In this document: piece by piece, positions 1 to 64,000 of the stretch
Position numbering within the stretch: the stretch's first letter is position 1
Layout: the number at the start of each line of letters is the position of its first letter
Assembly: GCA_963693285.1 (NCBI GenBank)
Contig: OY848918.1
Location: forward strand, 8,683,156-8,747,155
DNA from: Xestospongia muta
Taxonomy: Eukaryota > Porifera > Demospongiae > Haplosclerida > Petrosiidae
Direction: 5' to 3'
Length of the DNA stretch: 64,000 bases
Position numbers and translations under genes: made by a program
Notes under the pieces: model-generated
What the model saw: only the letters and a program-made list of their open reading frames with translations
Told to the model about the DNA's origin: nothing
Databases searched by the model: none

Positions 1-1546
1 AGCTGTCAAAGCAAACATTTACTTTTGGAATTGTTGGTATGTACTTGTTATTAACACAGTGTGACTTCACCTTCTATTGTTTACATAATAAATGGATAGT
101 TCTTGCTATGATCTCTCATGCTTGATGATATAGGTTTGTTATATATTAAAGCAATGAAGCAATGCTGCGATAGATGACCAGGTGTCCTAGTGGAGTTCTT
201 AAGGAAATTATAACAAATTACATGTACTTTAATTGATTTATTACTACCCAGTTACAAGTACATATTTGAACATTATATTGTTATTAGTAACTATCTTGTT
301 TGTAATGTGATGTCACATTTGTTATATACAATTTTAAAGTACACTGTATTATGTACTCAGTAACTATATTATGTGTACATGTCCTACATCCTTACCTTGT
401 CTGTTATTAAAAACCTTCAAAGTATTATTAATATTTCTTATTTTCTATGATAGCATCTGATGGGATTGTTATCACCATTTGGGACAGTTATTTTGACTCG
501 GATACTAAGAGAATCTAATGGTTATGGCCGAGGTGTCAGTTTTGTCAGGTATAAGTTTAAAACTCTATCATTACAGTAAATTAGCAATGATACATATGTA
601 CATGTACAAGTAATGAGTGAGTATCAGTGTCATTTAGTATTATCGTCTTTAATTGTATAGTATTTAGTAATATTATATAAGAGAATATAGGAGAAGTGAT
701 GCTGACTGTATACATGTACATGTATTATTTTTATACTCTTTTGAATACATGTATATGTATATGTATTTTTATGTCGTAATTTCTGTTTTTTAGATTAGAC
801 AGTCAAGATAATTGTATAAAGGCAATAAATGGCCTCGATGGGGTCTATCTATTAGGTATGTCTCATGTATATGTACATGTAGTATTAACTACGTATAATG
901 GTAAGCAGAGTTGTTATCCATGTGTATGTACTGTGATTATCTATTTTACTGTAGGGGCTAGTCAGCCAATCAAGGTTAAATTTGCTGATGCTATTTTTAA
1001 AAAAAAGTTTGACACAGGTATAATATGTGACCTATTTTGAAAAACCACACATGTTGTGCTCTAGAAAATTGCGAATGAAAGGTTACATATATGTAGTTGT
1101 TTTGCATGCATTTTGGGTGTTTGCCTAACTTGTTGTCTCAGAAGACACATCATTAAGATACTTGCATACTAAATCTGGTAAACGTCTATGCAAAATGGCC
1201 ACATAACTAGCAACTGCATTATATACAACTATTAGTTTGAAATGTTTCAGTGCAACATATACTTGATTAAATAACCTTGTATTGTAAAGTGACATTACAC
1301 AAATCTGTAGATATGTACATATAACAATATTCATAGTTTTAAAATCAGGAAATGTTACATTTTATACTGACCTATAAACAGGCAATTTATAAACTTGCAA
1401 ATATTTGACTAAATGTGTTCTTTCCATTACTTTGCTGTATGGCTCCACTGTACTAAGCTACAATCCATAAAATATTAATGTAACCATTCTTCTTATCTGA
1501 TCAAGGTTTATGGACAGACTATGTCATTCCTCTAGATGGTTTTTAA
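1..1546 (+). CDS. RBMS-like RNA-binding protein, second RRM (3' part of gene)
   Basis: Exons at 454-548, 794-855 and 955-1017 join with consistent phases and GT-AG borders to give an RRM. It contains LLSPFGTVILTRILRES, then YGRGVSFVR, then an AINGLDG stretch and VKFADAIFKKKF. This matches RRM2 of the RBMS/MSSP family (single-stranded nucleic acid and AU-rich RNA binding), where the equivalent text is a KPFG-V-STRILRD segment followed by RGVGFAR and a CKFAD end. RNP1 is degenerate (GVSFVR instead of GFGFVR type). An upstream exon ends at 36 (donor GTATGT), but its residues fit RRM2 poorly in the required frame. A possible last exon at 1506-1546 ends in TAA. The gene continues left of the window. 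RRM identity is solid; the RBMS assignment is probable. The last exon is a guess. Confidence 0.68.
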
Positions 1547-1686
1547 CCTTTTATGGTCCCGATACAATGCCTCTCTACAAACCTCTTAGAGTGAGTAATG
1601 TGTATTTATAGTATTTAATGTACATTATTTATCAAATGCCTTATCAAGCATTTTTCTGAGAAAAATTGTCTCTTACCCTTCAATAT

Positions 1687-1717
<31 letters not shown>

Positions 1718-2040
1718 GTTCTAATTTCTACCCCCTACTAATAATAATAATAAATTTAATAATAATAATTTGTTGTTATTTAAGCAGCATTTAAGTGTGA
1801 CAAGATAAACCCTTAACATTAACTGACATTGGATCAAAATTAATTCTTGCATTACACCTGTTCTGTTTAATTAAAATGCTTTTTTGAAATCCACCATTAA
1901 TTAGTACTAGCTGAAATACAGAACAGTGTTAATATAAGACAAGCAAAGAGGCTGAGAGAATTGTAGTACTTTAAAGAGTGGAGATTGTGCAGTGAAGTGA
2001 AAAAGTAGAAACGTTCAACACAAAAAGTGTCACTGTGCCT
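1018..2040. other. Non-coding, AT-rich; (CT)n microsatellite
   Basis: After the RRM exons I see no supported gene. A (CT)14 run lies at about 1689-1716 and an AAT-rich stretch follows at 1739-1765. From about 1912 the sequence is one member of a direct repeat whose partner is near 3630. Confidence 0.6.
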
Positions 2041-2160
2041 TTATTGTCTGAGTACTCACTTAGAGTTATTATTTTCTTGTGTACAGTCCAATTAAACACA
2101 TGTTTTTTTCTCTATCTGGCCTCAGTTAACAAATCAAACACGAACAACTTCTTTGTCCAA
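1912..2160 (-). repeat. Direct repeat, copy 1 (POU 3' end and flank)
   Basis: The stretch containing CTGAAATACAGAACAGTG, AAGAGGCTGAGAGAATTG and CACAAAAAGTGTCACTG recurs almost unchanged at about 3630-3870. Both copies end inside the POU homeodomain tail on the minus strand, so the repeat is the 3' UTR and last codons of the same POU transcript. Confidence 0.75.
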
Positions 2161-2891
2161 CTAAAGGGAAGAAGCTATTTTAGATATATCAGATGAAGAA
2201 GGCCTTGACTTGACTTTAAATTGCATTTGGAGTTGCTCTATGACATTCATGTCAATATTGATTCTTCGTTTTCTGCATTTAGAAGATTGTTTTTCCTCGT
2301 GGTAAATAATTTCTTTCTTCTGAGCTTCTTCCAGCCACTTTTCTAAAATTGGTTTTAATGTTTGAGTGTTCATGTAGCTAAGTTGTAGGTTCTCAAATCT
2401 GCTAATATTTGTTTCACTAAAGTCTATTCCATAGACTTTGAATTCTACCAATGTTTTTCCGACATCTGCCTGAGAATAACCGAGTTTAACATGTTTGGCC
2501 TTAAATGTGTTGCAAACATTTCCATATCTTTTGCTTCTGTTGACTCCAGATAAACTTGCTGTGAGTGAGGCGTGATCCTTGCATGTTGAGGTAAAGGAAG
2601 AGGTTGTATAACAGGTTGATATGGCTGACCACCAGTTGTCATGTGATGTACATGTACTTGTGTTGAAGCTGCCAATGAAATTGAAGGATGGGTTAAAGTC
2701 AATGTCGATGTCACTTGTGTTGATGATCTGTTAGGAATATGAAAGCTAGTAGTCACTGCTACTGGTGTCTCACCAGTTTGTAGCATGTGAGGGTTTTGAC
2801 AATCAACTGGGATCTGTGCAGTTGACGGAGTGCCATCGTACTGGGGTGTGGGGCTCAGAGAAAGAACAGTGGGGCTTTTACTGGCCATCAT
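2092..2891 (-). pseudogene. POU-homeobox transcription factor, intronless pseudogene
   Basis: Read on the minus strand. It starts with a Ser/Thr/Pro/Gln-rich N-terminus (MMASKSPTVLSLSPTP onwards). A POU-specific domain follows with KLGYSQADVGKTL, FSETNISRFENLQLSY and LKPILEKWLEEA, then a POU homeodomain beginning CRKRRINIDMNVIEQL. Both hallmark DNA-binding modules are present without introns. Lesions: a 1-base frameshift early in the POU-specific domain (about 2487-2492), and three in-frame stops in homeodomain helix 3 where L(stop)LDKEVVRV(stop)FVN(stop)GQ replaces the expected Gln, Trp and Arg. Absence of introns plus disabling mutations suggests a retroposed (processed) copy. The helix-2/3 and 3' flank lie inside a repeat also found at 3630-3885. 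The POU subclass was not assigned. Confidence 0.85.
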
Positions 2892-3629
2892 TTGCTAATT
2901 CAGACTATATATGTCATCGTTGCTTGGATTGTTCAACTGTGCTGATTTGGACGTTAACATTCAAAAGGAGAAAAAGGCATCATGACAGCAAAAGGGCTTT
3001 CCGAGACACTATTTATAAAGTACTTGACCAAAGTATGTCCCATAAATATATGTATTAAATTCAAATCAAAACCATATTGAATGCAAAGTAAATATGAATA
3101 AGCTTAGTATGTGTGAAAACTTAATGGCGAACATATGAGAGGAGAAAATCAAGTGTAGATATAGCCATTTGTCCTTTTAGGTGGTCATCACTTTATATAA
3201 CCTTACCCACTGAAAGCTGTCTACCGTACCCCTGAAGTAATTAAATGAATGTCTATAATTAAAAGTACAATAAGATGAATGTATGGTCCATAAAATTAGT
3301 AGTTAGCACAGTAACACTGCATAAGAAATACACAACCATTTCTAACACTAATTAAAGCATATTACATCATGCATCTTTAATTATATTCACAGGATATATG
3401 TGTATATGTAGTATGTCTCATAAGTCTCATTTTTGATTGCATTCCATTCCTAAAAATTGGACTCCAATATTGTATGTAGTGCAAAAATTGACATGTCTTT
3501 TCGGTTTGGTCAAAAACACAATTATAACTAATATAGGTAAGTATATACAAAAGGTGAGAAGAACCAAAAACTGATGGGGAATCAACCAAATGAAAATATT
3601 TTAATTTCTTGGTTCTTATCAGAAATAGT
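2892..3629. other. Non-coding spacer
   Basis: No supported gene. The sequence is AT-rich with many stops in all frames and lies between the two POU-derived pieces. Confidence 0.5.
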
Positions 3630-3885
3630 AGTGCTAGCTGAAATACAGACAGTGTGAATATAAGACAAGCGAAGAGGCTGAGAGAATTGTAGTACTTTAA
3701 AGAGTGGAGGTTGTGCAGTGAAGTTAAAAAGTAGAAACATTCAACACAAAAAGTGTCACTGTACCTTATTGTCTGTGTACTTAATTACTTAGAGTTATTA
3801 TTTTCTTGTGTACCACCAATTAAACACATGTTTTTTTCTCTCTGGCATCAGTTAGAAAACCAGACACATACAGTCTCTATGTCAA
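3630..3885 (-). pseudogene. Second, truncated POU homeobox 3' fragment
   Basis: Minus-strand reading gives a decayed homeodomain helix 3 (about 3830-3885: an IDIETVCVWFSN stretch, an in-frame stop, then CQREK), followed by the same 3' flank as the pseudogene at 2092. It keeps the Trp lost in copy 1 but shares a TGA at the Arg position, so the two are not simply the same sequencing of one locus. Upstream POU sequence is absent. This is most simply a 5'-truncated retrocopy, or a partial duplication of the neighbouring pseudogene. Confidence 0.65.
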
Positions 3886-4199
3886 TAAGTGTGATTATTA
3901 TTTGATCACAAGTACCATAAATAAGTATATTGTTGCACATACATTTAATACTACATAATACGCTATAGTACTTGTAGTATACTTGAACTTTACATAACTA
4001 CGTACTTTGTATATAAAATTGTTTCACAAATTTGAGAATGTTTTTGTACTTTTTATACATAGTAGATTTTATATTAACATTTGACCATTACATTACTTTT
4101 ACTAACAACTACTTGTCAAAGAATCTTAGTTCAATACATTAAACGTTGATAAAATCAGTTTCTTTTAATTAATCAATATTTAATATTTATCTGTTGTAG
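3886..4199. other. Non-coding spacer
   Basis: AT-rich; nothing recognised apart from the polypyrimidine-poor lead-in to the SRCR acceptor. Confidence 0.4.
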
Positions 4200-4374
4200 G
4201 TTTGCCAATCTTGGTAATGGTACTGATCAAATATGGATTGATAATGTCCAGTGAGTTGGTAATGAATCCAGTATAAGACGATGTCAATTTAGAGGATGGG
4301 GTATTCATAATTGTAGTCATCAGGAAGATGTTGGAGTGACATGTGCACCAGGAAAATTTTACTTTAAAAATTAA
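4200..4374 (+). pseudogene. SRCR domain C-terminal exon with stop at a conserved Cys
   Basis: A good acceptor (CTGTTGTAG) precedes FANLGNGTDQIWIDNVQ, then TGA (4252-4254), then [31 protein letters not shown] and a TAA. This is the C-terminal half of a scavenger receptor cysteine-rich domain: the family text is W-DDVQC-GNES-L--C---GWG-H-C-H-EDAGV-C. The TGA falls exactly where the conserved Cys after D-V-Q is expected (TGC/TGT to TGA). No other SRCR exon is recognisable nearby, so this is probably a relic exon. An assembly error at this single base cannot be excluded. Confidence 0.8.
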
Positions 4375-4439
4375 GTTTATAAAATAAATGAACCTGTAGT
4401 TGAAGGTTATGTATTTTGACTCTGTGTGTCTATGTCTTC

Positions 4440-4720
4440 CTGTATTTGTGTGTGTGTGTGTGTGTGTGTGTGTTGCCTCTCTTTCAATATTTTCTCTCTC
4501 GTTCCTCTCTCCTTCCCTATGTGCATGTGTGTGTGTATGTGTGTGTGTCTTTTTTCTCACTCTCGCTTTGTGTGTGTCTCTCTCTCTTTCTTGAGCTCCC
4601 TCCTTCCTTCTCCCTCTCTCCTTCTCCCTCCCCCTCCCTTTCTCTTTCTGTGTGTGTGTCTCTATATGTATGTATGTGTGTGTGTGTTTCTCTCTTTCTA
4701 TGTTGTGTGTGTGTCATAAT
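4440..4720. repeat. (GT)n / (CT)n low-complexity block
   Basis: Runs of GT at about 4448-4472, 4524-4546 and 4676-4690, alternating with CT/CCTT-rich tracts. Several long open frames across it (Cys/Val or Thr/His only) are artefacts of the repeat. Confidence 0.9.
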
Positions 4721-6090
4721 TTATTGATGTTTGTATGACATATCTTAGCAGGATATATATGTCTCAAGACATATCAACCTTTCTGAATTATGATACTAGT
4801 TAATGACATGATGTAATTAGTATATACTTTATCTAAGGATTAAATAAGATGTAATCTATCGTTGCTTGTCAACAAATGTTTTGTTGATACTATTACTAAA
4901 ATATAATATAGGTTACTTCATTTTTAAGTATTTACTTGTATTATTAATTTTTTCTAAATGAAGTGTTTAGACAGCACTGAAAGAAACCTTAGTTTGATCA
5001 TAAATATAATATGATGACTTAAATATTGATCAATTGTCTTGCAGTAAATGACATTATTGTCAAAACGAATCCAGAGGAAGCTCACTTCTAGCGGTTAGTC
5101 ATATTTAAAATAAAATATTCTTTTGTTATTCATTGGTCATTTTCTACCAGTCATTATCCATTGTTCATTATCTATTAGTTAAAAGGTGTTGATCGATAAT
5201 ATCATATGTACGTATATATTTTTGTTGATGTGTGTTTGTGTAATGACATGATGTATTACATCATAATAGACAACTGATAATTAACTCAGAATATATGAGT
5301 ACATAAGATTTTTCTCTCTTGACTTCTCATCAGTTTAAGTTCAATACAATTCATTATCCTATCAGTGAGATATCATACCATGATAACATTAGGTATCTAT
5401 TTATAATATGTGTGTATGTACATATACCTGATGTGCATGCGTGTCATAAATTTTGTACATAATAATTGTTGTTATATGTATCTATGTATATAAAATAGTC
5501 AACAGTAGATTGAAATTGATATAGTATCAATCCAGAAAGAACAATATACATCTTTTTCAGTTCTCTAGCCTATAATCCTTACCTCAAGCAGCAGTTAGCG
5601 CAGCTAGTGATTTTGATGGTACATTATCAATGTGTGATACTCACTATAACAAATCTATCCGCACATATCAGGTCAGTATAATTTGTGTCCATTCTCTTCT
5701 GGGGCTTAAGTGTAAGTATTACTCACAGCAATGAAAGACATGACAATACTAGCCTCTTTTAGTCAGTGCTTCCTCAATCCAAAGAAATGAGGATCTGGTA
5801 TATATTACTATATTGAGTGTCTCATTCTACTATTTAATAGCGTCATAGAAGAGTGTGGTCTAGATCTGTTCACTATAATCTGTTAGGATCAGGAGACAAC
5901 TCTTTATACATTTATCAACAGTTTATAAGTCAACCTATACTACAGTACAAGTTCACAATTCTAAAACGTGTTTTAGTAAGTTGATTATCAGGAGTACATA
6001 TTTAGTGTACATTACATTATATTGTGAATGGGAAAACCTTAAAATAGATTTAATCAATAAACCTTACAAAATGACACTGTCAAGTCTTTA
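4721..6090 (+). other. Mostly non-coding; two possible unidentified exons
   Basis: Two candidate exons stand out. About 5563-5671, between TTTTTCAG and GTCAGT, includes SDFDGTLSMCDTHYNKSIR. About 5841-5975, after a TAATAG acceptor, begins RHRRVWSRSVHYNLLGSGD and ends in a stop. Their composition is more protein-like than the surroundings, but I do not recognise a family, and the frame of the first exon is not decided by its acceptor. Treat them as candidates only. Confidence 0.25.
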
Positions 6091-6299
6091 TTGTTTATCT
6101 TGTTTAGCCTGTTGCAATGTTTATCTTGTTTAGCCTGTTGCAATGTTTATCTTGTTTAGCCTGTTGCAATGTTTATCTTGTTTAGCCTGTTGCAATGATT
6201 ATCTTGTTTAGCCTGTTGCAATGTTTATCTTGTTTAGCTTGTTGCAATGTTTATCTTGTTTAGCCTGTTGCAATGTTTATCTTGTTTAGCCTGTTGCAA
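6091..6299. repeat. 26-bp tandem repeat, 8 copies
   Basis: The unit TTATCTTGTTTAGCCTGTTG plus CAATGT repeats eight times with only isolated substitutions (GATT in one unit, AGCTT in another). It is a minisatellite. The low divergence suggests recent expansion. Confidence 0.95.
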
Positions 6300-6639
6300 A
6301 AGAGCCACATTTTGTACATGTGTCGGCTATTTCTATTAGAAAAGTAAAGGACACAATATTGACACAATATTGATACATGTCATCAAGTAACAGTAGATTA
6401 AATGATTTTCTTCAATCTCTAAAAATAGCTGTGTTGAAATGTAAATCTCTCTTCGATTTAATTTTAGGTCCCAAGAAGTGTTGTGGTTGTTGCTAACTGG
6501 TATATTGGTATACACACTGGTATATTTTGACTCATACGTTAATGTTACAGGGTACATGTATAGGTTTGGTTAGTAAGGTAGTAATATTCAACATTTCATT
6601 CTTTGATTCCCAACAGTGTACATGTCACTTCGAATTAAT

Positions 6640-6745
6640 ATTCTTATTTAATTGCAATTAAATAAGAATACTGAAATTATACTGAAAATTATTTCATTTG
6701 AAACAATTGTTTCAAAATGAATTAATTTTCAGTATAATTTAATTT
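6640..6745. repeat. Two adjacent inverted repeats (hairpin-forming)
   Basis: At about 6642-6671 there is a perfect 30-bp palindrome centred on TTGCAA: ATTCTTATTTAATTG followed by its reverse complement. Directly after it, ATTATACTGAAAATT near 6676 pairs with AATTTTCAGTATAAT near 6740, around an inner ACAATTGT palindrome. This resembles the remains of a small foldback element. Confidence 0.8.
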
Positions 6746-6884
6746 GTTCCATTTCAAATAGTACTTTTGCCCAACAATTTCCTTGTATATATACAATTAA
6801 TAATGATGAATGAATTAGTGATACTATAAACATTATAAATACATAATAAAAATAAATGATTGGTTTTATAAGAATAATCCAATT

Positions 6885-7150
6885 GATGGATTGGTGATTG
6901 TATCGTAAATTAATATTATAAATACAATGTTAAGACCATAATGTATAATTTTCATTACTTTTACAACAATAATACAATCATTGGATTATTGTAAGTTAAT
7001 AACTATCATAAATATGACAGTAGGAAAAAGAATGTATAATTTCCATTGATTTTTACAACAGTAATACAATCATTGGATTATTGTAAGTAAATAACCATCA
7101 TAAATACAACTGTAGGAAGAATAATGTATTTTCTACATTGATTCTAGTAA
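6885..7150. repeat. Degenerate tandem repeat of about 110 bp
   Basis: AATACAATCATTGGATTATT and the following TGTAAGTTAATAACTATCAT-type text occurs at about 6970 and 7064, with a more diverged form near 6880. No coding potential is seen between here and 7550. Confidence 0.65.
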
Positions 7151-7544
7151 AGAGTGGTAAAATATCATCAAAGATACAACACTTCTACATTCATCAGTAA
7201 TTTTTAACTAGTGGAAATATTACAACTAATGTAAACCATCCCTTTTTGAAACATTGTAAAGTGAAAATTTTCCCTGTGATATTGTAAAGTATTCTAAAAG
7301 CAAGATGTTGTTACATTTATGTGATTTAAAACTATAGCTAGACTCTAACATCACTTTTATAACTTTATATAAAACTTTATTATTATTTTGTATCATTTGC
7401 AGCTGTTAGTGTTATCATTTTATATTATGTAACTATACCACAATTACATAGAGCATTAATCAAATATGTGTTAGTTATTGAGAAAGATTCTCAACACAAA
7501 CACATAACATTCATTAAAAATAGTGAAAATGTGTAGACGTTTTT

Positions 7545-7985
7545 TAGGACGTGATGAGTATTGTAAATAATATCATAGTGATCCTCCTCTTGGATCAAAT
7601 GAAGGTTGTTGCCATGACAACTTCATAGTATCATATGATAATACTGAGGCTATGAGTCCAACAGATTGACCATTTTCTTCTGTTTGACTTTAATGTACCT
7701 AACATTATCTCCATTGATGTACTAGTTATACTCCCAGTACCAGCACAATTACTAGCACTAACATTGATGATATAATTAGTACTATAATTCAATCCTAATA
7801 ATATAAAGAACTCTTCAGTAGTATTACATACTCCTCCAATACAACTACTATATGATAATGAGGGAGGTGGATACACTTGAATACACTATGATGATATATG
7901 AGGTTATAGATATCCTCTCTCCTCCGATTTTAGTGGGTGTGACCCAAGTGATGTCTGTAGAGAAACAGATGAGAACTAAGGTAGT
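7545..7985 (-). pseudogene. Receptor FN3-domain exon, broken
   Basis: The minus strand encodes an FN3 domain: an ITWVTPTKIGGERISITSY segment, then PPPSLSYSSCIGGVCNTTEE, then NYIINVSASNCAGTG. The same exon occurs at 43060-43355 on the plus strand. An extra short stretch of about 10 bp at about 7866-7880 duplicates the GTGTAT motif and shifts the frame between the two halves. The text downstream (about 7545-7690) corresponds to 43400-43520. It belongs with the oppositely oriented 5' exons at 8040-8490, from which it appears to have been separated by an inversion. Confidence 0.75.
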
Positions 7986-8039
7986 CAAAATGATAGGGAA
8001 GTAGAAGGAGCTATAAAATATGATGGAGTTATTATTTAT

Positions 8040-8490
8040 TACTTGTGATATTTAATGTTAAGCATTGACATTGTGCAGGAAAAACAGGACTTGTATCATA
8101 GCATGAGATAACAAGACTATTGAGTGTGGAGTTTACAATAAATGATAAAGATGAGTTTCCTCCTGTCTGAAGTTTGGTATAGTAAAATTTTTAACATTAC
8201 TTATGAAATTATCAACATCATTTGCACCACCAAAGGCAAATTGTACACTTAATAACACAACTATCCAGCCAATAGCAACTGAATCAACAACACAGACTAG
8301 TTGTGCTGTCTCATATGGGCATAATGTTTTCTCAGGAAGATCTCACATGATATCACATCAGCATCTAAGAAATTATGCATGTAATTATAGATTCATACAT
8401 TTAAAAAAAGTTAAACTAGTAGACAAAGTAAAACTTAATTGTTTTCTATTTGTTATTACAGCACTATCTTTAGAATACATGGTTATACAT
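8040..8490 (+). pseudogene. Receptor 5' region (signal exon and next exon), broken copy 1
   Basis: Homologous over its length to 42280-42900 and 53800-54400. The ancestral signal exon, read best from the other copies, begins MTKMSFFLFWSLVL. Here a 1-base loss changes it after MIKMSFLL. The next exon (about 8223-8370) is open: ANCTLNNTTIQPIATESTTQ, then TSCAVSYGHN. It is the only one of the three copies where this exon lacks a stop. The domain type is not recognised. Confidence 0.6.
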
Positions 8491-8644
8491 CATTAGTGAC
8501 ATCATATAATAAGTGACACATTGTGATTACATTTCTAGTGAAATGAAGGAATTGTTAACCATTTGAAGTTGATAAATTGGGATAATAATCTTCATTATGA
8601 TTTATCATTTGAAGTTTAGAGATATCTTTCCTTGCTTTATACAC

Positions 8645-8790
8645 TGTACATTACATTTTGTTGGTTATAAAGGAAATGAAGTACATATGTTATGATAGTT
8701 AGTGTAAACTGAACAAACCACCTGTTATAATTACTCTTGTGTGGGTGTTGTTGATGAACTATATACATTTAAGAACATGCATATACTTGG
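8645..8790 (+). repeat. Dispersed 5'-flank repeat, copy 1
   Basis: TTTTGTTGGTTATAAAGGAA, then TGTAAACTGAACAAACCAC, TTATAATTACTC and GTGGGTGTTGTTGA. The block recurs with few changes near 17700 (minus), 21260, 27405, 39430, 39590, 39905 and 46970. Several copies sit just upstream of receptor pieces, so it may be a decayed shared promoter region or a repeat carried along by duplication. Confidence 0.8.
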
Positions 8791-9285
8791 AAAGTTACAA
8801 ACAAATTGCAAAAATTATAAAATTATTAAAAACTTGATGACATATTAGCTTTGTTTAAATTTGTTTACTGTTATATTATTTGTTTATTGTTATATGATTT
8901 TCAAAATGAACAATCATTAACTAAAGATATTAAATTAATACAATGTTTTCAACCAGATAATAGTGATAAGAATAACAGCGTTTAAAAGTGATCATATAAA
9001 TTTCATACTGTATATAACAATCAGAATTAGTAGACACATTTTTAAGTCACACAATGTAATATATTGTTTTTATAATATTTTTAAATGTGTACTATATAAC
9101 TGAATATATTTCAGATGATAAATGGATATGAATTTGTTGAAAATAATGGAGTTTAGGGTTTATAAATTATTAACTCTATTGTCTAAATGAGTGTTTATAC
9201 TCTTTATAATAAAACATTAAACATACTCTCATCATATAACTTGACTGAGTTTAGTAATTATGTATAATAAAGTTAACACATGTTA
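8791..9285. other. 3' flank of receptor gene
   Basis: AT-rich with no coding signal. It contains several TTTATT motifs that would be AATAAA polyadenylation signals for the minus-strand gene ending at 9286. Confidence 0.4.
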
Positions 9286-11194
9286 TTAATTAATATATCC
9301 ATAAGCAGTATTTCCTTGTAATTCAATGATCTCTTTATGTTCTGAGGTCTCTGGTAACTTAACATCATCATATATTGGACCTAATTGGGTAGTAGTAGTG
9401 GGTGGAGTGTCTTTATTGTAGCTCCTCCTCCTCATAATGAGATAGACAATAAATGTAGTAATAACAGCAGTTAATAGAGAAGAGAGGAACATACTGACTG
9501 GTATACTCACTGTTAAGTAAACAATTCAGTAACGTAACATGTTTGTTTATAAATTACCTGCTAAATATGACATTTGTTGTTTGCTTTTATTAGCTATAAT
9601 GGAAATATAATTGTACACTTACACTTTTTTACATTTTTGACTATAATTTACTTGGACATGTACAAACAGTTGAAACTGTAGAAATTTGAGTAACTGAAGA
9701 ACTCAAGTAAGTGTCTGTCAAATAGATAAGTAATCATTTAGTCAACCTGGCTATATAGGACCTACCAGTTGAATAAAAAGATGTACTACTTGCTAGAATT
9801 GACAATGACATCAATGAACTTGTAGTGTCTATATTTTTCACAAATAGTTACTATAATTCACATTTATACTTACTGATATTTAATGAAGCACTTGTTGTGA
9901 TGACTGCAATAATATGAAAAAGTAGTAAATATATTTACTAATAAATAATACATTGATTACTTTCATTAAATGATGTTATTACAACACTAGTGATTATTGG
10001 TTGTTTAGGAATGATAACTGTATGAGAAGTAAATATAACACACTTTATAATAATATTTAAATAACCTATAGTCTTATTAGGGTATCCATCTCCTAATATA
10101 TTAACTGGTACCACTGTTATAATGTAGGTATATTCAGCTAGTACTCCAGTCAATGTAATGTTAGTAACAGTAGTTATATTAACATTTAGTGAACCTGATA
10201 TGTTGTGATAAACCTTGTAGTACAAGAGAGGAGGACGAGAGGAGAGAGGAGGTGACTAAATGAAATTAGAGTAACAATTTTATGAACAGTAATATACACC
10301 TCCCAAATCAGAACAATAGTGTAGTTCTCTGTATTCATTATAATATTACAAGTGATTAGTGGCACAGCCTGTAGAACTAATGAAGTATTTATTAATAGAT
10401 AAAAATTATTTTTATTCTTACCATCCAGAGTGAACACAGTATATAGACTATAGGGTCCTAATCTATCGATAATATCAGACCCTACTACTCTGTACTGATA
10501 CTCTACTGACTGAGAGAGACCAGTAGATATTTTAATACTGGTGATATTACTACCAGTACTAAGACTACTGATCAATATATTATCACTGGTTGTCATGATC
10601 TCAACAGTATAGTTAACTATACAGTTAGGATCAAGAGTAGGAGGTGACAAGTAGAGAATGACTGAAGTGTTTGTGAGAGCTGTAAAACCCAGTCCTGTGG
10701 GAGCATCGCTTGGAGAACCTTATAATGATAGTACATGTTTAGTTATAAATGATATTGTTAGTGACATACCTGATATCATAATAGTACAAGTCATTGAACT
10801 TCCATCATCAATACACCTGACTTGTGTTCCATTCTTATCAGTAGTGGCAGTAAAGCTTAAATTAGTTGTTAGTCCAGAATTGTTAATGCTCACAAGAGCA
10901 GCAGTAAACCCAGTATTAGGACCATTAAAAATTTGTCCAAAAGAACTTACTGTAGCAATGGGAGTATTATCTGATGGAGGAGAATACCAATGTGCTAAAC
11001 TGCCATTTATTTTACAAGTGAGTGCTCCTTGTGTCTGTGGACATACTCCATGATTACAGTCTAGATTTGTAACTGAAGCTTTTATGTTACCTGTAATAAA
11101 TCTTAGTACATTTTATTTCATATTATAACATCAACTCACCTATCACAATTATGACAATATAAACTATAGATGAAATAAACATGTATTTCTCCAT
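9286..11194 (-). CDS. Ig-FN3 receptor with ITSM-like tail (receptor 1), intact
   Basis: Eight exons join in phase to about 418 aa: signal peptide 11194-11140 (MEKYMFISSIVYIVIIVIG), Ig 11090-10770, FN3-1 10718-10422, FN3-2 halves 10376-10300 and 10255-10066, stalk 9903-9874 (30 nt) and 9828-9766, TM plus tail 9509-9286. The domain and stalk exons are in phase 1, apart from a phase-0 intron inside FN3-2. The Ig exon carries a Cys pair (TNLDCNHGVC and QVRCIDDG). The membrane segment is FLSSLLTAVITTFIVYLIM followed by RRRSYNK. The tail has GPIYDDV and ends NTAYGYIN: TAYGYI fits the ITSM pattern TxYxx[VI], 23 residues after the first Tyr. Type I cell-surface receptor; ligand unknown. One weak donor (GTTATT at 10065). 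Confidence 0.8.
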
Positions 11195-11459
11195 CTTGAG
11201 GAGTGGTATGTTGTGGGTTGAGTCAAAGGTTGTATGTATGTATAAGAGTGTATTGTTATAAGTTTATATATGTGTGTTAATGTGAGTATTGTTGCATAAC
11301 AACACAACAGTCATAATTAATAATGATTAATGTAAAAGTGGTATAGTCATGAAAATGTAAAATGACAAAATGTAAAACATAATAATGCAACAAGAAGCAT
11401 GATGATTTTAACAAATACCTTTGAGACATATAATATTATTTCAGCTTTACTTTCATTAG

Positions 11460-11786
11460 CTAATAATGTGTAGCAGGAACTATTCTTCTTGTTAAATGAA
11501 ATAAATATCTTTTATATAGCAAAGACATTAGTAGTTGTATTATTATTATCTTAATTATTGTCTCATAAACTGGAGGAGTATTAAGTGATGGTTGTTGTTC
11601 CATTGTACTATATGCTACATTCTCTGTTACTTCAATTGGTGACTGATCATCTGGTCCTTTAATTATACCATAGGCTTCATTTTTTTCTGAGAAAAACTCT
11701 TTTATCACTGGACTAGTCTCATCTCTTCCTTTATTTATTACACTACACAGATCAAGTACATGATAACCACATGCTTCACTAGGCAC
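11460..11786 (-). pseudogene. Orphan receptor cytoplasmic-tail exon with three Tyr motifs
   Basis: Minus-strand frame of about 108 codons; the useful part follows a splice-like GTGTAG. It reads GRDETSPVIKEFFSEKNEAY, then GIIKG, ENVAYSTMEQQPSLNTPPVY and ETI. The tyrosines sit in YGII, YSTM (p85-type YxxM) and YETI contexts. The start resembles the tail at about 40335-40400 (SRGETSPVIKEF), which is attached to a TM exon, so this is the tail of that receptor type. No TM, FN3 or Ig exon of its own is found upstream (to the right) before gene 13498 on the other strand. It could be a relic, or an exon spliced over a long distance. Confidence 0.6.
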
Positions 11787-12824
11787 ATGTTACATGTATA
11801 GATAGTCAGTCTACACTTCTTATGCATAGAGCTTGTGCAGTAGCTATAATAACATATATTATATAGAGTTCAAGAGACAAAATTAGTTTGAGATTTAGCT
11901 AATCCAGGCTTTACTTGTTGTCATTACAATTATTAACATGTTTTCAGTAAATATAAATTCTGAAAATGTATTTTATATGAAAACAATAACAGTAAAAGAA
12001 AAATTATATAAGTCTTAAAGTAAATACATACATAATATAAAAATTTATCACCATTAATAAACTACAAGCACAAATGGAAAGTACATGAACACTATACATT
12101 ATACTGAACTTTACTTTGTTCAACAGTACATGCTACTGTGATGATGTAAATGAATTTCCTCTGATATTGAAGCAGCTAAAAATTTCATAATTGAAACAGG
12201 AGTATAGTGCATTAATACAATAATTTAAATCTTAAATATATATAGTCACACAATGAAATATTAGCAGTTAGATTATAGTTATATAATGGAAGTAGAATAT
12301 TATAAATCAACATCAACATATAAAAGAGCATGTACTCCTTAAACTAAAAGCCATCTTACTCTATGACATTTTATACATATGTGTTATATGTGAAAGAAAT
12401 GAGTTTGTTATTTATAAATAAAAACTTTGTCATGTAAATATTGAATATATAGTCAAAATTAGAAAATTCCTTCATTGCATGGTACCTATATATAGATCAT
12501 TATCTACTTATTGTATAAATAGTCTCAGGAAAGATGACAACTAATAGTTGTTTCTCTTATAGTGAAACTGTTTTGTATGCAGTTATCATAATCATTCACA
12601 AGTGGTCACATTGGTATAACAAATATCAATTAATACAGCTTATTGATTCACATCAAATATGTACCACTACTGATTTGTTATCAATTGACATACAGTGTAC
12701 TGTGTGTGTATTATGTAAAGATCATTATCGAGAAACTGATGCATTATTATTTATATGTTAAAGCATATTTAAATACATGTGATGGTCACACAATTAAAAG
12801 TGTCAGTTGTCATATATATATATA

Positions 12825-12890
<66 letters not shown>

Positions 12891-12912
12891 TGTATGTATG
12901 TATGTATGTATG

Positions 12913-12943
<31 letters not shown>

Positions 12944-13490
12944 TTGTTTATTTTTTTTTTAGTTTTAACTTGTTTATATACAGGAAATTATATTGTCTGT
13001 GCCTGATGTAACAAAATATACATACAGGTAGTGTTTTACTGTCTACTTAATTTACTTAATTGAATTTTATTAAATTTTAAGGGTACATCACATAACATCA
13101 ATAAAGAAACATTAGTTGAAACTGAAAGAAGAATCACCTCACCTGACATGACTCTATATGTTTGCAAATTAGGGTTCCTCAACCAGGCACAAAGCATTCA
13201 AAAGACTCCTGTTGGGTTCAAATTCGATTGCAAAGACTTTACAAATGTTTCTCCCTAATAAAAGTTATATTGATTGATGTAATGTGAGATATTACTTGAG
13301 TAAGATTTATTCATCACCTGACTGATATATTAATTGTTTGTAAGGACTATTACAACCATGACAAAATATAATAGTATTATGGTACATATTTACTTCTCTT
13401 TCTTGTACTACCAAGTCTATCACAACATATTAAATATAAGCATCACACACACAATTGGTCAAATGTTGAATTTGTTTATGTCTATCATAT
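11787..13490. other. Non-coding; TATG/TG microsatellite
   Basis: No gene supported. A (TA)n(TG)n(TATG)n tract runs at about 12811-12942. Its long open frame (YVCMYVC repeats) is an artefact. The remaining sequence is AT-rich with no recognisable exon. Confidence 0.6.
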
Positions 13491-13497
13491 TTTATAG

Positions 13498-15119
13498 TTA
13501 ACAGTAACTCAATAACCATAAACAGTCTGGAAACCAGCAACAAATTCATCAACACGTACTACATGATACTAATGGTCCATTTATTGCACAGTTTGTATCA
13601 TATCAGAACAATAACATAATATCTACACTGTCTTTTACTGCTACTACTGTACTACATAATAAAGACATAGTGTGTGATGCTGGAGGTAAGTAGTAAGACA
13701 TGTAACATTATGATTATTGGTAAGATATTTATAAAGATACTATATATATTATTACTATTATTATATACTAATAGGTGAACCCACAGCTCCATTAAACCTC
13801 AGTGTTGTAGCTACTGCTCTTCATACAGTAGTTGTTACATGGACATCACCAGTTACTGGTAGTCAATGTATTGATCATTATATTATAACTGTGTTCAATG
13901 AAACACACAATACTATGATATCAGTTAGTATAACAAATAATATCACATCGCTCACAATATATGGACTAGTAAAAGGCAATAACTACTCACTTACTGTCAA
14001 AAGTATTGATTATGCTGGTAGAACTGGATCTAGTAGTCAGTCAATATACCTTGTATTTGATAGTAATGAAATATTATACAATGCTAATATTTTTCATACA
14101 ATTGCTATGCATTACAGTTCCAGAGTCAGTTGTTAATCTTACATTTTTTTTGATGAAACATACATGACAATTTTGGTTACATGTAAAGTAAGGTCAACAC
14201 AACAGAGTAACATTATGTTCCATTATCTATAGCCTCCTCCCTCTTCTCTGAGACCTCCAGTCATACATTACTATATCTATCATAACTTCACATCATATGA
14301 TGGCAGTATAATACACAATATTACTAACAATATAACACAACTCACTTTTAATGGTATTAGTTATGGTAACAAGTATAGTGTGACTGTAACAGCTGAAAAT
14401 GTGGTAGGACAAGGACCAGGAGTTAACATTGAAGGTAATGAGAAGACTAACAAAAATTAATTGATGCTTGTATAACAGTAATTATATCAGCACATTTATT
14501 TTCAACAAGTTTGTCATCAGTAAAAAGTACTTACTATATTTCACTGCCAACTTCAAGTTCAACAGTAGCATCTTCACAATTAATATTTGGCTCTTCAAAG
14601 ACACATCATGGTAAGATATGCAAGTACTTGATACTTGTTGTCTGTCATATAGTGAAAGACTACAATATGTACATTGGTATTTATTAATGTAGTTACTTCT
14701 ATTAATGGATACTCCACTTCTGTGATTACTTCAACATTGGTGTGTACATCTACATCACCACTAATGTTAACAAGAACTGTTACATCTTGTATAACGAGTA
14801 CAATGATAGAAAGCTCAAAAGAAGAATCCTTAAACTTATCAGGTAACATATATACAAATAATTTGTCTAAACTAACATTGTAAATCATTCATTGTACTGT
14901 GTATTTTTAGTTGTTATTCCAGTCAGTATGTTTCTCTCTTCTTTTCTTACTGCTGTTATTACAACTTTCATTGTTTATTTTGTTATGAGAAGGAAGAGTT
15001 GGTGTACAAAAGAGACTACTGCTAACCAATTGGTATCGGTATACGACTTACCAAAGAACTCAAATAAAGAGACCATTGAACTGAAAGAAAACACTGCTTA
15101 TGGACATATTCAGTATTAG
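13498..15119 (+). pseudogene. Ig-FN3 receptor 2, N-terminally damaged, tail intact
   Basis: Exons: Ig remnant 13498-13685, FN3-1 13775-14062, FN3-2 halves 14118-14187 and 14233-14434, Ser/Thr stalk 14521-14610 and 14693-14842, TM and tail 14911-15119. The tail has SVYDLP and ends ENTAYGHIQY (TAYGHI, ITSM-like). Damage: no signal exon; the Ig exon is only 188 nt against 303-321 in relatives and leaves the wrong phase; and the first FN3-2 half has a run of 8 T where 9 would keep the frame (about 14152-14161), giving a stop 8 codons later. That half also has Cys where relatives have Trp (TCK for FWE). All later exons are phase-consistent. It is either a young pseudogene or an allele or assembly with two small errors. 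Confidence 0.72.
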
Positions 15120-15279
15120 TCTTCATAATGTACCAAAATATTGTGTTTATAGTGTAGTTGATTTGAATATAATACTTTATATAAAGTATAGTTAGTATGG
15201 TTCAGTATGATAAAAATACTGTATGGACTAGGAAAATAAAATCAATAACTAACACTCCTAAATATATATAAACAAGATA

Positions 15280-15445
15280 GTTATGGATCTAGTAGTCAGT
15301 CAGTATAAATAATTATGTATTTGATGGTAAGGAAATATTATACAATTAATATTATTTTTTATATACAATTACTATACATTAAAGTTCCAGAGCCAATTGT
15401 TAATCTTACGTATATCTTTGATGAAATGTAATATGAGATCTAATA
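15280..15445 (+). pseudogene. Duplicated fragment of receptor 2 FN3 exons
   Basis: Repeats the text of 14020-14180: the GGATCTAGTAGTCAGTCA stretch, then TCCAGAGCCAATTGTTAATC and TTTGATGAAA. Here the T run is interrupted (CGTATATCTTTGATG), keeping the FN3 frame that is lost in receptor 2, but a stop follows shortly after. It is a partial tandem copy just downstream of the gene. Confidence 0.7.
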
Positions 15446-15834
15446 GTAAATACTAGTACTACATTCTATTAAATTAAAATATTTTTTTAATTTAATAGAA
15501 TATAGCATTATAATATATACTCAACATTATTGTAGAGTTCTCACTAGTAAAGAGTGAAACATCATTAAGGTATGCAGTAATTATGTAACCAAAGCTATCA
15601 TAGCGTCTCTACCAGAAAGAACAAAAGTCTAATGGAGATATGGTATACTATAAAGTTTTTAAGATTTTACTATAGAATCTTAATGAAACTAATCCTAGTA
15701 CTGAACTAAGAAATTATAATGACATAATGGTTCTTTTAAATTTACTACTGAATATCTTGACATTGGTCTTCTCTGACTACAAAATACAGTCTCTCTCTTA
15801 TTTATGTCATTTGTCATGTCTGTTTATGTCTCTT

Positions 15835-16720
15835 CCTAATTTAGATATCATCAGACCCCACCTGTGCTGAAGTACACCAAAAATGTATATGTTTACAATA
15901 TGATGACCTCCTTCCTCCAGTACCTCTTTATTCAGCTGATAATGATCAGTCTATACCACTATGATAGTCTATACCATTGTTTCATGGTGAGATGAACCAC
16001 CTGTACATCCTTATAATGGACCTGTGACATGATATTTTGATTCAAAACACTTCATGTAATACTTGATACCAGTACAGCAGCTAGAGGAGACACTTCTGTC
16101 ATATAAAGAGATATAATATACCTCATGGACCACCTTATAGTACAGCAGATGAAGGCAACACTCTGTCTTAAAGAGAAAAAAGATAAAGAAGTTAGTTATA
16201 TGACATAGTCTAATTTATATACCATTGCTATAGAAGAGAGAAACTAACTTTAGTCAAAATAGATTGGGTTGTATTCAACTCTAAATAATTATAATGCAGT
16301 AAGTGTGAGATAATTTAATCCACCATATCATATAGTTAATATCTCACTGTCGTCAAATTAGCCAAACAAACCAGTTGGAGGAACTAAACCAAAGGAATAA
16401 TATATATACTGAACTAGGCAATGCTTCTAAAAAGAGACTAATAGTGGTACTTTCTTCATCACAATCTGTTATTTACTATGACATCAAGGCACCAACTGAC
16501 CTTAATAAGATATTATATTTCATAACAAATCAATGTTGCTATGGTTACCATTTTTTGTCACTAACAGAAGGTCTCTACAAAAGGTGCTATGACACAAGCT
16601 ATGTAGTTAGAAGACTTGGAAATCTCTCCACCACATACTCCTAAACTTGGTCCCAAATCAGGTTCCCACAACAGTAAAGGACAATTAGCAACAGTAACAT
16701 CCTACATACATCATCTTTAA
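15835..16720 (+). pseudogene. Long multi-tyrosine receptor tail, pseudogene copy
   Basis: A decayed plus-strand copy of the tail of the receptor at 48491-51658. Matching pieces, in order: LQYDDLLPPVPLYSADNDQ (about 15895-15955), remnants of the YSxLKR region near 16060-16190, GLYSTLNN in a shifted frame near 16266, NNIYTELGNASKK with SVIYYDIKAPTDLNK (about 16399-16508), and a last exon ending in TSYIHHL and TAA at 16720. Frame shifts and the loss of the donor after DLNK (ATATTA for GTATGA) disable it. The two ITIM-like motifs themselves survive (NIYTEL, VIYYDI). Confidence 0.75.
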
Positions 16721-17690
16721 TAAATGAGAACAGTATGTTTTTAACTCACTACTGACTTATATAATTTTAAATGTGTCACTGTTTAGTTCATTATTTTATT
16801 TTGTCATGTTTTATTATAAATCATTGAGTTATTTAGTATTCATTATAAGACTAGTTATTAATTTATCAATATGAGTTCCATATAATCACCTTGTATCATT
16901 ATAACAGCTGTCAATATACTATCATTCATTAGAAAGTATGATACAATAAGATAAATACATGTACTACATAATAAACCACTTGACTTTGCATATGTACATG
17001 TATATAACCACATAAAACAGAGGTCAATATATTGAGAAATATGATACTATAGACTGCATGATGTACAGGCCAATGTCTAATATGTAATATACAACATATG
17101 AAGAATAGGGTAATAGCTAACAAGATTAATGTATAACAATTTAATATGTTAGTATATAGTGACAGTGTATGTTATTGCTGTGTATTTACCATTGACTTGG
17201 CTACACATAAGCTTTGGCTTTGTATCATGTGACCACATGTTATCATCATCATAGTTCATGGCATCATAGTATTGACAGTATATCTATATTATTATAAACA
17301 TTATAGCTACCCTCATTGTACCATGTCTCTCCTTTATTTTATTCCTGCTACACATGTCATGCACATGATTTATAACCACATGCTCTCTGGGAAATTAAAT
17401 AGGTTATCTAGTTCTAATAATGTTATTGAAATTATGATATGAAACTGACAATGATAAGTTGATTATTAGTATAATTAGATTTTAACTTACCACAACTTTA
17501 TGATAATATGAGATAATCAGTCAATTGAAAAACACAACAAAACAACAATAAGTATAATATAAAACTTACAGCGAAAGGACTTAACTTTGAATAGATCACT
17601 TACTTTTATAACAAGTGAGTTAATGTGTCATCACTTTTTTGCGATTTTTACAGCAAAAACCAATCGATAGATCATCCTCAATACATGTAC
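16721..17690. other. Non-coding
   Basis: No supported gene. AT-rich DNA with short TACATGTACATG runs near 16990. Confidence 0.5.
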
Positions 17691-17825
17691 ATGTACATGT
17701 ATATAGTGCTCAACAACACCCACACACACAGAGTAATTATAACATGTGGTCTGTTCAGTTTACATCAACTATCATAACATACATACTTCATTTCCTTTAT
17801 AACCAACAAAATATAATATACAGTG
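17690..17825 (-). repeat. Dispersed 5'-flank repeat, inverted copy
   Basis: Reverse complement of the block described at 8645: ACAACACCCACACACA, GTAATTATAACATGTGGTC, TTCAGTTTACATCAACTATC, CTTTATAACCAACAAAAT. It is preceded by (ACATGT)n at 17680-17703. Confidence 0.8.
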
Positions 17826-18039
17826 TATGAACAAGGAAAGGTGACTTTATAATATTACTAGTACATGTGTGTGTGTGTGTCAGTTACATGTTAAACTAGT
17901 AATACTTATTGTGATGTATTTCATGTTCATTTCAAACCACTTTATCTTGTGACAATACATACTGTGCAAAGAAGGAAGGTCAATAGTACAAGTTAACACT
18001 ACTAATCTTATTGCACAACTAACAACTAATGTGTTACTC

Positions 18040-18420
18040 TCTCCATAGCTCCATTTTATTTAAAGCACTATTAATGTACACAGTATTACACTTATAATAA
18101 AATTATGGTGCTGTCAATTAAGTATGTTGTTCATTACATTATCAAGTCATAGTAATGTAGTTAATAGTTATCATAAAAATTATTATAACTACAAATTACA
18201 AGAACTCTGTAGCTCTATATAGCTCTATTATATTTAAAATACTGTTAATATACACAGTATTACACTTATAATGAATTATGGTATTGTCAATCAAGTGTGT
18301 TATGATTACTTATTAATTTTAATGATTAAAGTATTTTAAAGTAATAATTACAATCATAATTACTTTTGGAATAAACAAAGAATTCAAGACATACATCTTT
18401 TTTAGACATATGTCCATTCA
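18040..18420 (-). repeat. Dispersed non-coding repeat, inverted copy; internal duplication
   Basis: ACAGTATTACACTTATAATA occurs at about 18080 and again near 18258, each with flanking text in common. The region is the inverse of parts of 41400-41800 and 46360-46740. Confidence 0.65.
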
Positions 18421-18530
18421 TAACATAAATGTCAATCTGGGAGGTGTCTGTAAATTTGATAACTAGATAATTTATTAAACAGACTACAGATATATATGAG
18501 ATATATGAGTTAATAGAAAGTATGTAGTAC

Positions 18531-18735
18531 TTGCTGGAGTTAACAATAAACTGTTACATAGTAGTAGGATGGGATATTATTAATAGATTAGGACCCTCTA
18601 GTCAGTATAGTCTTAGTACTGGTAGTAATATCACCAGTATTAATGTATCCATTGGTCTCTCTAAGTCAGTAGAATATTATTACAAAGTAGTAGGGTCTGA
18701 TGCTATTAATAGATTAGGATTAAGTTAGTGAACCT
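18531..18735 (+). pseudogene. Scrambled FN3 fragment
   Basis: Encodes SLSTGSNITSINVSIGLSKS, then VEYYYKVVGSDAINRLG, close to the FN3-1 of the receptor at 9286-11194. The motif VVG-D-INRLG appears both before and after it (about 18560 and 18690), so the fragment has been internally rearranged or converted. It joins directly to text from the FN3-2 exon (AACCTGATATGTTGTGAT, 18732). No splice sites remain. Confidence 0.65.
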
Positions 18736-19070
18736 GATATGTTGTGATGGCCTTTGCAATCCAAAAGAGGACGATAACAGTATATATAGTGTAACATTCT
18801 ATATAATTATATATATATGTACATACCTATATATGTGTGTATATATGTATATATACTAGTATTGTTATTGTTATAATATTCCTGTTATAATAAACATTAA
18901 TTGGGTGATGGAAGGTGACAGTACATTTATTTATTTAAATTTTATTAGAAGGGACAATTCAAAAATCTTAAACAAAATGGAGAAAAGTATATAAAAATAT
19001 ATTAACATGTACTTATCATCTAGTAAGTAATAGTTATCACCATCAAGTATTCGATCATTAAACTCATCAA

Positions 19071-21144
19071 TCAGTATTTAATTTCTCCATAAGCAATGTT
19101 GTCTTTTAGTTCAAGACACTGTTTTTCAGCATTAGTTGTATTAGGAGTGTCATATATAGGAGATTTAGTCCCTTTGTATGACATCTGTTTCTTCCAGATG
19201 ATCAACAAACATATCATTGATGTGATGATGATAGCTATCACTGATGACAGTATGACACTAATTGGAACTGCAACTGTGTGTGGTTTAAATGTTATTAATA
19301 ATAAACTTATGTTTACCTAACAGAGAAGTACTCACATTACATTCTATATTACTACAATCATCACAACCTACATATTGAACAAACACACATAGATTAATGG
19401 TTCAATAAGATATTTTATATTAAATATATTTACTCTACTCTACTTAGTGTATGGAGCTTTGAAATAGTAGCAACACATATTACTTGTTGATGTAGTCTTA
19501 GTAACAAATGATGTCTCCAGTAATTGTTTAGTCAATATACTCAATGCTGTATGAATATGTGAATACAAAGAACTATCTAAATAAAGGTAATAACAATTAA
19601 CACAACGTGAGGACAATTAATATATATGTTGCAGCTGGTAAAAGAGTTTTTATAATATGTGAACAGACATTAACACATGATGATACTTACCATGTGAGGT
19701 CACAAACAGTTTACTAAATGTTGCACTTGGTAAAAAAACTTCTATAATAAGTGAATATAAAATAAATCATTGAATTAATTATTGAATAAACTTGCTAGTA
19801 GTTGTTGGTATTAATGAGGTTTGTGCTAAAAATAAAAGATAATTATAATTATGGCGATTCAAATGACACTGGTTAACAATACCATTACCTGTTGTCGACA
19901 TAGCATTTGTGCTGCTAGCTAACAATTAAGTGATCTAAATAATATTATTAAAGATATATTTTTACCTGTGCTGCCTATGTTTACAACAAGGTTTACTGAA
20001 AGTATGCATTTTGTAACACTACAAAAATGAATGAAGAATTATACCTTTTACATATCTCTGTAGACTTTTTCCCAATATATTCACAGCAGATACATTAATA
20101 TCATATACTCCAGATATAATAGTGATATTATTGAAGACAATATTAGTCATATTAGTTGTAGTGATAGTTCCTCCACTAATATTATGAGATATTATATAGT
20201 ACAAAACTGATGGTCTTGAAGCATCAACATTTGACTGTAGAATAGTTAATGTACATTAATGATAGATGTATCATACCTCCCAAAATATGTTAATAGTTGT
20301 TAATAATCCCTCATAAGTAGTAGTGACATTTAATGTTATAACTGGTAGAGGTACTAGATATATCAGATAACATAATAGTAAGTTAGTGTATCACTTACCA
20401 TCCCATGTAATAGTTAGTAAGTCACTATTGACTCCTTGTCTTCCTTCACTGTCTGTTCCAGTTACTATAATCTCATATATTGAACCAACAGATAGACCAG
20501 TTATTACTACTGAAGGATTAGTGGTTACTAGTTGTTGCCAAGTATTGTTCACTTTAACACTGTAGTTAACTATACAGTATCCACTCTCCAATGGTACTGA
20601 CCAGTATAATATGAGAGATGATGAATTGAGAGGAGAGAATGTAATATTGTGTGGACTTGAGGGAATATCTATGTAGTAATTATAATTCAATATTATAATA
20701 TATTTTATATTCTACTAACTTACTAGCAACTATAACTGTAGCCTGATGTTTTACTGCATTAGTATCAGTACAATTTATATTTCTACCATTATCATTAGAT
20801 GTGACATGTTGAAGTCTAGCTTCTGATCTAATCACTCCATTCATTATACTAACAAGACTAATGTTAAAGCCACCAAGAACTGTGTCACTTGGACTACCAT
20901 TTAAGTATGCCATTGCTTGTCCATAATAGTCCCATATCAGTATAGTACCAGTGACATTACAAGTGAAGACAACATTATCTCCAGAACATGCAGGAGAGTA
21001 AGGAGGAGATAACTGCTGCACGCTAACTACAGGATATAAATATATATAAATCAATTGGCTATGATATTGTTGCTTACCTTGAGTTCTACATGATAGTATA
21101 TTGAGGACTAATGTTAACAAGCAGGACACATCAAGTTTTAACAT
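19071..21144 (-). CDS. Ig-FN3-FN3 receptor with ITIM-like tail (receptor 3), intact
   Basis: Main exons, all phase-consistent: signal 21144-21078 (MLKLDVSCLLTLVLNILSC; an extra ATG lies 3 nt upstream), Ig 21026-20724, FN3-1 20668-20399, FN3-2 halves 20353-20277 and 20234-20045, 30-nt stalk exons near 19990, 19910 and 19815, then 19576-19484, 19367-19317 (GCDDCSNIEC) and TM plus tail 19273-19071. About 447 aa expected. The Ig has CNVTGT and a Trp (IWDYYG), with NDNGRNINCTD as the second-Cys region. TM segment VILSSVIAIIITSMICLLII, then WKKQ. The tail has SPIYDTP and ends DNIAYGEIKY: IAYGEI fits the ITIM consensus [ILVS]xYxx[ILV]. One stalk exon ends with a GC donor (GCAAGT). Near-identical to the plus-strand gene at 29083. 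Confidence 0.83.
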
Positions 21145-21375
21145 CATTAGTTGTTCTAAGATCTCAAATGGATTGTGTTTGTTTTAATACGTAGTGTAGT
21201 TCTATTTTTAGACTTCTAAACTCTGAATACTAATTAATTACTACATCCTGTGTTATGATAATCAATGTAAATAACTGACCACATGTAGTAACTAGTGAGC
21301 TGTGTGTGGGTGTTGTTGAGCTCAATACATGTGCATCTATAAGTGTATATACTAGTACATACTTGGAATGATTGT
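21145..21375 (-). promoter_or_regulatory. Upstream region of receptor 3
   Basis: The first 60 bp upstream of the ATG resemble the flanks of the genes at 29083 and 51658 (TTGTTCTAAGATCTCAAAT, then GTGTTTGTTTTAATAC). A copy of the dispersed GTGGGTGTTGTTGAGCTC block lies at 21306-21325. No clear TATA box can be assigned in such AT-rich DNA. Confidence 0.4.
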
Positions 21376-22300
21376 CTGTTTGAAAGCAAAATTCATTACA
21401 AGAATTTAAAAAAATGATAACATATTAACCAATTTTTAAATATGATATTTATGATATTTTGTGTTTTTTCAAATATTAGTAATTTATTATCATATGATTA
21501 ATCAATATTGTCATTTTCAATTTCATTATCTCAATAATATTGTTAGAACTGCATCTACTTCATCAACTACCAGCTGTAATTAATAACACAACTATATCTA
21601 TCAGTTTCATTGGAAAGCACTAAAAGTAGCAACTTGTATTGGAGTGTATACAGTGTATATAATATTTGGGCTACAATAGCAATTCATATTATTTATATAT
21701 TGGCTAGCTATAATGTATAATGAGTGGATTGTATTTTATGTATGTAATTTATTGTTATTCTTATTGTATCATTGTATAAAGTCTGTAGATGATTGTTGAT
21801 ATGTTGGTGTATTTATTTATCAGGATGAAATAGTTTATATTTGCTAAAAGGATGATGCTCATGTCAAAATACGAATTTTAAAAATAATAACCATTAATAT
21901 AAATATACAAATACAATGTATATTCTCCAGATAATGATGCTAACTGCTGCTAATGAAACAAAGTGATCATATGAAGTTCAAATTGTATATAACTAGTAGT
22001 GTTGTTGTGGTATTGAACTTTATTAGTAATACTTTTAGTTATGGAATTTAAATTAATAATGAATTTTACTATTAGTTTTATATCATTTTTATTGGAAAAA
22101 TAATTGAAGTAGAACAATCTATTCATAGAGTACTTGACTGTGATTATTACATGTTACAGCTCAGTACACCTACAGAACTATAACTCAAAAGTATTACTTA
22201 GTAAATAAATATTTGTAAATGTTCAAATTTAGTTTGAGTTATAGCAATACTAATACTCATTACTACAATATTTAGTATATTTAATGACTACATTATATTA
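21376..22300. other. Non-coding
   Basis: AT-rich with no supported exon. Text near 21590-21790 (CTGTAATTAATAACAC, AAGTCTGTAGATGATTGTTG) partly recurs at 47350-48140. Confidence 0.45.
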
Positions 22301-22305
22301 TGACC

Positions 22306-22537
22306 TTGCTTGTCCATAATAGTCCCATATCAGTATAGTACCAGTAACATTACAAGTGAAGAGTACATCATCTCCAGAACATACTGGAGAGCAAGAGGGA
22401 GATGACTGTTGTAGACTAACTATATGATAAAAAATATATAAAAGTCAATTGGCCATGATATGGTTGCTGTACTTTGATCTCTACAGGACAGTATAGTCAG
22501 GACTAATGTTAACAAAGACATATCAAATTTTAACATG
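22306..22537 (-). pseudogene. 5' fragment of a receptor (signal exon and start of Ig)
   Basis: The minus strand holds a signal exon close to those at 21144 and 51658 (MLKFDMSLLTLVLTILSC), but the expected donor text CAAGGTAAGC is altered to CAAAGTACAGC. The first third of the Ig exon follows (SLQQSSPSCSPVCSGDDV, then CNVTGTILIWDYYGQ) and then stops abruptly at 22306. The remainder of the gene is absent. Confidence 0.75.
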
Positions 22538-22675
22538 ATTATTGTCCTGAGATCTAAAAATGGAGTGTGCTTATTTTAGTACATAGTTTTCTATAAATAT
22601 CATGATTCTTTATTTAGACTTCTAAACACTGAATATTAATTAGTTTAATATGTCATATATGAACTACTTAATAGA

Positions 22676-23168
22676 TTAAATAGTATACACAGTACACTAT
22701 ATACACAGTATACATGTTATACATAGTGTACACACTATACACTATATACACAGTATACATGATATAAATAGTATACACACTATACACTACATACACAGTA
22801 TACGTGTTATACATAGTGTACACACTATACACTATATACACAGTATACATGTTATATATAGCATACACACTATACACTACATACACAGTATACATATTAT
22901 ACATAGTATACACACTATACACTACATACACAGTATACATGTTATATATAGTATACACACTATACACTACATACATAGTATACATATTATACATAGCATA
23001 CACACTATACACTACATACACAGTATAATATTATACATAGTATACACAGTATACTATATACACAGTATACATGTTATCATAGTATACACACTATACACTA
23101 CATACACAGTATACATGTTATACATAGCATACACACTATACACTATATACATAGTATACACAGTACAT
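22676..23168. repeat. TATAC-rich minisatellite
   Basis: About 490 bp of a 66-bp-class repeat built from CACACTATACACTACATACA and CAGTATACATGTTATACATA. The units are rich in the palindrome GTATAC, so both strands stay open for 70-117 codons (YTVYVVYSVY and similar). These are repeat artefacts, not genes. Confidence 0.9.
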
Positions 23169-23432
23169 CATATTAAAATATCTGGCCATTTATATCTTTT
23201 TAAAATAAACAAAGATCACAATCAATTTCAAAACTGCTATAACTGAACCATTGTTGGTCTTATATTGTTAGTTTTAATATTGTTAGTCAATTAATAAATA
23301 ATAACTCAATTGTATGTAATCAAAATCCCAAAGATAAGTAACTTTGACAAAAGGCTTACTAAATCAAAGTTGTACCAAATGTGTACATAAACATAAAGTA
23401 AATATAAGTTAATCAAAGTACAAGCTGTTCTA

Positions 23433-24080
23433 TTATTTCACATAGATCTCATAATGGCCTACAGGACAATCTTCATCAGATGTACCTTCATCAAGACAGA
23501 TCCTCATTTCAATGTTGTCAGTAGTAGAGTAATTGAATTTCTTATAAAACCAAGGTATACCAGTACGTTGACAACAGGCAGTTTCTATACAACCACATTG
23601 ATGACCATCCCACAGAGGATCATTGGTATAGAATTTACCTAGTACTAGTGGTGAAATTGGACATTCAGGCTCGCAATAATAATCATTACCAACAAATGAT
23701 GGTGCATTTCTGGAATCTTTACTAGTACATGGACAATAACTCTTTTTTTGTTTTGTGTGCACCAACAATAAAAGTCCAATATGACTACAAGGGCTACCAT
23801 GAGTTAATAGAATGCCATCAACATAACTTGAATTGATGTTCTTGTTATTGCTAAAACGTGTTCTATCTATCCAGCCAAGTTGATATTCAATAACGTTACC
23901 ACATACTTGACAGTACTCGATGTTTCCTAATGGAAATGTTATTCCTACACAGCTACCTCCAACCACATGCTCGAACTCCATTTTCACTATGCAGTCTAAA
24001 TTCATCAGGACATTTCTCACTGCTATCTGTCATATTAATATAAACCACCCCCATCGAACCTCCTGTGGAATAACACAATG
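23433..24080 (-). pseudogene. Cysteine-rich invertebrate extracellular domain, frame-damaged
   Basis: The minus strand begins GSMGVVYINMTDSSEKCPDE near 24057, then FRLHSENGVRACG. After a frame shift it continues GGSCVGITFPLGNIEYCQVC, SSYVDGILLTHGSPCSHI, CPCTS, PSFVGNDYYCEPECP, LWDGHQCGCIETACCQRTG, PWFYKKFNYSTTDNIEMRIC and a short end before TAA at 23433. I recognise the layout (NMTD...CP-FR, ENGVRACGR, YVDG--LT-GSP--HIW, CPC, PSFVG-DYYC, LWDG-GCG--CC, PPWF, TTD-IE-RVC) from uncharacterised secreted or SRCR-linked proteins common in cnidarians, amphioxus and sponges. There are two further compensating indels around 23740-23785: the expected HIWTF segment is out of frame and CPC returns in frame. 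Role unknown. Confidence 0.75.
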
Positions 24081-24129
24081 TTTCCATGTGGCAGTATGCC
24101 TGACGAACATGGCCATAACTATCAAATCA

Positions 24130-24605
24130 TGTATATAGTGTGTGTATAGTGCACCATTGAGTCCTGTGTTAAATTGGCTCTTTGTTGCATATTGCTCAAT
24201 ATAATACTATCATATATATAGTGTGTGTACCATATACCATTTAGTGCTATGTTATATTGGCTCTTTGGTGCATATTGCTCAATATAATACTATCATATAT
24301 ATAGTGTGTGTACAATGTACCATTGAGTGTTGTTTTATATTGGCTCTTTATTGTATATTGCTCAATATAATACTATCATATATATAGTGTATGTACAATG
24401 TACCATTGAATGCTGTGTTATATTGGCTCTTTATTGCATAATATTATAATATATATAGTATGTGTACAATGTACCATTGAATGTTGTGTTATATTGGCTC
24501 TTTATTGCATATTGCTCAATATAATACTATCATTTATATAGTGTGTGTACAATGTACCATTAAGTGTTGTGTTATATTGGCTCTTTATTGCATATTGCTC
24601 TGAGT
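24130..24605. repeat. 83-bp tandem repeat, about 6 copies
   Basis: The unit includes TATTGGCTCTTTATTGCATA, TTGCTCAATATAATACTATC and GTGTGTGTACAATGTACCAT. The spacing between units is 82-84 bp except one shortened unit near 24440. It is a simple minisatellite directly 5' of the cysteine-rich domain remnant. Confidence 0.9.
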
Positions 24606-24779
24606 TAGCATCCAAGTAGATACCAATACGTGTCATAGGAGCATAGACTTGAGAATCAAAGTTAGTATACTCATTAATAATGTTTCTTCTCTTTTGTCTT
24701 CCTTCAACATAGCATCTCTGTTCTATTAGTTTACATATGGCTATAGTGAAGTGGAGGTAGTTTAAAATGTAATCATTGT

Positions 24780-25110
24780 GATAGATCTATTAATACATTT
24801 GCTGACAAATATATACTTCAATTTTTATTATTATTTATTTATTGTAACATTCCATCTTATGAAGATAACACATTCATTGCATATTAGTTTCAGTTTCAGA
24901 TACAAGATTATTAAATTCAAAAATAGTATTAATCAGTCTTACATTTTCAATATCAAAATGAAACCTTTTTAGTCCAACCATATTATATATATTACTCACT
25001 GTGTACGCATAAATTGTATTCACAGATATTATAATTATAGTATTACATGTGTTTGCTGTATATAACTTCTATTTTGAACTATAAATTGTATCTATATAAC
25101 AATACTGATA
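24780..25110 (-). promoter_or_regulatory. Displaced upstream flank of a receptor 5' fragment
   Basis: Homologous to the 5' flank of the genes at 51658 (51800-52080) and 29083 (28640-28900, inverted): TATTAGTTTCAGTTTCA, AAACCTTTTTAGTCCAACC, ACTCACTGTGTA, ATTATAATTATAGTATTACA. In this copy the flank is separated from its signal exon (22537) by an insert of about 2.1 kb spanning 22676-24779. Confidence 0.65.
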
Positions 25111-25825
25111 TCTAACTATTTATTACTTGCTTTTCTTATGAGAACAGTGCCCAAAATATTAATATCAGAGGAGACATAATAAAAGTATAACATAAAATTC
25201 ACTAACAATTTTTATGAGATTGTTCTAACAAAAGCTATTATTATTACAATAAAAGAATAGTATCTCTAATACAACAACTAAAATATAATATATAGACCAA
25301 TACATTACATTGACAGAATAGTACAAACAAGATAAACAATACAACAACTGACTATATTATAATTGTAAAATCTCATCTTTTAATTGTTTAGAAGTGTCAT
25401 TATTATTGTTAGATGTAGGTTGAGGCTGGTTTCACTGAACTTATAAAAACAGTTTTTGTCTCTACTAATAAGTTAACAAGTATGTTGTTCTATAAGTCAT
25501 TACTTTAAGGACATATTACATAATAGTAATATAATTTGGTTATATAACAATTCAGTGTAATTATCAACTATAATAGATACTAGATATCAAGTTGTTCAAC
25601 TACTATCACTAGATATTAGTTAATACTTCATAATGTATATATATTGCTAACAGTGGATATTGGAAGTAGTCCTCTCATGTGACTGAACCTAGAACAAACT
25701 AAATTAAGAAGAATAGTTTTAAGCAAGCACTCAAACTCTAAATTATGCAACATCATACTTACATAAAGCCCTTATCTAGTTCCTCTCAAATAAATGGACA
25801 GTGTGTGGGACATGAATTTGCTTCA
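25111..25825. other. Non-coding
   Basis: AT-rich; no supported exon. The last part (25640-25825) may be the decayed 3' end of the minus-strand receptor fragment that follows. Confidence 0.4.
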
Positions 25826-26655
25826 TCAGGTATGAAGTGTATTTACTGCAAATACATACACACTATAACTGTTGTAGTAGAACATTTGACCACATGAGCT
25901 AGATACACACACACTATTTGGATGATTGGGACAACTAGATACTCTACAAGGATCACTGAAACATGATACTTCTTTAACATCATGTGGACATGATGAACCA
26001 TTGAGAATCATTGAGACAAATATATTATCACTGGTTGTCCTGATCTCAACAGTGTAGTTAACTATACAGTTAGAATGAAGAGTAGGAGGTGACCAGTAGA
26101 GAGTGACTGAAGTGTTTGTTAGAGCTGTAAAACCCAGTCCTGTAGGAGGATCACTTGGAGGACCTTATAATGATAGTACATGTTAGTGATATATGATACT
26201 GTTAATGGCATACCTGATATCATAATAGTACAAGTTATTGAGTTTGTATCTATCACATCACTACACCTGACTTGTGTTCCATTCTTATCAGTAGTGGCAG
26301 TAAAACTTAAATTAGTTGTTAGTCCAGAATTGTTAACACTCACAAAAGCAGCAGTAAACCCTGTTTTTTGACATTACTAACTTGTCCTAAAGACCTTACT
26401 GTAGCAATGGGAGTACTATCTGATGAAGGAGAATACCAAGCTGCTACACTACCTGTTATTGGACAAATGAGAGCTCCTTGTGTCTGTGGACATATTCCAT
26501 GATTGCAGTCTAGACTTGTAACTGAAGCTTCTATGTTCAATAAATTTTGTAATCAAACTCTACATTTTTATCACAATTATATCATTAACTTACCTATGAC
26601 AAGGAAGAAAATACTAACTAATGCTGCAATATACTATTAGCTCTTCATATTGAGG
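25826..26655 (-). pseudogene. Receptor pseudogene: Ig, half FN3 fused to a Cys-rich module
   Basis: From 5' on the minus strand: a destroyed signal exon near 26653-26594 (ATG AAG AGC TAA TAG), an Ig exon of the 9286-11194 type (NIEASVTSLDCNHGICPQTQ onwards) with a frame shift at an A run near 26370, then SVNNSGLTTNLSFTATTDKN and SCTIMISGM-like text. An FN3 start follows (TGLGFTALTNTSVTLYWSPP, then NCIVNYTVEIRTTSDN) which at about 26015 runs in frame into a different module: GSSCPHDVKEVSCFSDPC, RVSSCPNHPNSVCVSSSCGQ, ending TAG/TGA-bounded at 25826. The Cys pattern resembles DPC--SSCP-HP-A-C---CG modules seen in sponge secreted proteins. Confidence 0.72.
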
Positions 26656-26659
26656 AGTG

Positions 26660-27400
26660 GTGTTTTGTGGATTGACTTAATGTATGTTATAAATTTACAA
26701 AATTTTATGTAATTGTTATATTGTCATACTTGATAATGATCAATGCTAAACCAATAAGTTATTAATTATGTATGACAATGATTAGTCTATATATACAGTT
26801 ATTAGTCGATACATATATGAATAGAGATTTTCAAGTAGATAATGTGATATTATAAAAATTTTTGTCATTAGGTCTGAGAGCATAGCATTATTTTTGGTGT
26901 GTCAATATAACTATATTCTCATCTATATAAGTCCAATATGGCAAAACAATGTTTTAATCTTTGATAATTAAATCCTAATCATTAATACATATTATTATTT
27001 TCAGTGTGTCACTATATACCGTGACTAAGATGTCTAATGATATGATACTACTTAATATGATTTTAGTGTTAATGAAAAAGCATGGAAACAAGTAACCAGA
27101 ATAAATTTTAATAATGACACAATATGAAATGTTGACAATGACAAAAAAAAGATTACTATGACATCATATAATAATCTCTACATGAAAAAAATTATATTGT
27201 GTTATCACTTGAAATCTTATTACTTATATATGTATAGGAATTGTTATATTGAATTGATGTGTTATAACAAATCTTTTTATTTGTTATCATCCCATTATGT
27301 TACTTCTTTTCAAAAGTATATATTGTAGAGATACCACTCTTTGTTTTATATATTGTAATTATATTTTGTCATTTAAAAGAAACATAATTATATCATTTTT
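26660..27400. other. Non-coding
   Basis: AT-rich; no exon recognised. Confidence 0.45.
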
Positions 27401-27530
27401 GTTGGTTATAAATGAAGTACATATGTTATGATCGTTAATGTAAACTGAACAAACCACATCTTATAATTACTCTATATGTGGGTGTTGTTGAGTACTATAT
27501 ACATGTACATACATACATACTTGAAAAATG
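27400..27530 (+). repeat. Dispersed 5'-flank repeat, copy
   Basis: TTTTTGTTGGTTATAAATGA, TGTAAACTGAACAAACCAC, TTATAATTACTCTATATGTG, GGTGTTGTTGAGTAC: the same block as 8645-8790. Confidence 0.8.
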
Positions 27531-27639
27531 AAAGTAAATTGAAAAATTCATTGCGAAGTTATAAAAGATGATACATTAACTATTTTGTTTAAATTTTTAA
27601 AATACTATTTTGATGTAAAAAATGTCAAAACAAAATTGT

Positions 27640-27775
27640 TAATTGATGTATCTTTTAATTCATGTTCTTTCTCTGGTAACATATATATCTGACCTAATTG
27701 GGTGGCAGTAGTAGTAGCAGTGGATGGAGTGTCTTTGTTGTAGCTCCTCCTTCTCAAAATGAGATAGTTGATAAT
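27640..27775 (-). pseudogene. Receptor juxtamembrane and tail remnant
   Basis: The minus strand reads RRRSYNKDTPSTATTTATQL, then GQIY, matching the tail of the gene at 9286 (RRRSYNKDTPPTTTTQLGPI). The membrane segment is cut off at 27775 and the C-terminal AYGYI motif is missing. Confidence 0.7.
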
Positions 27776-27960
27776 AACATCAATTAGTCTTTATTTACAT
27801 AAATTGTACTAATGTTAGTCATATACAGTATCATGTTACAATAACTATAGTTATACATAGTTACTGATGGTAAAATAAACATGTCAATGTTGTGATATAC
27901 TTAAACTAACAACTCAAAGTAAATGATATATTTTGTACAAACATTACTTCAACTAAAACC

Positions 27961-28276
27961 ATTACATACTATATAGTCAATGTATATTGTATTATATATT
28001 ATGGACTGTTATTATTGGACAGTATTACATACTATATAGTCATTGTATGTTGTATTATATATTATGGACTGTTATTATTGGACAGTATTACATACTATAT
28101 AGTCAATGTATGTTGTATTATATATTATGGACTGTTATTATTGGACAGTATTACATACTATATAGTCAATGTATGTTGTATTATATATTATGGACTGTTA
28201 TTAATGGACAGTATTACATACTATATAGTCAATGTATGTTGTATTATATATTATGGACTGTTATTATTGGACAATA
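27961..28276. repeat. 63-bp tandem repeat, 5 copies
   Basis: The unit starts ATTACATACTATATAGTCAA and ends ATTATGGACTGTTATTATTG + GACAGT. Start positions are 27961, 28024, 28087, 28150 and 28213. Because 63 is a multiple of 3, two frames stay open across the array; these are not genes. Confidence 0.95.
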
Positions 28277-28639
28277 TTAGATGTAGAAACAACAACTGTA
28301 AAGTAAGAATTGATAAACATTATATATATTGACAGACCTTAAAGTATTGATGATGTAATAGTTAGATATAAAACTACCAATATTACAATCAAATTATTTA
28401 TACTTTGTTTTATATCAATATTTAGAGTCAGTCGTTATATTGTTTAATATATGTAGGATACAACAGAGATACTATTCTGTCAATGTAATGGTAGTAGTCT
28501 TAGTAAGAATATTACTGTAATAATGTTAATGACCATTATGTTATACATTTATTCTGTCTCTTCTGATATAAATACTTTGGGCTCTGATGTCATAGGTAAA
28601 GTAAATAACAAATATCAGTATTGTTATATAGGTATAATA

Positions 28640-29082
28640 TATGTTTCAATATGGAAGTTATGTACAGCAAATACATGTAATACTATAATTATAGTGTCTA
28701 TGAATATAATTTATGTGTACACAGTGAGTACTATATATAATACAGTTGGACTAAAAAGGTTTCATTTTGATTTTGAAGGTATAAGACTTATTAATATCAT
28801 ATTAATACCATTTTTGGAATTTTACAATTTGAGCTAATATGCAGTGAATGTGTTATCTTGATTATATGGAGTATTACAATAAATAATAATATTTAAAATT
28901 TGTATATATATATTTGTCAACAAATGTACTACTTGTATAATTATCTATTAAGTAGGTCATACATGACATATTAAACTAATTAATATTCAATGTTTAGAAG
29001 TCTAAAAATAGAATCAAGACATTTATGGAATACTATGTATTAAAATAAACACACTTCTTTTGAGATCTTAGAACAACTAATC
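28640..29082 (+). promoter_or_regulatory. Conserved upstream region of receptor 4
   Basis: About 440 bp before the ATG is similar, inverted, to 51660-52080 upstream of the gene at 51658, and to 24780-25110. Shared elements: GTACACAGTGAGTACTATAT, ACTAAAAAGGTTTCATTTTG, CATGACATATTAAACTAATT, AGAAGTCTAAAAATAGAATC and TTGAGATCTTAGAACAACTA just before the start codon. Conservation over non-coding sequence suits a shared promoter, but recent duplication alone could explain it. Confidence 0.55.
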
Positions 29083-31091
29083 ATGTTAAAACTTGATGTG
29101 TCCTGCTTGTTAGCATTAGTCCTGAATATACTATCATGTAGAACTCAAGGTAAGCAACAATATCATGACCAATTGACTTTTATAGATTTTATATCTTATA
29201 GTTAGTCTACAGCAATCATCTCCTCGTTACTCTCCAGTATGTCCTGGAGATAATGTAGTCTTCATCTGTAATGTCACTGGTACTATACTGACATGGGATT
29301 ATTATGGACAAGCAAGGGGATACTTAAATGGTAGTTCAAGTGACTCAGCTCTTGGTGGCTTTGATATCAGTCTTGTTAGTATAATGAATGGAGTGATTAG
29401 ATCAAAAGCTAGACTTCAACATGTCACATCTAATGATAATGGTAGAAATATAAATTGTACTGATACTAGTGCAGTACGACATCAGGCTACAGTTATAGTT
29501 GCTAGTAAGTTAGTATGATAAAATATATTATAATATTGAATTATAATTACTACATAGATATTCCCTCAAATCCACAAAATGTTACTTTCTCTCCTCTCAA
29601 TTCATCATTTCTCATATTATACTGGTCAGTACCATTGGAGAGTGGACACTGTATAGTTAACTACAGTGTTAAAGTGAACAATACTTGGCAACAACTAGTA
29701 ACCACTAATACTTCAGTAGTAATAACTGGTCTATCTGTTGGCTCAATATATGAGATTATAGTAACTGGAACAGACAGTGAAGGAAGACAAGGAGTTAACA
29801 GTGACTTACTATCTATTACATGGGATGGTAAGTGATACACTAACTTACTATTATGTTATCTGATATATCTAGTACCTCTACCAGCTATAACATTAAATGT
29901 CACTACTACTTATGAGAGATTATTAACAACTATTAACATATTCTGGGAGGTATGATACATCTATCATTAATGTACATTAACTATTCTGTAGTCAAATATT
30001 GATGCTACAAGACCACCAGTTCTGTACTATATAATATCTCATAATATTAATGGAGGAAATATCACTACAACTAATATGACTAATATTGTCTTCACTTATA
30101 ACACTATTATACCTGGAGTATATGATATTAATGTATCTGCTGTGAATATATTGGGAGAAAGTCTACAGAGAAATGTAGAAGGTATTAAATGTTTTAAAAG
30201 AAGTAGAAGGTATTATTGTTTCTTTATTTCTACATTGTTACACTATGCATGCTTTTAGTAAACATTGTCATAAATGTGGTCAACACGGGTAAAAATATAA
30301 CTTTAATAATATTTTTATTTTATATCATTTGATATTTAGCCAGCCACACAAATATTATGTTAACAACAGGTAATGTGTTGTTAATTAGTGACCTTTAAAG
30401 CACTATAATTATAATGTACCTTTTTTAGTTCAAACCTCAATAATATCAACAACTATTGGTAAGTATTTTCAATAATTAGTTCAAGGATTTATTTTATATT
30501 CACATATTATAAAAACTCTTTTACCAGCTGCAACATATATAGTAATTTTCCTCACGTTGTGTTAATTGTTATTACCTTTATTTAGATAGTTCTTTGTATT
30601 CACATATTCATACAGCATTGAGTATATTGACTAAACAATTACTGGAGACATCATTTGTTACTAAGACTACATCAACAAGTAATATGTGTTGCTACTATTT
30701 TAAAACTCCATACACTAAGTAGAGTAGAGTAAATATATTTAATATAAAATATCTTATTGAACCATTAATCTATGTGTGTTTGTTCAATTTGTAGGCTGTG
30801 ATGATTGCAATAACATAGAATGTGATGTGAGTACTTCTCTGTTAGGTAAACATAATTTTATTATTAATAACATTTAAACCACACACAGTTGCAGTTCCAG
30901 TTAGTGTCATACTGTCATCAGTAATAGCTATCATCATCACATCAATGATATGTTTGTTGATCATCTGGAAGAAACAAATGTCATACAAAGGGACTAAATC
31001 TCCTATATATGACACTCCTAATACAGCTAATGCTGAGAAACAGTGTCTTGAACTAAAAGACAACATTGCTTATGGAGAAATACATTACTGA
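29083..31091 (+). CDS. Ig-FN3-FN3 receptor with ITIM-like tail (receptor 4), intact
   Basis: Eleven exons in consistent phase, about 447 aa: 29083-29149 signal (MLKLDVSCLLALVLNILSC), 29202-29504 Ig, 29558-29827 FN3-1, 29873-29949 and 29992-30181 FN3-2, stalk 30259-30288, 30340-30369 and 30429-30458 (three 30-nt exons, 10 residues each), 30586-30678, 30795-30845 (CDDCNNIECDVSTSLL), 30889-31091 TM plus tail. The FN3-1 exon has the usual Trp (LILYWSVP) and Tyr (IVNYSVKV, SIYEIIV). TM segment VILSSVIAIIITSMICLLII; tail GTKSPIYDTP and ending DNIAYGEIHY. IAYGEI is an ITIM-consensus site, 21 residues after the first Tyr. It is the inverted partner of 19071-21144. At the stalk position where receptors 3 and 5 have GC donors, this gene has GTAAGT. 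Confidence 0.85.
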
Positions 31092-31870
31092 TTGATGAGT
31101 TTTATGATTGCTACATCAATTTTTAATGAATATATAACACAGATGATGTAAACTTTACTTACTAGATGATAAGTATATTATGATAATATATCACTATGTA
31201 CTTTTCTCTATTTTTTTCTATTTTTATGGCAATTATTTTATAAATGACCTACATATGTATATATAATACATTATGTGCCACTACATATCTGACCCTATTA
31301 CTCTGTATAGATATTCTATTGACAGCGAGACTTAGAGCACAGAAATTGTATAACTCTGTGATGTCTTAACTTTATATATATATATATATGTTACAATAAG
31401 ATTCTTTATATAGGGATGTTACAGTAAGATCCTGTATATAGGGATTTTGCGAAATCCCTGAAACATTCAGGGAGTTTGTGAAATCACACTTTCACTTAGT
31501 GACTTCATAAATTCACTAAAAACTCTAGCAATTTCATAAAACCACTGGAAATAATACCGTAGCTTTGATGACTACTCTGAGGATTTATAATAGTTCAGAG
31601 CAGTTCACACTTCCTTCAATGTAGTGTCACATTAAATATGCTACATACTAACAATATGAGCACTTTATGATTGTAAACTCTATGGTTTGCCTACTACTCC
31701 ACCTTTGCATCATCATTTTTGACTTCTAATTGATATTTAGTGTGTATGTGCATGCAATTAATAAGACGGCTCTTTTTTGAGTTCACATATCCCCTTCAGC
31801 AGTTGTGATAATTAAAATAGACAAGTTAACAGACATGAAACAAGTATAATTTGCAAAGGAAGTACGTGTG
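31092..31870. other. 3' flank, non-coding
   Basis: AT-rich. Contains a (TA)n run at about 31375-31388 and a short duplication (ATGTTACAATAAGATTCTTT and ATGTTACAGTAAGATCCTGT, with TATATAGGGAT after each) at 31388-31445. No exon recognised. Confidence 0.45.
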
Positions 31871-31879
31871 TATATGAAA

Positions 31880-32217
31880 AACACTTTTATTCATTGGTAA
31901 CGTAACATTCATTTTATCAAGAAATTTGACATTACTAAGAGAGGAGCTAGGGCATCTATTTATGGAGGACATAGATATGGGATCAATAGGTGAGGACAGA
32001 TGGCAGAATTTTTTGAGCCATATGACAGTAAAAATGTAGTTGGAGAGAATTCTTTCAACATGAAGATAAAAGCCATGGAGACTACGCAACCAATCCCAAC
32101 AATATACAATGATGCCATTCATGAGATAGCTAGCAAAAACAACAAAGATGAGCTTGTGTCCAAGATGCATACATATGACCAATGTAAAACATCATTGTAT
32201 GACAGTCAATTTAAGTG
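31880..32217 (+). pseudogene. FLYWCH-type zinc-finger protein fragment
   Basis: A plus-strand frame reads KKFDITKRGARASIYGGHRY then GINR, which resembles the first half of an FLYWCH domain (F--S-RGK--L---GYRY---R). After an in-frame stop it continues AEFFEPYDSKNVVGENSFNM, KIKAMETTQPIPTIYNDAIH and EIASKNN to a TGA. The Cys/His half of the finger is missing. FLYWCH fingers followed by such an 'ETTQPIPTIY' segment are common next to MULE-like transposases and in host-derived sponge genes. This is a short decayed piece, and its placement in the mobile-element block fits that origin. Confidence 0.5.
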
Positions 32218-32394
32218 ATTACTAACAATCCCTATGAGTCAAAAAGATGTAAATTTTACTGATGATTAGGTCAAGACACCTTCTGAAGAGCCATGATATT
32301 GTATTTTGAAGATATCTGGCTTGTTATGCACTTTCCTAAAGCTGAGTGGAATGACCATAACACAAATGGGCCACAGACAGACTATACCTGGATA

Positions 32395-32802
32395 TAGTAT
32401 GATTAATAAACAAAGATAAAAATAAGTGATTGATGGTATCTGATAAGTTTTAGTATGATAAGTGATAACAAGAGGATGATTAGTAAATAAGCATATTTAC
32501 TTTAGATTTAAAAGTGATTAGAGATGAGCTAGATTTCACATGATAAGGAAGTGAATTTCACAGAGAAATAATAGAAGGGACAAATGAGTTTTGCGAAGCA
32601 GGTAAGTGAGAAAAAGGGATAGTAAAGGTGAGAGGATCAAAGTGATGAGAAACATGATTTGATGAAGATTTATGGATGAAAATACCAGAAGGAAAATAAA
32701 GGAAGTTGTTAGTAATTTTATAGAGAAGACATAAGTTAGAAATAGAGTGACAAGTTGAGGGAGGCGGAAGGTTAAATATTGAAAGAAGAGATGAGTAATC
32801 AT
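32395..32802 (-). mobile_element. Non-LTR retrotransposon 3' end, inverted, 5'-truncated
   Basis: The minus strand matches the last about 90 codons plus 3' UTR of the element at 32795-35100, piece by piece and with frame shifts: SSLLSIFNL, SISNLCLLYKITNNF, HFDPLTFTIPFSH, the LISNHF region, then TTATCATACTAAAACTTATC and TTAATCATACTATATCC. It is a 5'-truncated LINE copy, as expected from incomplete target-primed reverse transcription. Confidence 0.75.
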
Positions 32803-35100
32803 CTCATTGACTTTGAGTGTACCAATGCTCTCCTCTGCTCCATTGACTGGAAAGAATTACTCCCCTTGTCAGATCCAAATGCTTCCTGGGCCGTATTTAA
32901 AGAATGTTTCTGCAGCATTATGACCACCATTGTTCCTAGGAAACTTGAGTACCCCCCTACAAACTCTTACCTTCCTTGGATCAACTGCTCATTCCTTAAC
33001 CATGTCAAAATAAGAAACTCCATCGTCTCTTCTGCTAAAAGATCTGATTTTCCTTCTCTTTGGGCCAAATACCATTAAATATCATAACAAGACTCTTGCT
33101 CACTTCAGACACCTAAAATCCAAATTCTTTCATAATTTACTCACTTCTTCCTACCAGTCTTTTTGGTCTGCTGTTAAACGCATTCACACCAAACATGTAT
33201 CCATTTCCTCCCTTATCCTTAATGGTTCTCCTGTAACTTCATCCTCTTCCAAAGCAGATGTCGTGAATCAATACTTCTCCTCCTGCTTCAACAAGTAGTC
33301 AACTGCCTCTTTACCTTCTCTGGCTCATAATCCCTATCCCTTACTACAAGACAACTCTCCAGCTCTTCTCAGTTACCCAGATGAAATTTGCAAACTAGTT
33401 TCTCATATTCCTTTTGACACTGCTTCTGGTCCTGATGGTATCTCCTCTATCATGCTCCACAACACAGCTCCTAGTATTTCACTTCCTCTTTCCCTTATTT
33501 TCAACTCTTCCCTCTCAACAGGTATTTCCCTTCAGACTGGAAAAACTCCAATATCATATCTATTTCCAAATTGAAAACCTCCTCTTCATTCCCTTCAGAC
33601 TATTGCCCAATCTCTCTACTTTCTTCCCCAAGTAAGATCTTGGAATGTGACATCTTTAACTATTTGTATGAATTTTGTTCTGCTCACAACACCCTTTCTA
33701 ATTGTCAGTTTGGTTTCCGACCAGGATTCTCAACTGAAATCGTTCTATTATCAATCATTAATTCTTGGTTTTCTTCACTGGATTGCAAAAATTCAGTCTG
33801 TGCAGTTTCTTTGATCTCACTAAAGCATTTGACTTTGTCCCTCACAAGCCTCTACTTGACTCTATCTTCACTTGACCTTCCTCCTCTTCTTCTGTTTTGG
33901 CTCCATAGCTATCTGTAAGGCTGTACTCAACAAGTAATCATAAATGGTTCTCTATCTTCTAAATCTCAAGTCACCTCTGGTGTGCCCCAAAGTTCTTTTC
34001 TCGGGCCTCTCTTATTCATCATCTATATAAATGACATTGCTAAACTGTCAGTCCACTCTTCAACCACCCTTACTTTATGTTGATGACATCCTTCTCTCAC
34101 AAGAAATGTCTTCTCCAACTTCAATGTCCACTGTTCAATCCAACATCAATCTTATGTCATTGTGGATTACCTCTCGTCATCTCACCATCAACTCCAAAAA
34201 AAACCAAATACATGATTGTCTCTCGTAAGCCTCCCTCTTTTCTAACCTCCCTCTCTCCTCTTTTTGAAAATTGTTCTCAACTTGAACGAGTCAATTCCTT
34301 TAAATACCTTGGTATTATATTCACCTCTAATTTATCGTGGTCTCCTCACATCCAATCTGTCCACTCTAAAAAGCTCGTCAAACCACTGGGACCATCTACC
34401 GTAACTTCTATAAGCATGCTTCTCCTCATACTTTTCTCACTTTGTATCACTTTCTTGTCATTCCCTATTTTTCCTATTGTTTGTCTGTTTGGGACCTACC
34501 TGTATCTTCCACTAATGCTGAAATTCTCGAGAAAACCCAACACTTTGCTCTAAAAATGTGCTCGCAAAAATGGGACAATGATTACTCATCTCTTCTCTCA
34601 ACTTTTAACCTTTTGACCCTCTCAACTCATTGTTCCATTTCCAAATTATGTCTTCTTTATAAAATCACTAACAACCTCCCCTATTTACCTTCAGATATTT
34701 CCATTCGCAAACCTCTGCCAAGTTATGCTTCTTGTCACTTTGATCCTCTCACCTTTACCATCCCTTTTTCTCACTCATCTGCCTCACAAAACTCATTTGT
34801 CCCTTCTGTTCTCTTTCTGTGGAATTCACTTCTTTATCATGTAAAATTTAGCTCATCTTTAATCACTTTTAAATGTAAAGTAAAGATGCTTCTTTATTAA
34901 CCATAAACCCACCATTACTTATCACACTAAAACCCATCATATACTATCAATCACCTACCTTATATCTTGTGTTATTAATGATACTATATCCTGTACTTTA
35001 ATACCTTAACACTGCTTTATTTATTATTGTTCTATTCTGTTTGTGCCTTTCAAATTAGTAGTAGCTATTAGAAATTCATTTTGTTACTAAAAAAATGATG
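32795..35100 (+). mobile_element. Non-LTR retrotransposon with reverse transcriptase, 5'-truncated and decayed
   Basis: Coding text in several frames. First comes a linker after the endonuclease (PWINCSFLNHVKIRNSIVSS, SSYQSFWSAVKRIH). The RT core follows: SGPDGISS; PSDYCPISLLSSPSKILE; CQFGFRPGFSTE; a DLTKAFD-like motif in a shifted frame; SGVPQSSFLGPLLFIIYIND; the catalytic YVDD box at 34076-34087; LTINSKKTKYM; FKYLGIIF. A C-terminal region ends SSSLITFKCKVKMLLY near 34900 and is followed by about 200 bp of 3' UTR. The order and the GVPQGS-like and YVDD motifs place it in the jockey/CR1-like LINE group. The endonuclease is absent, and stops and frame shifts make it dead. Its own T-rich (Phe/Ser/Leu) codon use differs from the A/T-rich receptor genes. 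Confidence 0.88.
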
Positions 35101-35264
35101 AAATAATTCTAAGTTCCTGGCTACTTTCCTGTTATTGCTTTATATATAATTACTTAATAATATTATACATCACAATATGTAAGAATGTTTTTTGTAAGCT
35201 GGTTACACATGTGACATCATTTCCTTCCAGCATGCTATAGCATTTTTTTGACTAGCAAAATGCT

Positions 35265-36995
35265 TTAGCACCTCATCCGCCAGTATGCTCTGATGAATTA
35301 ACATCTCAGGTATCAGTATACTCTGACCCCTCACCTGTTGTGTCTGCTTCTGACTGACTTGCTGATGTTACTAATGTCTGCCCCTGGACCTCTCACAGCC
35401 TAGTCAACAAACTTCAGTTCTTCCAATCATTGTTTACTCCTCCTCTTTTCACTTTGTCACAGTGACTGAAACCTGGTTATCTTCCTCTATTATTGATGGG
35501 TAGGTGTTGCCTTCTAATTTTGCTGTCTATCATCATGACAGACTTACTTGTGGAGGCGATGTCTTATTGGGATTACATCATTCTATTCCTTCTCATCTGC
35601 TTTCTTCCCCCCCTTTCAACTGAGATTGTCTCAGTTGAAATTGGTTTAATTTCCCCACTTCTATTCTGTGTCATTTACATTCCCCCTAACTCATCATCTG
35701 ACTACTGTTTAAGCATTTTTCAGTATATTGAGTCTATAGTTTCTCACCCACGTGTTCTCATTGCTGGAGATTTCAATTTTCCAGATATCTGCTGGTCTTA
35801 TTTATGTGGCCAGTCTCCCCAGTCAGACGCTTTCTGTGATCTTATTTTTCATCATAGCCTTGTTTAAGTTGTAGATTTTCCCACTCACTTAAGGGGGGGG
35901 GGGTGTTCTGGACCTTGTTCTATCTAACTTTGATGGCCCGATTGAGAATGACTTAAGCTTTTCCTCCCAATTCCTCAGATCTGATCATTACTTCCTGTCT
36001 TTTACTGTCCCAAGTATTTACAAGAGAGTCTCTGAGCAGTCCAAACTGTCCTACTCTTTAACTTCAAAAAACTGACCTAGAGGGCTATCGTCCTTTCTAT
36101 TGGACTTTGATTTTAGTCACCTATTTTCCTCCATTGACATCGAATTTGTCTGGTCATTACTTAAAGGAATAGTCCTGCACTCCATCACTCTCTTTACTCC
36201 TGTTATCAAAGTCAGATCTAAATCCTACCCCAAGTGGTTTCATTCTGCCATTCATCACCAACTTCACAGGCTTCACTATCTTCATAGATGTTACAGGAAG
36301 TACCCCTCTCCTATGAGGTCCTCTCAACTTTCCTCTGATGAACTTCAACTTCAGCAAGACATTGTATTTGCTTGGTTCACTTATGAGACTGACCTTGTGA
36401 CTAATTTTGCATTCTCAAATGACTCTAGAATCTATCAGTATATCAGGAATCTCTCTGGGCAAAATAACCTCCCTACTGTTTTATGCCATGGATCTGCTAT
36501 GGCTACTTCGAGGGCTAAAAAAGCTGAACTTCTCAATTACTTCTTCCACTCTGTGTTCAATGTCAGCTCTGGGTCTCTTCAGTTGGACACCTCCCTCTGC
36601 CCAAAAGACTCTCTTTTTTCTGTCAACATTTCCCTGAGTGACACATTCATTGGTCTTGCTTCATTGGACCCCTCCAAAGCTATGGGAGGGGATGGCATTC
36701 TGCCTGTTATCCTGAAGCACTCTACCACTGCTCTTGCTGAGCTTGTTCATCACTTGTTTTCTCTCAGGCATACCTGCCAGTTGAGTGGGGTCGACACAAC
36801 ATCATTGCCATTCCTAAATCAAGTGATAGATCCCAGGTCTCAAATTATTGGGCTATTTCTCTTCTTTGATGTCTCTCCAATTAGAGAGACTTGTTTTTGA
36901 TAAGGTCAGCGAATTTCTTGTTACTTTATTGGTATCTCACTCACAGTTTGGGTTTATTAAGAATCGCTCTACTTATGTACCAGCTAAAGCAGCTA
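35265..36995 (+). mobile_element. Second non-LTR retrotransposon (endonuclease plus start of RT), 3'-truncated
   Basis: An apurinic-type endonuclease is readable with frame shifts: EIVSVEIGLISPLLFCVIYI, PPNSSSDYC, VLIAGDFNFPDICW (the GDFN motif), SDAFCDLIF, FPTHL, VLDLVLSN and LRSDHYFL (the SDH motif). A long intact linker frame follows at 36100-36900 (KSYPKWFHSAIHHQLHRLHY, KAMGGDGILPVILKHS). RT motifs then start in another frame: NYWAISLLCLSNLERLVFDK and HSQFGFIKNRST near 36985, where the element ends. The middle and end of the RT are missing. The run GGGGGGGGG at 35892-35900 may be an indel site. The GDGI--- and IKNRS wording differs from the neighbouring element, so it is a separate family. 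Confidence 0.85.
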
Positions 36996-37740
36996 TTACT
37001 CCAATGGAATATGTGAGTATGTGGTGATGATAAATTAAAGAGTCACTATCTTGTTAGAGAGAGTTAATATATTACAATAACTCTCATCTATCTTTAGTTG
37101 CAGGGCATATAATGGAGACAAAGTTTAAGCAGACATTTTAGACAAGATGAGAAAGAAGCAAAAATAGAGAGCGAGAGTGTGGGCATGGGAGAGAGGGGAG
37201 TAAAGAAAAAGAGGCTTATAGTATTTGTGTATAAAATGAGTAACAGGAGACAAGGATTAAGTAAACATTTTCATAAAGAAAACAGTTGAAAGGAGACAAG
37301 AAACGATGGAACAAGAATTTATAGAACACTATAGAGAGTAATTATAAAAGGAGTCAAGTGAAAACAAACAAGACTGCCTGCAAATATAGTTTGTAAAAGA
37401 TTGAGAAAACAGAAAATTGAAACTGAACAGATCTAAATAAAGCAAAATCAATACCTTAATGAAGTATACACCAACAAACATGAGCTCAACCAGGAACAGA
37501 AGATGAATTAACAGAACTTTTGCTTCTAAAATCGTGAACCATAAAATTGAACTCTTATGTAATTGTAGTAGTAGTTAAACTTCACTAAAATTTCTATGAG
37601 TAAAGAATGTATTATAAAGGCTCTGTAGATTGAAATAAAGAATACTTGATGAAGCACCTTACAATCAAATTATTGAATCAGCCACAGCCCTTTACAGACT
37701 CTCTTGCAATAGTGGCTTTCAAAAAAACCACTAAAATTCA
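36996..37740. other. Unassigned, A/G-rich
   Basis: No gene or clear repeat recognised. The strand is unusually A+G-rich between 37080 and 37450 compared with its surroundings, perhaps the remains of another element. Confidence 0.35.
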
Positions 37741-37744
37741 GATT

Positions 37745-37890
37745 ATCACATAATAGTATGAACAAATTATAAAGTACACAAATAAATATAATATTAAAGA
37801 TATATCATCTATAAGTACATTAGATAAAGATCATGAAAATCCATGCAATATGTAATATATAAGTGCTTACATTAATAATCATTGTAAGAA
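37745..37890 (+). repeat. Repeat shared with 43815-43965
   Basis: TCACATAATAGTATGAACA, AATTATAAAGTACACAAATA and GATATATCATCTATAAGTAC occur in both places in the same orientation. They mark the left edge of a duplicated segment whose right edge is 38440-38560 / 44235-44365. Confidence 0.8.
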
Positions 37891-37954
37891 AACATTATTT
37901 ATCACTTTATATAGCAAGACAATCAATACGTCAAGCTTTGCTGACAACATCTAA

Positions 37955-38203
37955 CCATTTCTAAAGCTCATGTCTCCCCCATTAAACGTTTTCTTCCTAG
38001 CCCTTTGGTACCTAGACAAGTCCCCATAATGTCTGTCCAAGATTATCTTATAATGGATGACTCACTTCCTCCACCATTGCCATGCTGCTTCCAATCAAAC
38101 CCATCTATGGCAACACAACCAACTGAGAAGTTTATCTATGCTGATCTTGGATCTATACACCTGACTTGCAACAAGAGACCACTTCTGTCAAAACACTTGT
38201 GAA
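37955..38203 (+). pseudogene. Receptor tail-like exon with IYADL and proline-rich motifs
   Basis: After a pyrimidine-rich TTTTCTTCCTAG the frame reads PLVPRQVPIMSVQDYLIMDD, SLPPPLPCCFQS, TEKFIYADLGS and ends TGA at 38203. IYADLGS parallels IYAELGN in the long tail of the gene at 48491, and the proline stretch parallels its PPPLPPK. No TM exon is found nearby on this strand, so it is a probable relic of another long-tail receptor. Assignment rests on short motifs. Confidence 0.45.
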
Positions 38204-38439
38204 CTAATTTTTGAAAAGGAACCATTGTTAAAACATCTTGAAAAACAGTTTTGTACACATGCAGTTGCTTATATATACACAACTATTCATGATAACTGTA
38301 TGTGTACATAACTGTTTTTGAAGAGTTTTAATAGTGGTCCCTTTTTACAAATCAGGTCACAAATGTTTTGACAGAAGTGGTCCCTTATTATGAATCAGAT
38401 CACAATTACATAACGATATAGCTTTATTTTCAAATTAAA

Positions 38440-39400
38440 TGGCAGCTATTGTTTTTAGTACATACATCTTATTACATATCTTTATATATAATTTTTATAT
38501 TTTAACAATTTTCATTTTAATTGAAATAGTTTTATTATCAAAACTTTAGTACACCTGACATAGTATTTACTTTGACACATTGTCACGTGACACTATAATC
38601 ATATATATAACATTAAAATGTAATGATGTAACAATGAGGTCAGCTATAATAATGGTAATGATGGGTATAGTAGTACATATATGTAAATAATGTTATTTAA
38701 AAAATAATAAATAGAGGATACATGACTAGCTATTGAATGTTTCATCATTATATTTGACAATGATGCACATTGTCTTGTGACTTTATAGGATGATAAGTAG
38801 ACTTGTTTTAATTTGATGGTTGTCTTTATAAGGATGTACCCATATAGGGAAATTAGAGGGAATTATGACATCTTTTTCTCCCAACAATATGCACAGACAT
38901 CAGTATATGTTGCAATATCCATCCTTACTAGTTAGTAGATTACAAACATAAATGTACATTGCTATTTGACCAGCAGCAGCTGTAATAACTTAATGTTCTG
39001 TCATATATTTGATCATTGATTTATGTCTGTTATTATTATTCTATATAATGTTATATTCAATAACAATTATTAATGTAACCATTAAGGGTTAGCTATTCAC
39101 TATTGATTTAACTTTTTTAATAAAAGACAAAAATTAAATGGATGTATTGTACAAGTTGTATATCTGTATTTGGTCATTGAAAGACAATAAGTATTGATAG
39201 TAATGAACCATATAACTAATAAAATGAAGTATTATTCCATTCTCACTGTCAAGACTAAAGGCACTGTCTAAACATTAACTATACACAATAATGTACTACT
39301 TTCTGCTAGACCTATAGGCACTTCCTAATGTAAATGTCACCTATAATGTTAACATTGTCATACTTGATGATGATCATTGTAAAAGTTGTAAGTTACTAAT
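38440..39400 (+). repeat. Dispersed non-coding repeat R1, copy 1
   Basis: Long non-coding block shared with 40855-41390 and 45880-46360. Common text includes TGAAATAGTTTTATTATCAA, GACACATTGTCACGTGAC, TATAAGGATGTACCCATATA, ATATTTGATCATTGATTTAT and CCATTAAGGGTTAGCTATTC. No open frame. Its function is unknown; it travels with receptor fragments. Confidence 0.75.
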
Positions 39401-39424
39401 TATGTACAGAGTAGCTCTTTGTAT

Positions 39425-40110
39425 TTACAACTGTACATTTTGTTGGTTATAAAGGAAATGAAGTACATAAGCTATAATAGTTAATGTAAACTAAACAGAC
39501 CACATGTTATAATTACTCTACTGTGGCATTTATATAGTAAAGGTATATATATTATATATGTACTAGTAATATTATAAAGTCATCTTTCCTTGTTTATAGT
39601 TATAAAGGAAATTAAGTACATAAGTTATGATAGTTGATGTAAACTGAACACACCACGTGTTATAATTACATCATGTGTGGGTGTTGTTGGATCTATACAT
39701 GTAGATGTACATACTTGGAAAAATGTATCAAGATTACTACAATAGTTAAATAACAAATATTATTAGTACTAGTAAGATAACAATACTAATAATAATATCA
39801 GCAATAACCCCATTACTTAGTATGTTCTCATACTTGATGATGATCATTGTAAAAGCTGTAAGTTACTAATTATATATAGAGAGATACCTCTGTCTTCATA
39901 ACTGTACATTTTGTTGGTTATAAAGGAAATATTACATATAGTAATATTATAAAGTCATCTTTCCTTGTTTTATAGTTATAAAGGACATGAAGTACATATG
40001 TTATGATAGTTAATGTAAACGGAACAAACCATATGTTATAATTACTCTATATGTGGGTGTTATTGAGTACTACATATATGTACGTGTACATACTTGGAAA
40101 AGTGAAAGTA
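39425..40110 (+). repeat. Three successive copies of the 5'-flank repeat; TM remnant between
   Basis: Copies of the 8645-type block lie at about 39425-39540, 39590-39725 and 39905-40105. At about 39732-39826 the minus strand has a decayed receptor TM exon (VLSNGVIADIIISIVILLVL), close to the better preserved one near 40480-40590. The arrangement looks like repeated short duplications of one locus start plus TM exon. Confidence 0.7.
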
Positions 40111-40334
40111 AATTGGAATTATTATTACAAAATTGTAAAAAATGTCTGATACATTTGTTTAAATATGTTTACTGTTATATTACTTTGTTGTATTTTTGAA
40201 ATCATTAGTGATCTCATTATCGTTAATCTAAGAACAATCAACCTTACCTTTTTAAAAGTTTTTTTAACTGTAATTTTGTTTGGCTATAGAATGCATTTTA
40301 TAAAATTATCTATCACTATTATTATCTTAATTTA

Positions 40335-40700
40335 CTGTCTCATAAACTGGAGGAGTATTAAGTAGAACTCTTTTATCACTGGACTAGTCTCACCTCTACT
40401 CTGTTTAGTACTGGACACTAGTAGGACACACACACATACAGTGGTAATAGTACAACTCACTACTATATAGTACTGACCTTTATATATCAAGACAATAGTT
40501 AAAATAACAATTATTATTAGTACTAGTAAGATAACAACACTACTAATAATACCAGCAATAACTGCTTCACTTAGTACTAGATTTAAGAGCAATACTCAAC
40601 AACAGTAGTAGTATATAACTTATCTGATACCATAGATATTACTGTGGTAGTAGGTGTGGGTTCTAAAATTATAACATTGGACAAATGGTAAGACATTGTA
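40335..40700 (-). pseudogene. Receptor TM exon and deleted tail
   Basis: Minus strand: a Thr-rich stalk near 40660-40620 (PTPTTTVISMVS), a TM exon after CTAG near 40584 (VLSEAVIAGIISSVVILLVL, then a run of Ile/Val and YKG), and a tail exon start (TKQSRGETSPVIKEF) near 40410-40365. The tail then jumps to text equivalent to SLNTPPVYET: relative to the orphan tail at 11460-11786 the segment holding two Tyr motifs is deleted and the frame is broken. It shows which TM type went with that tail. Confidence 0.68.
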
Positions 40701-40854
40701 TATATAGGTATGTAATGATGGTCTAAATTATCTACTGACATGGTTGTAGTAGAAAACACAAATATATCATCAAAAGTGTAGCAGGTACTGAAGATACAAC
40801 TATTGCCATGAAATTTTCAGATATCGTTTATAATTTTGTACATAGATATACCTT

Positions 40855-41900
40855 TATATTTTAACATTTTCCATTTCAATTGAAATAGTTTTATTATCAA
40901 AATGTTAGCACACTTGACATACTATTTACTTTGACAATGACACATATTGTCATGTGACTTTAAAGAATGATGGGTAGACTCATTTGAACTTTATAAGGAT
41001 GTACTCATGTAGGATATGAAGGGAAATGATGACCTCTTATCCTCCCAACAATATATACATACATCAGTATATGTTACAACATCCATAGTAGACTACAACA
41101 AAACTGTTTATTGCTATTTGACAAGTAACAGCTGTAATAACTTAATAGTCCTCTCATATATTTGATCATTGATTTTATATCTCTTTAGTACAGTGTTTTA
41201 TTAAATAATGTATCCATTAAGGGCTGGCTATTTGTTATAGATCTAACTTCTTTATTGAAAGACAAAATAAATATATTATATAAATACATCCTTGTACATC
41301 TGTACTAGTGTTTGGTCCATTGAAGGAGAATAGTTATTGATGGTCAATGAACCATATATAACATTGTGATAATATGTAATAAATTAATTACCTAGTTTTA
41401 TATACTGTAGACATTAGCTACAAAGTTCTTGTAATTTGTAGTGATAATAATTGTTACAATAACTATTAACTACATTACTATACCTTGGAAGTAATTATAA
41501 TGTAATTGACAATGTTAATACTGTAATTTGTAAGTGATAGTAGTTATTCAAAATCACTAATCATTATTTCATACCTAATAACAATGACTACATATACATT
41601 TACTAGCTACACAACTGATAAGAACTATTATTAACAATTATAATGATGACATATTGAAGGTAATTATGATTGTAATTATTACTTTAAAATAATTTAAACA
41701 TTAAAATTGAGAAGTGCTCATAACATACAGTTGACAGTACCATAATTTATTATAGTGTAATACTATGTACATTAACAGTGTTATAAATATAATGGAGGTA
41801 TTTAAAGATTAACACATTCGTTGTTATTTGTGCAATAGTATGTACCAAAAACAATAGTGTAATAATGAAGTAATAAAATAACTATAGATGAATCACATGG
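40855..41900 (+). repeat. Dispersed non-coding repeat R1, copy 2 with extension
   Basis: Same block as 38440-39400, continuing into text (TAGCTACAAAGTTCTTGTAA, ACCTTGGAAGTAATTATAAT, TGTACATTAACAGTGTTATA) that is also found at 46360-46740 and, inverted, at 18040-18420. No coding signal. Confidence 0.7.
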
Positions 41901-42279
41901 AATGTGAGTTGATATATTCATATGTTCATGTATATAATGTAATATTCCAGCATTATTTTATTATATATCTCATCTAGTCTAGCTCATGAACATGATTGTA
42001 GTAGAAAACACAATATGTCACCAAAACTGATTACTATCTTTTTACGCACTGTTCTTTCTATATAACAATATCTCTGTCAAGTAGTGTTTGTAAGTATTAT
42101 ATTGGAAACTTGAATAATGGTTATAATTATAATATGTGGCATATGTATGTATATGTCATGTTGGTAGTCAGTACTGATACTTTTAACAGAGCTGATAAAA
42201 AGCTTGTCATTTTTTCATTGTTGCTTGTATTATAGCTATAATATTTATAAATTTACAATTATAATATTATCATTAATAC

Positions 42280-43520
42280 ATGTGATATTTAATGTTAAGT
42301 TTTATGATTGTGCAGGAAAACATATATAAAACATAGTATCATAACATAAGATAATAAGACAATTGAGTGAGGAATTTACAATAAATGACAAAGATGAGTT
42401 TCTTCCTGTTCTGGAGTTTGGTGTTGTAAAAAATCCAACATTTTCTTATAACATTATCAACATCATTTGTACTAGCAAAGGTAAGTGTTACATCTAATGA
42501 TACAAATATCCAGCCAATAACAGTTGGATCAACAGCACAAAATTAGTTGTGTTGTCTCATAGTCAAAATTAGGGCAAAACAAATTAAAACACAATGAACT
42601 CCTTTGTCCTTAAATCAACAGGTATTTTGTATATGTACTACATATTAATAGAGCAGCTAAACTAATATGTAGAGTAAATAAACTATTTTTAGTTATATCA
42701 CTGTTATACCTGGAGTACAGAGATATGTAGAAAGTATTATTCTTTAATAATTATTGTATTAATTACACAATGTTTTTAATAAATATTGATATTTAACTTT
42801 GTCAGTACTACTAAATCAACAAGTGTTTATAATATATAATAAGAACTGTTAAACTATTAGACTACATGAATTATTTTTCTGTTTGTTACCTCTAGAATAC
42901 AGCACTATTGGTTACACATCATTAGTGACATCATATAGTAAGTAACATATTGTAATTACATTTCTAGTCAAATGAAGGAATTGTTAATCATTTCTAATTG
43001 ATAAGTTGGACTAATAATCTACACCGTGATATATCATAGATAATAACTTTATCATTATTTTCCAGTACCTCCTACTTCCACTATCAATTTGACTATCTTA
43101 GTTCTCTATGAACATCACTTGGGCCACACCCACTAACATTGGAGAAAAGGGAATATCTATAACTTCATATATTATCACAGTGTATCCACCTCCCTCATTA
43201 TCATATAGTAGTTGTATTGGAGGAGTATGTAATACTACTGAAGAGTTCTTTATATTATCAGGATTGAGTTATAGTACTAACTATATCATCAATGTTAGTG
43301 CTAGTAACTGTGCTGGTACTGGGAGTGTAGCTAGTACATCAATTGAGATAACATAAAGTACATTAATGTACTAATTATTACTTTATTATTTCATTTATAG
43401 ATAAATCTGGTCAACCTGTTGGACTGACTCTACCTCAGTATTATCATGTGATACTATATGTTGTCATGGCAACAACCTTTATTTGATTATAGGGGATGAT
43501 CACTAATATATCATATCTCG
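42280..43520 (+). pseudogene. Receptor pseudogene, copy 2: signal exon, second exon, FN3 exon
   Basis: Signal exon at about 42389-42430 (MTKMSFFLFWSLVL). A second exon follows a TACTAG near 42475 (AKVSVTSNDTNIQPITVGST) but reaches TAG at 42543-42545 through a 1-base shift. An FN3 exon at 43064-43356 (VPPTSTINLTIL; NITWATPTNIGEKGISITSY; PPPSLSYSSCIGGVCNTTEE; NYIINVSASNCAGTG) is shifted once near 43108. It then decays. This copy keeps the ancestral exon order that is inverted at 7545-8490. No TM or tail was found downstream. Confidence 0.72.
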
Positions 43521-43814
43521 TCACCTCATCAAATAGTCACCACTTTTAATGAACAATATAATACAAGTGGATTGACTTGTGGTGATAGCTATAATATATC
43601 AGTGACACCATTATTATGTGAGCTAGAAAAGAGTATATTATCTCATATCATCTATTGTTAAGTCAAATAACTTTAGTATCAGTAAGATAAATAGGTTATT
43701 TTGGTAGACCTTCTCACTTATAACTATACTGGCACATCAATTTAATATTTGGTACATAATAAGAAAAACAAGTGAAGGAAATTAGGTATGTCACTTCATT
43801 ACATTCTCATCATG

Positions 43815-44365
43815 TATCACATAATAGTATGAACACATTATAAAGTACACAAATAAATATAATATTAAAGATATATCATCTATAAGTACATAACAAGTCA
43901 TGATAATCCATACAATATAATATTATTTAACTATTACATTTAATTATCTATATCACATGATCATTGTATAATAGAATTAATTTTATTATATTATGGAACA
44001 GAATGATGTACTCATCTCTCTACACACCCTACCTCCGATAGCTACTAAATCTGGAACTCTGCCCATTCTGCTAAATGGTGAAAAAAATTTAGTAGTAGTT
44101 AAATTAGGAGTTAAATTTGGTAAGAGTTGTTCTTTTACAACTAAAATACCTTTAATGTATGACAAACTATGTATTTATAGCAGTTGCTTAAGTGATATAT
44201 AACTAATGATAGTATCATTTATTATATATTAACAATATAACTTTATTTTCTAAACAAGTGTCAGTTATTGTTTTTAGTACATGTATCTTATGACATAACT
44301 TTTTAAACGTGTATATATATTGTATCATTTTTCATTTTAATAGAAATAGTTTTATTATCAAACCT
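43815..44365 (+). repeat. Duplicate of 37745-38560 with a different core
   Basis: Both edges match 37745-37890 and 38440-38560, but the centre does not. Here a 70-codon open frame lies at 43993-44202 (LHTLPPIATKSGTLPILLNG, then VVVKLGVKFG), which I do not recognise. It occupies the place of the tail-like exon at 37955-38203, so it may be a diverged or frame-shifted version. Confidence 0.5.
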
Positions 44366-44369
44366 TGTT

Positions 44370-44900
44370 CAATTGTTTAGTACATTGTATTTACCACATA
44401 ACTCCACTGATTATTAACAGTTATTGATCACTGGATATGCTAAACAGTAACAAAAGTTTACTATGAGTATTTTGTTTTGAAAATGGCTGTTATTTCAGTG
44501 ACTTTGTGGTCAGTGGTCATATATGTTGTGAAATAAAAGGACTTATAAATGAAGAAACTTTCTTCTTTAATATTGTAGTTGACATTAACGATATATCACT
44601 TTATTAATAATTACAATCAACTAATTAAGGACTATATTACAAGTATATATAACATTGGAGGTAATGTTTAACCTGAATGTAACCATGACAATACTTAATA
44701 TTACATCATATAATGTATCCTAAACCTAAATTGTCTATAGAAAAACATTACATACTGTTTACTGTTTGTAGAGACAAATGACATACTGTATACTATTTAT
44801 AGAAGCACATGACATGCTATATACTATTTATAGAAACAGTATTATCATAAAATGTGCCTATATTGGTAAAAAACATTGAAATTGCATATGAAGTCCACTA

Positions 44901-44941
<41 letters not shown>

Positions 44942-45880
44942 GGGATAGACTCTATAGTATCATTGATACTATCATCATCACAGTTGGCATGGTATTGATG
45001 TTCTTATACTGTTATTGATGTTCTTATACTGTTTTTGTGACATGTGTTAATGAAACATACACATAAATGCTATTAGATTTGTATACTTTACCCAATAGTG
45101 ACGTAATTGTCACATGTTTACTTTACACATCAGCATAAAGGTTATCTTTCATTGTTGTTGTTTCCATGTAGGACTCACACTATATACAGTGCTGAGGTAA
45201 TGTACACACACTGGTCCATTAGAGTCTGTTTAGATTCCTTATTGAGAAAACATCTCTTTATTATGACAACAAAAATCACCTGGTTAGTCATACTGAAAAA
45301 CTAGCACCTTCTTCACTGAATATACAAGGTACTATATAATATAATAGTGATATTGTTGTTTTAAAGAAACATAATGTTTATATAACATAGTTGTTTACAA
45401 CTTCATAATAAGTTAAAATATGCAACAACATTGTCAATGTTTATTCCATTATTAGGTCAAACATGAACATATATATATAATTATCAATTACATATTATAT
45501 ACATGTACTAATGTAACTGTGTAATATTATCTATATGTAATACAAGTGCATATACTGGGGTTAATCTTATTTGTGTTCATTGTTAAACTATGATGCTTAA
45601 TCAACTGGTTGATGTTTTTACAGTAATATATTCCAAACTGTATTATAATCGCTAATGTACCTATACCAGGTATACACATGCTATAAGAAATGCAGACTAG
45701 CGGTTTCTTAATGTAAACAGATGCCTAGTGGAGCAAGTGGCTATCATAAGTATGACTTATGTAAAGTAAATGAGGCCAGGTGTAATGGGTGTAGTAGTAG
45801 TACATGTATGGTAATACTATGTTCATACTATAGGATGTATTAACAGTATAGTATTGTAGCATATAGTACATATAGGGCTT
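44370..45880. other. Non-coding; (AT)n microsatellite
   Basis: No exon recognised. (AT)15 at about 44908-44936, and short direct repeats near 44740-44835 (GACATACTGTATACTATTTA, GACATGCTATATACTATTTA) and 44995-45030 (TATTGATGTTCTTATACTGT twice). Confidence 0.6.
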
Positions 45881-46780
45881 ATGTGTTGAATGAAGGATGA
45901 CCAGTTGTTAAATGTTTCATTGTTGTATTTGATAATTGTTTTTATACAGAAGTACTCATGTAGGATATAAGAAGGAAATTAAAAGAAATGATGATTTCTC
46001 ATCTTTCAAATAATATGCACATACATCAGCATATATCATAACATCCTTTGTAGATTACAACCATAACTATACCATATATTGCTGTATGCCAAGAAACAGC
46101 TCTAATAACTAGTGCTCCTGCTTATACTGCTGGTACTCTTATTAGTATATATAGTGTGCCATTCAATAAAATGGATTATTGATATAACCATTGAGGGCTT
46201 AACTTTATTAAAAGACAAAATGAATGTATTATACAAATACAACCTTGTACATCTGTACCGTTATTTGGTCATTGAAGGACAATAGCTATCGATGGTCAAT
46301 GTACCATATATAACATTGTAATAATATGTGATATATTCCAACACTTTGTAATATTAATTGCTCTATATAAATATACTATAGACATTAACTACAGTTGTTA
46401 CAGTTGTAGGAATAATGAAATCATTGGTAATCATAACAGTTACGTTATGATTATCAATGATTTCATTATTCCTTGGAAGTAATTTTATTGAAATGGACAA
46501 TGTTGATATTCTTCTATAATTTTTGATATTTATTAAACACAGGCTCATGCACAAATCTTCAAAATCACTGATCACTGCTTTATGCCTAATAACAATGACT
46601 ATATTTACATTTGTCAGCTACACAACTGATAAGATTCAATACTTTAAAAATTAGATCCAAGTAATCATAACATTCTTGATTAACAGTACCATGTTGTAAG
46701 TATAATACTGTGTACATTAACAGAATAGTGTTTTAAATATAATGGAGCTACATAGAAAGTAACATATTACTTGTGAAATT
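45880..46780 (+). repeat. Dispersed non-coding repeat R1, copy 3, containing a long hairpin
   Basis: Follows 38440-39400 and 40855-41900 in order and text. A near-perfect inverted repeat of 29-bp arms lies at 46409-46437 and 46444-46472 around the 6-base loop AGTTAC. The other copies lack it. Confidence 0.75.
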
Positions 46781-46959
46781 TGATTAGTAGTGTTAACATG
46801 TACTATTGATCTTCCTTCTTCATACAGTATATACTGTCACAAGATAAAGTGGTGTGAAGTGAACTTGAAATATGCCACAATAAATATTAATAGTTTAACT
46901 TGTAACTGACACACACACACACATCAAGATGTACTAGTAATATTGTAAAGTCACCTTTC

Positions 46960-47070
46960 CTTGTTTTATGATAGTTAATGTAAATTGAACAGAACACATG
47001 TTATAATTACTCTCTGTGTGTGTGTTGTTAAGTACTATATACATGTACATGCACATGTATTGAGGATGAT
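46960..47070 (+). repeat. Dispersed 5'-flank repeat, copy
   Basis: TAGTTAATGTAAATTGAACA, ACATGTTATAATTACTCTCT, GTGTGTGTTGTTAAGTAC; the same block as 8645-8790. Confidence 0.75.
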
Positions 47071-48490
47071 CTATTGATTGGATTTGTGATAAAAATTGCA
47101 AAAATCTGATGACACATTAACTCATTTGTTATAAAAGTAACTGATCCATTCTATGTTAAATCCTTCTTCTGTAAATAAAGAAAGTTTTATATTAGAGATT
47201 TTGTTATTTTGTTGTGTTTTTCAATTGATTGATTACCTCATATTATCATCAAATTGTGGTAAGTTAAAAAATAATTATAATAATAAACTTTATCATTTTC
47301 ATGTCGTATATCAGTAAGATTATTAGAACTAGATAACCTAGCAATTACCAGCTGTAATGAATACACCATGTCTTCTACTAACTATAACATCAGTCAGTCT
47401 CATACATACATTAGTTTGCAAAGTAACCAATACATATTAGAGTATTACATTATATACACGTACATTAGAGGTACTTGTATACTGAACATTTAGACTTTAT
47501 GACTTCATGGTCTGTTAATTCATTAGCTGTTATTTTGTTGTTCATGTGATATAGATTATATTGCATATATATAAATGTGATAAATCCTAGTTTTATGATC
47601 AGATATAGTTTATTTATAGGACTATTGAATTTCTATATGAAGAATTAGTATGTGAAGGTGTTTTAAAGAAACATCCCAAAGTTCACCTCTCAGATTACAT
47701 TGGAGATTTCAGGTTTGATCACTCCTTTCACTATCACATGATAATCATGTGATATAATATTAGTTACTTAGCAACTACTCTATGCCAAATGTCATAGGAT
47801 CCAAATTCAAAAGATAACTGTACATTATATGGTCTATATTGTATTTATCATACCAAACTTCATTTGGTATAGCTCATGGGTTCGTATCAATTATGTGGTA
47901 TATTATATTACATAGTGGCTTGTAAGTACTTTGTATGGTCTATAGTATATATTGTACTATATATTGTATATATTGTACTATATATTGTTGTGTGTAATGT
48001 TATTAGTATATAATATGTATGTGGTCATGTGGTTTATACTACATATATTGACCTCTATTATACAGATAGTCATTTGGTCTATATTACATGTAGTTATGTT
48101 ATTATATCATAATAAAGTCTATAGATGATTGTTGCTATGTGTATAAGTTTATCATCAAAGAATGATGTTCATGTCAACATTAAAATATGATGTTAATTTA
48201 TTAAGTAAACACACATTAACTAAAATAACATCTCTACATTATAATAATATAATGTATAATATTGAGAGGAAATGTTACTAGCTAATGAATGATAATATTG
48301 ATAGCTGCTATAATGATACAAGGTGATTATGTAGAGCTCATATTGATAAATTAACAACTAGTCTTATAATGAACACTAAATAACTCAATGACTTATAATA
48401 AAACATGACACAATAAAATAATGAACTAAAAAGTGACACTTTATAACATTATACAAGTCAACAGTGAGTTAAAGACATATTGTTCTCATT
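47071..48490. other. Otherwise non-coding, 3' flank of receptor 5
   Basis: Apart from the candidate exon at 47620-47712 nothing is supported. Short TATATTGTACTATATATTGT tandem text lies at 47945-47985. Part of 47350-48140 recurs at 21590-21850. Confidence 0.45.
47620..47712 (+). CDS. Isolated candidate exon, unidentified or ciliary-protein-like
   Basis: Between TTTATAG and GTTTGATC an open exon reads TIEFLYEELVCEGVLKKHPK then VHLSDYIGDF. It is more protein-like than its surroundings and faintly recalls a segment of IQCA1/DRC11-type AAA proteins of the ciliary regulatory complex, but no neighbouring exon supports this. It may be a captured or retroposed exon. Confidence 0.3.
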
Positions 48491-51400
48491 TTACAGGTGA
48501 TGCATGGAGGAGGTTACTGTTGTAGATTGTCCTCCACTGCCATGGGAACCAGCTTTGGGACCAGTTTTAGGAGGAAGTGGTGGAGGAGTCTCCAAGTCTC
48601 CTAACTGAGCCTGTATTATTACAGCTCTCATAGAAAGCATCTGTAGTGACAAAGAAGAGAATGATAACCATAGCAACATTGATGTATCATAACATATGTC
48701 ATACCTTATTAGGGTCAGTCGGTGCCTTGATATCAGAGTAGATAACAGACTGCTCTAAATTTGATAAATTTGATGTAGGAGGTGCCATTGGTCTGTTCTT
48801 AGAAACATTGCCTAATTCAGCATATATTATACCCGCAGTTCTTTTTGGCTCAGCTCCAGCTCTAGTTGGTTTGTTTATCTAACAAAATGTAAGTTATTAT
48901 GATATAGTTGACTATATTATCTCATACTTCATTATTTAGAGTTGAATACAAACCAGTCAGTTGTGACTGAGAATTATTTTCTATGCTCTATAATATTATA
49001 AATTAGACTATGATTCTATCTATGTTTAATGAACCTCTCTCTCTTCTCTCTTCAAGGTAGAATAATCTCTTCCAATTACTGTACCATAAGGTTGTCCATG
49101 AGGTACATCATCTCTCTTTAACATAGAGTAATCCTCAGCTGTCATGTTATGAAGCAGTGCATGAGATATATCCTCTCTCTTTAAAATCGAGTAATCTTCT
49201 CCAGCTCCTGTTCCATGAGGTACCATGTGATCTCTTTTGACTTCAGGGTACTGTGCTATCACAGTTCCATTATAAGGAGGTATAGGAGGTTTATCTCCAC
49301 CATGGAACAGAGATATAGAAGGTGGTTGGTCATTATCAGCTGAATATGGAGGTATTGGAGGTAGGACTTCATCATATTGTAATGATAAAGATTGTGGTTT
49401 CTTCTTTACTTCATCATAGGTGGAATCTGATGATAACTGTAATAAAACAGTAATAATAACCAGAAGTTAATGAAATGTACGTATAATTTATTGTATTTTG
49501 AACTGACTTCATTTGAAAGAGGAGTAGTTTGTAAAAAACTTGTTTCTTTTGTTGACTGTAAAGGTAATCATAATCAATGAAAAAAAATATTTTATATAAT
49601 TTTCTTACTTCATTTAAGTTACCACTGTCCCTATGAAAAAGAAAAAATATTAAACTACTCTCAATAATTGTCGTTTTAGTGTGAATCCTTTCATAAAGGA
49701 CAATCTAAAGTAATCAGACTCTATATTTTGATCTAGTCATGTTCTTAAGTGTATTATTCTATTAAGAACACTTCTATATTAAGGCCAGTCCCATTACAGA
49801 GAGGCCCCACTGTACTAACAATTCTATTACCTTTCTGAAAAACTGTTTTCTGACATCTTGTAACCTACACATATAACAACATCTAGTAAGTATAAACAAT
49901 TATAGTATGTGTCTACCTTTAAATCTCTTTCTGTATATAACAGTAACAGTAAGTATAATAGTTATAACTAACAGGATAGCTACCACAATTCCACTAATAG
50001 TACCAGCAATAGCAATGTTTGGGTTACTTGTGTTGTTATTGGTGCCAGGTGTAATGGTGCCTATAGTATAAAAAGAAATGTAAGTGAAGTTTAGACAATA
50101 ATATTACTTGTTGGTGGTGTTAGTGATGGTATTGTAGTTGATTTAGAGATCATTACTTTATGCACATATGAAATAAGATTATATAATTAATATACGTGAT
50201 TATAGTATTTACCAAGTAAAGTGATGAGAGTTTCACTACTACTATCATGTGTTAAAAAAGTGTCTATAAAAGTGAATGAATCCTTGAATTAACTATTGAA
50301 TAGACTTGCCAGTAGTTATTGGTATAAGTTTAGAGGTTTGAGCTAGTGTATAAAAAACTACATAATATTATTTTGAAATGATGACACCAATCAATAAAAC
50401 ATTACCTGTTGTTGACATAACATTTATGCCGCTGGCTAAATATCAAATGATATAAATTTATTATTATTAAAGTTATATTATTACCTTTACTGACCAGGTT
50501 TATGACAATGTTTACTAAAATCATGCATAGTGCAATTACTTTAGAAATTATTGAACATTTATACCTGTTACATTTCTCTGTAGACTTTCTCCCAATATAT
50601 TCACAGCAGATACATTAATATCATATACTCCAAGTATAATAGTGTTATAAGTGAAGACAATATTAGTCATATTAGTTGTAATGATATTTCCTCCACTGAT
50701 ATTATGAGATATTACATAATACAGTACTGATGGTCTTGAAGTATCAATATTTGACTGTAGAATAGTTAATGTACATTAATGATAGATGTATCATACCTCC
50801 CAGAATATGTTAATAGTTGTTAATAACCCCTCATAAGTAGTAGTGACATTTAATGTTATAACTGGTAGAGGTACTAGATATATCAGATAACATAATAATA
50901 AGTTAGTGTATCACTTACCATTCCATGTAACAGTTAGTAAGTCACTGTTAACTCCTTGTCTTCCTTCACTGTCTCTTCCAGTTACTATAATCTCATATAT
51001 TGAGCCAACAGATAGACCAGTTATTACTACTGAAGTATTAGTGGCTACTAGTTGTTGCCAAGTATTGTTCACTTTAACACTGTAGTTAACTATACAGTGT
51101 CCACTCTCCAATGGTACTGACCAGTATAATACGAGAGATGATGCATTGAGAGGAGAGAATGTGACATTTTGTGGACTTGAGGGAATATCTGTTTGTGGTA
51201 ATATTCAATATGATATATTTTTGTAAAGTTAACTTACCAGCAACTATAACTGTAGCCTGATGTCTTATAAGATTAATATCACTACAATTTATATTTCTAC
51301 CATTATCATTAGATGTGACATGTTGAAGTCTAGCTTCTGATCTAATCATTCCATTCATTATACTAACAAGAATAATGTTAAAGCCACCAAGAACTGTGTC

Positions 51401-51658
51401 ACTTGAACTACCAGTCAAGTATGACCTTCCTTTTCCATAATAATCCCATGTCAGTATAGTACCAGTGACATTACAGATGAAGACTACATTATCTCCAGGA
51501 CATACTGGAGAGTAAGAGGGAAATGACTGCTGTATACTAACTACAGGATATAAATATATATAAGTCAATTGGTCATGATATTGTTGCTTACCTTGAGTCC
51601 TACATGATAGTATATTCAGGACTAATGCTAACAAGTAGGACACATCAAGTTTCAACAT
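48491..51658 (-). CDS. Ig-FN3-FN3 receptor with long multi-ITIM tail (receptor 5), intact
   Basis: All exons join in phase to about 694 aa: signal 51658-51592, Ig 51540-51238, FN3-1 51188-50919, FN3-2 50873-50797 and 50754-50565, stalk 50514-50485, 50435-50406, a GC-donor exon near 50343, 50263-50213, TM 50060-49917 (AIAGTISGIVVAILLVITII, then YRKRFK), tail exons 49864-49831, two short ones, 49436-49035, 48987-48928, 48878-48705 and 48640-48491. Tail motifs in order: STYDEV, QYDEVLPPIPPYSADNDQ, AQYPEV, EDYSILKRED, EDYSMLKRDD, RDYSTLKREE, GLYSTL, IIYAELGN, SVIYSDIKA, PPPLPPK. IIYAEL and VIYSDI meet the ITIM consensus [ILVS]xYxx[ILV] and lie about 27 residues apart, like tandem ITIMs in vertebrate inhibitory receptors that recruit SH2 phosphatases. 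The proline motif suits an SH3 domain. The extracellular half is close to receptors 3 and 4; TM and tail are different. Inferred role: inhibitory or adaptor-recruiting surface receptor. Confidence 0.85.
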
Positions 51659-51659
51659 G

Positions 51660-52110
51660 ATTAGTTGTTCAGAGATCTCAAAAAAAGTGTGTTTATTTTA
51701 ATACATAGTGTTCCATAAATGTCATGATTCTATTTTTAGACTTTTAAACATTGAATATTAATTAGTTTAATATGTCATGTATGAACTACTTAATAGATAA
51801 TTATACAAGTGGTACAGTTGTTGACAAATATATATATATACAAATTTTAAATATTATTATTTATTGTAATACTCCATATAATCAAGATAACGCATTCATT
51901 TCATATTAGTTTCAGTTTCAAAAACAACATTATAAAATTCCATTAACTTTTATACTTTCTATATTAAATAAAACCTTTTATTCCAACATATATTTTATAT
52001 AGTACTCACTGTGTATACATAAATTATATTCATAGATACTATAATTATAGCATTATATGTGTTTGGTGTACAGAACTTCTATGCTTCTAAAAAGTCATTT
52101 TATGATTGTT
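51660..52110 (-). promoter_or_regulatory. Conserved upstream region of receptor 5
   Basis: Similar to the 440 bp upstream of 29083 (inverted) and to 24780-25110. Shared: TTAGTTGTTCAGAGATCTCA next to the ATG, TTAGTTTAATATGTCATGTA, TATTAGTTTCAGTTTCA and ACTCACTGTGTATACATAA. Confidence 0.55.
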
Positions 52111-52254
52111 TTGAAAGTGATATTATTACAAGTGACAAGTCAACAGACCTTGGTAAGATGGAAAAATCAGGGTGTCATTTAAGTGAAATAATTATCTCGT
52201 GCAATGTTTGAGAATTCCTAGGCCACCTGACAAAGATGTGAAAATAAACCCAGC

Positions 52255-52425
52255 AGAATCAGTACGTCATTGCAAAATTGCAATCTAGACTTGTAACCAA
52301 AACTTCTATATCAACTATAATGAAACTGTTTACATTTTTATCAAAATTTTGTCATCAATTTACCTGTGACAAGGAAGAAACTAATGCTGCAATATACAAT
52401 ATACCTCTCCATTTTGAGGAGTGGT
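52255..52425 (-). pseudogene. 5' fragment of a receptor-1-type gene
   Basis: Minus strand: a signal exon MERYIVYCSISFFLVT near 52412-52364, preceded by the CACTCCTCAAAATG context of the gene at 11194. The first residues of the Ig exon follow (DIEVLVTSLDCNF) and end in unrelated text near 52270. The rest is missing. Confidence 0.65.
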
Positions 52426-52429
52426 GTAT

Positions 52430-53130
52430 TTAATTAGTCTGGTACTCGTGGAATAGATGTGTTTGAAGGTTGGGTTTAATGTATGATATAAATTTATGTA
52501 AGGCAGGAAGTCCATACTTCATTGTGTATTAAAATGATCCTATTCCCTAAAATCCAAATATTAGGAAATGCCTATAGATGCATACTTTGCAGGTTATAGT
52601 TAATTTTCAGTTTTTAGTGGGTGGGGATCATAAATAATAGAGTCAGAATAAAGGGATTGAAAACTCTGTCATGTGAAATGATACGTTTTTACATGCACCA
52701 ATAACTACTCTATTATCTATGGCTTAATGTAAACACTACCAAGTAAACTAAATTAATTATACACAACAAAGTATCACTTTCTGTTGGATCTATAAGCACT
52801 TCCTAATGTAAATATCATCTAAAATGTTGTTGTTGTTAATAATAATAAATGTTATAAAAGTAAGTTACTAATTATGTATGTAAAATAACTATATTGTCAA
52901 TGTCATCAATAAATTGTTCATTTTATTATCTAGGGCACAATAAATCATAAATTGTTCATATTATTTGTATGTGGAATAATTTATCACCAATAGTGATTTT
53001 TACAACACTCTCTAAGTGAGCATTTTCACTCTTTATAACAAAATTGTCATCAAATATCTTATCTGAGTTTAATAATTATGTGTAATAAAGTAAGACAATG
53101 TGTAGCTATACAATTTCTCTGTTCTAAGTT
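52430..53130. other. Non-coding
   Basis: No exon recognised. 52730-52830 repeats text near 39270-39360 (CACTTCCTAATGTAAAT). Confidence 0.45.
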
Positions 53131-53132
53131 TA

Positions 53133-53356
53133 TTAATTAATATATCCATAAGCAGTATTGCCTTGTAATTCAATGATTTATTTCTGTTCTGAGGTCTCTG
53201 ATGACTTAACATCATCATATATTGGACCTAATTGGGTAGTAGTAGTGGGTGGAGTGTCTTTGTTGTACCTCCTCCTCCTCATATTGAGAAGGACAATAAA
53301 TGTAGTAATAACAGCAGTTAATAGAGAAGAGAGGAACATACTGACTGGTATACTCA
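53133..53356 (-). pseudogene. Receptor-1-type TM and tail exon with nonsense codon
   Basis: Close copy of 9286-9509: SIPVSMFLSSLLTAVITTFI, then RRRRYNKDTPPTTTTQLGPI and YDDV. A TAA replaces the codon before IIELQG, so the ITSM-like AYGYIN end, still present in the DNA, would be cut off. The acceptor is intact. No upstream exons are found on this strand before 54 kb. Confidence 0.78.
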
Positions 53357-53799
53357 CTGTTAAGTAAACAATTCAGTAATATAACACGTTTGTTTTATAA
53401 ATTACCTTCTAAATATAACATTTGTTGACTTTCAATAGCTATATTGGAAATTTATTTGTATTATTTAGTGGCACATAATGTATTATATATACATATATAG
53501 ACCAGCTATAAAACAATAATACTTATTGTTGAAAAGACTTGGGCAGAGATGTAATAGATATGAAAAAACATTTCAGACTTTATATTTGTCTGGAAAACCA
53601 ATACTAAAAATCAATAAACAAAACCAAGCTATATATACAATACAACAACCAGTCAAAATAAATCTAAGAATTCCATAGCAACAACCAATGAGTTAGCTGG
53701 AAAAGAGTCCTCAACACAATTGGTTGAAGTGAGCAAGGTTGTTTCCATTTTCTAACCAGAGATCTCATCAGCAGACAGGGCAGATACACACAAAGTCCT

Positions 53800-54400
53800 A
53801 GATTATTATAACAGAAAAATAGCACTTGTATTATAGCATGAAAAAAACAAGACTATTGAGTGCATTGTTAACAATAAATGACGAAGATGAGTTTCTTCCT
53901 GTTCTGGAGTTTGGTGTAGTAAAAAATCCAATATTATTTATAAAAATTATCAAAATTATTTGTACTAGCAAAGGTAAGTGTTACATCTAATGATACAAAT
54001 ATCCAGCCAATAGCAGCTGAATCAACAACATAAAACTAGTTGTGTTGTCTCATATGGACATAGTTTTCACTGGAATATCCTCATATAATATAGCATCTAA
54101 GAATACATCTGATTATATATATAAAGTACCATTTGGGCATAAATATGCAGCCAAAATTAGGGCAAACCAAATTAAAACACAATGAACTTTGTCCTTAAAT
54201 TAACAGATATTTTGTATGCATCCTATATATCAAGAGAACAGTTAAACTAATTCATAGACTGAATGAATTATGTTTCTGTTTGTTATCTCTAAAATACAGC
54301 ACTATTGGTTACACATCATTAGTGACATCATATAATAAGTGATACATTGTAATTATATTTCTAGTCAAATGAAGGAACTGTGAATCATTTAAAGTTGATA
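53800..54400 (+). pseudogene. Receptor 5' region, broken copy 3
   Basis: Signal exon near 53880-53925 (MTKMS-type, here with GACGAAG so the first ATG is lost, then MSFFLFWSLV). The second exon (AKVSVTSNDTNIQPIAAEST) ends at TAA/TAG through a base insertion near 54030. Matches 8040-8490 and 42280-42900. Confidence 0.65.
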
Positions 54401-54744
54401 AGTTGGACTAATAATTTTGATTTTGATTTATCATAGGAAATTTATAAATTAATGATAAAATTGTAAATTTATAATTATTATAGTTATAATACAAACAACA
54501 GTGAAAAAATCGACATGCTCATTATCAGCTCTGTTAAAGAGTCAATACTGACACACTGACTACCAACATAATATATACATATACCACATATTATAATTGT
54601 AACTATTAATCAAGTTTCCAATATAATAGTCTAGTACTGTTACATCTATATTTATCAACAACATAACTGATACTTTTATGAAACCTCATGTACAGCTAAC
54701 AATATTATCATACACCATGCAGCAATTTCATTACAATATCCATA

Positions 54745-54967
54745 GTTTCTATTCCGGTCAGTATATTCCTCTCTTTTTCATTAACTGCTGTTATTACTAC
54801 ACTTATTTCTATCTCATTATGAGAAGGAGGAGCTACAATAAAGACACTCCATCCAATACTACTACCCAATTAGGTCTGATATATGATGATTTAAATCACC
54901 AGAGACCTCAGAACAGAAAGAGATTATTGAATTACCAGGAAATACTGCTTGTGGATATATGAATTAA
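54745..54967 (+). pseudogene. Receptor-1-type TM and tail exon, frame-shifted, Tyr lost
   Basis: SIPVSIFLSFSLTAVITTLI is followed by two frame shifts around MRRRSYNKDTPSNTTTQLGL and IYDDLN. The end reads ETSEQKEIIELPGNTACGYM: the key Tyr of AYGYI is Cys (TAT to TGT). Together with 53133-53356 it brackets a broken 5' region on the opposite strand. Confidence 0.78.
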
Positions 54968-54969
54968 TT

Positions 54970-55880
54970 AACATTGTCTACTACTTTCCACTAGCTCTAC
55001 CTGTAGATTTGTCAATGATTTTAATTTTTGTCACTCTTTATCATCCTTGTTACCTCACTTTAAATATATTGTACCTACTTATGTATCAGTAGTTTTTATT
55101 TTTTAGGATGTGTGTTTTGTACCAGCTTATGTTATTATACTAATTTTTAAATTACTTTGTTTATTAGCGTTAATAAATGAAACTAAAAATTGTGTTACTA
55201 GTAGTATAATATGACTCAAAGAAGAGCTTGTATAGTGATCAAACAAGTTTGAACGAATTTACAATATTGTGGAAGGCAACAATTTTGAGGAACAACCTCC
55301 TTATTTTCAACAGTTGAAGATTTAATATGGCATATCACTGTGACTATGACTTGTATCCCAATTTGATGTACAAATTAAAGTTTACAACCAACTTCTAGAT
55401 CTGAACTGATTCTAAAAGTTAATGTCCACTTTTAGATGGGATCCCAAACAGGAGCAATACAATTTAAAGCCTTTTATGAGTGTTTATTGGCATATTTATA
55501 AAAGTTACATAGGCACATAAAATGTTACTTTTGATCCAGGAAAGCCTGGACCTGTTAGAGATATTTTTGGTACACAAAGACATCAGAAGCTTATTAGCCT
55601 TTTCAAATTTTGCTCCAATATCAATGAAGTTAAAGTATTTTGAGTGTTCTTACTGCCATCCTTACACTAGTTTTTGTAAATTATGTGGTGTCCAAGTTAT
55701 TTCATGTGTGTGTGAGAAAAGAATATCATTCAAAATAGCAGTGGCATGAACATGTGCTGAAAAGAAAAGTTGTGTGTTCTCACATTCTAAGACTTATATA
55801 GTTGAATTATAAGGGACAAATGCCGTCTGGTTTAATTGTTGCACTTGAAAAGATACTTAACAACACATTTCCATTGTATT
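54970..55880. other. No recognised gene
   Basis: A plus-strand open frame of 75 codons at 55522-55749 includes FECSYCHPYTSFCKLCGVQV. It has a zinc-ribbon-like CxxC spacing, but nothing around it supports a gene. Otherwise AT-rich. Confidence 0.3.
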
Positions 55881-55884
55881 TCAA

Positions 55885-56285
55885 GTTGTACAATAACAAA
55901 AAGATTACTATAACCTACAAATAGCCTGAAACTAGTGAATGCACTAAAATAAAACTCGAGTATACTGCAAGTATAAAGATCTTAATTATAAGTTTGTACT
56001 TTTATCAATTTTCAAGGGTCTTCACTGCAAAAAATAAAGACATTAATAATTATATTTTTAAAGTATAACTAACATTATAGGTCCACGTCTTGATTTGTTT
56101 TTCTTTATTATATAGACAATGATAACAACAGCAAGAATTATAAATGTAATTATAATTAAAAGAAGTATAGCAATAGGAACTATAATTTCATAAGCAAGAA
56201 CTTTCTTGATATCTGTGAAATAAACACACATCCAGTAAAATAATGTCATAAGCCATTCCTTCAACAATACATCCATATGATACTG
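55885..56285 (-). pseudogene. Duplicated TM exon of receptor 6
   Basis: After an ATTTCACAG acceptor (about 56214) the frame reads DIKKVLAYEIIVPIAILLLI, a long Ile/Val/Leu membrane segment, then YIIKKNKSRRG. Intron sequence on both sides matches 57580-58010, so a segment of about 400 bp was duplicated. The donor GT of the copy at 57779 is GA here (GTGGACC), so it probably cannot be spliced onward and would read through to a stop a few codons later. It could serve as an alternative terminal TM exon or be dead. Confidence 0.6.
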
Positions 56286-56440
56286 AACACTTCTACTATT
56301 TTCTTAAACAAAATCCTAACTTTGTATCTAGCTAAACAGTCTTTACTCTTGACTTCTTATGGGACTGTTTGCCTCAAAGCTCTGTTACACCTATTACGAC
56401 AAATAAGCATTATGCCCTTGATTATGTGGTTATTATCTAG

Positions 56441-57238
56441 TTAACCTCGCTGCGCGTGGGCGCAAAACGAGAGTACTGTAGTCTATCAGTGTGTGTGTGT
56501 GTGTGTGTGTGTGTGTCTGCACTGCATGCCTGTTACTGGGGATTGTTTTTGAACTGCTATAACTTGGCAAGCGAAGCGTTAGAAGCTACCAACGTTTAGC
56601 AACGAATAGAAAAACGTGTGGACTTTACAACAGTAGTGTCAAAAACTTAATGTGGAGATTTTTTAGTATGTTGTAGAGAATCTTAAAGGAATATGCATCA
56701 GCAAGACAGAAGGTCGTTGGTCGAAGCAATTAATCGTTAGAAAAGTTCTGAAAAGTGTTTTCAAGATTGTACATGGACTTAGAGCGAAGTAACGCATTCA
56801 GGAAACGTCGCAAAGCACTGACAAAACTGCTACTAATAGATAATATATCGATTTATATTTGTACTACGGGACGTTTCCAAAGAACGTTTCCTTTTCAAGT
56901 TACAATAAATTTTGTATATTAAATATTGATACATTTTAAAGCGTCATGTAAAGGCTCAGAGAAACTTTCATCACGAATCTAGCACTTAATCTTGCTTGGC
57001 AATTGAATGATACTATTACTTACTCAGTTACAGCTCCAAAGACATGTCAATTAGAGTGCAAAGTACCCAATAAACGACAAAGCTTTTTCCCTTTGATTGA
57101 AGTGAAATGCTGAGTCATCAAACAACAGTTTGTAATGTGCATCACGTGATCTTTAAACAATTTGACCACACCTTGTCCGATCTTAAATGTACATGTACAT
57201 GCAGTATAGATCTACACTGGGCACCGCAGCGAGGTTAA
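56441..57238. mobile_element. Non-autonomous TIR element of about 800 bp, copy 1
   Basis: Begins TTAACCTCGCTGCG and ends with its reverse complement CGCAGCGAGGTTAA. The interior contains a (GT)n tract at about 56490-56516 and text such as AACTTGGCAAGCGAAGCGTT, all shared with 62112-63003. GC content is visibly higher than its surroundings. It sits between the two TM exons of receptor 6. No transposase is present and no clear target-site duplication was seen. Confidence 0.85.
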
Positions 57239-57239
57239 G

Positions 57240-57640
57240 CACTATGCTGCCATCCAAAGCTACAATTATTTTTAGATATTTTTATTTTGTAAATTACGTG
57301 GGTGTATAAACTATTTCTATTGTTGTATGCATGTGACAGATTTGCCTTAAGAATATCATTATATGGCAATACGTACCTCAATGATGTCTTTACAATATAC
57401 TTTCTTGAAACACGTGCCATAGATAACACCGTCCCACAATCTTAGACTTGTCTTGAAGGGGCAATGTCTGCTTTAATGGTTACATGATATGTATGCAAAG
57501 ATAATGCAATGACTCCCAATAAGGTATTTTTTATAGGTTTTAATTGTAATTTAAATTGTATAATAATTACAATCAAAATAAACATTATGTTTAAGACGTT
57601 TTACATCTTATGAACAAAAAGATTACTATAACCTACAAAA
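57240..57640. other. Non-coding
   Basis: No exon recognised; the right flank of the TIR element. Confidence 0.4.
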
Positions 57641-57719
57641 CAGCCTGACATTATAGTGTATGCATGAAAATAAAAAATCTAGTATATTGGAAGTAGAAAC
57701 TTCATACATATTTTGACTT

Positions 57720-59141
57720 TTCAAGCTGCAAAAAAGAAAAGATTATATCTATAAAGTATAATTAACATTGCATGTGTACCTTTTGGTTTTTTTACTTTTT
57801 TAACACAGAAACAAATACCACCACCACCAGCAATTAAAATTCCAGCTAGGGCTAGTACTGCACTGATAGTTATGGCAATTTTTTCACCTATATTAAGTTT
57901 CTCTGTAAAATAAATACACATCCAGTAAAATAATGTTATAAGCCATTCCTTCAACAATACATCCATATGACACTGAACAATCCTACACTTCAACAAACTA
58001 AAAATTGAAGTTCTTCGCCCATTATTAACAGAGTTAGTTTACCATTAGTATCTGGTGTAGCTGTAGTTGTTGGGACAGGGCTAGGGCATACTCTTTCTGG
58101 AACCACTATTAAAACAACAATATATTACTACACATTTCCATTAGTAAATCACTTGTTGTAAGAGTGCTAAAATCCCCATCTTGAAAGTTGTTAGAAGCAG
58201 CCACTTCTATTGTTATATTTTTTCCTTGCTCACTTAGATCTAGAAGGAAAGAAAAGTCATCAGTTGTTGTAGTTGTAGTATTTGGCCCATAGTGAACAAT
58301 ATAATAATAGTTAGTTGTTTGGAAGCAAGAATCATCACCAGAATACTAAAGAATGAAATACTGTGATTATTTATATTAAAAAAATCAGATCATATATACC
58401 GTCCAATTAACAAATACATTGATATGTGTTCCATTAGAAGTGCAATTAAATGTACTAAATGTAGCACCAAGGTCTTCTACCTGGATTGGTTCTATATTGA
58501 AAAAATAGATAAACAAATGTATTGCAGCAACATACTTTTAAGACTGATTGTTACAGAAGGACCAGGTTGATTTGCTCCATTAATCAGTTGTAGAGTACTG
58601 TTACTGTAGTCACTATTATCACAAAGATGAGAAATGGAATACAAAGTGTTATTTGTTGAAAATGGTCCCATTAAACATCCACTATCACTACTAGAAAAGG
58701 TGATGTTATATGATTTAAAACAACGAGCAGTCGGTGAGTTAGCAGCTGAATCCCAGTATATTGTAACAGCTGTCTTATTTGAGGCAACACATCTAGGACT
58801 ATTACCAGAATATATTAGATCATCATCTTCAATATTAATGGTCTCTTCTCTAGTCACAGAACCATCAAAACATTGGATAGTTTTACCATCATCAGCTAGT
58901 GTTGCTTTTTCAAGTGTAGCAGTTGATACAAATGTCATTGACTCGACACTCAAAAGGACAATTGTAAAACGGTCATAAGGTTGAGGACTGTTTATAGAAC
59001 TACCAGAAGAGTACGTTAAAGCTGAAAGAGGAGATACTTGCCAAAATAAGAAATTAGCATTTGTCACTGTGCAGTTCAGGACAACATTACCATCAGGGCA
59101 AACTTTTTTCCCTTCAGCAGGAGATATTTGAGTAACAACAA
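57720..59141 (-). CDS. Ig-FN3 receptor with very short tail (receptor 6), 5' end not found
   Basis: Exons in consistent phase: 59141-58536 (Ig and first FN3 in one exon), 58491-58400 and 58345-58153 (second FN3-like), 58105-58043 (stalk, CPSPVPTTTATPDTNG), 57902-57780 (TM: ITISAVLALAGILIAGGGGI, then KKVKKPK). The Ig has CPDGNVVLNC, a Trp (LFWQVSP) and DDGKTIQCFDG, the classic D-G-x-C-type end. FN3-1 follows directly (CVASNKTAVTIYWDSAANSP, then SYNITFSS). The next acceptor (TTTTTTGCAG, about 57726) gives a stop within two codons, so the cytoplasmic part would be about 9 residues with no Tyr. No signal exon was seen up to 64000. Unlike receptors 1-5, Ig and FN3-1 are not separated by an intron. 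It could be a signalling-deficient partner or decoy. Confidence 0.7.
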
Positions 59142-59149
59142 CTATCAAA

Positions 59150-62110
59150 TGATAAAGATTATATATATAACAATCCTTATATGTCTGAATTCATACCATC
59201 AAGTTGAAATAACACATGATGTATCTATTATTTTTCAGATAATTACAATACCAGGATGATGACCTTTGATACAAAGCTATATATTTCTTTGTGATTATGG
59301 CCACACAAACTCTCAAAAGCTAGGCATAGATGACTGATAATATTGACTATAGGTAATAAAATAATATAAGTGGACAATGTAGCCTTCATTGACAATCAAA
59401 AAAATGTTAACTAAGATGTTTTAGAATTAAACTACCTTCTTTAGTGACACATACTTAAAAAAAGTTTGAATATCCAAAAAATATTTAACAAGAAAAATGT
59501 ACGATTACTATAGACATGTGTTAATTAAATTAAACTACCTATTTCAATGACATAATAAACAACCACCCCTAAAAGGTTAATCGTTATAAATTAAATAACA
59601 AGAAATTTAAGAAAAAATGTACAATTACTATAGAGATGTGTTATTAGCATTCACTTGTTAAGTTCCAGAAATATTTTAAGGGACTGTTTTTATTCATTAA
59701 TATACTGTTAATGTTTAAATACTCAGATAGTGATGTCATTAAAGAAGCAAAAAATCCTAAAAATGTCTTTCAAGAGGTTTTCATGCATCAGTAAATTTGA
59801 ATGGTGATAAAGTTTAGTTTGGTATTTGTTGTGATGACAATATTTCTACAATTCCAGTGATCATGAAATATGATATAATAAATCAATTGATGTTAGTCTA
59901 GAAGCCACAAAACTGACTTGGTTGCCTCCAAATCTTTAATCATGTAAGCTATTGTGACATTTTTACTTTATATATACATAATATCTGAAAGATTTTTGCA
60001 GCATCAAGTGAGTGCTATATGTAAATTATACTATATCCATGGATCAATTGGCACCTACAGGTCCATGCCTGTATATTAATTAATCCTACCTACTAAACCT
60101 TCATGAAACATTACCATAAAATTACGAGGGTTGGCTATACATAACCCATAATAAACAAGGCATAGAAACGATTAGTCTGGTACTTAGTCTACTTACTCCT
60201 TTGGTGTATTTTTACCAACAAAAATATATCTTAAATGCTACAACTATGAATTAGTAACTAATATTATATTTCAAAATAGTATAACTTAATTTTTATCAAA
60301 GTCTACTTAAAATAGATGCAAAAGTATCATCAATATTATCTGTTTGGAAAATAAAACATATCAAGCAGTCCTAAGACTGCTTTGGACTGCATGTAATAAA
60401 TATTAAATTAGTATGTATGTTTGTGTGTCCATGCATTTTGAGCATTTATATTATAACACTCCCATATATCTCTGCACATCTCAGCTGCCAATTTACAGCC
60501 TAAATAATTATTTATTTTAATATGTTATGTTACTATGTCAATTAAGCTACTTGTTGTATTCCTAATATAGCTTTCTCGCTAATTAAAGAAATCTGTACAA
60601 TAATGAAGTTTTTTCCGATGATGCCATAGTACAGTCTCCTGTTTCTAGAGTAGTTGTCTAATTGAGCATGCTATCTTGAACTCTCTAAGATTCCACATTA
60701 TTAGCAAATTTCTTAAATTATTACTTAAGATGTGGCAAACAAGAAAGTTAACTGAAACAAGGATGTATAGTTTAACTAAGACTATAATTGTAACAACATT
60801 ATAATAGTGAAACAATTTCCTAAAACTCTTTTGATGCTATAAATCATGCAATATCAAAGAATAGAGAGCTCACAGAGGCTCCAGTGCTGTTAAAAAGCAT
60901 TTTCTCAATGCTAAATCTTAGAATAGTCATGTTCAACATCAAAGTGCTTTTATCAGCAGTCAATGTGTGGGGTTTATTGTCAGACTTGATACAATACAAA
61001 CCTCAAGATACTATATGGCCAGAATTGTCTGCCCCACCATGTGTACCAAGGTAGAAAAATTGTTCTAAGATTATTTTGATAGTACCGCATGCTACTGCTA
61101 TATAGACTGGATTATTGCTATGTTTAAGACTGGAGGATTAGCATAAGCTATGGAACTGCTCAAAAGATATTTTTTCAAGTAACAGAACTATAGATAATAG
61201 AGCAAAGAAAAGGGATTGAAAATCAGCATCACATGAAGACAAAAAAGTGCTAGTTGGGACTAATCAGTAATTATATTAAAGGAATTGTACCTCAGTATAA
61301 GGGACAAAAATAGTAACACCAGTAACTGCTGGCCATGGTACAATTAGTCTATTTACACAATAAGGATACTATTACATGCAATAGTAATAGTAAACGGCAT
61401 ATATTCTCAGTGCTACTATCTTGTCATTTAAACCCCAAGCCAAATCCTTTAATAGAAAATATTAATTTCTCTTAGAACCAGAATATTATTTCGTGTATAG
61501 TTAAAAACGTTTATTATTCATTGTTGAGCAAGATAAAATGGCAGAGGTGCTGAACCAACAAAGAAAAGGAAAAGAAACTAACAAATATTTAATCAAATGA
61601 CTGTGTTTGTGTTGTGTCACATTTATTCAACTATTAATATCCTAGCTAGTCAGATATAACTCTCTCTTACTACCTATATTAGTAAAATAAGAAATGATAA
61701 GCCATAGCATTTTACAACCACTTTCTGATTACGCTCTGTTTTCACTGCCTGGCATGTGCAGCTTGTCAAGCAGTGCTATAATCATTTTGGACCATGTACG
61801 TATGCATAATAAGTCCACTAGTTTTGTCTAGTTATATGTGACAACCAATGATAAAATTAAACAGCATCCTTTAACCATAGAGTTTTATTAACCCTATACC
61901 TGCAAGCACTTTGATAACTTGAATCTTTTTGCTAGCTTGCTTCTATGCCTGTAATGTTATATTTTTGCTGCTAATTCTTAAATCTTTGTAGCTCTAGTTA
62001 ATGAAGTCAGCATGTTCTAAATAATTATAAAATAAGTTATTCAATTGTGGTCTTGTTAATATATGTTCACAGTAAAGCTGTTTAAACTGACTTTCTCACT
62101 TTTATTATTA
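59150..62110. other. No recognised gene
   Basis: About 3 kb of AT-rich DNA. A short imperfect duplication lies at 59495-59530 and 59605-59645 (AAAATGTACGATTACTATAG / AAAATGTACAATTACTATAG). No exon, RNA or element was recognised. The missing signal exon of receptor 6 could be here, but I could not place it. Confidence 0.5.
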
Positions 62111-62111
62111 A

Positions 62112-63003
62112 TTAACCTCGCTGTGCATGGGCGCAAAGCGAGGGTACTGTAGTCTGTCAGTGTGTGTGTGTGTGTGTGTGTGTTAGTGTGTGTGTCTGCA
62201 CTGCCTGTTACCTTTGAACTACTATAACTTGGCAAGCGAAGCCTTAGCAGCTACCAAAGTTTAGCAATGAATAGAAAAACATGTGGACTTTACAACAGTA
62301 GTATCAAGAACATCGTCAAGGAAAATAAAAGCTTAAAACTCGCAAAAGAATTTTCAGGCTGCACAGTCAAAGTGCCGTTTCTCGAAAAGTAAAAAACTTA
62401 ATGTAGAGATTTTTTAGTATGCTGTAGAGAATCTTAAATGAATACGGATCAGCAAAACAGAAGGCCGTTGGTCGAAGCAATCGTTAGAAAAGTTCTGAAA
62501 AGTGTTTTGTGGACTTGGAGCAAAGTAACGCATTCAGGAAACGTCTCAAAGCACTGGAAAAACTGCTACTAATAGATAATATATTGATTTATATTTGTAC
62601 TACGAGATGTTTCCAAAGAATGCTTCATTTTCAAGTTACAATAAATTTTGTATATGAAATATTGAAACTTTTTAAAGCGTCATGTAAAGGCTCAGAGAAA
62701 CGTTCATCACGAATCTAGCACTTAATCTTGCTTTGAAATTGAATGATACTATTACTTACTCAGTTACAGCTTCACAGACATGTCAATCAGAGTGCAAAGT
62801 ACCCAGTAAACAACAAAGCTTTTTTTCCCTTTGATTGAAGAGAAATGCTGAGTCATCAAACAACAGTTTGTAATGTGCATCATGTAATCCATCAATAATT
62901 TGAATTTAAATAATTTTTTTTGTAATGCTACCTAGTAACATTATAGCTGGGCCTAAGCTGGCATAGCATTTACAAATAACTTAGAAACTGCAGCGAGGTT
63001 CGG
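62112..63003. mobile_element. Non-autonomous TIR element, copy 2
   Basis: Starts AACCTCGCTGTGCATGGGCG and ends CTGCAGCGAGGTT; internal (GT)n at 62160-62192. It has an extra segment (about 62310-62400) not in copy 1, and lacks some of copy 1. A 70-codon frame (GTG or internal start at about 62509) is shared with copy 1 near 56772 but is broken there by a stop, so it is not convincing as a gene. Confidence 0.82.
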
Positions 63004-64000
63004 CACTTTAGTACCTTTCATTATGCACAAGTACTACTTTCAGTGCAGCTCTACTGTTGTTAGTCCATAATAGGGATAATAAGCAGAGAATTGTTTTTCT
63101 TTACTGGCTGAAGCTTATTCATTTATTGCTTGACTATATGAAACATAGTTCATTACATAGTATATTCAAATGTTGCTACTTGATATCACTAAATTGTTCA
63201 TAAAATTATACTAAGGAATGTTGGAGTTGTGAGTAAACAATTGTTGTGGATAATTCTCGTAAGAATTTGATTTTAGTATGTATGTATTAGACTTTGCACA
63301 CCTTGAAAGAACTCAATATACTTGAATAAGGTGTGAAATGTATTCAAAATATGAAATAAAGACAATTTATTAGAATTTTTAAACTTTTTTGTTTATATAA
63401 TCTCAGTTAGCCAGTTTTGAAAACAAATACATACATTTCCCTACCTACATTTACTTTCCAATCCCCTTTCTTATTCTAGTATCTCAAGCAAAGCTCAGAA
63501 GTTTTGATCAGTCATACCTATTTATAGCATTTACAGTAAAATTAATTATTGGTTACTATGTAAATTGACAATTTATCTTATTTCATTCAAAAGTTGCATG
63601 CAACAATAGATTGAAATTGTGAAATGGACATATTAATATAGATACAAAATGTAGTCCAAAGCAATCTTTAGGATCATCTAGAACACACAGCCTACCCGGC
63701 AGAAAATTCATCTTATAATTGTTTTGAGGATGCTAGTGTCACAATAACACACTGAGATCAATTATTGTTAGCATAAGCTAGCATAAACTATGGAGCAGCT
63801 ATAAGGATATTAAGTCATTATTATAGCGCTTAGTTAATTAAGGTTAATTAAATTCATTGGTTGCTATAGGAATGGATGGCTTAAAGTGTGCAGTTAGTTA
63901 TTAATCACTTTACTTCATGCATAATGATAGAATAACCAAACATACCCATAAGACAATAGTTAATAAATACTGCCTAGCATTTGACACACCAAGCAATAAA
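63004..64000. other. No recognised gene
   Basis: AT-rich with no supported exon. TTAATTAA-type short inverted text lies near 63820-63850. Confidence 0.45.

Follow-up and report, generated by a model that had tools for sequence, protein, structure and literature searches.

A predicted complex of V-set immunoglobulin receptor genes with paired-receptor layout in the sponge Xestospongia muta

The window, the whole stretch of 64,000 nucleotides analysed here, corresponds to 8.683-8.747 Mb of chromosome 2 of Xestospongia muta (odXesMuta1.1), and the original prediction, made from the letters alone, was thus right in naming a probable sponge. Three receptor genes in the window, M1, M2 and M3, splice cleanly in the order signal, Ig, FN3, FN3, stalk, transmembrane segment (TM) and tail, with consistent phases and with GT-AG introns throughout, apart from one GC-AG intron in M2. 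The M1 model (51658-48491, reverse strand; 15 exons, 669 amino acids) comprises a predicted V-set Ig domain (51540-51238), a first FN3 domain (51188-50919), a second FN3 domain with one intron inside (50873-50565), a TM (50060-49917) and a long tail (49864-48491), all on the reverse strand. Within this tail, the main exon (49035-49436) carries STYDEV, LQYDEV, PPIPPY, AQYPEV and three DYS[IMT]LKR repeats, the penultimate exon (48878-48705) contains the ITIMs IIYAEL and VIYSDI, and the last exon (48640-48491) contains the SH3-type sequence PPPLPPK. The main exon runs into a stop two codons beyond its donor, so that a shorter tail is possible. M2 (21144-19071, reverse strand; 11 exons, 454 amino acids) and M3 (29083-31091, forward strand; 10 exons, 437 amino acids) are spliced models with 85% identity, and both have a short tail with the sequence NIAYGEI, which is ITIM-like in M2. 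The ectodomains of M1 and M2 are 64% identical over 439 aligned residues (Ig, 79%; first FN3, 89%), whereas their tails gave no useful alignment, the best match (E 0.028) falling in the TM. The expectation of similar ectodomains with differing tails was therefore borne out.

Two further genes are probable receptors. M4 (59389-57721, reverse strand; 395 amino acids) is modelled as Ig-FN3-FN3-TM of a diverged subfamily, IgD, with a cytoplasmic tail that is nearly absent (~10 residues); it has two unusual donors and a stop directly after the acceptor of its last exon. M5 (11194-9286, reverse strand) is an IgC-type receptor with a short ITSM-like tail (PIYDDV, NTAYGYI), and its frame is open only with a 53-base intron retained, shifting under canonical splicing. 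Because of these features of M4 and M5, the "at least five" receptors originally counted consist of three intact genes and two that are only probable. M6 (13540-15120, forward strand) has a degenerate ectodomain, in which an FN3 domain (13774-14064) and part of another FN3 (14236-14430) match Pfam fn3 with E values of 2.9e-11 and 1.2e-05, and a short tail that is still open (14911-15119).

Beyond M1-M6, about ten pieces in the window are fragments, near the figure of more than ten that had been proposed. On the forward strand these include a degenerate long tail with stops directly 3' of M6 (15845-16720), an FN3 fragment (18555-18719) and a short-tail fragment with a broken frame (54745-54938). 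On the reverse strand are a signal and half-Ig fragment (22292-22536), an IgC and FN3 fragment (25988-26537), a short-tail fragment of approximate end (27659-27790), a TM with a third-type tail bearing an internal deletion (40333-40559) and a short-tail fragment with one stop (53136-53357). The orphan exon of the third tail type (11556-11789, reverse strand) has an open frame with EAYGII, VAYSTM and PVYETI and a match at C2:8694711. Beside M4, a second TM-like exon was read by eye (56081-56212, reverse strand), and no ectodomain of its own was seen.

When domain profiles were run on the spliced models, FN3 domains scored above the 25-bit Pfam cut-off in M1 (38.7 bits, E 1.1e-09), M2 (32.2 bits, E 1.3e-07) and M3 (35.1 bits, E 1.5e-08), as well as in M6 (43.9 bits); the first FN3 of M5, at 23.7 bits, fell just under it. 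The assignment of FN3 thus stood in the three intact genes, but the Ig domain matched Pfam only below its cut-off. A sequence-profile search of the PDB returned 18 matches (best E 0.15), 14 of which were antibody or nanobody chains, while a profile of A2 had no PDB matches by sequence. A first structure model, for which five Ig exons were used, reached a pLDDT of 49.6 and was of no use. In the model based on the frame of the M5 IgC exon (10768-11109, reverse strand), the membrane-distal domain adopts a two-sheet V fold with the B-F cysteines and the C-strand tryptophan, and by this model it is classed as a V-set Ig domain. A Foldseek search with the Ig model gave no match with E <0.001.

Three kinds of tail occur in the complex to which the window belongs. 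The long tail of M1 has 13 tyrosines, nine of them in YxxPhi context, SH3-type prolines and four ITIMs (STYDEV, LQYDEV, IIYAEL, VIYSDI) by the pattern [ILVS]xYxx[ILV] applied to cytoplasmic tails of type I receptors, by which M2 has one. The short tail has one ITIM/ITSM-like motif, and both of its tyrosines are retained in all 16 stop-free short tails examined; motif counts alone were not significant for the M2 short tail (YxxPhi p 0.50, ITIM p 0.11). The third tail contains YSTM-x11-YETI, conserved among the copies examined, in which the +3 Met lies outside a strict ITAM; it has no ITIM, and its YxxPhi count alone was not significant (p 0.056). With 111 match rows in the genome, this orphan type proved to be real, and the full variety of tails proposed (short ITIM/ITSM-like, long multi-ITIM, third, and nearly absent in M4) was found. 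Two of the three kinds have the look of inhibitory or adaptor-like tails; the third may be activating. Vertebrate activating partners use a charged TM residue, and none was present inside the five TMs inspected (one long, two short, one third-type and that of M4); the complex is for this reason regarded as working like paired receptors rather than as a member of them.

The window forms one end of a 1.38-Mb complex, in which genome match lists contain at least 187 whole or partial Ig-exon places. A tail lies downstream of 164 of these 187 listed places (a lower bound), and 23 have none within reach. Related cell-surface receptor genes and fragments of such genes in the complex number well over a hundred. 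The counts are lower bounds because the IgC and short-tail lists comprise the best 150 of 259 and of 220 candidates, respectively. Before counting, we removed from the IgC list (150 of at least 151 rows) 3 rows outside the complex and 6 second halves of split exons; from the IgA list (56 rows) 5 outside, 4 duplicating IgC exons, plus the M4 Ig; from the third-tail list (111 rows) 66 outside and 6 second halves; and from the short-tail list (at least 150 rows) 1 outside, with 2 added from another list. The main long-tail exon had 97 match rows genome-wide, 96 of them within the complex, the one outside being removed. The relatedness of M1 exons to other genomic copies is far beyond chance, the best non-self matches having E values of 8.4e-53 for the Ig exon and 2.9e-53 for the long-tail exon. 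Among the matches listed, stops were flagged in 26 of 187 Ig rows (161 being stop-free), 57 of 96 long-tail rows, 29 of 151 short-tail rows and 3 of 39 third-tail rows. Relatives of the M1 long-tail exon exist among public proteins, and three of these (P0003, P0005 and P0006) have a shorter exon with the same terminal residues; many of the long-tail stops, few of which were read individually, therefore probably arise from reading on into an intron beyond a shorter exon, and we doubt for many of these copies that a flagged stop marks a pseudogene.

Each tail was assigned by position, as the nearest one downstream of an Ig exon. On this basis, both Ig subfamilies, IgA and IgC, are joined to all three tails, and a tree of V domains from 51 of the 141 IgC rows (near full length and stop-free) was independent of tail type. 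A single cluster in which homologous ectodomains are joined to contrasting tails, with the same V-domain lineages predicted on different tails, has the layout of paired receptors, which the original prediction had recognized in the window and which holds on a far larger scale. Along the complex, tail type switched 72 times in 163, vs 99 when the order was shuffled. This blocky order rules out strict alternation of tail types and suggests local duplication rather than strict pairs. One ectodomain might also be alternatively spliced to several tails, although in the regions examined a single tail set mostly follows each ectodomain.

The V domain of the IgC (M5-type) subfamily had a dN/dS of 1.12 (1.00-1.23), with a bootstrap lower bound of only 1.00, as compared to 0.37-0.55 in the FN3 exons of that subfamily and 0.30 in short tails. 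Values for the IgA subfamily, FN2A and the long tail were 0.83 (0.62-1.12), 0.97 (0.60-2.49) and 0.75 (0.61-0.97), respectively. In the structure model, V-domain variation clusters on the front sheet, a post hoc comparison in that its boundaries were set from the secondary structure of the model once the variable sites were already known. A short intron adjoining the Ig exon gave a K of 0.042 vs 0.135 at synonymous sites of the exon, so that synonymous change may not measure a neutral rate and may have been shaped by exon exchange. A role in recognition, as originally suggested, is supported by the dN/dS of at least 1, seen in the M5-type V domain alone, together with the front-sheet variation.

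Whole M1 found no match among 7993 scored entries of the protein database, whereas single exons did, perhaps because eukaryotic genes entered the database exon by exon. One public contig of 1,454,069 bases carries 33 related Ig proteins. None of the 33 came within 98.5% of the X. muta DNA compared (51 Ig exons), and one of them, P0041, had a best match of 82% in the whole genome (among the best 150 of 306 candidates).

The window likely belongs to a 1.38-Mb complex in X. muta whose type I recognition receptors are diversified in the germline and which is built like paired immune receptors. The sequence shows a gene plan that runs from a distal V-set Ig domain through two FN3 domains, a stalk and one TM to a tyrosine-based tail of one of three kinds. 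With its variable front sheet, the V domain would bind a diverse or polymorphic partner, which could be cells of another sponge (allorecognition) or microbes, and Src-type kinases would then phosphorylate the receptor tail. The long tail, with its ITIMs and SH3-type prolines, and the short ITIM/ITSM-like tail would recruit SHP-type SH2-SH2-phosphatases and damp the cell; four single-frame SH2-SH2-phosphatase genes are encoded in the genome and are candidate partners of the ITIM tails. With its PI3K-type YxxM and ITAM-like spacing, the third tail might give an opposite or modulating signal. Through duplication of genes and exchange of exons, matched V domains would be kept on opposing tails.

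What such receptors might recognize can be read in several ways. The complex may, tentatively, serve allorecognition as the histocompatibility region of the barrel sponge, with V domains binding homophilically or to polymorphic partners of conspecifics and tail type setting fusion vs rejection. The Hydractinia Alr complex and Botryllus FcoR have, in the passages of PMC12065747, the same ground plan of clustered families with ITIM-type and activating-type members. The 33 Ig proteins of the 1,454,069-base contig differ from the X. muta exons compared, a turnover of repertoire that a histocompatibility region would be expected to show; however, the contig may come from an alternate haplotype, from a different animal or from a different species, and sponge allorecognition has been linked to aggregation factors (Grice et al. 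2017, as cited in a passage of PMC12065747). Sensing of microbes or symbionts, in which many germline V domains of a sponge rich in microbes recognize microbial or microbe-induced surface molecules and tails set tolerance vs attack, is somewhat improbable. Several symbiont genomes were assembled together with X. muta, according to the abstract of PMC12398682, and an arms race fits diversifying selection and gene turnover, but the sequence holds no sign of a microbial ligand, and the front-sheet pattern suits protein partners of either kind. We think it unlikely that the complex is a cell-adhesion or cell-identity family, whose variable V domains would be barcodes within one body and whose tails would merely tune adhesion. 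Ig and FN3 architecture is typical of adhesion molecules, and the long-tail prolines could connect to the cytoskeleton; yet V domains with dN/dS of at least 1 that mix freely with tails are unusual for a housekeeping adhesion family, and the nine YxxPhi tyrosines and four ITIMs of the M1 tail argue against an adhesion-only role. That the complex is largely a dead array of tandemly expanded repeats with few functional genes would fit the fragments, the tailless Ig places and the flagged stops, but is very improbable given the stop-free Ig rows, the dN/dS of 0.30-0.55 in short tails and IgC-subfamily FN3 exons, the tyrosines retained in every stop-free short tail examined and the probable read-through in long tails.

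The probable recognition-receptor complex has variable outer domains freely mixed over three tails, a layout hitherto known from vertebrate immune receptors and from cnidarian and sea squirt tissue-compatibility genes. Vertebrate paired receptors (LILR, KIR, SIRP, CD300, Siglec) combine near-identical ectodomains with contrasting tails, a tandem array and ITIMs, all of which are also seen in X. muta. In contrast to them, X. muta shows no orthology that we could see, its TMs examined have no charged residue for ITAM adaptors, and its third tail has tyrosines of its own. A stronger proposal, that the complex is a sponge histocompatibility region with well over a hundred V-set receptors over inhibitory-type and activating-type tails, and that paired immunoreceptor logic was already present in sponges, is at present rather doubtful. 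If it were true, this logic, which combines a variable V domain, a brake of the ITIM/SHP kind and an opposing tail, might go back to the root of the animal tree or have evolved repeatedly from then on, and a sponge complex on the same ground plan would carry it to another early animal branch. The complex is a concrete candidate region for self/non-self recognition in sponges and a natural experiment in V-domain exchange between signalling tails.

No sponge precedent was found in the literature covered (titles, beginnings of abstracts and passages, with most subscription journals and preprints outside this scope). The Ig-bearing receptor tyrosine kinase and adhesion molecules of Geodia cydonium are likewise sponge proteins with Ig-like domains, but are not described, in the portions of the accounts consulted, as ITIM-tailed arrays. 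The expanded SRCR and NLR families of sponges are also candidates for recognition, but have other domains, and paired tails are unmentioned in the passages of PMC4772301. By review descriptions, consulted in part, Hydractinia Alr is likewise a clustered family of Ig receptors with V-set domains; it carries ITIM/ITAM-type motifs, varies in gene content and includes putative inhibitory as well as activating members. It belongs to another phylum and has 41 Alr genes vs at least 187 Ig-exon places in X. muta, where the receptors have two FN3 domains and three recurrent tails are found in shuffled combination with two V subfamilies. Botryllus FcoR, as described in passages of PMC12065747, is a multigene family of type I proteins in the histocompatibility locus, with variable-type Ig domains and ITIM, hemITAM or bare Y-x-x-I/L/V tails. 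It has Sushi and C2-type Ig domains where X. muta has FN3, and its locus spans ~800 kb with 53 loci, as compared to 1.38 Mb in X. muta.

Xestospongia muta, the giant barrel sponge, belongs to the haplosclerid demosponges. The genome searched (G000) comprised 158,027,690 bases in 28 contigs, and the window lies at C2:8683156-8747155, on chromosome 2. According to PMC12398682, the assembly odXesMuta1.1 totals 158.52 Mb in 298 scaffolds, slightly more than the sequence searched, and order on chromosome 2 is uncertain at 16.1-18.9 Mb, away from the window. The long-tail exon of the intact gene M1 gave 97 matches genome-wide, 96 of them on C2 at 7.47-8.75 Mb. The short-tail exon of the probable gene M5 gave at least 150, with 149 of the 150 listed on C2 at 7.37-8.74 Mb, and the M5-type Ig exon at least 151, with 147 of the 150 matches listed inside the same region as the short tails; the M1-type Ig exon gave 56. 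The resulting receptor complex spans 1.381 Mb and holds at least 187 Ig places (whole or partial) and at least 147 short, 92 long and 38 third-type tail places, after removal of split halves, duplicates and matches outside the complex. Among the places listed, 26 of the 187 Ig places contain a stop and 173 are on the plus strand. M1, M2, M4 and M5 lie on the minus strand of the window, which is situated close to one end of the complex. The long-tail search also returned three equal-scoring match pairs on C2, each exactly 54,398 bases apart (8224723/8279121, 8227620/8282018 and 8230892/8285290), which represent either a recent segmental duplication or an assembly duplicate.

To link ectodomains with tails, every Ig place was paired with the closest tail lying 0.7-4.5 kb downstream on the same strand, provided that no other Ig intervened; this gave a tail to 164 of the 187 places listed. 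Among these places, M5-type Ig domains were followed by 61 long, 55 short and 5 third tails (20 had none), and M1-type Ig domains with their looser relatives by 4 long, 22 short and 17 third tails (3 had none). Thus, the original prediction that similar ectodomains are carried on contrasting tails was borne out, with both Ig types joined to all three tails. The order Ig, FN3, FN3, tail was directly visible in the contiguous DNA examined for long and short tails, and likewise for third tails once their exon had been recognised. At C2:7461621, a hybrid gene has a short tail and combines an M1-type Ig with FN3 domains of the M5 type. A tree was built from 51 M5-type Ig exons, of which 27 are followed by a long tail, 23 by a short tail and 1 by a third tail. 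The long and short labels required 16 changes on this tree, as compared to a shuffled mean of 16.8, and a value as low arose in 201 of the 500 shuffles; well-supported branches by themselves require 8. Synonymous distances among M5-type Ig exons were alike between the long and short classes (0.132) and within them (0.120 and 0.141). V domains and tails have recombined with each other. Along the chromosome, tail types are grouped (72 switches out of 163 vs. a shuffled mean of 99, among the places listed).

Selection was estimated as dN/dS (Nei-Gojobori, bootstrap over genes) from stop-free, nearly full-length exons. In the M5 family, values were 1.12 (1.00-1.23, n=51) for Ig, 0.55 (0.47-0.64, n=32) for the first FN3 and 0.37 (0.29-0.50, n=17) for the second. 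Tails gave 0.30 (0.27-0.35, n=16) when short and 0.75 (0.61-0.97, n=11) when long. M1-family values were 0.83 (0.62-1.12, n=12) for Ig, 0.34 (0.26-0.51, n=8) for the first FN3 and an uninformative 0.97 (0.60-2.49, n=7) for the second. In the model of the M5-type Ig, most sites of high variability fall at residues 38-64, 100 and 103. Mean pN was 0.224 in the front sheet (strands and loops 37-64 and 96-110) vs. 0.082 in the rest (25-36 and 65-95), with a permutation p of 5e-5 and none of 85 circular shifts as high, in a post hoc test whose limits were drawn from the model's secondary structure after the variable sites were known; of the 20 sites that vary most, 16 are in the front sheet as assigned here. 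However, the 50-base intron adjoining the Ig exon diverged by 0.042 (31 introns), vs. 0.135 at the exon's synonymous sites, so that intron constraint or exon exchange has to be allowed for, and this counts against a simple reading of the Ig dN/dS.

Tail motifs are labelled ITIM, ITSM, ITAM and YxxM. Of the 13 tyrosines in the 282-residue M1 tail, 9 have an aliphatic residue at +3 (2.1 expected, p 5e-5) and 4 fit the ITIM pattern (p 0.002); the tail also contains PPPLPPK. Conservation of its main exon extends to the 11 stop-free copies examined and to eight public proteins, of which six come from contigs below 3 kb; the LQYDEV tyrosine is missing in several long-tail copies. Both short-tail tyrosines are kept in all 16 stop-free copies examined, the second usually within TAYGYI or TAYGHI, an ITSM-like context; M2 and M3 carry NIAYGEI. 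Motif counts in one short tail, taken alone, were without significance. The third tail reads EAYGII...VAYSTM-x11-YETI. Its exon gave 111 matches, 45 in the complex and 66 outside (C1, C2, C4, C7, C11 and C12; identity 48-95%), indicating an older, widely shared tail that other receptor arrays probably use too. Third-tail clusters beyond the complex were seen at C2 0.44-0.56 Mb and on C1, C4, C7 and C12.

Two SH2 domains followed by a tyrosine phosphatase domain, the SHP order, occur in four open frames (three in tandem on C3, one on C5), with a fifth set spread over several frames on C8. SH2 and kinase domains are combined in nine C8 frames, eight of them in tandem. Thus, the signalling machinery used by such tails elsewhere is encoded in X. 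muta, and by analogy it may act on them here. Tandem tyrosine-kinase genes in single open frames were observed at C8 6.53-6.58 Mb, with SH2 domains, and at C6 1.18-1.27 Mb. Large tyrosine-phosphatase exon arrays at C7 0.3-0.7, C11 3.76-3.99, C12 0.98-1.33 and C2 9.41-9.70 Mb are possibly receptor-type phosphatase expansions; FN3 exons lie near those on C7, C11 and C12.

According to a 2025 review (PMC12065747), the fuhc locus of Botryllus encodes receptors that have V-type Ig domains and tails of the ITIM and hemITAM kinds, and ITIM/ITAM motifs occur in the Alr complex of Hydractinia; the review views such systems as convergent, and its passages on them name no sponge equivalent. SRCR expansions are among the topics discussed for the genome of a related sponge, X. 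testudinaria (PMC4772301). Arrays of ITIM-tailed receptors in a sponge did not come up in our literature searches. By analogy, the complex would work like paired receptors and allorecognition complexes, a likeness of layout rather than a claim to membership of a named receptor family. Unlike those of vertebrate activating paired receptors, the TMs examined (one long, two short, one third-type and M4) have no charged residue inside the membrane.

A protein database search with the M5 Ig exon gave 117 relatives. Matches to the examined DNA at 98.5-100% were found for 17 of 22 Ig relatives from a 1,554,166-base contig and 6 of 21 from an 841,867-base contig, so that both contigs represent the animal analysed here or a close copy. 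None of 33 related Ig proteins from a 1,454,069-base contig matched at this level, and P0041, one of them, reached 82% genome-wide as its best match among 150 of 306 candidates. This contig represents another haplotype, another animal or another species.

Within the window, a broken LINE-like element, read by eye, lies mid-array (32776-36900, plus strand), and its endonuclease piece matched Exo_endo_phos_2 at 7.4e-06, just below the cut-off. A cysteine-rich open frame of 198 aa (23433-24029, minus strand) had no Pfam match at E 0.01. The tandem repeats at 22680-23160 and 27961-28279, built of 45-base and 63-base units, are open in several frames. A POU/homeodomain transcription-factor gene adjoins the receptor genes, with the POU domain and homeodomain start at 2161-2730 on the minus strand (Pfam Pou, 5.8e-22).
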